DNA of 64,000 nucleotides, taken from assembly GCF_964355755.1 (NCBI RefSeq), contig NC_092670.1, forward strand, positions 831,001 through 895,000. Reading direction: 5' to 3'. The position numbers and the translations under genes are program-made. This document shows positions 1 through 64,000 of this stretch, piece after piece; positions within the stretch are counted from its first letter, which is position 1; every line of letters starts with the position of its first letter. Source of the DNA: Antedon mediterranea (Eukaryota > Echinodermata > Crinoidea > Comatulida > Antedonidae). The notes beneath the pieces are model-generated. The model saw nothing but the letters and a program-made list of their open reading frames with translations, was not told where the DNA came from and did no database searches.

Positions 1-14
1 GACAGTTCGAATAT

Positions 15-175
15 TATTATTAATTTGACGTATACGCAACGTAATGACGTAGACGCAATGCAAGCAATTTGACCAATGACAAGTGACAGCTGTTGGTGGC
101 TTGTGATTGGCCAAATCACTTACACGCTGCGCTTATGATGTCCTTGCGTTGCATCTACTAGTTGGAAACAAGCAT
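15..175. mobile_element. Palindromic MITE, family 1, copy 1
   Basis: An imperfect palindrome of about 160 bp. The left half carries ACGCAATGCAAGCAATTTG followed by ACCAATGACAAG, and the right half carries CTTGTGATTGGCCAAATCAC followed by CTTGCGTTGC. The same paired core recurs at about 5.6, 22.9, 23.7, 29.2, 32.8 and 38.6 kb, so this is a dispersed non-autonomous repeat with no coding capacity. The superfamily is not identified. Confidence 0.6.
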
Positions 176-1387
176 AGCGGTTATAATGATTAATAGAAAA
201 AAAAACAATCCTGTTACCCTCTGCATGCAACTATGAATAAATTGCAGTTGATGACAACAATATTACAAGATTCCAATGTAACTAATTCTAATAAACCAAA
301 ATAACGTTGTAAAGAAATGAATAAACTTAACCATGATATGGATTTGGGCATTCAGGCATTATTGTTGTACCATTATAATAGATTTTGATTCCAACAATAA
401 CAAGGTCCGTTTGCGAGTATAATTTTCTAGGAAATAGATATGGTGATTACAGGTTAAATGAAATGAATACAAAATAAAACTTATATACCTGTAACAGATC
501 ACTGTGATGGGAATAATAGCATAATGTACACCCTCAATATAACACTCCATATTAATTACCGATATATCGCAAGTTATCTAGAATTGGATTAAATTCTTAG
601 AAGTAATCCTTAAATCATGAATACATGAATAAAATACAAACGTTGTTACGCTATGTTATTTGTGGGGAAGGTTTCACAACAATATTAAAGACTATTTTAT
701 TTGTATTTTGTACCCACTTTTTCCACACATTTAGCTTTTAAACAAGTAGTTACATATTTATGTCTCGTCATGTTGTATTTTGTGAGGGTCCCTAATGATC
801 AGCTTCGGCTGGATGGACCAATCTCGTCGTAAAATATTGTTACAACAAAAATAAAATAAAATATTATCTCAAAGTACGCACAATCCAAAATTAATAAAAA
901 TATATTTGATCAGTTTAAATACTGTGGTGAATTCCGATTTAATGTGTTGATAGTTATTGATTAAAACAAATTATTGATAACATTATGATGTGATATTTAC
1001 ATCCGGGGTTTTGAAAGATACATTTTGTTGGTATCACGTTTTTAGAGAAGTATACATTCCCTCTTTAATTACCCAATTATCATATGATGAATTTCTATCA
1101 TTTAACTACAATACTAAATTTGATTAATAATAATCACTTTAGAGAGATTCGATTGTAGACACATTTGCTGTTTATTTTGTGCTAAAAATAGAAATTACCG
1201 GAAAGTGAAAAACCAATAAATCGCAATATCATTTGAGTTGTCGTTGTCGATAAGCATTAGTTCGTCCCCAACAAATAGTTCAATATGGTTCAAAAGTCAC
1301 CACTCTGATAATGATCAGTATGTACGCAGCTAAATTTCCAAACAGTACTACTAGTAAAAAGTGTGTAAATCATATTTATTCTTGCAG
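176..1387. other. Intron of CBX gene A (upstream part of gene outside window)
   Basis: AT-rich sequence immediately 5' of the last exon of CBX gene A. I looked for the chromodomain exons (motifs such as EYLVKW or TWEP) on the plus strand and saw none, so they must lie beyond the left edge. The short open frame at 359-550 on the minus strand has no recognisable features. Confidence 0.5.
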
Positions 1388-1978
1388 ATTTTGGCGAGAG
1401 TAAGAAAATTATCAGATGTAAGTGATCTCGCATCTAGATTTCATTCAAGCAATATCAAGCCACGTAAACTGTCCGTAGAAGAGGTTTACGGAAGTGACGA
1501 CAGTGATTGCGTCATGTCACCTACACTCGGTGACGGTAAATGGGATTCAGATTATTTCTCTGCGGACCACAACGAAAACACAGACCCAATTAATAGGAAC
1601 ATATCGTGCGCAACGACAGACGCAGATGAACAACGCAAACCAAACTACGCAACACCTCTACCGCCAATCGATACCAATTTTCTGTTCAGCGCACCGCTTT
1701 CACCGGATGAGGGCTGCATCACGTCACCAACCAGCACGTATTCATCATCCTCATCAGACGGATATGGTACCAACCAAAGCAATCTACCACACACCGGTAC
1801 CAATAACAATTCAGCTGTCACCCTTAAAATGGGAAAGTTCTCACTTTTGAGGAAATATAGAAACTCATTGGAAGCCGAAAATAGGGTTACGGTGACGAAT
1901 GTTACCGTCGGAGACATTACGGTGGCAATCAAGGAGAGCGTATCAAGTGACGGGTTCTTTAGGGATATGGAAGATTGA
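1388..1978 (+). CDS. Chromobox (Polycomb-type) protein A, last exon, 5' partial
   Basis: Last coding exon (196 residues plus stop) of a Polycomb-group CBX protein. It opens after a good acceptor (TTCTTGCAG at 1379-1387) in phase 0 and ends TGA at 1976-1978. The body is Ser/Asp/Pro-rich and low in structure. The C-terminus carries a Pc (chromobox C-terminal) box, VTVTNVTVGDITVAIKE, followed by SVSSDGFFRD; the GFFR tail is also seen in vertebrate CBX7. In this family the Pc box binds the RAWUL domain of RING1A/B and places the protein in PRC1. The chromodomain exons are not in the window. It is convergent with CBX gene B. The ATG at 1361 lies upstream of the acceptor, inside the intron, and is not a start. 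Confidence 0.85.
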   Translation: MLARVRKLSDVSDLASRFHSSNIKPRKLSVEEVYGSDDSDCVMSPTLGDGKWDSDYFSADHNENTDPINRNISCATTDADEQRKPNYATPLPPIDTNFLFSAPLSPDEGCITSPTSTYSSSSSDGYGTNQSNLPHTGTNNNSAVTLKMGKFSLLRKYRNSLEAENRVTVTNVTVGDITVAIKESVSSDGFFRDMED

Positions 1979-2362
1979 GCGAGGAAAAAGAGGAAGCAAA
2001 AAGTAAACAAAGCATTACAGAAAGTAAAAGACTGACATACACTATGCAAGAAATACGATGTTTGTGAAAGACAAGGACTTGAAGAATTGTTTATAATAAT
2101 TATGTACCTCAATTTGATTTTCAAACGTGTACATAATTTTAGTAAATTGGAAGGTGATAGAGGGCGGTATTAATATAGTTAAAGCAGACGATGTTAAGGA
2201 GAAAAACACCTGTCATGTTCGAGTCGAGTCGAGTCGAGTTTGAATTTTATGAATGGAGATTGAGAGATTAGAATAGTGAAGAACAATCTCGAATAATATT
2301 ATTATACCGTTGTTATTGTTAAATTAGTTTTCATATTTGTTTATGTAAGGCTTATTTAGAAG

Positions 2363-2489
2363 AATAAATTAGAACACGGATGGGAAATGTAACATAAACC
2401 ACTAATTGCAGAGAAGAATAACAACGGACCTTATGAACAACAATAACACTGGACCCACTGTATCTGTAGTTTGGTTGCACAAGAATAAA
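2363..2489 (+). terminator. Candidate polyadenylation signals of CBX gene A
   Basis: AATAAA occurs at 2363-2368 and again at 2484-2489, about 390 and 510 nt after the stop codon of gene A. Either could end the 3' UTR; no cleavage site can be read from sequence alone. Confidence 0.35.
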
Positions 2490-3850
2490 TAAGATCAACA
2501 TTAGTTTTGTTACTATTAATTGTTTATGTTTATTGGTATAACTTATACTTTAATCTTGTTGTATACGTATTCAATGTTCAACAACACAGAAAAAAAAATA
2601 TCGTTTAAAAATACTGTAATCTATTAAAAGGGAGCTATTGATTTTCGACCACCTCTTGGAGACCTATAGAACTACCAAACAAATATGACGAGAGAGCGAA
2701 AATCCACATCACAACCTCTCCCCGCATGCGCACAATTGACATGAACTAATTTCTAACTAACTTTTGCTCTAGGTCATCGTCGATCGTCGAAAGTTCCCTA
2801 TAATATGACAAGTAATTTATGTTTAGTTTTAAAAATGAAAAAGTAAAAAAATAAATCGCTACTGATATGTTGGTAGTAGGCCTATTCTGTAAAACGCTAA
2901 GCGTGTCGATAAAGGCAGACATTTTGCTGAATATTGAGAATTACTGGTGTTATAAAAGAGGTTTAGATTGGATTCTAACCCCACTCTCAACGTGGTGGAA
3001 ATTTGACAGTGGCAGGCCTACATAGGCCCTAATGATAATATGCTGGTGAAAGATATTTCCACGAGAGCCAAAATTTAAAAAAAAGGTTTACTACTTCTGT
3101 AATTTGGTTTGGATAATGTTTAACTCAAGAAATGTGTACAAATTGTTTTTATTATTTTATTTCTTTATTTGTACTGGTACTGTCACGTGGACAGGCACAG
3201 GCTAAGCATGTAAGGTTCATGATTAAGTCATTCATTAGGCTTGTTTTTTTGTCAAACTTGAAATAAACACTGAAATCAGACCCAGGGGTACTAGTCTGAG
3301 ATATTCGAGCCTACCGTTTTACTAAATAAAATGAAGGGTTAATGGTAATCGACAGAAATAAGAATTAATTTTTTAAAAACTTTTTAATTCATTTTTTCAA
3401 AGGACGAAATTCATGATCAATGAAAGAAAAATAAATATTGAAAAAAAAATAACTGGTGCGTTTATTTTTTATTATTAAAATTTTTTCTTTTTTTCTTATG
3501 TTAGTCCATCCGTCGGCGTCTCGATTTTTGTCTGGAAATTATATACAGTATATGAAACGCAATATGTGCCAAAATATTTATGTTTTTTTGCTCATATTTT
3601 ATTTCTTAGTTTCATAGATCTAGACTAAATATAGACTTTCACGTGACGATATGTTTCTATTAATTTAGGCCTGATATTTTGTTTACGAGATTCGCTTGAC
3701 TGTATTAAACTTTATATACAACACCAGCCATGAAAACCAAACATAGGCCTATATAGGGCCGGTTGTAATATTAGTATGTGATGATTTGGACCAAAAATGT
3801 GATGATATGAATTTGTGTTAGTTCTTACTATGTTTGACAATTTCCGCCTC

Positions 3851-4069
3851 AAAGGTAAATTCCAAGATCTTGATATCAAAATAAAAATCCAACCCAGAAT
3901 CTTGTTGATCAAAGGTAAAAATCTTGATATCAAAAATAAAAATCCAAACCAGAATCTTGATGATCAAAGATAAAATTCTTGATATCAAAAAAAAAAACCT
4001 AAAGTATAGAATGTTGATGATGAAAAACAAGCTTGATGTTCCAAAATAAAATCCCAGTGAAATTCTTGT
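3851..4069. repeat. Degenerate tandem repeat, about 57-bp unit, nearly 4 copies
   Basis: Units share the phrases TCTTGATATCAAAA and CCAGAATCTTG and the start AAAGGTAAA. They diverge toward the right end, where poly-A indels appear. The minus-strand open frames here (3712-3933, 3818-4030) are by-products of the array. Confidence 0.75.
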
Positions 4070-5559
4070 AAACTAAGAGTAAGGTGGAGAGACTTCAGTA
4101 GGTAGGCCAGATCGTCTGATCTTCTTTAAACTTATACGCTGTTTGTTGTTGGTGTTAGACGCATGAGGAGGTGTCGGTAGGATTTCGCCATGGTTAAAAA
4201 ATGCACAGTAAACTATTAATTAATATGCATCTTTATCTATGTCACAGTGGATATTCGTCCGGCATGACGTTAGCCTCATGGAACTCTTATGATGGTGAAA
4301 GGTGTGTCGGATGAATAGCGGTTATATTTGAAACTGATCTAGTACTGCAAATCACGCGTTATTATCCTTCTCTCGCCGCCGCAAAAACACGAATGGAATG
4401 AGACCCACGGCTCAAACGACTCCCGAGCAATAATATTTAAAACTTGGCGCGATCTGAAAAATTTGATTGGGTGAAATAATAAATGCAAATTTTGAGTCCC
4501 ATCTGTGTCGCGGTTCACGTAAATTACTACCGTATATTTACAGGTTAATATTGTGTCTTTACCGCTAACTAATTAACATGGTTCAGATATGCCATGGTTT
4601 CATGCTTAATAAATTCGTTTCAATTTTAATTCAATTTAATTATAGAATTGAAATACATTGAAATTACCATGTATCTATTACAAAACAATCAATTTTTTGT
4701 GGAGAGGTGCGTTTGTTTCAGGAAAAAAGAACAAGGATTTACATTTTTTAATTAGCGACACTTTTTTCCCGCGTCGTCGTCCCACCAGCAGACGACACTC
4801 GTCACAGCAGATGACACCCGTTACAGCAGATCAGACAAACATGACAGTAACAAACAATGTTCTCTTGACTATTTCTTTTAAAGTTTTATTGAACAGAAAG
4901 AGTATCGACATTATCTGCGCACAAAACAAAAAATCGTACTAGCACTTAATAAAGACAATCTGAGATGACACTTTTATACAACAGTAACAAGTTAAGAAGG
5001 GACAATGCTATACTTGACAAAACGTACAGTAGATATTATCAGGAAAGAGTGACATTTCAGTCTTCCCTGATATAACAGTATCGACGCAAGCGCAGTATAG
5101 TAATACTTGTCCCTATGAACGCGAGACGAATGTGAGCCGCCCACAAAGATACTAACATTCACACACTACGTTCCACCAAATAACGAATTGTTGAATGATA
5201 ATGTTGAATTTAAATCATTATATTTACACACCCTGGTGAACCAAAATAAGAATGTTTGATTGTATGTAGGCCTATGCCCTAGGCTTATCAGGTGAGAACA
5301 CATTTACAGTATAAAGAGAAACAACAATTAAAAGAGAGTTACACACAAAAATGCATATTCAACTCGTTCAAAAAATATATACAAGTTCAGTAAATAGGTA
5401 TACAAGCAGCACATATTCATTTTTATAGCACCATGCAATATTAAAATATTTTAAATATGTTTTAATTACTTAACTTATGACCAAGGTATAAAGATACATA
5501 GGAAGTAGGTTTGTATATTACACAAAAGGAGCGATCATTTTACTTCTAATTCTTAGGAC

Positions 5560-5715
5560 ACACCTAACACAAGTAATTTGATCAATCAACCGAGACGTGA
5601 CAACCACGAGGGGGAGTCATCTAGACTGCCGATTGTTGTGATTAGTCAAATTACTTAGGTTGCGCGTACGACGTCGCCCTTGCGTTACGCGTCTTGTGGG
5701 AACCAAGCGCGCGTA
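5560..5715. mobile_element. Palindromic MITE, family 1, copy 2
   Basis: The left arm has CAAGTAATTTGATCAATC. The right arm has GTGATTAGTCAAATTACTTA, then GCGTACGACG and CTTGCGTTACGCG, ending near TGGGAACCAAGC. The structure matches the copies at 22.9 and 23.7 kb. Confidence 0.65.
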
Positions 5716-6550
5716 CGAGGAGGCAAAACACGCCTACTATTTTAGTCTAAAATAAATTCGCGGTATTTTCAACAGATAGTTATACAGTACTTTAAAAAAA
5801 GTAAGTTGTAACCTAATTTTTTGCTCATAATTAAATATAAAATTGAAAACATGATCAAATGTTGCGATTCTCGTAATTAATATAGCAATGCTGTAATTTT
5901 AAAAGTATATGTATAAAAACACAATTTGCAGTGAGGTAAAAAGGAGGCTTTTGTAATTACATTTCATAACTAGCAACATTAGCGAAACTAATCTATTTCC
6001 TCTATTATAATTCAAACATACAATTTAAAGACAAACTATAATAAATATATAGGGCTAATAACATATTATTTTAAGTAAAAATTCTTACAAAATTCTATTA
6101 CTGTTTTTTTTTTGTCAAAACGTTTTAACATGACATACAAATATATTGTTTGAATCACCCCTGTACAGTAAAATGTAGTAGTAATACTCTGTCACCAAGA
6201 TCAAAAAGAGACACCATGTAACATGCGCGTTAAAACAATGAGGAAATCAGCACGGCTTTTGTACGCGCGTTATATTTGTGATTCTTCATGCTTTTTTGTC
6301 ACCGAAATTATACAAAATGTCTATTAACCTGTATTATATCATCCATCTTTTCAGGTTTTTCTAAGAGCATGCAATGGGATCACCATACATCAAGATTGTC
6401 ACCCACAGTCTAGTAAACAAATATAACTAGGCTAAATCGCATATGAAATTATCCAACGTTAAAATAGAAATACCCTTTAATATCGCGCGTTCCTTCTTCA
6501 CAATCGAGGGTAATTCACCTTTCACCGTCGGGTGACTGCGCAGTGCTATA

Positions 6551-9500
6551 TTACCGTACATTTTCTTTAATGGTGACCATGATGCCACCAACAGATACAT
6601 CTGTAACAAGTACACTGTTGAGAAGTTCATTTGGTGGTCTCCACACACTCATTTTATTGCGATTGCTATGGAGAGCGCGCTTCTCCGCCATTAGTTTATA
6701 GTCTGGGAAACGTCTTTGTTTCTGTGTATTTAGGCCTACTGGGCTTATCACCTGCTCGACGGGTGGTGTTGGGGGAACTACCGTTGTCGGGGCTGTCTTC
6801 AACGGATACTTCCGCGGTCGTCCACGTTTTCTCTTCTCTTTTTGTACGGGTTCTACCGATGTAGGCTGCGAGGAAAGCGCGGGAATTAACGAGGTTGTGT
6901 TGACGGTCGGCGCACCCGATACTCTCACTTCTTCCTGCCTGCCAACCAGGCTTTCCTTCTTGGCAATTTCTGCTGCCAAAAGTGACGCTTTAAATTGGGC
7001 CTCTAACTTAGCCCGCTGTTTCCAATGTAATTTCTTTTTCTTTTGTACAGGATGTTTCTTTTCTTTGACCTCCTTTATCTTCTTATTCACAAATTTTATC
7101 AATAGTTTTGGTCGACCTCGTTTTGCTTTAGGCTTTGCTTCAACAATAGATACCTTTTCCCTTTTCTTCTTCAGCTCCTCACTTTCCTTAGATTCGTCTA
7201 TAACTGACGCAAGTTCGTAACACGTTGGAATCTCATGTGTAGGAGCATTTGTTACAGAACATCTGATTGTGGCCTCGCTTTCGTACGAGGCTGCCTCTTT
7301 TTCGTACGAGGCCTCGCCATTCACCACCACCGCCGCATCGGTAGGATTGATGTGTTGTTTTTGGGGGATCAGTACCCGGTCTTCTGTTTCTGGAGGTGGT
7401 GTGTCGGTGCCGGTGCACTGATCGTGAGTTTCCACCTGTCTTCGGGCTGGTATGGGTAGAAAATCTTCATCGAACGATGCAATTGACTGACTTGCCTAAA
7501 AGATAAATTTATGACTTTGAACATTGTTTGGCTTATTCAATTAGTGATTTCCTGCGAATCGAACTGAGGTCGACGAATGCCAATGTCATTCCCGACTAGC
7601 CACTTTGAAAGGTCATGAAAACTTAGATAAGATATTAATACACAGTAGCCTAAGTAAAATCAAACATTTATATGAATGGGTGACTTAATTCAGTTTTTCC
7701 AATGCACATTATTAGGCCAACACGACACAAGCTGATACAACTAACATAATTAAATGATGAATGCTCACTGTATATTGTACATATTATAATCAAACACTAT
7801 ATTTGATATTTTACTTAAAATGATCGGTACTATTCTATTTAATTTGTTTGGGACCGGCATTTACTAGGTTGTAGTACCCCTTGGCTATATCAAGGGCGGA
7901 TCCAGGATTTTGTGAAAGGGGGGGGGGGGGCGCAACTGTAGAGAGTCCGCACCAACTCAGCGCCACCATGGTTGAGGCTGAGTTGAGGCGATTTTGAAAA
8001 TGTAACACCTCTAGATGGTCGGATATGGCACTCTCACGTTAAATAAATGTATTAAAATTGAAATTTTAAATATGAAAACTGAGGTACTAGCCTATCAAAG
8101 GGTGACATTTTCCCTATAGGCCTATTTTGAGTAAAAGTGTCACAACAGGGCGTTTCGCGCAAGTCAGAGTTTGCACGTACATGACGGAAAAAGGTGCCTG
8201 TCCAGGGCCGTCGACAGGACCTGTTATTAAATGACGCCCCAGATGGCCGGAAAAATGGTACTCTCGCACATAAAATTCATGATAAATGGCACCTCTAATT
8301 TGCAGGAAAAGACACTCTCATATGTAGCATGCTATCAATGAGCAAAACGATCATACTTTTCCCTCCAATAAACACACGTGACTAATTACAGGACGATATA
8401 ACATTTTGTTGCCGATTTCATTCACTCAGTATTTTGTTTTGATTGCGTTGCGTTCAAGTTCAATGCGAACGTACATCTAGGGGAAGCCCCGAAAAAAAGC
8501 GCAAATTTAATGCTTATTATAGCTCAATATTTATTTACATCAATTTGTTGTAGGTATTGATACAGTGGGTGGCCTAGGAAAAAAAATCGGTTGCTAATGT
8601 ATACTACCACAGTACACAGTTACCACAGTTAGTGTACTATATTATTATTAACATTATTATCCTCTATAATGATGATCTGTAGGTAACCACGCCGTGCCAT
8701 TTTTGACGTATATACACACATTTATTTATGCTTGCTGACTGCCAGCGATCTAAACAATGGGTAGGCCTACGCGGTTGTATGGCGGTGTCCTTTGTACGAA
8801 TCGTTCGTGCCTCGAGTATGGGTACGATACACGCGTCAATATCATGTTGTTACATCCAGGGACCAAAATGCGTTTCAGGTGAAAATAGGCAATTCATTTC
8901 GCAACTCTTAGAAATTTACAGACAGCAATGACAATGTCAATGGTGATGTCACGATAAATATGGTTCGGGGCCAAAATCGGTCCGGCCGGACCAGTTTTGG
9001 CTCTAAAGTTGTGGCCAAAAGCAGTCCGCCACTGCCAAAATCGGTCCGGGCTTTTCTTCTGTCGATATTAATTGAATTACTAGGCCTATGATGCTGTTTT
9101 AAATTGTTTATGGCTAGAAAAATATCCCATGATATATATTAGTAAGTTATCTTGTCGGATAAATACTATAAATAAATGTATTTTATCTAAAAACATGACT
9201 TAGGTGTTCACTCATATTTCAGCCTGCCACACACTCACATGAACGGGTATGCTGAGACGCTGATATTGCCAGCTAGATTTTATTTTATGATTAACAGGCC
9301 TTTTTCCTTCCTCAGCCTAATAAATATTGGATAATTGTTTTATAATAATTGTATTGAATTGATATATTGATTGATTAACCATAAATAATTAATAAATTAA
9401 ATTGTTTTTAACATCATGGGGAATCGAAAATGTTAAAAAAGAACAAAATGGATTAAAAACAGGCAGAGATACATATTGTATACAAAAAGCAAACAATTAG

Positions 9501-10863
9501 TACTAATTATTGATGAGTTACTACTAATAATGATAATAAAAAAAACAGGCTTAATTTATAATATTAAAATAACAAATAAACCCCGTAATATAATGACTGA
9601 TCATGGCCTTTTTAAAAAAAATGATATATACATTTATGACTCATTTTGCGCACCATATATTTGTAAGACTGGACTATATTTGGCGGCCAAAAACAGTCCT
9701 ACTGCCCGGACCGATTTTATCCAGGCCGGACCAGTTGTGGCGGCCAAAATTGGTCCGGTCGGACAGGTTTTGGCAGCCATAAATGGTCCCCTAGACTGAT
9801 TTTGGCAGCCAAAACTGGTCCGCCGGACCGATTTTGGCCCGGACTGATTTTGGTGTGAGAGTGACCTCTAATAAAAAGTAAATTAGCACGGCGCTGAATG
9901 TGTTTTAACCAAAAGTGAAAGTACTTTACTCTTTTTTCCCATTTTTTTTCCCTTATTATGGTAGGATGATTTTTTTTGTCTCCAGATTTATAGGGGAGGG
10001 GGGCGTGCGGAGGGTACCCCCCCCCCCCCCTGGATCCACCACTGAGCCTTTGCCTTTCTTTAAAGGGTAGGCTTTAATAATAATGGTGGCATCATACTCA
10101 TAGTATATGTAATATGATGTGTATATTAAATTAGGTCTATGCATACTCATTATTTTTACTTAAATAAACCTACAATTATGTTTTCATTGTGATTTAGATA
10201 AACTTGATAAATGAATATTAAATAATGACAGGCCTAGTACTAGTAGTAAGTAGGATGTTTACAGTGACTGACCTGTAGTTTTCGTCTTCGTCGTCTTTTT
10301 TTCTTTGGCTGTTCATCGAGTTCTTCCTGCCTATAATAATATATACAGTAATAACAACATGCATCGTAAAATGAAATGGATAATAGCGTTTATTTTGCTA
10401 CAACAACACATACTGAATGTTTTTAATTATACGCCATAAGCTAGGCTCACTGAGCTAGGCCCGTAACAGATGGCTCAACTTACCGTTCGAAGGCCTTGAA
10501 CAGTCGTTCGTCCAATATATTTTCCTTCGGTTCCCATGTGCTGTACCTACAGCATTGAGAAAATATCGTTTAAATAATAATACATGAACTCATATTATAA
10601 TATTTAAAGAAAAATATCAAAGAAAAGTATTTACTTTATTGACCAGCCTTTCCATTTTATGAGATATTCCTCTTGATCCTACGGAAAGAAGAGTACAAAG
10701 AACGCAGTTATTACCCGAGTAAAACAAAGAATAGGCAAAAAAGCTCGATACGCTAGGCCTAGCTATAGAAATAATTTGTTACCCAAATACGTACATTTAC
10801 TATCCTTTTCTTCAGCACAGCTTCAGCGGCATAAACGCTTTCACCTATACTGCTGAGCTCCAT
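6551..10863 (-). CDS. Chromobox (Polycomb-type) protein B with two AT-hooks, CBX2-like
   Basis: Five coding exons on the minus strand: 10801-10863, 10635-10678, 10484-10546, 10273-10330 and 6551-7495. They total 1173 nt, giving 390 aa, with GT-AG junctions throughout and a consistent phase. Residues 8-57 form a chromodomain: VYAAE, EEYLIKWKGWS, TWEPKENILD. The expected H3K27me3 aromatic cage is Y11, W30 and W33. A basic run (KKKRRRRRK) follows. Two AT-hooks are at residues 201-206 (KRGRPK) and 299-305 (KRGRPRK). The Pc box VLVTDVSVGGIMVTIKE is at 371-387, three residues before the C-terminus. Chromodomain plus AT-hook plus Pc box is the layout of vertebrate CBX2 and of Polycomb itself. Predicted role: a nuclear PRC1 subunit reading H3K27me3. 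The start fits the family (MELSS before the chromodomain). The 2.8-kb intron 4 contains transposon relics. Confidence 0.9.
7553..7622 (-). mobile_element. tRNA-like SINE head (fragment)
   Basis: On the minus strand this reads GTGGCTAGTCGGGAATGA, resembling an RNA polymerase III A box, and 36 nt further on CAGTTCGATTCGCAG, resembling a B box. There is no tRNA cloverleaf. It lies in intron 4 of CBX gene B. The call rests only on the A/B box spacing. Confidence 0.4.
7893..10050. mobile_element. Possible 2.1-kb element with inverted GGATCCAGG ends
   Basis: The left end reads GGGCGGATCCAGGATTTT followed by a G run. The right end reads in reverse complement as AGTGGTGGATCCAGG followed by a G run and GGTACCCTCC. 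Both copies point inward, as terminal inverted repeats would. No transposase frame is visible, and a foldback element lies inside at 8964-9853. No clear target duplication was found, so two independent copies of a short repeat remain possible. It sits in intron 4 of CBX gene B. Confidence 0.45.
8964..9853. mobile_element. Foldback element built of CCAAAATCGGTCCGG motifs
   Basis: The left arm at 8964-9050 has CCAAAATCGGTCCGGCCGG, then GGACCAGTTTTGG and further variants. The right arm at 9665-9853 has repeated variants of GGCCAAAATTGGTCCGG and GGACCGATTTTGG. Each motif is itself an inverted pair, so the arms fold locally and with each other. The 600-bp centre is AT-rich and non-coding; the open frame at 9476-9799 simply runs into the right arm. 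Confidence 0.6.
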
Positions 10864-11436
10864 GCTCTCTTCATGCCTAGCCCTTCGAACCATCTCTATT
10901 TTAGCGACCTCTGACACTAATATAATGCAGCAGACGATATTCTCTTATGAAGCTAGGCTTACCAAACAATCCTTCTAGGCTACTCTACTCGTTCGTTCTA
11001 CGCCGTGTTCATTGACCTACATTTACCACCCTGACACATGCAATATTATTAACATTCTGTCAAATCAATTTGGGATATTTAAGTTCGAAAAGACATGTTA
11101 GGCCTACTCGTCGGCTGACCTAGTCCTGTAGACCTATTTCATATTATATTATCATAATATAATATAATGTTTAAAAAACACACTTCCTGTACACTAGCTT
11201 GGGAAAAACGGTCTTGTTAAGTTCATAGAGCTAATTAATTTATTTCTACAGATTAAATTAATTAGATATATTTTCCTTATCACATTTTTGTGATATTGAT
11301 ATAATTGATATAAAAACACGTTTTTACATTTCGGTCAAAATGTGACGTAGGCCTATGGTATCACACGGAGCAGCAATGATATGCCTAACTGCTTAGTTGT
11401 TGTAGGTCTGCATTATTTTGATATTTTGAAGTTTAA

Positions 11437-12062
11437 AGACCCCTTCCCTGCAATTTTGGACGTTTTTTGGAAAATAATACATATATATCACTTTAAAAAC
11501 ATTAAACCATGTCATTCCTTGTCTTAAATGTACGTTTTATGGTAAATTATGATAAAAAGTGAGAAACAATGCACTACCTAAGTAGCTCGCGGCGATCGAC
11601 CTCTCGTGGACGGTCTTAGGCCTAGCCTAGCTAGGCTTAGTTTTGTAGGCCTAGCTGGTAAACATCGGTAACGTACGAACATCGTACGCGAGCTATATAC
11701 CTAGCCTGACGTTGTATAGTTGCTGCATTAATTGTCTTTCTATTTTTGCCAGACTCCGTTGATACAAATTGGGGAAACCCCGGTATTTTCGCTGAAAAGT
11801 TAGGGATCTTCCATTTGTTTTGGCCTCACGATCGATCGAAAAGTGGGCGAATTACAGGTGAAAAACAAAAATATCAATCCGCGCGCAATGCATTTTGGGA
11901 TTTATAGCGGGCCGCTATAATTATTAGAATCGACTTATTTTTCACATTTTTAACCGTTTAAAGACGAAAAAAGTTATCGCAATAGGACCATATAGTATTA
12001 TTTTTACATTAAATACAGTTTGTGATCTTAAATTAGATCTAAAAAACGTAGGGAATGGGGCT
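11437..12062. mobile_element. piggyBac-like MITE, copy 1 (TTAA target site)
   Basis: A 626-bp non-coding element. Both ends abut TTAA (11433-11436 and 12063-12066). The terminal inverted repeats are AGACCCCTTCCCTGC on the left and, in reverse complement, AGCCCCATTCCCTACG on the right. A second copy in the opposite orientation is at 52546-53144. The two copies align over their whole length, sharing for example CCGTTGATACAAATTGGGG-type and GATCGATCGA sequences. TTAA duplications and short inverted ends are typical of piggyBac elements; without a transposase the superfamily is an inference. Confidence 0.8.
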
Positions 12063-12528
12063 TTAAGATTTGGGAAACATGTTGGTTTGCTATCGGCGTT
12101 GCCTCAAGAGAGCGGCCTTGTTTTGTTTTTATTGTGTAGGCTATTCAGCGTATTGTTTTAGTGTTGATGATGAATAAAAGAGATTAATTTGATGAGTTGA
12201 TGGTATTTTTTTATGAGTTGAAAGATTATCCCAAGTGGCGAAGCCGATTTTATAGCAACAAAATTACAAAACGATCAATAAAACTGTACTAAACTTGTAT
12301 AAAATCACAGTCTACTCCCAGTCCATCAAGTTTTAGGGTTCGTTCAAACCTCGGATCCGATCCAATCGAGCTCGGAAACTATTCCAATCAAAAGAGAATA
12401 CACCAAAACAATAAGTAGTAAAGAAAAATAATTAAAATTATAGCCTCAGTGAAAACTTTACAACATTGTTAATCAAATATAAATGTTACTGTTCACAAAA
12501 AATGATCAACAATAAAGAAACTAGAAAT

Positions 12529-14112
12529 GTAACTCGTCACTTTGACGAGTTAGTTATCCGCACGACAAACGCCATGCGCACGTCATACGTTGGAATTTTG
12601 CAAAAGGAAAAAGATTATAGCATTATGACCTGAACTGAAGAATATCATATGCTGTTAGTGCCGAATTCTGTCAATTTTGTATCATATAGTATATACAGTA
12701 TAAACAGTATAATCTGTATACGTATTACATACAGTGTAGAATAGGTGAAATTACGGGACCCCACGTTTATTCTTATTTTTAACATGGCGGCGGTATCAAA
12801 ATGAAACACTAAGATAGCAATTTTGGAAGGACATTATCTCAGCAACCACATATTAACGTGTAGAAGAAATTTGAGTACGTAAAATATAGATGCGCGCCCT
12901 TTTAAATGTGATGAACTATTACGTAAAATATGAAAATACGACTTTTTTTATTCAACTGGCCATATCATGACGTCAAAACATCAGATTTGAAAAATGTTTA
13001 CATGAATTCGTATCTACAATCCAATAGCTTCCAGAAAACGTTTTAATCATGATTATCACGTTTTATTCTGACGAGCTATGACAGATTGAAATTTACTGTA
13101 AAGATGAAAATAAATGACCCACGTTATTTTCATTTTTAGACATGATGACGTCATAAAAATTAAAATATGTTTAACTCAAGTGAAAGATAGTTGATTGACC
13201 TAGATAATATAAAAATCGGGGTGAAAATGGAAAACAGATAATTGGAGATGCGCTCTATTAAATGTGATGAGCTATGAGGAAAGATACAAAAATCCTATAT
13301 TTTATATTCGCATGGCCCCACGATGACGTCACAATGTCCGGTTAGCCATATTAATGCATGATCCAATATTTAGAACTTATCAACTTCCAGAATATGTAAT
13401 AAAAACAACTTTCACCGTTTAGTTTAGGAACTACGACTGTTTAAAAAAAGGCATAATTTTGAAGAATTTTTGAACTTTTTCATCAAAAACGTGGGCAAAT
13501 TATCAAATTCTACGTGCTCGTATGACATGATTTTAAGTCGAAATTGTTTAAAAATTGGTAAAATTACTAGAAAAGGCTGGAAAAACATAAATCATGAGAA
13601 AAAATATTTTTTTGCGCTACGTGCGCGCGCGCGTAAAAAAATTGCTCGCGCTTGGGAATTTTTTTAAATGCTTAAAATGACATGAAACGCATAGAAAGTT
13701 GATTAGAAATTGATTTTTCGCATTTTCAAATTTTAAATGCGCGTGCGCGCGTAACTTTCTGTGAAACATGCCATTTTTTATCTACATACAGTTAGCGCAA
13801 GATATAAATTAAACTTTTGCTAAGTTTCAATTTAAATTGTTGAATGGTTTTTGATCTATGTTAAAAACGCGAAATTCATAAAAACGCACGTAAGTCACGT
13901 TGCGCAACTCTGACGTCATTCAAAAATAGGAGGTGCACAACTTCACGTGAATGCCCATATGTCGACAAAGTTATGAAATGTTATGTTAACACGTTTTAGA
14001 GATACGCTCTGCACAAAAAGTGAGAGAGAAAGACCGAAGAATAATGTGAAAAAAAAGAACCAGGACAGTTACAAGGAGTTATCCGCTGAATGCGGATAAC
14101 TAATTAGTTACA
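12529..14112. mobile_element. 1.6-kb non-coding element with TTATCCGC hairpin ends
   Basis: The left end is GTAACTCGTCACTTTGACGA followed by GTTAGTTATCCGCA; the first part is a hairpin (ACTCGTC/GACGAGT). The right end, in reverse complement, reads GTAACTAATTAGTTATCCGC and is also a hairpin (TTATCCGC/GCGGATAA). Inside are three or four degenerate internal repeats of roughly 180 bp, each containing a TGACGTCA-like core (near 12968, 13147 and 13325, with a related GACGTCAT near 13912). No coding capacity was seen; the 65-aa frame at 13470 is low-complexity. A partial relative of the left end is at about 54700-54860. Confidence 0.65.
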
Positions 14113-15698
14113 GTAATTTTATTATATAATACTGTATAAACACAATGAACTTTATAAGTGTATAAATTGCGCCCTCTATGTGGAAAATGCACACAATGAC
14201 TTGAATTTACTTGAGATTGGAAAACATGGGAACGAAAAAAAAATCCAATGATGTTTCTCTCTAAATTTATTCGTAATTGCTAAACAAAAAACACAATATA
14301 ATACACAATTTTTTACAGATTATCGACTATAATGTGACAAATTCAAAGAAAGTAAAAGTCAAGCCATTGAGATTTCGTCCGATCTTCATTGTAAACCAAT
14401 TAATTTATTTTTGAATAAATAAACCTCCCTTTGTGACGTCAAGAAAATGAAATTGAATTTATCAAAATCTTTAGGAAGATTCACAATAAACATGGTCACA
14501 TTAGGATTTTGTTTATAATCATATTAGCATGATATTGTCTTTAAATTAGGCCCACTGTCCTTTGTTTGGAGTAGCCTAAGTAAGGTCGTCTGCTCTGAGT
14601 ACGGTGTCTTCAAATATATCATCATGCTGTAGTGTTTTGTATCTATATTTCTGAATTTCAAACATTACATTTATATTTGACTATAATTTTGGTTATTTAG
14701 GCTATTCATATCAATTTATATAGATAACATTTTTTTAATATTTATATTTTGTGTGCAAACATTTATATTTTGTTTTTGTTCTGTGTTTGTTTTGTGTTAT
14801 ATGACAAACTGCATTAACGTACGGTGAGAGTCAATAAAGAATTGAATTGTGTATTTTTGTAAGTCTAAAATGTTTGCGTAGTGGTGGAAAAGATGAGTAA
14901 GTTTGGTGACAAATAAATAATAATCTTGTGCTATCTTTCTGTGCGAATAGCCGATCTTCGTAACACTCCAGCACCGTACGCGTCCTAACCCCCGGGGAAC
15001 TCCATTTTGGGTTTTCTGGTAGCACGTGAGTAAGCTGATAGGCCTACTGCAAGTACTACGTGACCAAATCAAACAGTGCGTTTCTACTTATAATAATTAT
15101 AGTTTGTGCATAATGTAAACAAAACAGGAAATGACACTTATGCGTCGAACTCCCAAGTAAAATTCTGTAACAATACGGAAATGAGGCGTAGAATATAGAT
15201 TGTATTGAACGTGAAAGATGTGTGGTCTATGTATTACAGTGTAGTGTTCTAGGGCCGTGGGCTGCTGTTGGTTTGGTTCGGGCAAACCATTTAGAAGGCC
15301 CATTTTCTCCAAAACTATAGCAACTTCCGTATCCATCTAACGTCGAACCCGACGCTAGATGATTCTGTTGAAGTTAATGCTGGGACTGGATGTGCTCTAT
15401 CCGTCGTTTAAAACGATAAAAATTTATACAACAAACATTTAACAAAAATAAATAAAAGATGCTATCCATTTGCAATTTAATAATATTTTTATAATTGAAA
15501 AGCGCTGCCAAAATAGCGATTAAATGAAATTTACATCCAGATTATACTAGACTACATAAGTAAACAAAATGTAAGATTTTATTATACAAATATCTTTTTC
15601 CACATAACTGTCTATTTCAGAAATAATAGTAATAGGCCCATTTCAGAACACGTGTTACTGTTAAGCAATGCTAATAAGTATATCCATGCGTAATCCAG

Positions 15699-15980
15699 CT
15701 ATCTATCGTTTCCGTTAGTCTCCATCAAAAAAAGATCCAATTTGATCAGATTGTTATCCAGAACATTGATTGCATTGACCTTTGGATTAGTGGGCTTCCT
15801 GTTTCTGGAATCAACTGGTAGAAAAGAACAAAATTGCTCATAACATTTATGTTCTAATTTTAAATGTTGTGGTGCAGATGAATCCGGGTGGCGGTTACCG
15901 TATTTATAATTCCAAGTTGTCTTCAACAAAATATTATAATTATGATGAAATGTAACGATCCTAGCGCCTGTTTTAAACAG
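15699..15980 (-). CDS. Possible orphan or alternative C-terminal exon (unassigned)
   Basis: An open frame of 93 codons plus stop on the minus strand. It is preceded by a plausible acceptor (TTTAAAACAG, ending at 15981) and ends TAG at 15699-15701. I do not recognise it as a known protein. Near its C-terminus it has AINVLDNNLIK, which resembles FINIMDYTYTLNNNLIRK at the C-terminus of CBX gene C (INVLD/INIMD and NNLIK/NNLIR, with a six-residue gap). It could be an alternative 3' exon of gene C, the relic of a fourth CBX copy, or chance. No chromodomain exons of its own were found. Confidence 0.25.
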   Translation of the reverse strand: MFKTGARIVTFHHNYNILLKTTWNYKYGNRHPDSSAPQHLKLEHKCYEQFCSFLPVDSRNRKPTNPKVNAINVLDNNLIKLDLFLMETNGNDR

Positions 15981-16446
15981 ATAGGCATACAATGTTTTCG
16001 TTAGTTCGATTAAGATTAATTAATTTTTCCCTACAAAAGAATTCCTTTGAAAAAAAAATTATAGGATATATATAAAGTTTGTTTGTTGAGTATAAATTTA
16101 AAGTGGGTGATTTTCCCAACAATATTGTAATTTTAACTCCTGAGTAAAATACTGAATGACATTTGCTATTCACAGTTAATTAATCTAACAATCGGTAAAA
16201 ATAACCTTCATCGAGTCGCAGTACGGAAACAATATCATGATTTCGTCAGAAGGTTAGTGTCAATGTTTAGTAGGTAGTTGATAAAAACTGAGTTTCTCCA
16301 TGGTACAAACTGGCAATGAGACAACTGATCCTGCTGCGTCCACGATACGAGAAACACAAAATATTAAATAACAATTGTGTTATGGAGAAGTCATCTTGCT
16401 TGATAAACGTGGAAATTTCAATACAAAAACGAAATATATACACAAT

Positions 16447-16571
16447 GCCTGGGTTTCCCGTAGCATTGCTACCGCGCTCACTCGCTCTACACATTGCGTG
16501 GGCCGCGGCCTGGGTTTCCCGTAGCAGCATTGCTACCGCGCTCACTCGCTCTACACATTGCGTGGGCCGCG
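16447..16571. repeat. Tandem duplication, about 61-64-bp unit, 2 copies
   Basis: Two nearly identical GC-rich units (16447-16507 and 16508-16571), each beginning GCCTGGGTTTCCCGTAGCA and ending TGCGTGGGCCGCG. The second has a 3-bp insertion (GCA). The duplication opens long frames on both strands (16267-16578, 16316-16633), which are not genes. Confidence 0.9.
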
Positions 16572-16660
16572 TCTCCAATGCAATCGGGAAGGCACACCGA
16601 TTCGTCGTCGCGCTGATGAATCGACAGATTTGAAATAAGTACTAATAATTATAGCTTTTC

Positions 16661-19600
16661 TTATGTTTCAGAATGTTTTCGTATTAAGTTATTGTTGAGT
16701 GTATATGTATAATCCATAATATTGATGAATGCTGTAGAATCGTCAGCTGAAATGTTTGTCTGTGGTGCTACCATTGAGTGCGATGAAGTAACAACATGTT
16801 GTCTACTTGCTGCATCATTTGATGTAGGGTCAAATAATCTAGGCTTCTTAATACTAAGGTCTAGAGGTTCGTCTTGTAGTGGAAGAGAAGCCTTTCTTTT
16901 AGGATGAATATCAGCGCTGCGTAACGACTGCGCAGAGCCTACGTTCGAATAATTCCATGAAGTAGGAGGATACGCGGCCAGATCACCATGTGACCGGAAT
17001 TTATTTTTGTGATTGGTTGAATTGTACGATGTTTTTGAATACGTGCTGTATCTGTTTAAACCTTTCCAGAAATTCATATTTACAACGTAAGCTTCCTTTG
17101 GTGATACGGATGGTGGTTTTCCGGATTTTCGCTTGCAGGTCGTCATGCCTGAATACATATTTTTAGGTGTAGGGCTACTACTAACATTTGATAATGTCTT
17201 GGTCGCAAGGCCTACACTTCCATCTTGGCCTAAACGTGATTCTTTTACCCGGGACGCACATTTAACCAAATCCAATGTGCAATATTTTCCAATTTTCTCC
17301 GTAGGGCTACAATTATCATCTGCATTTTTGCATGATTTATGTTCAGTGGTTATGTCCGCTATGACGTCACCTTGTGTGGCATCATTCTCAACATCTTTAT
17401 CGATGTTAGTCTTTGCATCTGTTTGGTGTTTGTGATAAGGAAATACTAATCCCTTTCGTTTCCCCTGAAAAAAAGAGAAAATTAAAACAGTGCGTCAAAG
17501 TTAGTCGAACATTTCAGGCGTTTCCGCAACATTGATGGTCATAATGAGGAGCTAGGAATGACTAATTAAATGTTTTGCTATGAGCTGAGTATAGGGATCA
17601 GCGGGAGCTTACAAATTAATCATAAACATAATCTATATTTCAGAAAAGGTTATGACCTAACGTTGGAATAAAATAAGTAAAAAATGTTAACTTCTTCAGA
17701 TCATAAAATCTAGATTACTACAATCTTGCGGCTACTACATTATAAAAAAGTCTTTTTCACAAGAACAGTTCTTTCTCACAAGAGGCAACAATACCCAGGG
17801 AACAGTGCAGTACCGTACTACCGTACAGGTATGTGACGTGAAGCGTTGGAATTACTTTGCATACCCACCTTCGGTTTCATGATTAGACTTTCTGCTTCTT
17901 TCGTAACTTTCAATCTGTGGAAAAGAATAAAAATAAGTTACAAAATCTATAGTGAGCGATTTCGATATATTAACACAGAGACGTCACGTAAGTTGATGGC
18001 TTAGACTTTCATGATTCGCATGGCCTGCGTGCATTGCATGCCTCGATTTGCTTCTTGCCCTTTGCAGTACTCGGCTCTTGTTCGATAATAATATCCCGGC
18101 AGAAACCGGGTTTAATGTATTAGGCCAACGATATTAAACCATGGAGTACGTGGGCAGCAGTGACTCAAGCTAGGTCAATTATAGGCCCGGATGCACAAAG
18201 AAAATTTGGAAAAATAGCAATGTTATACTATGGTTATATGCCTTTGTTTGCACAATAGTGGCATTTTCATTGAATTTACTGTAACAGGAAATACACAAAA
18301 ATGTAATGTAATCAACGTCGTGCGTCCATCACAATATGTTTTAAACTGAACGAAAGTTAGAACAGCAGATGCGTAACTGTGTTGTTTAATGGATTGGCAA
18401 GCACTAAATCAAAATGAAATAATATGCGATAAGGCTGCGCTTAGTGTGAACACAGGCCACCTACAAAAGAAAAAGTGAACCGTATCGTTGCTTTGCTTTG
18501 AGTATCTGCAAATGTGTCCGTGGTCGGAACATTGGTAGTTAACGGTTTTGTTCCCTCTATCCCGTTTATGTTATTCTTCCTAGCCGTGAGCAGATACGCG
18601 AGTGTGAAAACGGCCTTATAACATATTACAGTCAGTGCATGCAGCCAAACATTTCTTTATCTTTATCCTTTTTATAATATACTTTGCTGTTAATTAGGGA
18701 GGATATAGTATGTCATAAGTTTCTAATTCGCCAACGGTGTCTTTTATCAGTTTATAATATATTCTATTATCATTGATATCAACTCGATATAAACAAATCT
18801 GTGTTCTCAAAATGCATAATAATAATAGTAGGCCTAACTTCTCGTAAGGAAACCTTGTTCGTTGCAAATATACCTTTGTTCATAACGCTCAAACAGTCGA
18901 GCGTCCAAAATATTGCCTTCTGGTTCCCACGTGTTGTGCCTAATGGAAAAACAAAAACAATGTCATTTTTAAATGAGTATATTCAGTCTAGAAAATGTAC
19001 TCGAGGTTTTCTAGTCAGCGGGGCAGTTTCTATGGGATATGCGAGTTATAAAACCTTACCGTGACCCCGCCCCACAAGACATGTGTATAGGTGTGTAAGT
19101 GCCTTTTGTATCAGTGTATGTTAGGCAAGATCGTGGCGAAAGGTTAAACCAGACGAGGCAAAGATGCTTTAAATATACTTATTTATATAAAATATGACTA
19201 TCTGTGCAGTGGAATTGGGGTGGGTGGTGAAAATTGAAAAATTTCAGACGAGGCCAGCGCCTCGTCTGCCTAATGCTGGCTACGGCCCTGTTATGTAATT
19301 TTGAATGTATCTGTGTATATAAAGACACTAAAGTTGTTATGCCAATATTAATACTACTAAACAGCATCTGATAATGCCTACATAGAATCTAATTACTTAC
19401 TCATATTAGTTAGAATTGATTTATTTAAACATGTCTTTTTTTCGACAGCTGATGTTGAGAACAACATTTCATAGTTATCCTTTGAAAACTAGCATACTTT
19501 AGTTTATTAAAGGTCTAGGGGACCTATCTATGTCTGCAAACAACTTTCGTTTGTACCGGAGACGCCTCGACGGACAGTCTGTCTGTCGAGAGGCTTTCCG

Positions 19601-22600
19601 CCTGTTCCTACCTTCTAGTTTGAAATAACGAAACAACAACGAAGGTAGCAAATTACGCAACCTACAAATAAACTGAATTCTATGGCCATCTCAGCCAATA
19701 ATTAATTGCCTCTCAAATTTTAGCTTTGTTAATCTAAATGTTTTGCTACAAGTCCCAATTACGTGTAATTTATTATGTGTAAAACCAATCATCTAATTAA
19801 TATACTAGTTCACTATTGGCTCAATTCCAAACGATGTATTAAAAATCAGTTTATTAAAAGAAAACCACATTAACAGTAGAGACCGCGATTACGCGCGCGT
19901 AAATAATGAAACATTATTATAGGATCCGTTTGCAAATAATAGACGGTACTGTACAATATTATGTAGAAAAACAAAGTTCTTACATATCGATATCTACGTC
20001 ATTAGCACTATATTTTCTCAAGCTTAAATTGTTAAATTATTACATTACGGAAACGAGGTGCAATGGCTTTGGACTTTTGGACAGGTCTGATACTAATTCT
20101 AGGCTCTATACGGTACATTTACACCCTAATGTTGTTGTCATTATTATACATTTATGATGTATAGAATGTGGTATCTAGAACTCAACTACAAATGTCAATG
20201 AAGAATATCGACGATCGATTCCATCAACGTTTACCGCACACACTTAACAATGGCCTATTGTTTAACAGTCATGTTAACATCACCACAGTCACAATATTTA
20301 TTTGCATATTAATATTTCCGTCAAACTAGTAATACATCACTTTTGGTTTATCAACCATACAGTTGTTCCAAATTATGTTTTATTTATTTACATTTTACAC
20401 AAGACTAAAGTTGTGAAGAAAAATTAATAACCAGCAATTAATTTGCTACTGTCGAAACATAGACGACGATCACGCTGACGCGTCCGAAGTCATGACGTAC
20501 CGTAATGACAATAATTTACTTGTATTAATAATGATGATTCGTAGGCTTACGGCTATTAGTATTTGTTAATAATATCTTTTGAAAAAATTTAATTCGTTTT
20601 TATTTGGTCTAATGAAAACACCCATTCACAATAGTTTACAGAGCCTCTCTCGATTAATAAGGTCTAAACAACTCAAGCGATAATCTATCTAAATGAGGCT
20701 TAGCTGGATTAAGTTCTTCCTTCTGGTAAATCAAAAGGGAACTTCGATTAATCGATGATCTTTTCCCCATTTAGACCTAGTTTAAAAAAAATATTTTTAA
20801 TGGAAATTTTCGACAAAATTCCAATTTATTTGCCATGACAAAAATCAAATAGCGAGCAATCAATCTTCCCGTCGCTTACAAAATATTCACTAAAGCCGGT
20901 GTCAGGATCAGAATCATGTGACATCATTATCCCAGTACACTCTCTAATGAACATTAGAAATACATTAATAAGCTTTTCAACTTATACACGTCTTACGCAT
21001 GCGCTTACGCTGCTGGTAATAGACTTTTGCGATATTTCATTCTGCCTCAATTACTGCCGTTCTTCCTCAACAATCAATAAAATAAATTACTTTAAATGCT
21101 ACGTTAATGCATACTTGCAATCATATCTAAGTGAGATAGTCAGTCTTCTCTATCAATTAAGTATCTAAAGGCGACATGATATAGCAGTGATGACCACACG
21201 ATCATTTTGAACAGTGACGTCATCATCGTATTATATTAAATATAGTGATCACGAGAAATAATTTCCTATTATAAAATATTATACAATATGACTTGGCTAA
21301 TTTAATCATTTCTGTAACTAAATGATTAATTTAATCCTAGAAGTCTTATAACCAACGCAGTATCCGTACACGGTACAACGGTGTATTTATCATTCTAAAA
21401 ACAGTGATAATGAACACCATCACATAACATAACATAAAACAATAAGGAAATGATGAGAATAATAAGTTACAGTTTTTTGTATTGCCCTATATCCATACAG
21501 ATTTAAACTTATGTAATACGGTATTAATTAAAGGATGAGTTCCAACTTTGAAAATCAACTTTTTAGGAATGTTTTAATAAATTTACTTATGGGCCTACAA
21601 TAAAAGATCTCCTGACGGTTTTTAGCTTTTGAAATTACATAATTATTGTTGGGAATTTCAGATAATTCTTGCTCTTTTGTGCTTTAACAAAGTTAAAAGT
21701 GCAGCAACCAGGAAGTAGCTACTTCAACTTGTAATTCAGTCATTTTTTCCAGTCATTTTATTAAGGCGTGTAAATTATTTTGTGACCATTTACTGATATT
21801 TGTTCCTAAACTCGAATTGAGTTGCTGAAGCTGAAGTTGGTTTAAAGTATACTTAAGAAATTTAAATTTAATACTGTTTCATTTATAAATGTATTTATTG
21901 AAAATTCAGCAAAAGATAAAACCATGGACTAATGGCAAAACATTGGAAACCTCTTTTTATTGGAACTTACAAGAATTGAGGATTTTATTTCAAAACAGTA
22001 AAAGAAACGGGTATAATCCATCTTAACATTTGTAATACTCACAGCAGACAAGCGGCATCATCTACAACTCTTAAGTATATTCATAAGTCATACAAGCATG
22101 TGACGACTGCGTTTAAAGGAAGGCTCCAGAATGGTGACATTCATTTAGCATATGGTATTTGCCACAACTGTAGGCCTATACGTGTTTCAGTTTTTATTGG
22201 AATCGGATAAGGTGTCACCGGTTATGGTCAAAATCTACACGCGTAATGTGGCGATGATGACCTAAGAGAAATTCTCTTATTATGGTACCATGCGCAATGT
22301 GTTATGACGTCACATGTTCTATTTATTCACGTAACGTTTCTTTAATTTTCTACTTCATTAATAATGGATAATTAATGCTTTAAACTTAGACCTACATTAC
22401 TTGAGTATAATAATTACCTTAACATGCTTAGATATTAGATATGATTGTTAAGTACGGACTTATTTTAAAGGCCTGCGGTACTCTTTTTTAGTTTTTCAGA
22501 AAACAAAAGTTATGTAAACGACCTAGGCTAATTAATAAAGATTCAGAATTCTATACAGGTTTTAAATAATACGCACAGAGAAACCGGATTTTTAAAACTT

Positions 22601-25600
22601 GGTAAAAAAAAACAATCGAAAAGCGTCGAGGGGTTGATTAAAATAATAAATTTGTTATAAGAACAAACACATTTAGTGGATTCGTTTAATCCAGATGTCC
22701 ATAATGACTATTGTCAAACTGATGTGAACTACAGGATGTATGATCCAAGGTTCAAATCATATCGGCGGCGGATATGTTCCGATCTTTGAATTCATCTTTG
22801 TAATGATGAATTGTTGTTGTTGCTTCATGCACTCTTGGACACAACAACGTAGGCGCAATTCTGACCAATCACAATTCTGATGACCCATCGCGTCGTGATT
22901 GGTCAAATTACTTGCGTTGCTTTTACGCACTTGCGTAGCGTTCCAAAGTGGGAACCCTATAGTTAGGTATTTGTTACCATCTTTAATTAGGGTGGCCTAT
23001 CCAGTTCCAGTGAAGGAATTGATAATTGAGGGCCCCCGAAAAAAACATATAAATACAAACACATAAAATATACAGAACAACGGTTAAGTATATAAAATCG
23101 TTCATCGAATAGCATATGATTTACAGATTCATTTTGCAACAGAAGAAATTGCTGTGCACGGCCTAATTCTTACGTTTTAACATTCCATTCATGCTAACGA
23201 ATATTCATCCTGTTTTACTAAACCATTAATTCATCCTCCATGTTACACCGACAGAAATGAGAATTAGCTATACTAAGTTATCGATATTATTATGAATGGC
23301 GTTTCTTTTAACAACAATCCACGACATCCGATAAGGGTAATCTTCATATACACACACTAATTAGACTAATCTTAGCAATTACAACATAGAACAAGATAGA
23401 CTACCGGTATACCGATAAAGTACACAGTCGGTCCGGCCTTAACACACAGTCCGCGATACTAATGTCGTTACCACCCGGAAATGATTCTCTTTGTTTTGAA
23501 AACTCATTTCCCGATTCATTAGATTCTTTATTCGATAGAAACATACAATTGTATATTTATGTGGTTAACTATTATTTACTTAAATAGGCTACTGTTCCCA
23601 ATTGGACGCAACGACGCGTTGCATTGCGCAGTGTCTACTCGCGACGTAGGCACTGCGCAAGTGAGTTGACCAATCACAAGCAAGACAGTGTGGATGAACT
23701 ATCCCGTCATGATTGGTAAAATTGTTAGGGCGTTGCTTCAACGGGAACCAAGCTTCAAATAAGATGATAACGTACATTTACGTGCGTTTTTATTTTTTAA
23801 ACAAAGGGAAATACTGGACATTGTTTTATGCCTATACTTACAAGTCTATATATTCAAAATTTTATCAAGTTTTTTTTAAAAGCCCGAAAACTTCTTCATG
23901 AACAATCATTAAAGTGTTACTTTCATCATCGCGCACATTACAAATCACGAAACTAAAGTGCTTTAGACTTTAACGGAGTTATTGAGCATATTAACCGGAT
24001 AATAATAATAATATATTACATGTGCAATTTCTGCTTTGTTCTATTAACCGTAAAGCTTTTAATACACACGGATGGTTCTTGGAATCTACTTTCAAAGTAC
24101 TACTAGTGGCCTACTACTACTAATAATAATAATAAATAATATATTCATACAGGATAAAACAATCGGATAACAGTGTATCTGTTTTACATTGTTACATTTT
24201 ACATTACATTGTTTTACATTGTCTTAATCAAAATATACAAAAGAGTATTTTTTGCTGACATTTTTCGTCAGCAAGGCGATGGTTGTAAACCGGTCATTGC
24301 CTGGTTTGGGCTTGGCTGCTAAGTCGGAAGCGACAGACGGATCAGTTTCACAATAGCAAACCACACCCAAAATAATAATTTGGGGCGATCATAATAATGA
24401 AAAAATACGGGCACCATGAGAGAAACCATAAACTATACAAAATATTGGGGGCCATTTATTCCTTTAACATTTTAGTTTACAGTATAAATATTATAATTTA
24501 TCGAATAATTATATTTTCTTTCTAATTTTTGGCAAATTTTATGTATTTCTATACAGAATTTGAACAACTTATATACGTTTCACTATTGATTTCGTATTTC
24601 GTTAGATACTCACCAATTCGCACTTCCCTTTATCCTGGTGAGAACACAGAGTATAACGTGTCCTTATTGTTAACCTATAATCGTATTATGGCATTTGACT
24701 GCCGTTAGGGAGTAAATGTCACTCTTTACTTGGAAATCTAAATTACCAAACCAGAATAGTTACAAGATCCTGTCATCTTGATCATGTTTGACAATTATAT
24801 TCAAAACTTAGTATAAACATGTAACAAATACGTTTTCTATTAAATGTTGTTACATAATTCAGGTGGGTGTCCCAGGTGCGTACATAACCTGTGCGTAAAG
24901 CATTCCATGTCCCTTGGATTTTAACGAACTTGTCGATTGAAGGAACAAAATAATGATCAAAAGAACGCAAAATTAATTATTTGAATAATGATGTATGAAA
25001 CGAAACTGTTAGGCTTAAAGTATGAAACACATCGTAATGCTCGGCCGCGATAATGTTTAAAAAATGCGTAGGTCAATTGAAAAATGGTAGCCTGCAATCA
25101 CCTTCTGTCAGTGCCCCTCCTCATCGATTCAGATTTTACGTTTAGCATTCCGTTCTTTCAACTAAAAGGGGCAATAGTGGTTGGGATGACTATAAACTTT
25201 ATTAAACGTTAGAATATGTAAAACAGATTCTTTTTTACCTGATTGTGAAATCCGGGAAAACCACGATTTTAAAACTCATAACTTCATTTCATTATTGCAA
25301 TTTGTTGTTCAATATAAAGTGTATAAGAAATGAAATGTAAACATGCCTATGAAAATCTCCAATAAATTTTCAAACCACATAGGCCTAATGTTGTTTGTTG
25401 TGGGGGGGGGGGGGGGGGGGCGATATTTATTATAACTATTATTAACAAACAAAGTCTATATGCACACGAATATAATAGTGAGATGGTTTGTATACCGACC
25501 TTAAAGACCAACCTCTCCATTTCACAAGATATTCCACCTTTCCCTAGAAAAACAAGATTAACGTGCACGTTATCTGATAGACCTAGATAAGTTGAAGGAG

Positions 25601-25852
25601 CATGCGAATTAACGTGCACGTTATCTGATAGACCTAGATAAGTTGAAGGAGCGAATTAACTAAATACAGTCAATTTAGACATGCCCCGGCGTATTGTATT
25701 TGTATACGTATCCGTGACAGACTGAGTGAAGCTTAACGTGTAATGATTAAATGTGATGAGATATTGAAAATTGCCACAAAATAACTTACCTTTCGAATAC
25801 GTCGTTTTAATAGTCTCTCGGCGGCGAAAACATTCTCTCCCATGTCTTCCAT
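16661..25852 (-). CDS. Chromobox (Polycomb-type) protein C with CtBP-type PLDLS motif
   Basis: Five coding exons on the minus strand: 25790-25852, 25500-25543, 18874-18939, 17869-17914 and 16661-17464. They total 1023 nt, giving 340 aa, with all junctions GT-AG and phases consistent. The chromodomain spans residues 6-57: NVFAAE, GKVEYLVKWRGWS, HNTWEPEGNILDARLFERY. The expected methyl-lysine cage is F9, W30 and W33. The remainder is Ser/Lys/Asn-rich, with PLDLSIKK at residues 273-280; PxDLS is the classical CtBP-binding motif, and CBX4 has a related site. The C-terminus holds only a degenerate Pc box (residues 320-336, INIMDYTYTLNNNLIRK), keeping the Asp and the final basic residue but losing the hydrophobic strand. 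RING1 binding may therefore be weak or lost. Intron 2 is 6.6 kb. Exon lengths 63 and 44 match gene B exactly, supporting tandem duplication. Confidence 0.88.
19565..19593. repeat. Short near-perfect hairpin
   Basis: CTCGACGGACAG pairs with CTGTCTGTCGAG at 11 of 12 positions with almost no loop. It lies inside intron 2 of CBX gene C, within a GC-richer 100-bp patch that may be a small MITE. Confidence 0.5.
22835..22965. mobile_element. Palindromic MITE, family 1, copy 3
   Basis: CTGACCAATCACAATTCTGA on the left faces GTGATTGGTCAAATTACTTG then CGTTGC on the right, closing with GTGGGAACC. This is one of the best-preserved copies of the family. Confidence 0.7.
23590..23755. mobile_element. Palindromic MITE, family 1, copy 4
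   Basis: The left arm includes ACGCAACGACGCGTTGC and GTTGACCAATCACAAG. The right arm includes CATGATTGGTAAAATTGTTA and ends CGGGAACCAAGC. The outer ends (TTCCCAATTGG against GGGAACCAAGC) suggest terminal inverted repeats beginning TTCCC/GGGAA. Confidence 0.7.
25557..25653. repeat. Tandem duplication, 47-50-bp unit, in intron 1 of CBX gene C
   Basis: ATTAACGTGCACGTTATCTG starts both units, and each continues with ATAGACCTAGATAAGTTGA before GGAGC. The copies differ by 3-4 bp at the junction (CATGC). Confidence 0.9.
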
Positions 25853-27080
25853 AATCAACCAACAATATAGTAGGCTGACTGAGGCAGTAGTAGCAGACGA
25901 TAGCTGTTTACGGCTTCACGCTAGGCAGACGATGGCAGGAAATCGATCAATCGCATTGAAATGAAACTAGAAACAAAAATTCCGATGTTGGCGCTACACT
26001 ATTTTATGGTTTTCACAATAGATTTTCTGGTCGATTGGACGCTGTATGATTGGGCGCGGCAGAAGACAAGCCCACACGTAACACGAAAATTGTACACAAC
26101 GTTCAAACAGATAGATCACAGTTCTGTTCAATATTATCTATCGTCGAAATAAAAATTAAGAGCATGTTTACATTTTGTATAGGGCCTACACATAGTCGGC
26201 CTATTCTATTATGAATACATTGGTGAACCAGTAGCTATTGTTAATAAATTCATAATGCCGGGTTTCCCCAAATTTATTTTAATTTATGAAGATAACCTAA
26301 TACACCGGACCGGATCAATATGCTCATGATTATATCGAAATGTATGTTTTTTTCCTATTTTGGTGATAATCAATGTTTCATAAAATCATATCCGTAAAAT
26401 AAGAATTTATGTTTGGATAAATTTCAGTTCCGGAAATTGGTAGGCCTACTGAATATTATAAATAGATCAATAAAATCGCCCCATGCCCATTGACTACGGA
26501 ACACTGCAGATCTAACACTTACTTACAAGGCTTGGTCATAACATTGCCTGCTGGTACTGCATTGAAAATTCAAGCGCGCTCCAAGTAGATATTGCATGCC
26601 TTTATTTTCAAATTTCTGTCAATTGCGTAATACGTTGTAAACGTCCGTATTGCTCTAGTGGTATCACAATTTGATCATCGAAGCAACAAGTAATGAAACA
26701 GGATTGTTTTAGGTAGGGCTATATTTGAAATTTTTAAATGACGTATTTCCTTTATTGTCAAACATTAATACATTTTGGTCAAAAAACCGAAGGGAAAAAG
26801 TTCAATGCAACTTAATGAATATTTTTTCAATACTTCCGTATATTTTAAAACCATTAATAATTATTTGTAATAATTATAATATATTTTTGGCAATAAATTT
26901 AGAACATTTAGATAATAATTCCCCTTTTAGAGCATCTATATATAAATACGAAAACCACTGTGTAGGCCGATATCTATAATAGAAAATTAACCTACATATG
27001 AAATGCAGGGACTTCCCCAATATTCTTTTGATTGTATAAACAGCAAACCATAACCAACAAGAAAGTCATAATGGTTTTCA

Positions 27081-27260
27081 ATTAACGCGGTTGTTCAGGC
27101 CGCCGATTGGTCATGTTTGGTACGCAAGAAGAATGGGCCTATTAACGCGGTTGTTCAGGCCACCGATTGGTCATGTTTGGTACGCAAGAAGAATGGGCCT
27201 ATTAACGCGGTTGTTCAGGCCGCCGATTGGTCATGTTTGGTACGCAAGAAGAATGGGCCT
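27081..27260. repeat. 60-bp tandem repeat, 3 copies
   Basis: Three head-to-tail 60-bp units starting at 27081, 27141 and 27201, each beginning ATTAACGCGGTTGTTCAGGC. They are identical except for one A/G change in the middle unit, so the triplication is recent. Confidence 0.95.
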
Positions 27261-29194
27261 ATTTTAAACTGGTTTGGAACTTGGTTTCACTAAAGCATGT
27301 AGGCCTACGTAGTACATTTGACTTAAGAGGCCCTCTTATCTACAGAAAATTCATCTTGCTCTGATTAGGCTGGCCCAACTTAAGATTTGTTATCTTCTTG
27401 ATCATCTGTCTGCTTCCTTTAATTGATTCCTCCCTACCTAATTCACAGTTAAAATTAGTCTAATTTGTTACTAACTTGTTTTCTATATGATATGATGTTA
27501 AAAGAAAATAATTATTTTAAATAAAATACAATAAAACATCAAATTAATACTATTTACTGCATTAAACAATTGGTCTTTTCCAGAAAGAGTCACTATAGGG
27601 GTCGACGGGATGGGTCAACTATGTCGTCACACAGATGGCGAAGGCCTTCCACAATTAATATAGTCAGAGGCCATCATAAATCTGTATTTTAAATTTTTTA
27701 AACTTATTCTAAACGTATTTTAGACAAAAAGTGCGAAAATAACTTGTACAATTTGTATTGAGACTTTCATTGGATATCATACACTGTGCATAAAGTATGC
27801 AGCCTAAACGATTACACCACCCCCTCTATCTTTCATATCAACTATTCAGTAACGGAGGCCTAACCATAAATTAAACCAAATAGACTGTGTTTCGACTTAA
27901 TATAGTAAAGAGATAAATATTTTCAAACATATGGCGTTTCATACGTATAAAACTTGAGCTCCCAGACAAAAAAGTCTAAAAAATACCTAACGCCCTCTAA
28001 ATTGAAAAGCGTATCTCACTCTTGGTAGTTCATTGTGCGCATAATATATTGGAACGTACGTGTCCTCGCTCCCCCTCACCTCCTCGACGAGGTTTGAAGA
28101 ATTCTAGGCCCAGGCGACGACGTGACCGACATCGATTGACCTGAAGTCCCCGTCCGTCGTCGCAAAGCGAAAGTTCCCTAATCACTCCCACAGTTGTTAA
28201 GTTCGTGTTTCAAATGACAGAAATGGCGAACAAACATCTAAAATTCAAATTGATTGGGTAGCCTATAGAACAAACCGCCTGGGCGCTAATTGTTTAGTGT
28301 ACATAGTAGGCCTACTGTCTCAATTTGGACTACTTGAGCTTGTCAGGTTAAAAGTAACAACTGCAGAATAAATAAATAACTGTGAAGTGCCAATACACAT
28401 TAATTCACGATCTGTAAGCGATAGTAATCATCTACAATAATTGAAACTAATTTAAACCTCACAAATCATATTTATAAACCAATTTTCAAAGAGACAGTTA
28501 TAAATGATATCTCTAAATTTCATGTGCAAATAATCAATTTAAACAAATTCGTCACGGGTGTAACAAGATTGACATATCTTGCAACCCTGTTGATAAAAAC
28601 AGATACTGTGCAGTACTTAACTCCAGTGACTTACATGTTTAAATATGATTCTTGACACTAAAGTACACTTTGCCCCTCTTGACAACATTGTATCAATGTT
28701 ATTCCTATTGTCGGTGTTTTTATCCGTTTGCTTTAAAATCGATTTTCGATAGCGGTTTTAGGCGGGTAATAACAGCGGTCGCAATAGGTTATCATAACCT
28801 CCTGTTTCTTGTTGTTCTATGGCTGGTACACTTGACTGTCAAGGGGTGTACAACCAGCACGCTATGGCCCAATGTTTGTTTTAATTAACTGGTACATAGG
28901 CTTCATGTAGATAGCACTTACAAATATTAGCGACTAGTTACTTGTACGGGTACATGCGTAATCCATGGATAGGGTCACTGTGTTATCGAACTATTAGAAA
29001 CACTATCTAATGTGGTCATATACTATACCACATTAAACCGTTATAAATTTAACTACGATAATCGGAAAGCAAACAGAATAACGAACCTTATCAGTAGTCT
29101 CCGAATGTAAGACGAAAAAACATGACCTGACCGGACTGGACATACACGTGCGCTGCACAAACGCACCGTCTACTTAACCAGTCAAATTTGGTTA

Positions 29195-29325
29195 ACACTT
29201 AAGCACAATGACGCAATCAGCAACGCAAGCAAGGTTGACAAATCACAGTGGCGATTTTATTTTAAAACTGTCGCTAAATATTTGCGTTGCGCGTGCGTTA
29301 TTTGCGTTGCGCAATGGGATGTCGG
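29195..29325. mobile_element. Palindromic MITE, family 1, copy 5 (degenerate)
   Basis: CAGCAACGCAAGCAAGGTTG with ACAAATCACAG on the left, and TTGCGTTGCGCGTGCGTTAT with TTGCGTTGCGCAATGGGA on the right. The centre carries GCGATTTTATTTTAAAACTGTCGC, a separate small palindrome. Confidence 0.5.
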
Positions 29326-30359
29326 TATTGAAAATAAGCTGATAAAAAGTATAGGTCTATCGGTTTATAAAAATATATACAGTACTGTGTTGGTTCAAAG
29401 TTTACATGACAAAGAATGCGGCGACTCTTATACGGTAACACCAACTGATTTAGTTTAAATAAATGACAAAATCCCGGCGTTTGCTAAAAATCGAATGCGT
29501 TCTTTGTGAGTGTTTTTTTTGTGTTTTTTTTTTGGCAAACACAAATTTGGTTACGTGAGAGAAATGAAAATAGGACCTGAATGAACCATCGACATAGTGA
29601 TAAACGCCCCACTGACGAAACCCGCTATCAGACACCCAATCTGATGCAAAAATCAATATTTCCTGCAACAGTGACAGTAAAGGTGATTAATTGTACTGAA
29701 ATCACCCTACACTAAACAAGGTTTGGAATCGATCGATACTAAATGGTTTTAAATAGAATATTTTAAAAATTACTCGGCGATTCCAGCTGAGGCAATGCCA
29801 AAACTGTTTAAAGGTCGTGCCGCGCTATCATTCTAATTAGGTGTCTAAATATTAACGTTTCTGGAATACTCTCTAAAAATATAATTTAAATTTTCCAGAA
29901 AGATATAGGCCTGTGGTCAACTGGAAGCAACGCTTAACTCATCAAAAGTTTAACAATGTATAAAATGAGTGAAATTACTGTACTGTGTCTCCCTCACCTC
30001 ACGGCCCAAATAAATGAAGATTTATATTTTGTACAATTAAAGATACGCTATAAGTTTCTTTTTAAAAATAAACGAAAAATAAACCAAACCAACAGCAAAA
30101 CGAATTTCAAACAAAATATGAAGATCTGTTAATTGTATTTATTTATTTATTAAGTGATGCACATCGTTTGGACGGAGTAGCCTACGGTACTTAAAATAAC
30201 ATGCTTTTTTAAAGCTAGCAGACCTAATGGATGATTCAAAGGTATAACACATACAATAGTAATGGCAATTTCATCCTTTCTAAGGAGAAACATTTATTTA
30301 CAACAGCTAAATAATTTTAATTAAATATCTAAACCAGTGAAACTAACTATTTTTAGACT

Positions 30360-31142
30360 TTATAAACTTTGGAACGACATGTCATCCGTGGACGAATTAA
30401 ACTCACTGGAGCCGCCAGGACTCGTGTCCTCATCCACCATCCAGTGGGCCAACAAATCACTAAAATCTAAGGTGTTACTTGCATGCTTACTATCACCACT
30501 GTTTATAGTTTGTCCTATATGGGGTTCATTAAAGAAACTAGTTGGCAATTTACGTTTCTTCCAAGGTAAGGTGTAATTATCAGTACATGTTTCCATTCTA
30601 TGGCACAGTGTATCCCCGTCTTGTTCTTGAGCAGTAAATGAAGATACATTTCTTACTTCGTTTGTCTTAAAAAGATCACCAAATGGTCCTAAACTTGAAG
30701 AAGATACTTTTCCATTATGAGTTTTATCTTGCCAGCTAATTTTATGAATAGTTTCTGTCTTTTCTCCTCCATTCTCTCCATTTTCATCAGCACCGTTTAC
30801 GTCACTAATTTTGGCAATTCGTAAAAGATCAGCATAATATAGTTCTGGACCAGATTTCCTTTTCTTAGTTGATTTATTATCAACATCGTCTAGAAATTTA
30901 CTTTTTCCGAAATATTTCTGAATATCTTTGTTCACAATATCAACATAATTCAGAAGCTGCTGACAAATATTTGGTTGACATTCATCATCCTCATCCTCCT
31001 CCTCTTCGCTATCGAAGTCATCTTCCCAGCTGGCTTCATCGTCACTTTCAGGCAAAAACGCTCGATTTGAAACAGTAGTCTGTAAATTTTGCAATGTTCC
31101 TGTTTCATCTAACTCGCCGACTTGAAGAGAGAAACTGGCCAT
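30360..31142 (-). CDS. PERCC1: PERCC1-like protein
   Basis: A single-exon coding region of 260 aa. An acidic stretch (residues 34-54) is followed by a block with DIQKYFGK (73-80) and ELYYADLLRIA (100-110). Further on is RKLPTSFFNEP (197-207) and, near the end, LDFSDLLAHW (225-234). The same blocks in the same order are what I remember of vertebrate PERCC1 (IQKYFGR, ELYYADL, RKLPPSF, DFSDLLASW), so I call it the PERCC1 homologue. Its molecular function is not established; in mammals loss causes failure of enteroendocrine cells and congenital diarrhoea. The first in-frame ATG (31142) is chosen; the frame opens slightly upstream at a GTG, closed by TAG a few codons earlier. A GTAAGT donor on the minus strand at 32134 suggests a 5' non-coding exon. 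Confidence 0.75.
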   Translation of the reverse strand: MASFSLQVGELDETGTLQNLQTTVSNRAFLPESDDEASWEDDFDSEEEEDEDDECQPNICQQLLNYVDIVNKDIQKYFGKSKFLDDVDNKSTKKRKSGPELYYADLLRIAKISDVNGADENGENGGEKTETIHKISWQDKTHNGKVSSSSLGPFGDLFKTNEVRNVSSFTAQEQDGDTLCHRMETCTDNYTLPWKKRKLPTSFFNEPHIGQTINSGDSKHASNTLDFSDLLAHWMVDEDTSPGGSSEFNSSTDDMSFQSL

Positions 31143-32774
31143 TTCATGTTCGTTTAAATCCACGGCGAAAGATTGCTAATCCACCAAGTTGGATAAATCA
31201 AGAGATGATGACACTTGTTGTTTCTAAGCCTTATTGGTATCAATGTGGCTTCAGCAGAATCTTTGCTTTAAATGACCAGTTTTCTCAACAAACTTTAGGA
31301 GAAATCGCGAATGTACGCGCAATTTGGAGTTTTCATCAAACAATAAAATAGTTTCTATGAAAATGTTTTCAATGTGGCTTCAATCAGACTCTTTTCCATC
31401 AGTCCTCAGTAAATAACATGACTTCTTGGAAAATGCATTAACAAGACTCGTGGATTGAATGCTAGCGGTCCATAATGTTAAGGCGAATAAACAGAAAATC
31501 TCATTTAGAATCGAATACCAACAGCAAGACTCGCCAACCAGACTAAATCAAATGCAGTATAGATCTATTAGAGTACATTTACTACAAACATGACTTTGAT
31601 CCGTGGCTACTCGTCAATCCTTTATTAAATGCGTCGTTTATACCTGGAAACGTCAAGAGAATAAATACATTCATTAAACATAGACTGCTGCAGATTGCGG
31701 ATCTAGTTATTAATTTCTTCGATAATACAATGATCACATTCATACATTAAGTGCGCATTTGACGTCATCAACAAAAGGAGAATAAAACATAATTACTAGA
31801 GCAATATTGTTTAAAATTTAGAGCGTCATAAATGTTGAAAATTGTTAATTTCATGATGAAGCAGGAACAAAAACAATGTATTACAGTTCAATGTTACAGT
31901 TCAATGTTACATTACATTCAATAATGTTCTTGATAATATGTACAACATTTAACAACATTCACATTAATTTTCATTATTTTTTAATGACATTAATAAGGTC
32001 TGTTATTAAATATTGCTCAGACGATATTGTTCAGATTTCCAGACCGTTAAATAACTTGTAGGCTTATTTAATTTATGCTTATACGGTAAACAATGATATT
32101 TAAGACTAAACTAATTAAGGAAAAAGATACTTACATTCGTACTATCACCAAATGTTTGCAAACAGCTACAGTACCAAAAATAATTCCGGTAAGTCGAAAG
32201 CTTGAATTGATTTAAGTAACATGCAGCTGATTGTCGTCGTCACAGCGGCGGTTTGATCTCAGTCTTGCAATACACGATATCTAATCGACGGTCAAGTGAT
32301 ATGACAACTGATGCCGTATTCATGTACTAACAGTTTAAATAGTCTGTATTTACCGGTTGCATTATTTACAATACAAGTTTGCTTGATAGGCCTCTACATC
32401 AAGACAACAAACAGCGATAACGAGCGATCAAGCTTGGGCGCATTTTAATAGCTTGTACTAGGCTAATTATTACAGTAAGTGTGGGTTTATTAAGTGGAGG
32501 AAATTAAAGCATAGTGTCAGGCTAAGCGAATATTCATTTGAATATTGATGATGAAAAGAGGGGTCAATGTCTACCAGTCTGTAAATGATTTCTTACAAAA
32601 GGATGATAAATTTAATTTCAAATTTGCGCTTGGGGAGGCATGTTTGTAGAAATAAATTTGGTGAGACACCACCCTATATAATACAAAATAATAATACAAA
32701 AAATACAACTTGTACCGACTTCGCAAATGAGAGATCCTAGCCGCTCCGCGGAAGAGATTGCTGTAACTTAATGA

Positions 32775-32885
32775 TTAAACCAAGGACGTACATGTAAACA
32801 GACTGCGAAGATCATTCGCTTGTGATTGGGCAAATTACTTGCGTTGCACGTGCGTCCTTACGTTGCTGCAATATGAAGCTTTAAA
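32775..32885. mobile_element. Palindromic MITE, family 1, copy 6
   Basis: The right arm is well preserved (CTTGTGATTGGGCAAATTAC, then TTGCGTTGCACGTGCGTCCT and TACGTTGC). The left arm is reduced. Confidence 0.5.
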
Positions 32886-34582
32886 TTCGTTTCGTTTTAT
32901 TTTTAAACAACAACCTATGACGTAATTTTAATTTAATATGCGCATGCGTTTGTGTTTGTTTTGGCACATAGGCTAGGCCTAGTCGGACCCATTTTTTTCC
33001 TGCACGGTCGTCACGAAAAAATGCTTTAAAAATGATGTCTACATTGTTGCATTACGTCTAACTGTTGTCAATGGTACATATCATTTTTCTTAATTACATA
33101 CATGATATACATAGGCCTACTCATCATAAAAACTATTATGTATATATCATAAAACACATTATTAACTAACCATCAATCATATTCCAACAATCAACGAACT
33201 AACGAGGTATATTGTATGATTACCACTTGACATGTCTATGTGTAATTGATATTGTGGTTTATAGGATGGTCCACAGTAAAACGTGTTTAATCTTGATGTA
33301 GGCATGGATAGAACATGTTAAATTACTATGCCACTTAAGAAGAGCAAACATTATACGATACATTCGTACAAAACGCTAATCGTCGCCAACGACAAATTGA
33401 AGACCGATAATTCGCTTACAAATTACGCACGATAGCAACATTTGGAAGCGGACATGTATTACTTTGCGTAGGCCTACACTAACATACGCACGTATAATAT
33501 ATGCGCAACAGCAACTATTCAAAAACGACAGTTCGGATGGTTCGTCGCTGATTGGTAAATGTAACTGAAAATTGGTGCGTGTTTCGATTGTTGTTTTTTC
33601 TTTAACTTTCTTGCTGAATTTTGTGTTGTATGTTTTGTTATATGAAATTAAATATAAGAAATGAATGTAGAGTATACTAGTGAAATGGGAGGCTGCCTGA
33701 TGTAAATCTAATTTCAATACAGTACTGTCACTTTCAAAAGTAAAGAGACAATCAATTGTGTAATTTATAATAATCGCACTGGACAATTGACGTTACGCAA
33801 ACAAAACCATTCGAATAAGTGACGGTTGGAGAATTATTAACTAAAACACTTGTGCCGAAGTCACGCTACAAATACGCTAGCGTTCTCAAGTGTGTGTTAC
33901 GATCATTAGACCTATACTTGCAATCAAATGTGTCAACACAATAAATCAAAAAGAAAACACAAAGAAACAAGACAATCAAGAAATCGTACGCTGTTCAGTG
34001 GTGGTATTGGTTTTGTCTGAATAGAATCAATTATGTGTCGCATATTATTTTATTATTTCGACAAAATTAGCAATGTCCCGAACGGCGCCCGTAGTGGTAA
34101 CTAGTGGTGAGGCGGTAACTAGTGGTGAGGCGAGAAGCAAAAACGACGCGATATACCCAATTACAATTAAGTTTAGAATGACTTCGTGTATCGACATAAA
34201 ATACGCGGTCTTTACGTTCTTTTTTTCAGATACAATTATTAACAGTATTTCTAGACTCGACAACGCAGATTCAGATTTATTTAATTATTCATAATAATAT
34301 AAATATGATATTGAAATTTAATATTTACATGATTTACAATCAGCTATGAACAGAGGATAAGTTTCCACATATATATGAAATATATTAACAAGATTGAGTT
34401 ATAGGCCTTATGCACATTTTATGAAAACCTGGTTTTACTGGTAAGTACTGGTAAAATAATAATAATGCATATAATATAGTGATTTGGGGAAAATGTGACC
34501 ATCAGAAGCATGGTCCCCGTGATCTGGAGACTGCAGCCACGAGTAAACTATCTGGAGACAACGAAATCAAGGCTCAACCACC

Positions 34583-34736
34583 AACAAGTTACACCTTGTT
34601 ACAAGTTACACCTTGTTACAAGTTACACCTTGTTACAAGTTACACCTTGTTACAAGTTACACCTTGTTACAAGTTACACCTTGTTACAAGTTACACCTTG
34701 TTACAAGTTACACCTTGTTACAAGTTACACCTTGTT
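34583..34736. repeat. 17-bp minisatellite, about 9 copies
   Basis: Head-to-tail units of TTACAAGTTACACCTTG, almost without variation. Because 17 is not a multiple of 3, different frames stay open across it, giving the spurious frames 34479-34853 and 34495-34755. Confidence 0.97.
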
Positions 34737-35171
34737 TGCAAGCGTTCTCGTATAACTGAATACTCAGAGCATAACATACCTACTGGAATTCAAACTATTA
34801 TTTTCAAAATAGACAAACAAGATATGTATATTATTAGTTGCCGGAAGAGTTAAACTGAACTTTACTGTCAAACAAACTTACTCTATTTTAGATATTTTTT
34901 TTTTATTTATTAAGTTTAAGTTATATTTTGTATTTGTATTTATATTATTGTTTTTCTTCTCTTTCTTCTTCTCCGTTTTACAGGAGTTTTTAATAAATTG
35001 AATATATCTAAAATCCTTGTATTTGATTGGCTGCCCAAGTACAAATCAATAAATGAAATAAGGTGCATCAAATTGCAGTGATTTAATTCCTCCTTGTTTC
35101 CATTTCACTGTCATTCTCTTTAGACATCACAAGTAGATTTGAACAGATGACTGTAGAGCAGACCTGAGTTA

Positions 35172-35425
35172 TCTTCAATCAGACAGCAGGCCTGATATAG
35201 AGTTTTCTTCAATCAGAAAGCAGGCCTGGTGTAGAGTTTTCTTCAATCAAAAAGCAGGCCTGGTGTAAAGTTTTCTTCAATCAGACAGCAGGCCTGGTAT
35301 AAAGTTTTCTTGAATCAAACAGCAGGCCTGGTGTGGAGTTTTCTTGAATCAAACAGCAGGCCTGATGTAGAGTTTTCTTCAATCAAATAACAGGTCTGGT
35401 GTAGAGTTTTCTTCAATCAGACCAG
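35172..35425. repeat. 34-bp minisatellite, 7-8 copies
   Basis: Units begin TCTTCAATCAGACAGCAGGC and continue CTGATATAGAGTTT, with scattered substitutions (for example CTTGAATCAAAC). The array lies about 270 bp downstream of the CCDC33 stop codon, probably in or just beyond its 3' UTR. Confidence 0.92.
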
Positions 35426-35692
35426 CCTTGTTATTATTCCTCAGATTCCTCTCATACAGACATTCAGCTGCTTATTTATCATCATTACCCTCTAGGAAGA
35501 TTTCAACTTAAAGACCACTTTTACATAAATAATCTGGTTTAAGAAGACTTCATATACATCTCAATATATACATCTCTCAATAAAACTCAATCATTTAACC
35601 ACAATCTCAACAATAATGTGGTGAACTTGATGTTAGACAATGTTGTCCCAGTTGATATTCACAGTCCTAGTTTCACCAGAGCTGCACACATT

Positions 35693-38600
35693 TCATATAA
35701 GAGGTTCTAATTGAGGTGAACCATACCTACCTCTACCTCTTAACCTTGTACGCCGTTTAGGAAATATTCTGTCATCTTCATCGTCATCCTGCATTACAGA
35801 TAATATAATCATAATTAGTAACAGAAAAAAAATATTTTCAGGAATTAATAAATATTTAGAATATTTTATATTTATTATTTTCTTAATTTTAAGCAAATGT
35901 TTTATCTTCTAAATATCTGATAGACTATACTGTAACTTTTTAAATGTTTTTTTTTGGAATTTTTATGTATAATTATATTTTGAATTTCATTTTCTTAGAG
36001 GGTCAAAGTTTTATTTTAATCTGTGGTAATTTTTTGCCTTCTCAGATTGAAATATTGAAGTATTGAAATGCGAGTTTAAATGCGAGCGGTTAAGACAGTG
36101 GAACCGTAATTACGTAGCCATAACATCGGCAGGGGTTCGAGGCTCACTCACTCCATGGTTCTGGTGGTAGAACGAGTCTTCTTAGATAAGGACTATAAAC
36201 CGTAGGTCCAGTGTAAACATCTAGCTCGTGTGCACTTTAAAGAACCTAGTACATCTTTCGCGACGAGTAGGGGGTTACCCCGGTGTATTAGTACATCACA
36301 GCCACTGCCACTGATCACCAACTGGGCCCTCTGGGAGATCAGTCTTTGACTGAAGAGGTTACCCAGTATAAATATATATTTCAATCTTCAATCAATCAAA
36401 ATATAAAAAGGAATATCGGAATTAAATCTTTAACCCAGCACACACAATCAAATCAAAGGTTGTATCTGAAAGAAGACATGGCATAATACACCATGTCACA
36501 AAAATATAAAGAGATCAAAACATGAGGTAACATCTTACATATCGATAGTAACTTCTGTTTAATGGCGGTAAAGATGGCCGATGACTTTGCTCATTTAACC
36601 GTAACAATAGATCTTCTTTTTCTTGACCCCATTTTCTTGCATTTTCTCGTACCTTTGTACAGAAGCAAAAGGCATGTCACATTTACAATAGAAACACAGG
36701 ATGATAAATATACAAACACAGGGATCCAATGGTGACATTTGTGTAAGAGCAATTATCTCATAGATTTGCTCATCCATATATTGTTATTTTTTTAGAAAAA
36801 GTTTTTCTTTCTCTCCTAGGCATGACCTAGGACATATATCATGTATTTTTTACATTAAAATTGAAAAAAAATAAATACAGTATTTGTTTATTAATTGATT
36901 TCATAGTAAATAAATTTCACTTACTGCTCTTTCTAATGTTCGTATGCGACCATCTGACCTATCAAGTTTACTATACAATTCCATTCTCTCAGCATCGTCA
37001 AAAGATGAATCCTAAAAGAAGAAGACATTTAAAACAATTTGGTCTTTATAGCTATCTGGCTTACAAATCAATAACACATGGTAAGAACACAAAGTGCCAT
37101 GACTTACCTGTACTTGTACTTTATTTTTCATTTGGTTAATTTCACCTCTAAGCCGTGCATTTTCTGATAAGAATGCTTCTTTAGCATCAAATCTAGGAGC
37201 TGAAAAAAAAAATTGTCAAAGAACAATATTATTACAATTTTAAAATTTAATTTTGGTCATTGCCAACAAATTAAGTTCTTTAATAATGTGTGTATAAAAT
37301 AAGGTAAAAAACATAAAAACTGTATCTACATAAATTATTTAATTTCTTACATTCATCTTTTCCTTTTTTTATTTTACTTCTCAATATTTTCTCCATTTTC
37401 TCAATTACTTCTTCCTGTTTTTTACACGTTTCTTCCAGTTTTTTAATTTTCTGTTGTTTTTCTTGTAACCGCTGAAGAATTGCTGATTGCTTTGAGTGAG
37501 CATCCTGTAGGTTAATGAACTCCTTTTCCCTGTCGTTATGCTACATAAAATGAACACAAAAGGAATGTTTAAGAACAAAATAGAAGACAAGAGTTTATGA
37601 ACACAGGAAGGACCAGAGTATTTTATCTAAATGAGAGCAAGTGGCAAACAAGAAAGAGAATTGTGTTCACAACATGTTTTCCCAAAAAATACCACTACCT
37701 AAAGCCTGTTTTCCAGTCGACTAAGATTTCGGTGAGTTGCGTTGAATTTTCAATTTGTTAAAGTTGAAAATAAATAACGATAACGATGATGGCAAATATT
37801 TACACATTTTTACCTTATAATGAAAACTTAGTATGAATGTAAGACTTCAAGTGAACAATTCTAAATACTTACCCTAATAAGTTCATTCTGAAGTTGTAAT
37901 AATTTGTCTCTGTAAGAAGTTGCTTCTTTAACTTGACTAGATAATTTATCTCGTAAAGATGCTTCATGGGAAGTAAAAAAAAAATACAAATTACAAATTT
38001 ACATAAAATAATTGAAAGCATGTCATTAAAAATTGTCAAATTGCAATTTAAAAAATAATTCATTTTTAAAGAGAGCAAGATCATCTAAATCAACAAAGTC
38101 CTAAAAAAATTGTTAGGGATTATTGGAGTTATTTTTGTCACAAGAATTTACTACTGTAAAGTCTCTTAACCATAAACTACAACTACTGAATTAATAGAAC
38201 ATACCATATCTCTGTATTAACTCATTTCTTGGGATATCTGCTAGGTCTGAATCACGTAGTAGTGCCTTTGTTGTGTCTTCATGCATGTTTATTTGTTGAC
38301 GTAACCTACTGTTAACCACTTCTAACCGTGTGACCTCCTCCTGTAATCTCACAATCTCATCCCCCATTCGCTAAAATAATTCAAATGAAAAATATCCATA
38401 AACAAAGGCCACGAAAATAAATCATAAACAACTTTTAAAATGCATTCATGTATAAATAGAGAAAAGTATGATGACTTTCTTCTGCAAATTGTATTTATAT
38501 TCTCAAACATGAACTGAGCCATATCTACGATGATATAATAAAAAGGGACACCCGAGCATCCAAAGGGCGCAATTCACCGAACCAATGACAAATGACAGAA

Positions 38601-41600
38601 AATCATGTGAACGTCATTTGCGTTACCAAGGCTACTGAAAATAGCCAAAAACGTAGCAAGTACAGTAGTCAGTACTTGGCAACTGGTTTATCAAAAAAGT
38701 TTTATTTTTAAATGTATTTATATTCTCTCAATAAAAATCAACTTTTGAAAATGTTTACTGTGCTAAACTTTGTTTGACATAAAATGACTATGATTAAGTG
38801 TCAATGTAACAAACCTTCATTGCTGATTTATAGTTATCTAGCTCCCTCTGTTGGTGATCAAGTAAGGTGATTGCATACCGGTCTGGTGGAGTCTTGAGAG
38901 TAGATCTGTAGATGACAATGAAATGTTAAACAAATGAAAATACTGAAAAATATGAAGATTAGACTTTTATAAAGCTGTTTGTATTTTCTAATGAAACCAT
39001 ACGGCGTTCATATTGCATAGATTTTTCACAAATTTATGTTTGTTCCTTTATTCGATTATCTATATGTTTATTTATCCACTTTGTTCATTTATTCATCAAC
39101 CTTGTATTTATTCACTTACTTTGGTTTATGTTCCTGAGGTATTTCATTACGATTAAGGTCTTTAGGTGGTAATCTGGTTGGGATTAATCCTGGATGATCC
39201 TGATATCTCAGATCTGGATCCAGAAGTACTCGTTGGGGATCTGGAAGAAGATTCTGTACTGCATCTAGTGGTGGCAGTTCACCCTCTTGTAAGACCTAAA
39301 AAACACAAGTTATATTAAGGCAATTTGTATCTTTCACAAATTTAAGATCAATTTCCAAAGCAGAGGAAATTATTTTACGGGTACTACGACCAGTCAATAA
39401 ATACTGTATCAATTAAAAACTTATCATTAAAGTTACGTCACTTACTAAATATCTATATCTATCAAAAGCACTCAATCTATTCCAAGCAATCATGGTGTAG
39501 ATGAGCAGAGAAACAATAACAAAAACCAGGATTTAAATCATCATCCAATAAAATAGGTCAGTGGTCATTTTCAGTAAACCAGTAGGGGTACAGTACAACA
39601 GCAACAATTGCATCTGCCACCTGTACATAACCAAATCCGATCCGCAAATAGCCCTGAGAAAACTATCTAATGGTTGCAAGTATGAACCAAGTGCGTAGAG
39701 TGATTCTTTATTATGATAGTTTGTACTTTGACAGCCCTCGTTATAATTTAATAAACACTGTTGTTCTCCTGTAAATTATATTGTTTCATTTAACTTTCTT
39801 TGTGCCAATATCTTGTGTTACAGATATACAATGTAATCTGAGAAATTAATCTAATTTTTTCTTTCATTCAATTTCTTGATTTTAAAAAGGTGACATCTTT
39901 TAGATACCAACAAACACTTTAAAGTGAATGCTTTCTTATCGACAAAATTGGTCATAGAGGAGGAAAGGAGTAAATAAATGAACAAACTGAACAATAAATT
40001 ACTTGGATTAAGACATTACGGATAAAGAATTGAAACGAATGAATATTTTTAGAGTGATAATTAGAAAATCATTGTACGTTCAAAGATTAATTAAAGATTA
40101 TTGTAAATTATTTATAAATAAGAAAGAAAAACATAATACACAATATAATTGGCCCCCAACCTAAGAATAATTCATAAATGGAAGGAATGCAGCCACAGCT
40201 GATGGCAAGATCATATTGAAATAATAGAACCCTACTGAGTTACACCCAACTACATGATAAAACGTCTGATCCAACCAAAATGTACCCTGTATTTGTGAAC
40301 ACTTTGAATGAAATGATGATTTTACTGATGGAAAAGTCTCCATTGCTCAAAACTAAGTCTACATTGCCGCCTAAAGCAAGTCTCCATTGCTCTAAACCAA
40401 GTCTCCATTGCTTTAAACTAAGTCTCTGTTGCTCTAAACTAAGTCTCCGTTGCTCTAAACTAAGTCTCTATTGCTCTAAACTAAGTCTCCATTGCTTTAA
40501 ACTAAGTCTCCGTTGCTCTAAACTATGTCTCCATTGCTCTAAACTAAGTCTCCATTGCTTTAAACTAAGTCTCCGTTGCTCTAAACTAAGTCTCCATTGC
40601 TCTAAACTAAGTCTCCGTTGCTCTAAACTAAGTCTCCATTGCTCTAAACTAAGTCTCCATTGCTCTGACCTAAGTCTCCATTGCTCTAAACTAAGTCTCC
40701 ATTGCTCTGACCTAAGTCTCCATTGCTCTAAACTAAGTCTCCGTTGCTCTAAACTAAGTCTCCATTGCTCTAAACTAAGTCTCCATTGCTCTGACCTAAG
40801 TCTCCGTTGCTCTAAACTAAGTCTCCATTGCTCTGACCTAAGTCTCCATTGCTCTAAACTAAGTCTTCATTACCAATTTTCCTAACAATACTGTACAGAT
40901 TTCATATACAAAAGAATGAACCTTTTAACGTTGATATGTGATACAACAGCAAATACTGAAATAATCTCTCATTCAATTCATTTAAATAATAATGCTGTAG
41001 ATTTTAGCTTGAATGAATCGAGAAAGCCTCATACAAACCCTTTTAATGAAAATAGTTTATAAATAAAACTAGTTTATTTAATGCCATTTTTTATATCATA
41101 CTTATTTATGTGTAGTCCAGTGATAATGTAAATAAATTGCTATAATTAAATCCCTTTTTTTAGCTTAAAGTCTACTGAATTTAAAAACTTTAAATTAGTA
41201 AAATAGTGTTGACATTTTAATTCAAAGTCACTTAATTTAAAAGTAACAGTTGTCAAGGAAATAGGAAAACAGTTCTAAACAGTGAAAAATCAATAGAAAT
41301 CATGCGGCTTTGAGTTTCAGAATAAATAATGACCTTTTTACAATACTATCTGTATTAATTACTGTATTTGTCTGTTTCATCTTTTAAAATCTAAATATAG
41401 TTGGTCGATTCTATTGCAATTCTCTAATAAAACATGAAAAACATCATACCATTATAAGAATAGTATTTTCTTGAAAGAAACAGGAATGGCATTTATAAAT
41501 CTTGTTGTCACTAGTCACTATGGTTAAGTAGTGGTTCAGTTAAAGAAACAGGAATGGCATTTATAAATCTTGTTGTCACTAGTCACTATGGTTAAGTAGT

Positions 41601-44600
41601 GGTTCAGTTGAACAGGAATGGCATTTATAAATCTTGTTGTCACTAGTCACTATGGTTAAGTAGTGGTTCAGTTGAAACAGGAATGGCATTTATAAATCTT
41701 TTTGTCACTAGTCACTATGGTTAAGTAGTGGTTCAGTTAAAAACTGAATATTTATTTCTAAAACCAGTTCTTTTTAATTGACTCTGTCTAAAAGTATACA
41801 TAATAATTTTAAACTGAAAAGTTAAGATATTTTGCTAAGCAAGTTCTAACACTGAGGAACGTTGTATGTTACTATATGACCTACTAAATACCAATGTTAT
41901 TCAAACTAACCCACCATTGCTTTATTGATTTGGAAGTTCATTGTAAAATCTTCAAGAGAGAACTTTTTAACTCTTGTAAGATTAACAAACAATTGAGATC
42001 GGACCACCAACAATGGCCTGTCATTTAAGTAGAATACAAAACAACAAAGTACAGTGAAGTGTACTAATTCTGTAGTAGTAGTAATAGTAGTACAGTAGGA
42101 GTAGTAAATTACCACCTGAACAGTTATAACAAGACTTTGGGATCGTAAGATCTAAAGGAGTTACAACTGAGTCGCCATATTTTCTACATTACGTAAATCC
42201 AGAATGTAATCAGTGAAAGATAAAAACAAAACAATTTGTACAGAGTTAAAATGGTACTTTAACATATTGCATAAGGTCAAAGTATAGTGTTAATGAGCTC
42301 TTTTATTTTCAATACAAACAATGAAGATATGAAAAACAACAACAGAAACATTCCAATAAATAAAAGAGTTTCGTTATGTGTAATTAAAACTGTTTTTGTT
42401 CTTTAATCATTTTGCTGTTGAATTAAGTTTCAATTATTTTTAATTTACAGAGAGCATCAAAAACAGCATTGACATCTCATCCAATAAGACCATTGATCAT
42501 AGACCTATAAGTATCTAATGGTTTGATTGTCCTCAGTGAAAAATTCTTCTATTTTGTTGACAGGAAATACCAGAAACTTTTTAAATGAATAGATAAAATA
42601 AACAGACAGAAAAAACTACATGCAACTATCTATTTTTGTAAAAAAAAACAATACACAGTCAAGCAATTTAGGTGAGATGCATTGTGAACAAAATAATCTA
42701 CCATTAAACTTTGCACTGATCATCATAAGAAGTGCACAAAACATTAAGATAATTATGGTACACTAAAGTATACATTAGAGAGATAGATAAGATGAAGAAT
42801 ACAAGTCTACATGAATAATAATTAAGTTCTAAATTTGAAAACACTTGGAAACAAATGCAAACAAAATGATTGAATATGAACCAAAAACAGCATAATAATA
42901 AGCGCTAAAAATATCTCTAAAATATTCCGTATAAAACGCTTTTGCATACCTCTGATGTGTAAGGTCTATAGTAAGCAGTGGCCATATTACTATCATGAAC
43001 AGTATATCCAATTAAAATCAAACATCAGATTGATAGAAAATAAATTGAAACAAGACTGAAAAACAACAGGTAAACTGATAAGTTAGAATTCACACTGATT
43101 TTTCTGATAAATATTTCGCTTCAGGTAACACAAATGGGACAGTTAGGGGTCAAAGTTTATAACTATTATATTAATAATAGAAAGGGAAGTTTACAGGTAT
43201 CTTAGCAACAAGTATGTTAGACTGATCCATTATTTATGTAGGGGGTGTAAACACTTGGAAGCAGGTGTTTTTAATGCAGATTATTAATCAGTTTATGCAC
43301 ATATCATTTCACAAGAGACATAATTACACATATTAGAATCATTTATTACTATTGGAATTAACATAGATGATAATTATAAACCAAATGCTAAGGTTATAAA
43401 AACTGATCTAAAAATACACACTTTCCAAAATTCAATTTTCGGACGTCCACTTCAGTGGAAGAAAAAATTATTCTATGAATGAAAGGTTTAAAGATATGTC
43501 TATGCTTTTTCTTTAAACATAAATGTTAATATCTTGAGCAATAAATTGGTGGTACACTTAGTCTACTTAATACCTGATACTAATATTGAACAAAAGAAAG
43601 GATATGTTGGCTTTTCATGATTTTATTGATTTCAGTTTTTGTGCAATACGTTCCTTATTGTGCAATTGCAAAGTTAAAAATAAAAATGATTAATATGTGC
43701 ATATTTTTTAGTAACTCAATTATATCTTGATATGGATTCTGCAGTTTTGACAGATACTCTCTCTCTTGATGAATCTTAATCATATAAATCAACAAATCTA
43801 ATAAAGTTATGCAATAATATCTACATATTATACACATTGTCCAATTACTTTTCTAATATATTGTCCAATTACTTTTAGATATTGTTTGTCCCTGAATGAT
43901 TAATCCACTTGACTTTCACAAATTCAGCCAAATCATGAATATCTTGACATAATGATGAATCAATATTAATTAGTGTTTGGAACAATTAAACATGAAGCTT
44001 GGATAGACAAATGAATGAAGGTTTCATGGATTGATAATTATTGGCAAATTCAATACACCCACAGTTTGTGAATTTAAAAGAAAATTTAAAAGTATCTTCA
44101 TTCTTATGAAAATGAGAAAAAATAAATAAACAGACAACAAAAGAATGTTTAATGAAATTATGTAAATAATGTTTGCATACTAGGCATATAAATAGTAATG
44201 TTTGTTGTGAGGTGGTTTCCCGAATGATCGTAAAATCAAAACGGTACTGGGTATGACCGACTAGCGTTCTTGTCACCAACTAGTCATCCATTCATATAAG
44301 TACTGATGTAGTAGCCTATCTGTACGGTGACCATAAAATAATCTACCATTAAACTTCTCAATAATCCATCAAGAGAAGTGCACAAAACATTAAGACAATA
44401 TTATGGTAATGTAATAGAGATAGAGAAGATGGAGAATACAAGTCTAAATGAATAATAAATATCATATTCTTATGTACCATTAAAGATGTATTGTCCCCCT
44501 GAAAAAACAATTCTTAAACACATCTTTGTTGAATATTCCATTTTAATGTAACATAATAAATAATAATTGACTTTGACCAAAAATTTGACCGAAAAAAATG

Positions 44601-47600
44601 TATTTACCTGAAAAAATGTAATTTAAAGCAAAACATGGTCAAATTGGCTGCCAGCCAATGGATTTTTGGTTGAATTTAACCATTTATTTTGTCATTTTAT
44701 AAGTGAAAACATTTTTTTTCCGGTTTTTTTTCTTTGGAAGTGTACTTCATTAAAACTACAAAATAACATATTCAAAGTGTGAAATAATTAATCTTCATTT
44801 TCCATGTTTTTGGGGGACAATGCATATTTAGCAGTAATTTTATTTATAGTAGTAATTGTATAGATATATCTTTAAATAATAATGTACAGTATCTTTTTTT
44901 TTTAACAAATTGTCTTTTTACATAGGGTTTGTAACATCATGTTTTTTGTATATTTAAATTTTAAAGGACCACAATTGCCTATTATTCCACTTTCATTTCA
45001 ATATATTTGAAATTTATTAAAAAAAAATCACAAAAAACTTACCATTTTTTTAGGTCTTGTTTTTGGTGGTGAATGTATCACTTTGTTGTTATACAATGGT
45101 ATGGGTAATGGTGTCTGTCCATCTCTAAATGGAATTTTTGACTCTACCAGTACTGTCTCTTGTGGTGTTGGAAGTCTTGGAGGGGACTTCTTTGGCGGGA
45201 GACGCATTAGGGATGGTTGCTTTTGTGGTGAACGTGGAAGTACTCTCTCAGCTTCCATTGAGAAGCTCTCTAACTTTGGAAGATCATTTACGTAGCTGGC
45301 GTTTAGAAGAGAAGTTGGATGCTAAAACACAATAAATAGTGCTGTCATATTAAACTCTTCTTTTGAAATAAAAACTCTATAAAGTGATGTAAAATAGTGG
45401 GTAAAAGAGTTTAAAACAAAAGGACATGAAAAATACGGTGAGGAAAAAAAAAAATCAAATAATTGATGTGCAAGAGAGGAAAGACGGTCGTATACTGTAG
45501 TAATCATGAACCCCTTTGGAAAAAAAAAGACATTTTTGACATAATAATGATTAACAAACAATCAGTTATTTTTCTTTAGTTTTTAATATCGAGAATTTTA
45601 CTATTGTAGTAAATGATTCTAACTTGAAGAATGTATTAATTACCTCTTCTGAAATAAGTCGTAGAATGAGATTAACAGCTGGTACGTGGTTGTTCTCAGT
45701 TTCCAAACTCGTCTCCTAAAACAATTAAACACATTTACAGCAAATATCAAACAGTAATTCATTAGGAGTTTCTTTTTTGAGAAAGTGCTTAATTTTATAA
45801 AAATGTTAAACTTCTTATTTTGTATATAATAAAATTAGATTGTGTTAGTAAAACACAAAAATAAAGATTGTTTTGTGTGCAATATCATATTATTATTTGG
45901 CAAACAAGGCAGTTCAAACTTATATAAATCCAATTTCAACCAAATAGATTTGTACAGTACACACACTTAAATTGAAAACAATTGGATTTGTGTTTAGCTA
46001 AAGACACGATCTACTACAAACAATTGAATTAGGTGTTTGCACAAAATATTTATTTGCTAAATAAATTTACAAGAGGTTAAATAGAAAATATGTTTTATAG
46101 TATACATATTGACCTGTTGTATAGAGCATTTAAAATACTACGTAATAACTGGATTAATGATAACTTACAAACTAATAATATTACATTAATCTATATTTTC
46201 ATCTTTCACCCCATGAAATATTAGTACCGTTGCACTCATAAAGTTTATTATTTGTATACTAATCACTGGACCAATGATCACTTACAAACCAACAATTGCA
46301 TATTCATTTATGAGAGCCACATAGAGTAAATCAATTTATTTACATATTTATAATACTGCATATATCATTAGCTTAATAAATAGAGAGCAGGCTGATTCGG
46401 TCAAAGTACATGTGGAATGAATTAATGCATATAGTCATACTATAATGACCAATTTTAAAACATTTGTGCTCTAACGCCTTTCTACACTTCATGTATATTT
46501 ATTCTTCTACCCATGTGAATTAAAGAAATTATATTCCTGAATCTTTTAGACACCTTCTGAACCCAACAAAGTGTCCCCTGATTATGGATTGGTAGTGTTA
46601 ACATATATACCTGTACAGCCCGCGAAATTTACCTCGGCATTCGGCAATGCCGAGGTAAATGCCGAGGTCCTGCTAGCTTACCACGGCATTGATTTGCCGA
46701 GGCTCTTTTTATTGATTTAGGCCTTGGAGTAAAATCAAGGCTACCACATACACAGCAAATAGATAGTTTTATGCCTACTGTATTACAGTTTTTTTCAAAT
46801 TTACCTTCGTTACAAGTGAATTAAATATATCTTTAAATATTTGTACTGTACGTTGGAGCTATTATTAGGCCTAGGCCTAGACCGCTCCGGCGTTTACAAC
46901 AACAACGAACCACGCTCAGCAGCTCTATCGTCGTATGATGTGAGTTTAGTGAGGCATGACAAATCACAAAAAATGCCGACGTGTTGCCGAGGTGGGCTTC
47001 GTTTACGTCGGCATTTTTTTGCCGAGCTCATTTCGTCCCAATTTCGAGGGCTGCCTGTATAGTGCCCCTTGTTAACATATATACCTGTATAGTGGCCCTT
47101 GTTAACATATTATATACCTGTATAGTGCCCCTTGTTAACATATATACCTGTATAGTGCCCCTTGTTAACATATTATATACCTGTATAGTGCCCCTTGTTA
47201 ACATATTATATACCTGTATAGTGCCCCTTGTTAACATATATACCTGTATAGTGCCCCTTGTTAACATATATACCTGTATAGTGCCCCTTGTTAACATATA
47301 TACCTGTATAGTGGCCCTTGTTAACATATATATACCTGTATAGTGGCCCTTGTTAACATATATCTACCTGTATAGTGCCCCTTGTTAACATATATACCTG
47401 TATAGTGCCCCTTGTTAACATATATACCTGTATAGTGCCCCTTGTTAACATATATACCTGATTAGTGCCCCTTGTTAACATATATACCTGTATAGTGCCC
47501 CTTGTTAACATATATACCTGTATAGTGCCCCTTGTTAACATATATACCTGTAAAGTGCCCCTTGTTAACATATATACCTGTATAGTGCCCCTTGTTAACA

Positions 47601-50600
47601 TATATACCTGTATAGTGCCCCTTGTTTTTTTTTTCTTGGGTTCAGTTTGGTATACTAAATGAGGTGTTTTACTGTAGTAAATGATGATGTTAACCATAAC
47701 TATTGTAGGCAGGTAAATGTTTAGGCATCCTAACTCTCATCACATAAGACTTGATAACCACGCTGTACTTACTCTTATGGACAGGTTTTCGACACGGATA
47801 CCTTTTCTACCACGTTCAGATCTGAGAGCATTGAAGACATGCTTGTTGAGCAACATTGTTGAATATCCAAGACTTTTACTCAAATACCATTTATTGCTTT
47901 CAAAAACTTTAAAAAAAAAAGATGCACAATTACTGACTTTTTAATATTTTCGTTGATCTATAGTTCCACATTATTTGGTTAAACCCAGGAAATCCAACAA
48001 CAGGATGCTGAGCTCTGGAGATCAAAGTGTTTATATGTGGCTGTGATACAATCAGTTCTATCAGTACTATTGGTATTTGTCGTAGCAAAACATAATATCA
48101 AAGGATGTGTTCCTATCTTGGCAAAGCGAGCTCAGTGTCCTGTTGTTAGATTGCCTTGGTTAACTTACATAAAAGACGGTAAGAAAAGTTACTATTGTAA
48201 CAAGACAGCAGTAGACACATGCCTACTACCTGATACATACCTGAGATTACACTGTAGTATTCAATGACAAGAGCAGAGACGGCAGTGAAGGTGGATGCCA
48301 TTTGACGAGCTTCACAAAAGAGGAGTTGCTGGTTCCAGTTTGATTGGTCATCCAGTGGAAGTGAAATCTGAGGAAAATAATAATAAACAAATTATTGCAC
48401 TACAGAGTTAAATTTTTTTTCCTTTTGCCATTTAAAGAAATTTGTTCAATTCAAGTACATGGGGCTTGCTAATACAAAATATATTGACCATAATAAAAGA
48501 TATTTATTTCTTCTTTCAAAAGCAAAGTAGACATATTTCCGAAATTTTAGTAGAGTTTTAATATAAAGTATATGTTATAATAATTGTATACATATACTTC
48601 AATAAAACTTGCATTTGTCAACACTCACCTGTGGATTGGTATGTTTTAAATTGGATGGACTAAAGTCTAGCTCTTGGACTGGACAGAGAACAGGACGAGG
48701 GTGAAGCTCACTGAAATGATGGTTCACCTCATGGTCCTTTCTGTTAACAAAAAATTTTGATAAATGTAGTTGATCATTGTGTGCTGCCAATTTTTTAAAT
48801 GATTGTTATTAAAATTAATTATTGTTAATCATTATGCTGTTTAGAAGTTGCTGTTAACTTTCAGAGAAGTAATTAGTTTTATGCAAATTAGTTTATGTAA
48901 ATTAGTTTTATGAAAATTAGTTTATGTAAATTAGTTTTATGCAATTCCTCACCTCAAAGCATAATAATTTGGCACGATTCTTACAACAGCCATCACAGGA
49001 CAAGATAAGTTTGATATTGCACGAGAAAATGAGCATAGGGTAATTTCAACACCATTGTACACAAGTGCATCAAAGAGCTGCAATCGGCATGTACGTCGTA
49101 GTACAGACACATACAAATGTGTTTCATATCCTACACCCTCCTGAAAAAGAAAGTCATTAGGAGTGAAGAAACAAAATCCATTTGGGCAGGTGACAATATT
49201 GTTAATATATAAATAGTATTAGTACATATTTCAAATTCCAAGACAATAAAAAGATTTAGGATTAGGATCTTTCCTCAGTAGAAACATAATACTTAACTCA
49301 AGTTGATACAAATCGGGTTTTCCCCCCCTTATGTTACAAAAAGATCTTAGCTCTGACCCTCTTGTTTTATCTACTCTAAACACACACCTTAAATTTTACT
49401 CCAAGGATTTTTTTGCACACACGCCCCTAGTTTGGAACCATCTTCCACTCCATATTCGTCAATGTAAATTTCTTAAGCAATTCAAGTAAAAAATCTCACC
49501 TCTTTCAATAAGTTGGTCTTTTAATGCTGTGGGACATCAGTAAATAGTGCTTTATAAAAGTTTTATTATTATTATTATTACAACAAAACTCACCTGAATG
49601 AGATCCAAGTGGTACTGGTAAAAAGGCTGCAGGTAAACAAACGGTAGTGAAAACCTAATCAAGGTCTTCTTACTTGTTAGGTCAATGACCAACAGAACAA
49701 CAACTAAAAACAAAAAAAAAGCATAAATCTCAATATTCTACATCAAAAAAAAAACATTGCTTTTTAATGAAAAAGACAATGTAGTATCAAACCTTGAAAT
49801 GCAATAATTTATATTTTTTTAATCGAACTGTGAATTCCATATAAAAATATACATGATCAAAAGCTAGATCGAACCTGGAAACTCTTTCTTGTAAGAGTTT
49901 CTACACCACTTGACCACCCACTAATTTAAGCACATGTCTATATTTTGTCTAAAGTCATGATCAGACAAGAACATAATAATGCTTATGGTTTATTTATATG
50001 CTTATTTGTTCTATTGTTTTTTTTTATTTCTGTCAAGTATTATTGTAAACCATATCTGAATAAATGAAATTGAACCTGCAGCAATACATGCATGCTAAAT
50101 AAAATAAGTGTACCTTCTGTATCTGCATCTTCTTCTTGTGTTGTTATGACAACTGTGTTTTCCCAACTTGGAAAACTTGTTGCAGACGTTGCTATGCTTG
50201 TTGTTTGTTGAGGAGCAATCCCTGCTTCTTCTTCAGATTTTGTTGTTCTTAAATAGAATATAAACCATGACTTTAACCCATCAACAACAACAAAAAAACT
50301 GTACATATTACTAGCTAAATGGATTTTGAAGACATTTTGAAAAGAATTGTATTGACTAAGACCCTAAAACCTTACTTTCCTGACATTAAAAGGTGCAATA
50401 CTAAGATGTATAAAGAACATTACTACTAGCACATACTGTATATTTTTGCTCATGTTTAAAAAAAACTTTGTTATTAACAACTTGCTAAATAGAAATTGAT
50501 AACTAATAAAAAAAACGTACCCCGCAACATATGGCAGAGGTGGGTCTGAATCCTGTGAAACTTTTGGAAGTCCACTGGCAGCATGCACATGAACTATGAC

Positions 50601-51860
50601 TTCTTCTTTACCAAGTTTTGAAACAATTTGTCTACGATAATTTTGAGAACCTTTTGTCTTTGGCAATATTTTCTTCTTCTTCTAACAAAAAAAATGGCAA
50701 CATTAGCTAACTAAAGAGTTTATTACTAGTACTTCGTTGTCATTATCTAATTATTATAGAAGTCAGATGAAATTTTGTTTAAATATCATTTTTGTTAAGC
50801 ATAATTCCACATAATCACTTGGGACACTTTTGTCTTTATCAACATTAATTAAAGTAATTATAAAATAATAAAAAAAAATGTTTACTTGAACATCTTGCTT
50901 TGGTGCTGTTTCCACAGGAATCAGAGGAGGTAGTGGTGGGACTGATTCTAGTGTTGTTTTAACATCTTCAGGTTCTGGTGTTGGTGTTTTCGGTTCTTGT
51001 TCAGGCTCTGGTGTTGGCTCTTTAATTGGTTCGGGTGTTGGCTCTTTAATCGGCTCAGGTTCTGGACTTGGTTCAGGAGTTGGCTCAACTTCAATAACCT
51101 TAAGCGTGTAACTCCAAATAATGCGACCAACATGAATAGAAATATCTTCATCTAAGAGCTTGCTGGTTAAGTTGAGACTGTTCCTGGTCGTGTTCTTCAA
51201 AATTTTATTGGAATCAGGGTTTGGAAGGTTAGCAGGAGATTGAAAGATGAGCACACGAGATGAAGCTACCTTTGCTTGAGTATCCTCAGCTTTAGCAATA
51301 TCAACCAAAAGTAAGAGTGAGGAGTTATCCTCTTGTGTAAAAGCACCTTTAGTTTAAAAAAAATATTAAACGTTACCATAAAGGTATCTATATAACAGAC
51401 ATTTTTAGTGGAATATAAGCACATATCTTAGTCTTAAAACAGTGATCATATTCTGTTTTAGATATTTACCAACAGCTAGAGTACAAACTTAGAGGCAACA
51501 CATAGGCATTGCCCTGCAACACTAAGTAAAGCAAAAAGAAAATGGCATTATTAAAAACATTTTACAAAACAATAATTGATACAGTATGTACTTATATACA
51601 TTACCCTTTGGAATGTAAAATGTCACATTCTTCTGAAATTTCACCACTTTTCTCAAAAGGTCATCAGTTACTTCAATATGACCTAAGTTCGTATGATAAC
51701 CTTGTTCCTTTTCTTTATTTTCAACTTCAACAAAAACTCCATTTAATTTCTCTTTATCTGAACTTTCTAATGCTAAAGCAACAGAAAATGTACCGGCAAT
51801 GTTTAAACTCACTTCACTGAGTTCTACATAAAACTCTAGTTCAACATGGTCAGAATTCAT
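35693..51860 (-). CDS. CCDC33: CCDC33-like C2 and coiled-coil protein, 20 coding exons
   Basis: Exons on the minus strand: 51605-51860, 50886-51346, 50521-50681, 50114-50247, 49594-49703, 48953-49140, 48629-48740, 48241-48367, 47773-47906, 45644-45715, 45043-45321, 39120-39295, 38815-38905, 38205-38370, 37873-37961, 37351-37540, 37108-37199, 36925-37011, 36539-36652, 35693-35788. They sum to 3135 nt (1044 aa), with phases agreeing at every junction. Order: an N-terminal beta-rich domain (VELEFYVEL, TFYIPKG); a Pro-Glu repeat region (173-213); a C2-like domain (about 265-415; VIVHVHAASGLPK, PYVAG); blocks with RIVPNY and LVIEYY; and a C-terminal coiled coil (about 755-1000; LQNELIR, EEVIEKMEKIL). 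These phrases follow human CCDC33 in order. CCDC33 is a testis- and motile-cilium-enriched protein of uncertain role. The ATG at 51860 has an in-frame TGA three codons upstream. Confidence 0.9.
36073..36405 (+). mobile_element. tRNA-derived SINE in the last intron of CCDC33
   Basis: A box-like GAGCGGTTAAGACAG (36084-36098) and B box GGGGTTCGAGGCT (36132-36144) at tRNA-like spacing are followed by a 250-bp body and a tail ending in CAATCAATCAAAA. There is no cloverleaf beyond the A/B boxes, so it is a SINE rather than a tRNA gene. It is antisense to CCDC33, in the intron 35789-36538. Confidence 0.7.
38570..38640. mobile_element. Palindromic MITE, family 1, copy 7 (reduced)
   Basis: A short remnant with GAACCAATGACAAATGACAG and CGTCATTTGCGTTACC, in the CCDC33 intron between the exons at 38205 and 38815. 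Assignment to the family rests on the ACCAATGACAA and TTTGCGTTAC pair also seen in copy 1. Confidence 0.4.
40330..40868. repeat. 21-bp minisatellite, about 25 copies
   Basis: Units of AAGTCTCCATTGCTCTAAAC plus T, alternating CCATTG/CCGTTG and CTCTAAA/CTTTAAA/CTCTGACC variants. The period is a multiple of 3, so a 201-codon frame of repeating SLHCSKL runs through it (40280-40885). It is intronic, on the opposite strand to CCDC33, and is a repeat artefact rather than a protein gene. Confidence 0.97.
41475..41741. repeat. Tandem repeat, about 62-67-bp unit, 4 copies
   Basis: Units start AACAGGAATGGCATTTATAA and end GGTTAAGTAGTGGTTCAGTT. They differ mainly by small indels at the junctions (GTTAAAG, GTTG, GTTGA). 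Confidence 0.95.
44481..44830. mobile_element. MITE, family 2, copy 1 (ATTGTCCCCC ends)
   Basis: About 350 bp with inverted ends: TAAAGATGTATTGTCCCCCT on the left and, in reverse complement, TAAATATGCATTGTCCCCCA on the right. It is AT-rich and non-coding, in the largest CCDC33 intron. A more decayed relative at 62823-63045 shares TTTTTGTTGAATATGCCATT-type internal sequence. Confidence 0.75.
46616..47053. mobile_element. MITE inserted into the 30-bp minisatellite
   Basis: A 438-bp element with inverted ends CAGCCCGCGAAATTT (left) and CAGCCCTCGAAATTG (right, reverse complement). It is flanked by the direct repeat CCTGTA (46610-46615 and 47054-47059). Subterminal GGCATTGCCGAGG-type palindromes occur on both sides. 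The ends resemble hAT-type elements, although hAT insertions normally make 8-bp duplications and only 6 bp match here. The flanks are pieces of the adjacent minisatellite unit, so the element landed inside that array. It lies in the CCDC33 intron 45716-47772. Confidence 0.75.
47054..47625. repeat. 30-bp minisatellite, about 19 copies
   Basis: Units of TATACCTGTATAGTGCCCCT followed by TGTTAACATA. Most are identical, with occasional 2-bp TA insertions and G/C changes (GTGGCCC). The array lies in the CCDC33 intron and is the source of several false frames on both strands (46981-47343, 47028-47327, 47353-47697). A single further unit fragment lies left of the inserted MITE at about 46595-46615. 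Confidence 0.97.
49330..49590 (+). mobile_element. LINE (non-LTR retrotransposon) 3' end fragment
   Basis: One plus-strand frame reads SKDFFAHTPLVWNHLPLHIR and then QCKFLKQFK before a stop. This matches the WNxLPxxIR...FK signature that closes the reverse-transcriptase ORF of CR1/Jockey-like LINEs. It is followed by a short 3' UTR and a (TTA)n tail at about 49564-49580. It is a truncated, dead copy in the CCDC33 intron 49141-49593, on the opposite strand to the gene. Confidence 0.75.
49863..49923 (-). mobile_element. tRNA-like SINE head in a CCDC33 intron
   Basis: On the minus strand GGTCAAGTGGTGTAGAAAC resembles an A box, and CCAGGTTCGATCTAGC contains a B-box-like GGTTCGATC. The middle part forms a hairpin (AAACTCTT/AAGAGTTT). 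A complete cloverleaf cannot be drawn, so it is more likely a SINE head than a tRNA gene. Confidence 0.45.
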
Positions 51861-52069
51861 TGCATCTCATTAATTTATTCTGAAATTTAAAGCAAGTAGA
51901 TACAGTAGTCAGTTTCAGGTGTGGTCTCAATTTCATCAAATAATAAATGAACAAAGATTTTCTTGATTCCATTTTTTAATTTAATCAAGCAGAACACTAA
52001 CAATTTTTAAAAGAATTATTTCGTATTAAAGAAAAAATGTTCTAATGTTTGATTAATTAATTTTTAAAT

Positions 52070-52540
52070 TGAAACATTCATCATTCCTAAATAATATTAA
52101 ACATTCATCCTAAATAATATTAAACATTCATCCTAAATAATATTAAACATTCATCCTAAATAATATTAAACATTCATCCTAAATAATATTAAACATTCAT
52201 CCTAAATAATATTAAACATTCATCCTAAATAATATTAAACATTCATCCTAAATAATATTAAACATTCATCCTAAATAATATTAAACATTCATCCTAAATA
52301 ATATTAAACATTCATCCTAAATAATATTAAACATTCATCCTAAATAATATTAAACATTCATCCTAAATAATATTAAACATTCATCCTAAATAATATTAAA
52401 CATTCATCCTAAATAATATTAAACATTCATCCTAAATAATATTAAACATTCATCCTAAATAATATTAAACATTCATCCTAAATAATATTAAACATTCATC
52501 CTAAATAATATTAAACATTCATCCTAAATAATATTAAACC
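52070..52540. repeat. 23-bp minisatellite, about 20 copies
   Basis: Units of AAACATTCATCCTAAATAAT plus ATT, essentially identical over 450 bp. There are no intervening unique spacers, so this is not a CRISPR-like structure. It lies in the 5' intron of CCDC33, directly beside a TTAA-flanked MITE. Confidence 0.98.
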
Positions 52541-52545
52541 ATTAA

Positions 52546-53144
52546 AGACACCTCCCTACGTTTTTTAGATCTAATTTAAGATTCAATTCAAAAAATTATA
52601 TTTCATGTAAAAATAATACTATTGCGATAACTTTTTTCATCTTTAAATGGTTAAAAATGTGAAAAATAAGTCGATTCTAATAATTATAGCGGCCAGCTAT
52701 AAATCCTAAAATGCATTGCGCGTGGATTGATATTTCTGTTTTTCTTCTGTAATTCTCCCACTTATCGATCGATCGTGTGGCCAAAACAAATGGAAGACTC
52801 CTAACTTTTCAAAATAAAAAAATAATACCGGGTGTTCCCCAATTTGTATCAACAGAGTGTGGCAAAAATGGAAAGACAATTAATGCAGCAACTATACAAC
52901 GTCAGGCTAGGTATAGCTAGCATACAATGTTCGTACGTTACCGATATTTACCAGCTAGGCCTACAAAACTAAACCTAGCTAGGCTAGGCCTAAAGACCGT
53001 CCACGAGAGGTCATGTTTCTCACTTTTTTATCATAATTTACCATAAAACGTACATTAAGACAAGGAATGACCTGGTTTAATGTTTTTAAAGTAATAAATA
53101 TGTATTATTTTTACAAAACGTCACCAATTGTAGGGAAGGTGTCT
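52546..53144. mobile_element. piggyBac-like MITE, copy 2 (opposite orientation to copy 1)
   Basis: A 599-bp element flanked by TTAA on both sides (52542-52545 and 53145-53148). Its ends are AGACACCTCCCTACG and, in reverse complement, AGACACCTTCCCTACA. It aligns in reverse complement with 11437-12062 over its full length. It lies in the 5' intron of CCDC33, starting 5 bp after the 23-bp minisatellite ends. Confidence 0.85.
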
Positions 53145-53149
53145 TTAAG

Positions 53150-53990
53150 CCAGTGTTGGCCTAGGAATATATTCCAAAATTTATTTATTATTAACCTTAC
53201 AACACAAGGCCCAAACATACTACTACTAGTACTAGAACAAAACTGAGAATGCCAATTAATGATGAAGGGAGAAGCTAAAAGTAACAGCATAACAACAAAT
53301 ATCCAGCCACCCCAAAACACAAAAGAGAAATTAAAAAAAAGCAAAGACAATAGTACAGTATCTCCACTTCAGCGCCTATATAGGCCTGTTCCTCCTACAC
53401 ACAGTTTCTAGCCAGGCCTATCCCCCTCTATTTTTTCATCACTTGCTGCAGTCAGTCCGACTACTACTAGCTAGGCCTCCTTGGCGCGCCTGCCTGGCCT
53501 AAACTTACTCAATACTAGGCTAGCTTATAGAAACAATTATGCGCTATCAACTTAAGAGAAACCCAATGTAGAAAATGTAAGTAGTGTGTGCTGTATTTTT
53601 ATACCCAGACCTAGGCTGCTCACTGTACCTATACTCTGTTAGTTTCTAAATAAACCCTTACTTACCACCCCAACTCTCCTTCACACTACTCCGCAGCATG
53701 GCCACCATGAGCAAAAACTTTGGCCAAAGGTTATAAATTTAGCTCCACCCACTAGATCCTACGCGTCCATGCTATTGCTAAGCGACGAAGTGTGAAACAT
53801 GGTGTCTAAACATGTAAATATGTATTTATTTTAAGAACGCAACGTCGTGTCACCGTAAAGGTGTAGCTTCAATAAATATTTATTATAAATTATTATATAT
53901 CTAAGATAAGATTCTTTGAATTGTATATATTTTTTTAAATATATTTTAACATATTCAATTTCGTCGTCACAAAAATACAATTGCAATTTA
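53150..53990. other. CCDC33 5' region and promoter area
   Basis: Part of the 5' intron, the probable first exon (53667-53745) and about 250 bp of upstream sequence. It is rich in TAGGCCTA/CTAGGC motifs. No protein-coding frame was accepted; the 79-codon minus frame at 53111-53350 overlaps the MITE end and is hydrophobic low-complexity. Confidence 0.4.
53667..53745 (-). other. Probable 5' non-coding first exon of CCDC33
   Basis: On the minus strand a GC-richer segment ends in a strong donor (GGGTG then GTAAGTAAG; exon end at about 53667). The matching acceptor is TTTCAG, with the next exon starting at 51879, 19 nt before the CCDC33 ATG. The candidate exon contains ATGGTGGCCATG, but reading through the junction meets TAA at once, so it would form a short upstream frame. 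The transcription start is not determinable; a TATAA on the minus strand near 53735 is a possibility. Confidence 0.5.
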
Positions 53991-54699
53991 AATCTTCTAA
54001 TCGTATCCGGATATTCACCCCCTGGACATTTACCTCCGGAAAACTACCCCCCGGACAACCACCACCTGGACCACTACCCCCTTAGGACAACTACCCCTTT
54101 AGGACAACTACCCCCTTAGGACAACAACCCCCTTAGGACAACAACCCCCTTAGGACAACTACCCCCTGAACAACTACCCCCCCCCCCGGACAATTACCCC
54201 CTAGGAACAATTATCCCCCGGACAATAACCCCCCCCCCCCCCGGACAATTACCCCCCTCCCGGGTAATTACCCCGCGGACAACTACCTCTGACACAATAC
54301 TCCCCGTAGGACAACTACTTCCTGGACAATACTCCGAGGGCAAATAATCTTTTAGGACAACTACCTCCGTAGGACAAATAACCCCTGGACAACTACCCCC
54401 CGGACAATTACCCCTAGGAACAATTACCCCCCCCCCCCTCCCCCGGGTAATTACCCCGCGGACAACTACCTCTGACACAATACTCCCCGTAGGACAACTA
54501 CCTCCTGGACCTGGACAATACTCCGAGGGCAAATAATCTTTTAGGACAACTACCTTCGTAGGACAACTAACCCCTGGACAACTACCACCCAGAAAACTAT
54601 CCCTTTAGAACAACTACCCCCGGACGGACAACTACCACCCAGACCATTCAACAACCTGACTCTGCAACAGTGTATAATAGGAATTAATAAATATATTTT

Positions 54700-54860
54700 A
54701 ATTCGTTACTTTGACGAATTACTATTCATTATTGTAAACAAAAGTAAAAGATTGAACATAAATATAGCCTGGTATAAACTGAAGATTGTCACACATGATC
54801 ATAGGATAGTCGAACGTATTATATAGTACTCCCTGTATTTACTGTAAAGACTGGGTTCAC
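54700..54860. mobile_element. Partial copy of the TTATCCGC-type element
   Basis: AATTCGTTACTTTGACGAAT parallels ACTCGTCACTTTGACGAGT at 12532. The following 100 bp run in parallel (AAAAGATT..., ACTGAAGA...). The end and the rest of the element are missing. Confidence 0.4.
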
Positions 54861-55142
54861 TAATAATAATAATAATTTTTGCGTCAGGACAATGCTTCGA
54901 TAACCACTGGTCTTAAAAGAATTAATTTTTGTCTCAAATTTGTCATATATGTATTTTTGTACACTTGAAGAATAATATCACTTTTGATATTTGACCTCAA
55001 TGTTCACTCACCGAATGAACGGCGATCTTTAAATAAATTCCCCTCAAATAAACGGTGACCATGTCACTCCCATGAAACATCATATGGAATAATCGGCGTC
55101 TATTTCCATTAGATTATACCCCCTCCCATTGAATAAATGTAT

Positions 55143-55320
55143 AGAGTGGAGCTGTGGCTTGGTGGTTATGATGCTTGGCTACCAATCTAAGGGTCCTGGG
55201 TTCAAGCCCTGTCATATGTCAGGGTTTTTTTCTCATGACAATTTACAACTCCACTCCCAAAGACTTAATAATAAGTCTTTGTTTATGTAGAGCATCTTGT
55301 GTATATTTTTTTTTACTTGT
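55143..55320 (+). mobile_element. tRNA-derived SINE
   Basis: A box TGGCTTGGTGGT (55154-55165) and B box GGGTTCAAGCC (55198-55208) at correct spacing, then a body with CAACTCCACTCCCAAAGACT and a T-rich tail. The anticodon-stem region does not pair properly and the acceptor stem lacks its 3' partner, so it is not a functional tRNA gene. Confidence 0.65.
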
Positions 55321-55526
55321 GAAATTATTAAATAGTTTATCCATCCTGTAATTTGGCGGGTTACTCGCTGTTGGATGAGTATGAAATAAAAAAAACCAAA
55401 AAAAAACCAACTTTCTTCCAATAAATGTACACCTAAAAACCCCCTAAACAATATATTTTCAATAAATACGGTACTTTAAATCTATAGAGGGTCTAGCGTG
55501 CTGTTAAAACAGAATAATCGGTTAAA

Positions 55527-55859
55527 AACGGGTGTTTCGAAACTAGAGACCCAATACGAAAAGAGAGACCTAAATATACGAAAAGGGAGACCCACGTACG
55601 AAAATGGAGACCCACTATACGAAAAGGGAGACCTAAATATACGAAAAGGGAGACCCAAATATACGAAAAGGGAGACCCAAATATACAAAATGGGAGACCC
55701 AAATATACGAAAAGGGAGACCCCACTATACGAAAAGAGAGACCACACTATACGAAAAGGGAGACCCTAATATACGAAAAAGGGAGACCCAAATATAGGTC
55801 TCCCTTTTCGTATTGGGTCTCGTGTCTGGTCTCGGGTCTCTAGTTTCGAAACACCCGTT
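55527..55859. mobile_element. Nested foldback element with 22-bp internal repeats
   Basis: Perfect inverted ends of 26 bp begin AACGGGTGTTTCGAAACTAG. Between them are about 11 tandem units of GGGAGACCCAAATATACGAA-type sequence, followed by one inverted unit. The structure repeats on a small scale the architecture of the foldback that contains it. Open frames on both strands (55482-55797) are repeat artefacts. Confidence 0.8.
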
Positions 55860-56210
55860 AAAAACAGATGATTTCATTTTTACAGAAACCGGTCCTATAT
55901 ATTTGTCTACTTTTGGATTGGGGGGGGGGGGGGTGGTAGTTGACCGGGGGTAGTTATCCTAAGGGGGTAGTTGTCCTAAGGGGGTAGTTGTCCTAAGGGG
56001 GTAGTTGTCCTAAGGGGGTAGTTGTCCGGGTGGTAAACATCCGGGGGTAACTGTCTAGGGGATAGGTGTCCTAGAACCCTTCTAATACTAATAGTAACCC
56101 ACACTAACAGTAACCCATTCTAATAGTTAACCCACCTTATGAGTCAATCTATAATAACAACCCAAGTTACTCCATGGGGGTTACAATTAGAGTCACAAAA
56201 ACTTATGATG

Positions 56211-58197
56211 GAGTGTTGACAAAGTGCGAGGCAGCGAGGCAAGCGAGGCATGCCAAATATTTGTGCGAGGCATCATTTTATCATTTCCAAAAGTGCGAGG
56301 CATATATAGTTTACAATTTCAAAAGGGTGCGAGGCATATCTTAACGTGCTATTATGCTATATTATAGGCCTAATTGTGTTTATTTTTATGTAACGATTGT
56401 TTTTTCATTCAAGTCATATCTTGTCAAATTTTACTTTTACAAAAGTGCCCAAACTACGGTTAAAAAATCTGAACGACAGTCTTCAACTTTCGATAAACAA
56501 TAATTGTTATAGCGACACACTCATCAAATGACTGCAATGTTTGTTGGCATTTCGAGCGTGTTCACTCACATGTCTCTCGAACATAGCAGAGTGAAAATAA
56601 TATTTTGTCACAACCCTGCGCCTAGATCCGGTAGACCCGAGAGATGGAAAATCCCTCTTTACTATTTAGCAGGTAGCGGAATGATTCAGCCCTCAGCTCA
56701 GAGGATTGTGGTGCATTCCCCTCCTATAGCACGTGGTTTCAGCAGCAGCAACGCACAGACTTCTCTCTGAGCGGCGTGCCAAAGACATTTTTGACATTCC
56801 ATTCTCTAGGAACAACACGTGTACCTCTCTCGCAAATAAGGTGAACAGCGATTGCCAGGACAAGTTCAATAACTGGCGGTGAATAAAAGGTAACTGATAT
56901 GGCGATCCAATAACATGCCGCAAAGAAAAAAATTGCGACAGAATTCTGGAGCGCGTGTGAAAAAAGACTTACGTCCGACAATTGTAATACTAGGCCTAAA
57001 ATTAAACTTTAGCTAATATGCTTAGCCCTAACCTAAATAAGAGGCCTATGTAGAAAATAATTTAATCAATTTTGATACAATAATAGTTGGTGTAATATTT
57101 AATAATGATACACTATTCCTGTTTTAGTAAGCTAGGTATATTACGAACGATTTTTATTTATTGTCCATGTACTACGTACTAATAAACCTGGCGCTAGTTT
57201 CCTTCGCTTGTATTTTTACTCCAAATTTGATAACTAACTTTATCGTGTGAATACCACACCTTAGAAGTATACCTCATGAGTACTTTAATGAAAGAATCAC
57301 ATAAAAAGTAACAAAATAAATCCTTAAATTAATGATTTTACAGGCGTGTTTCTCGCACACTGTTCGCGAATTTCACTTATTCAATGTTCAATATTTTTGT
57401 TTCTATGGAGCGCCAAAAGAGCAACGATAATAGAGGACTAAAACTCAGTGGAATGCGTCAATTTCTCATGCATTTATTGGTGAAAAACACGTTTTATTTC
57501 AATATATTTGTTAATTTGTCAATAAAAATGCTGTAATATGTTACTGCTGATACTGTTCTGTTTTCAAAGAATAATAATCGATCCTAAATCAACATCACTA
57601 CCTAGTCTAGACCTAGGACATCCTACTAAGGATATTATGATGAATTTTTCTATTTTATTCTTTAAAAGGTTAACGAAACCGTGTACATTATCAACAGTAA
57701 CATTTTTCCTTATTGACAGTGACAAAATCTATTGAAATTGTACTTGATTTTCACCAAATAATGCGTTAAATATAAATGGATTCCACAGAGTTTTTAGCCC
57801 TCTAATTAATTTTGCTCTTTTGGCGTTCCATAGAAACCAAAATATTGAACATTGAGTGTGCGAAATGCGAGAAAAACAACGTCTGTAAAATCACCAATTT
57901 AAGGGATTTATTGTTACTTTTATGTGATTTTTCTTCATTAAAGTAGGCCTACTAATTCTAAGCTGTGGTATTCAGGATAAAGTTGGTTAAAATACAAGGC
58001 AGGTGCAAAAGGAAACTAGCCTAGCGGGCCTAGGCCTAGGCTACTTCAATTTCGGTGATTTCCTGCCTTGCAATTTTGAGAAATGATAAAATGATGCCTC
58101 GCATTTTTTGATGATGGTAAAACGATGCCTCGCATAAATTTCTGACTTGCCTCGCATGCCTTCCCTGCCTCGCGTGCCTCGCACTTTGTTACTACCC
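56211..58197. mobile_element. Mutator-like foldback element with 9-bp target-site duplication
   Basis: A 1987-bp element flanked by the direct repeat CTTATGATG (56202-56210 and 58198-58206). Its ends are GAGTGTTGACAAAGTGCGAG and, in reverse complement, GGGTAGTAACAAAGTGCGAG. The arms are very long: GCGAGGCA-rich outer arms (56211-56350 and 58075-58197) and inner arms (57185-57515 and 57735-58030) that align in reverse complement at roughly 80%. A loop of about 220 bp lies at the centre. An unmatched segment of about 830 bp (56355-57185) interrupts the left arm. Nine-bp duplications and long inverted repeats are typical of Mutator-like elements. No transposase is seen. Confidence 0.8.
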
Positions 58198-58825
58198 CTT
58201 ATGATGCAGTCGTATTTTGAAAATAAGGAGATAATGCATGTTGATCTCGGGAGGGGGTAGGATCGAGTGTTTTTTAGTTTATAAAATGGGTTACTATTTT
58301 TCAGGTGCCTAATTTAAGATTAGTAATACTATATTAACCTTCCCTTCTAATAGTAACCCACCTAAAAAACAATCAAAGAATAATAACCCGAGGTTACAAT
58401 TTACGGTATGTTTAATTGGATTATTATTAGGTGAGAAAGAATATTTTAATTGCATATTTGGTTAAATTTGTTAGAGAACTATTTAACGATTCAATTGTCA
58501 GAAAAAAATACAATTATTTGGCTTATTCAGGTACTTGTACAATTAAATAATCTGGTATCAACAAATATTAAAAGTACAGTATTGCTGATTAAATATTGAA
58601 TCATTCAAATTAATTTTAGCAAGCAATACAGTATTATGCGCATAGTTTACGCTTTGTGATTATAATTGAGTGGTACTGTACTGTAATCTTATAGGACACC
58701 TGGTTTCAGAACTATTTATTATTATATATCACAAGAGAATATATTATATATATAATATAATAACGAATAATAAACAAAATAATACACAGAATACTACAAA
58801 TCAAATCTCTTTTGAACATTTGGGT

Positions 58826-58841
58826 GGCTCTGAAAAGAGCC
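58826..58841 (-). terminator. Histone H2B mRNA 3' stem-loop
   Basis: GGCTCTTTTCAGAGCC on the minus strand: a 6-bp stem with a 4-nt TTTC loop, preceded by CCAAAC. The downstream purine element AAAAGAGATTTG is at about 58803-58814. This directs non-polyadenylated 3' end processing through SLBP and U7 snRNP. Confidence 0.95.
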
Positions 58842-58871
58842 GTTTGGTTTGAAATGAGACTGCAACGATGT

Positions 58872-59240
58872 TTACTTGGAGCTTGTGTATTTGGTGACAG
58901 CTTTGGTACCCTCAGAGACAGCATGTTTGGCCAATTCACCGGGCAACAAGAGACGGACAGCAGTCTGGACTTCCCTGCTGGTGATGGTAGATTTCTTGTT
59001 GTAGTGAGCAAGACGAGATGCTTCTCCTGCAATACGTTCGAAGATATCGTTGACGAAACTGTTCATGATTCCCATAGCTCTGCTCGAGATACCAGTGTCT
59101 GGGTGAACTTGCTTCAACACCTTGTAGATGTAGATGCTGTAGCTTTCCTTTCGCTTACGTTTTCTTTTCTTGTCAGTAGTTCTTACAGCTTTAGCCTTAC
59201 CGGCTTTTTTAGCAGCTTTTCCTGAAGTTTTTGGTGGCAT
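58872..59240 (-). CDS. H2B: Histone H2B, replication-dependent
   Basis: An intronless 122-aa core histone. A Lys-rich N-tail ([16 protein letters not shown]) with a KKRKRKRK basic stretch is followed by the histone fold: [20 protein letters not shown], then the near-invariant [20 protein letters not shown]. The C-terminus AVTKYTSSK contains the lysine that is ubiquitinated in animals. The sequence and length match echinoderm H2Bs. It is transcribed divergently from H4, with about 1 kb between the two start codons, and ends in a histone stem-loop. The Ile in SIYIYK is a minor variant. Identity is certain; assignment to the replication-dependent class rests on the absence of introns and the stem-loop. 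Confidence 0.99.
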
Positions 59241-59302
59241 GATTAAACGATCTAATTCACAATCAAAATCAAAGTGATGAACTGCTAAGGAAAACTGTTC
59301 AA

Positions 59303-59369
59303 TATATAGCCTTTGATATGCTAATGAGGACTTCTATGTTGGGTTTTTTTAAATACCGTCTCCTATTGG
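59303..59369 (-). promoter_or_regulatory. H2B promoter: TATA, octamer-like and CCAAT elements
   Basis: On the minus strand, upstream of the H2B ATG (59240): CTATATATT at about 59302-59310, ATTAGCAT at 59318-59325 and CCAAT at 59365-59369. ATTAGCAT differs by one base from the ATTTGCAT octamer typical of H2B promoters. Confidence 0.65.
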
Positions 59370-60154
59370 CTGTTGACACTGCGCTGTGTGTTGAATAGTC
59401 TTCATCGTCTAAAAAGGCGGAATATTGTTGGAATTGTTTTATTTTAACCTTGATATATTTTCTTTATTCAACATAAAAGGTAAATACATTGGCAGTCAAA
59501 AGTTGAATTGCTGCATTTTTTACAGTAAATATTACCATAGAGAAATAATAATTAATTTCTCCATGATATTACAAATAATGAGAGGTCAAAAAGGTACTTG
59601 TCAAATTTCGATAAGTCTACCTCCAGGCCTATAATATAGAATATGTTATGTGTGTACTTTTTTTTTTAGTGTAGGCCTATTATATGTTTTCTCTTGTACA
59701 GTAATGTTATTTGTTCAAGGGATGATGTAGATAGAGGTACTTTATGCCAAAATCAATTACAAAATTAATACAGTATTGTGAAATTTATATAGGCCTATAG
59801 CGCTTTTAACAATCACTAACAGATTGTCCTAAGGCCCTTAATATAAAAATAAGAGAACAAGAGATTGAAATTACAAAGAACAGAAAAAGGGATTTTAAAA
59901 GGCGTTTGAAACTTCAATAAAATGTGCATTATGATTATTATTGTGTACATTCATTATTTCTATTTTACTTACCTGTATATTTGAATGAGGCGCTATTTAA
60001 TCCAGGATATATTACAAGTACTACAAATAGAACAAAAGAACACATGACAAAGAAAGAAACCCGCCTTTTATTTCCCTCCAAAATTAAATACAAAGCTATT
60101 ACTAACTTCATGCCAAGGCACTAGGTCGTTAGGCCAAAGGTCACGCCCAACAGA

Positions 60155-60180
60155 ATGACGTCCGCACTTGTTCTATAAAT
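60155..60180 (+). promoter_or_regulatory. H4 promoter: TATA box and GTCCGC element
   Basis: CTATAAAT at 60173-60180 lies about 63 nt before the H4 ATG at 60243. GACGTCCGC just upstream contains a GTCCGC element of the sort found in H4 promoters. Confidence 0.65.
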
Positions 60181-60239
60181 CTGTCTATTTTTTAAACAAT
60201 CGGTACATTTCGAATTCGTCGAATAATCTAAAAACTTGA

Positions 60240-60554
<315 letters not shown>

Positions 60555-60583
60555 GCAACAACCTCACTCTACTCAAACCAAAC

Positions 60584-60599
60584 GGCTCTTTTCAGAGCC
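60584..60599 (+). terminator. Histone H4 mRNA 3' stem-loop
   Basis: GGCTCTTTTCAGAGCC, 29 nt after the stop codon and preceded by CCAAAC. The purine-rich downstream element AAAAGAGATTTT is at about 60611-60622. It is identical to the H2B, H3 and H2A stem-loops in this cluster. Confidence 0.95.
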
Positions 60600-60622
60600 A
60601 ACATTTGTACAAAAGAGATTTT

Positions 60623-61679
60623 AAAGCTTAATATGAATTTAAAATAGGCTACTGTAAATGCCAATCTATCAATAAATACATTATCTTCGACTGTATCATG
60701 ATTTTCAATTTATGTGCAGCACTATGGTATGTACAATTGTTATAACCCAGTACCGACTGTAGCCTTTTCATGTACAAACTTGTAGGCTTGTAATGGCAGT
60801 ATTTAATTTAAAATAAATTATTCTATAGGTCTATCAATACTGTACCTTTTCATTTACAAACTTATACGCAAGGCTTGTAATGGCAGTACAGTACTTAACT
60901 AACTTAAAATATTCAATATTTCTTCATAATGAATGACAAATTAAAGTTCGAAATAATTGAATCAAAATGTCCTCACTTTCATTCATAATAACTATTTCTT
61001 TTTCAAGGTAGCAACAAAAAAAAACATAAATAATAAACCCACGAAGTAAACAAATTCAAAGTTATATTTTGATTTCTTTTTAGTTTAAAAGAAAATATTT
61101 AGGATCTAGCCTAGTGTTATGGTATGGGTATGAATATTATTGTATTTTATAAAGCTGCAAGAAAGGTTAGTTGGAAGTAGACAATCACTTTTTCTAACTT
61201 TTAATTCCTTATAATATGTACTAACATTCATAATACAATTTTACATTTAATTGTCGTATTCGATTGGGAACTTTCGTTGTCAACGTAAAGATTCGTTGAG
61301 TGCTTTTTGTATTCGAATTGTAAATTTGTGCTCAACAGAAAGTCATTCGAATAGAAAACGAAAGCTTTTTCGTTAAGAACAATCTCAACGCTCAAAATAC
61401 TCCGTTAAAGAAGTACTCAACGGAAAAACTGTACTCAACGGTGGAAGTCTAAATCGAATACGACAAATGATATTAAATGTAATGTATAATATAATAATTT
61501 ATTCGGAAAACGTATACAAAACAACACATTTCCCAGTACTGTACTGTATTATCACGTACAGACCAAACAATTTCCCACCTAAAATGACAAAAGAAACAAA
61601 GGCGGTTTGTTTGTTGTTCAAAACGATCCGCCAGTTCCAACAAAAAAAGTGCGGACGTGTTATAAGCTGCATAATTTAA
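60623..61679. other. H4-H3 intergenic spacer
   Basis: AT-rich, with a loosely duplicated stretch near 60720-60900 (TGTACAAACTTGTAGGCTTG against TTTACAAACTTATACGCAAG) and one MITE at 61252-61465. No further histone gene or H1 was found here. Confidence 0.5.
61252..61465. mobile_element. Short MITE with TGTCGTATTCGATT ends
   Basis: 214 bp bounded by TGTCGTATTCGATT and its reverse complement AATCGAATACGACA. Internally it has CAACG-rich short repeats (GTACTCAACGG twice). It sits in the H4-H3 spacer. There is no coding capacity and no clear target duplication. Confidence 0.8.
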
Positions 61680-61774
61680 CCAATCATATGGATTTATCTT
61701 AATCGCCAACAAGAAAACCTAACCTACACTTAGCCAATCATATTACTTGAACTAATCGCGCAGGTTCTTAAAAG
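61680..61774 (+). promoter_or_regulatory. H3 promoter: two CCAAT boxes and TATA-like element
   Basis: CCAATCAT at 61680-61687 and again at 61734-61741, both in the same orientation. A TATA-like CTTAAAAG is at 61767-61774, about 52 nt before the H3 ATG. Confidence 0.65.
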
Positions 61775-61810
61775 GCCACACATTTTGAATTCTAACATCA
61801 TTCAAATTGA

Positions 61811-62236
<426 letters not shown>

Positions 62237-62266
62237 GAACATATCTACTTTATTTTCAAACCAAAA

Positions 62267-62282
62267 GGCTCTTTTCAGAGCC
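62267..62282 (+). terminator. Histone H3 mRNA 3' stem-loop
   Basis: GGCTCTTTTCAGAGCC, 30 nt after the stop codon. The downstream element TAAAGAGATTAA is at about 62294-62305. The leader is CCAAAA rather than CCAAAC, the only difference from the other three loops. Confidence 0.95.
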
Positions 62283-62822
62283 ACTACTTGTTCTAAAGAG
62301 ATTAATAGCAATTCTGTCTTTTATGTATATACATAAATACAAGTACAGTATATATAAGTATTACACAAAACGTTTCAATGTACAGTATTTCCATATTATG
62401 AATTCTTGTAGGCAAATGAGTCAAGGAGTAGATTAGCAAGATAATAAATCGCAAGGCCATCTTTTCCCAGACTGGGGTATTATCTATAATTCTATATAAT
62501 ACAGATATCATCGGACCTCTAATGAAAATGTTTGCTATTGCCAAAGTGATTTGTTCTTGTCAAAGTTTATTTTGCTGTTCACATTATACTGTATTGTAAT
62601 ATAAGTTCTATATATTCTGGCTCTTGATAAAAAACAATATTTAGAAAAGGCATGTTCTTCTTTACTTGTCACGTACGTGCAAGTGAAACATGCTCATTTG
62701 TAATTATTTTTTAAATACGTTCTTGACATTTTTAAAGGACATATTATATATAATATAATTGTCTAAAACATGATCGAAAGTTACATTTAAAATTACATTA
62801 TTATATTAAAACAAAGCGGGAT

Positions 62823-63045
62823 TTAATTCATCCCTGAACAACAGATTTGAAACCATTTTTGTTGAATATGCCATTCTAATGTATCGTATTCACTTCGACG
62901 TTGAATTAGGAAAAAAAATATATGAATGAATTTAAAGTACTGTACTGTATTATTAAAACAACAGCACAACATGTCCTATTAAAATGTTGGTATTTATAGT
63001 ACAGTATTTTATTTTTCATGTTTTTGGGACAAATGAAATTTAGGT
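62823..63045. mobile_element. MITE, family 2, copy 2 (degenerate)
   Basis: The left end TTAATTCATCCCTGAACAAC and the right end CATGTTTTTGGGACAAATGA correspond to the two ends of the element at 44481-44830. The shared internal phrase is TTGTTGAATATGCCATTCTA. The copy is shortened by internal loss. Confidence 0.5.
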
Positions 63046-63047
63046 CT

Positions 63048-63155
63048 ATATAAATACGCATTAATGAAATACAATGAGTGGTAATAATTTAGGCCTATAT
63101 AAATACAATGAGTGGTAATAATTTAGGCCTATATAAATACAATAAAAGTGGTAAT
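63048..63155. repeat. Tandem repeat, about 33-bp unit, 3 copies
   Basis: Units of ATAAATACAATGAGTGGTAA followed by TAATTTAGGCCTAT, with one variant (AATAAAAGTGG). They contain the TAGGCCTA palindrome that is common in this genome. Confidence 0.85.
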
Positions 63156-63213
63156 AATTAAATGCAGGTAAATACCAAAACCAATATTTAAAATTTATCT
63201 ATAATATACATAA

Positions 63214-63326
63214 TATTTAGCGCCAACAATGTAACTGCCAATGTAATCTCTCCCTACACATAAAATATTTAAAACGGCAAGTTCTCAATTATTCTATTAT
63301 TTAGCGCCAACAATGTAACTGCCAAT
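63214..63326 (+). promoter_or_regulatory. Duplicated 29-bp CCAAT-containing block upstream of H2A
   Basis: The same 29 bp, starting TATTTAGCGCCAACAATGTA and ending in a CCAAT box, occurs at 63214-63242 and 63298-63326, exactly 84 bp apart. The sequence between is not duplicated further. It includes TTTAGCGCC, similar to an E2F site (TTTSGCGC). A regulatory role is inferred from perfect conservation in otherwise drifting spacer. Confidence 0.5.
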
Positions 63327-63369
63327 TAGTTAGCATATTGAATTCAATCATTATTCCAGGCGGGAATGA

Positions 63370-63478
63370 CTTCTATTGGTTGATAAAATCCGACATATAC
63401 GCCCAAGCCACTTGAAGCGCGAACGCCTAGCATTGGTCAATCAAAAACAGGATACAAACCATTGACAGGGTATATAAA
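63370..63478 (+). promoter_or_regulatory. H2A promoter: CCAAT (inverted) boxes and TATA box
   Basis: ATTGG (CCAAT inverted) at 63375-63379 and 63432-63436, and TATATAAA at 63471-63478, about 77 nt before the ATG at 63555. Confidence 0.7.
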
Positions 63479-63548
63479 CTTGAGTAGATTACAAAACTAC
63501 TTTACCTTATTCTTGTTCGATTTCTAACCGAAAAAGAAATAACTGTAA

Positions 63549-63932
<384 letters not shown>

Positions 63933-63963
63933 AAGAAAACATCGATAAATGTCCAAACCAAAC

Positions 63964-63979
63964 GGCTCTTTTCAGAGCC
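63964..63979 (+). terminator. Histone H2A mRNA 3' stem-loop
   Basis: GGCTCTTTTCAGAGCC, 31 nt after the stop codon and preceded by CCAAAC. The downstream element AAAGAGATTT occupies the last ten bases of the window. Confidence 0.95.
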
Positions 63980-64000
63980 ACCAATACACTAAAGAGATTT

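Follow-up and report, generated by a model that had tools for sequence, protein, structure and literature searches.

The expansion of the CBX family of Polycomb (Pc) proteins has been tied to the vertebrate genome duplications, a 2009 survey having found one Pc gene in invertebrates (PMC2784810). In the genome of the crinoid Antedon mediterranea, a first-pass annotation of a 64,000-nucleotide stretch (hereafter the window) reported three CBX-type genes, termed A, B and C, lying in tandem. The locus thus raises the question of whether a Pc-class gene cluster exists outside the vertebrates, and whether it arose independently of the vertebrate CBX genes or together with them. Coordinates are given either within the window, which corresponds to C1:831001-895000, or on the contigs of the assembly (354 Mb, 18 contigs; C1 is NC_092670.1). 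Two tektins score much higher against sea urchin than against vertebrate sequences (290 versus 156 bits and 238 versus 147 bits), which identifies the host as an ambulacrarian and probably an echinoderm; a tektin-3 exon gave no indication either way, its top PDB matches all being tektin-3/5 of vertebrate type without a near counterpart from sea urchin.

A tandem cluster of Pc-class CBX genes

All three genes of the first-pass annotation were recovered at the positions it had reported. An HMM search built from human CBX chromodomains, also split at the exon joints, located the chromodomain exons of A and a further complete gene, D (C1:797220-798712, + strand), 21 kb to the left of A. The chromodomain exons of A, which had been presumed to lie outside the window, were found upstream of it at C1:819833-825128. 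Four Pc-class CBX genes are consequently arranged within 60 kb, in the order D, A, B, C, with D and A on the forward and B and C on the reverse strand. A whole-genome protein search also detected two chromodomain exons at C1:18.88 Mb, which form part of a fifth gene, E (C1:18880567-18887502), a dispersed copy located on the same chromosome 18 Mb from the cluster. The tandem Pc-class cluster is real and larger than first described: the proposed set of three is a set of four, accompanied by the dispersed E.

With one mismatch allowed, a degenerate DNA pattern representing Pc exon 2 matched the whole 354 Mb genome at only five places, corresponding to D, A, B, C and E, while the reversed control pattern yielded 0 matches across the same genome; chance is therefore excluded as a source of these matches. 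Further chromodomain matches in the genome were rejected as candidates, being in part single exons of other chromodomain families. Others fall in long, nearly identical open reading frames of mostly 340-390 aa, each containing a chromodomain, at more than 12 places on most chromosomes; these are probably integrases of a retroelement family. Between D and A lies a minisatellite of about 2.5 kb (C1:813740-816256), open in several frames and encoding the repeat LLVGLYTYY.

Gene structures

The models of all five genes comprise five coding exons with a 44-nt exon 2 and intron phases 0-2-2-0 (Table 1), and in 5/5 the chromodomain is split across three exons. Vertebrate CBX genes likewise distribute the chromodomain over three exons, a feature which, together with the tandem arrangement of Pc-class genes, is shared with the vertebrate CBX2/CBX4/CBX8 cluster (human 17q25.3; PMC2784810). 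For exon 4 of A only a single candidate had the correct phases, and intron 1 of D is apparently of the GC-AG type.

B and C had been described as possessing the same intron phases and equal lengths of coding exons 1 and 2 (63 and 44 nt). The phases and exon 2 bear this out; the equality of exon 1 is doubtful. Exon 1 of C is 63 nt long, and two donors are available in B. Ending exon 1 at 63 nt (donor ATA|GTAAAT) leaves the chromodomain two residues short, whereas 69 nt (donor AAT|GTACGT) appears the likelier length because the chromodomain then aligns without a gap.

Table 1. Coordinates of exons and motifs of genes A, B and C
Feature	Coordinates	Strand	Remarks
A exon 1	C1:819833-819901	+	left of window
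A exon 2	C1:822249-822292	+	left of window
A exon 3	C1:825063-825128	+	left of window
A exon 4	C1:829031-829091	+	left of window; encodes AT-hook
A exon 5, last coding	window 1388..1978	+	
A Pc box	window 1856..1945	+	29.4 bits, cut-off 22.2
Gene B, whole	window 10863-6551	-	
B coding exon 1	window 10795..10863	-	69 nt; 63-nt version stops at 10801
B exon 2	window 10635..10678	-	44 nt, chromodomain
B exon 3	window 10484..10546	-	end of chromodomain
B exon 4	window 10273..10330	-	basic stretch
B exon 5	window 6551..7495	-	
B first AT-hook core	window 7109..7123	-	KRGRP
B second AT-hook core	window 6815..6829	-	KRGRP
B Pc box	window 6563..6646	-	truncated C-terminally, ends TIKENVR-stop
Gene C, whole	window 25852-16661	-	
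C coding exon 1	window 25790..25852	-	63 nt
C exon 2	window 25500..25543	-	44 nt, chromodomain
C exon 3	window 18874..18939	-	end of chromodomain
C exon 4	window 17869..17914	-	
C exon 5	window 16661..17464	-	without Pc box
C PLDLS	window 16853..16867	-	CtBP-type motif

Phylogenetic placement of the chromodomains

Trees were constructed from a 54-residue chromodomain alignment of the five genes with human CBX2/4/6/7/8, fly Pc, HP1s, CDYL and MPP8. D, A, B, C and E were placed with all Pc-class proteins on one side, opposite HP1/CDY, with support of 96/92 in a tree built with the 63-nt exon 1 version of B; a second tree, with HP1 alone as contrast, gave Pc-side support of 100/99. Although HP1 (CBX1/3/5) has a chromodomain in common with the five genes, each of them (5/5) possesses the hydrophobic clasp V10/L49 typical of Pc where HP1 carries E/D, and an HP1/CDY origin is ruled out by the trees and the clasp residues. 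The Polycomb-type identity initially proposed for the cluster is thereby upheld, with a reservation for C, whose chromodomain groups with Pc but which has no Pc box. The chromodomain references of CBX2, CBX4, CBX6 and fly Pc were verified letter by letter against PDB chains; HP1, CDYL and MPP8 served as further chromodomain references, and CBX2, CBX8 and fly Pc as Pc-box references.

Within the Pc side the tree forms a polytomy, in which none of the copies pairs with one vertebrate CBX with support; a grouping of D with fly Pc received 59/71 in the corrected alignment. Constraining the five genes as one clade gave AU p values of 0.113 in the first tree and 0.225 in the second (0.11-0.25 overall), and constraining the human CBX five as one clade gave 0.179 and 0.256, neither constraint being rejected. 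Chromodomain identity ranges from 50-63% between copies and from 59-72% against human CBX8, just 1-5 of the 7-12 fourfold-degenerate sites agree between copies, and little can be aligned beyond the chromodomain and Pc box, the linkers not aligning. Together, these observations indicate that the copies are not recent.

Sequence features of the five genes

Closer examination of the methyl-lysine cage revealed a complete set of aromatic residues in D, B, C and E (F/Y at 11, W32 and W35, corresponding to F11, W32 and W35 of CBX7). The cage of A is incomplete, with W35 replaced by Cys in the one assembly available. Given that loss of the other cage tryptophan, in the CBX8 W32A mutant, abolishes H3K27me3 binding (PMC6411926), reading of this mark by A is probably weakened by W35C.

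Pc boxes above the Pfam cut-off of 22.2 bits were identified only in D (38.0 bits, the best in the genome), A (29.4) and B (25.7), full-length in D and A and stopping early in B. For C and E, the best Pc-box matches within the gene models were no better than shuffled sequence, and none was found in the flanking sequence examined or in a genome-wide search at E <= 10. By these features C and E would be classed as Pc-type chromodomain paralogues rather than full Pc proteins, although their lack of a Pc box is contingent on the models, in which a 3' exon may have been missed. RAWUL-domain genes of the RING1/PCGF type exist in the genome.

AT-hooks are present in D, A and B, similar to vertebrate CBX2, which has an AT-hook beside its chromodomain (PMC2784810). 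A PxDLS motif was found in C only, as PLDLS, a level reached by 3/3000 shuffled sequences; PLNLT in E is weak (145/3000 shuffles). Among vertebrate Pc homologues a CtBP site has been reported only for CBX4 (PMC2784810), a protein also present in CtBP complexes (PMC3671672). CBX4 (Pc2) thus combines a Pc-type chromodomain with a PxDLS-class CtBP motif as C does, but C is without a Pc box.

Compared with known systems, Drosophila Pc displays the same Pc-type chromodomain, V10/L49 clasp, aromatic cage and C-terminal Pc box, and D is its nearest counterpart in layout, with a chromodomain 59% identical. Unlike the single gene of the fly, the crinoid genes include one with AT-hooks in the layout of Pc (D), one with a damaged cage (A), and two without a Pc box (C and E). 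Nor could any copy be assigned a one-to-one match in the vertebrate CBX2/CBX4/CBX8 cluster, whose members carry the Pc box (PMC2784810) that C and E lack.

Chromosomal neighbourhood

The chromosomal context of the cluster was surveyed with five markers drawn from the neighbourhood of vertebrate CBX loci (human 17q25.3 or 22q13.1). CBY1 was located at C1:1.1408 Mb, 0.28 Mb from the 5' end of C, and TOMM22 adjoins it within the 20 kb around CBY1 that were examined. TNRC6 maps to 23.27 Mb of this chromosome, EIF4A3 to C10 and an IMD domain to C8; SUN-domain matches occur on C1, C4 and C10. Four markers were found at one place each, two of which (CBY1 and TNRC6) are on the chromosome of the cluster. 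Human CBX6/CBX7 (22q13.1) are likewise linked to adjacent CBY1-TOMM22, and the two loci appear alike in this linkage; the vertebrate locus comprises two CBX genes, whereas here there are four, with E elsewhere on the chromosome. As the chance of a single place falling within 0.3 Mb of the cluster is estimated at ~0.2%, or ~1% over five markers, the CBY1-TOMM22 linkage suggests that the cluster probably occupies the ancestral CBX locus. What this linkage dates is the locus, not the array.

Several frames beside TOMM22 (C1:1144322-1151777) resemble fibrinogen-related genes. Within the window itself, histone genes occupy positions 58875-63929: H2B on the reverse strand at ~59.3-58.9 kb, followed on the forward strand by H4 (60.2 kb), H3 (61.8 kb) and H2A (63.5 kb). 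A 271-aa open reading frame at window 30363-31175 (reverse strand) scores 30.6 bits for the TEADIR3 motif (Pfam PF15238; cut-off 26 bits); a Pfam scan of 42 flanking frames returned this motif and one low-complexity match, and nothing else. A row of frames at window 43989-51866 (reverse strand), one of which contains a Pro-Glu repeat, has the appearance of a gene with several exons and a C2-like segment; by eye it resembles CCDC33, and it is without a supporting Pfam match.

Origin and age of the array

The altered cage residue of A and the short Pc box of B might be expected were the cluster an artefact of assembly or a set of pseudogenes, some copies representing misplaced haplotypes or dead genes. 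This we regard as highly improbable: chromodomains with 50-63% identity are too divergent for haplotypes, the five-exon models of all five genes are open, their splice sites are plausible and their phases are in register, and the Pc box of A is well conserved. The 54-residue tree favours neither of the two explanations that accept the genes as genuine; we lean somewhat towards a single ambulacrarian Pc gene that was duplicated in tandem within its own lineage, separately from the CBX expansion of vertebrates, its copies diverging rapidly afterwards. The single invertebrate Pc of the 2009 survey (PMC2784810) is in keeping with such an expansion, as are the compatibility of a one-clade constraint on the five genes with the data (AU p 0.113 and 0.225) and the Pc-box pattern common to A and B (59% across the 22 residues that B has). 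Conversely, the five genes remain unjoined in the best trees, and any duplication must be old, given that the copies are less similar mutually (50-63%) than to human CBX8 (59-72%), agree at few fourfold-degenerate sites (1-5 of 7-12) and have unalignable linkers.

The age of the divergence between copies would also be expected of an ancient cluster, in which at least one tandem duplication preceded the split between ambulacrarians and vertebrates, such that CBX2/4/8 and CBX6/7 derive from more than one gene. CBX genes occur in tandem in both groups, the CBY1-TOMM22 linkage appears common to both, and the data do not force the human CBX five into one clade (AU p 0.18-0.26). Against this, no supported pairing of any copy with a vertebrate CBX was obtained, the Pc side being a polytomy, and linkage gives the age of the locus, not of the array; an ancient cluster appears a possible but less probable explanation than expansion within the lineage. 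A bolder proposal would have the tandem array at CBY1-TOMM22 be of deuterostome level and older than the vertebrate genome duplications, and include readers without a Pc box (C and E), with C coupling H3K27me3 chromatin to CtBP rather than PRC1; taken as a whole, we consider this unlikely. The unusualness of five Pc genes is itself judged from one 2009 survey (PMC2784810) and from a search of the genome of the window, and a literature search for CBX genes in amphioxus, sea urchin or hemichordates returned no relevant report.

Predicted division of functions

On balance, we think it likely that this is an ambulacrarian CBX locus with four tandem copies and the dispersed E, in a neighbourhood resembling that of CBX6/CBX7, and that Pc functions have been divided among the copies. 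Each binding and repression activity in this scheme is predicted from sequence. D would represent the standard form, with a chromodomain that reads H3K27me3, AT-hooks for binding DNA and a Pc box that docks on RING1 in PRC1. A has an AT-hook and may retain RING1 docking; given its damaged cage (W35C), it is probably held on chromatin via DNA rather than via the mark. B is expected to read the mark and has AT-hooks, with docking of RING1 probably weakened by the shortening of its Pc box. C and E appear to have kept a Pc-type reader in the absence of a Pc box, and C, through PLDLS, would probably draw the co-repressor CtBP, rather than PRC1, to chromatin carrying H3K27me3.

An ambulacrarian set of five Pc-class genes, with four arranged in tandem at what appears to be the same locus as in vertebrates, would imply either that the CBX expansion started earlier or that an independent, parallel expansion took place. 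Furthermore, A, with its altered cage residue, and C and E, which lack the Pc box, may serve as natural test cases for establishing which parts of Pc are needed in silencing.
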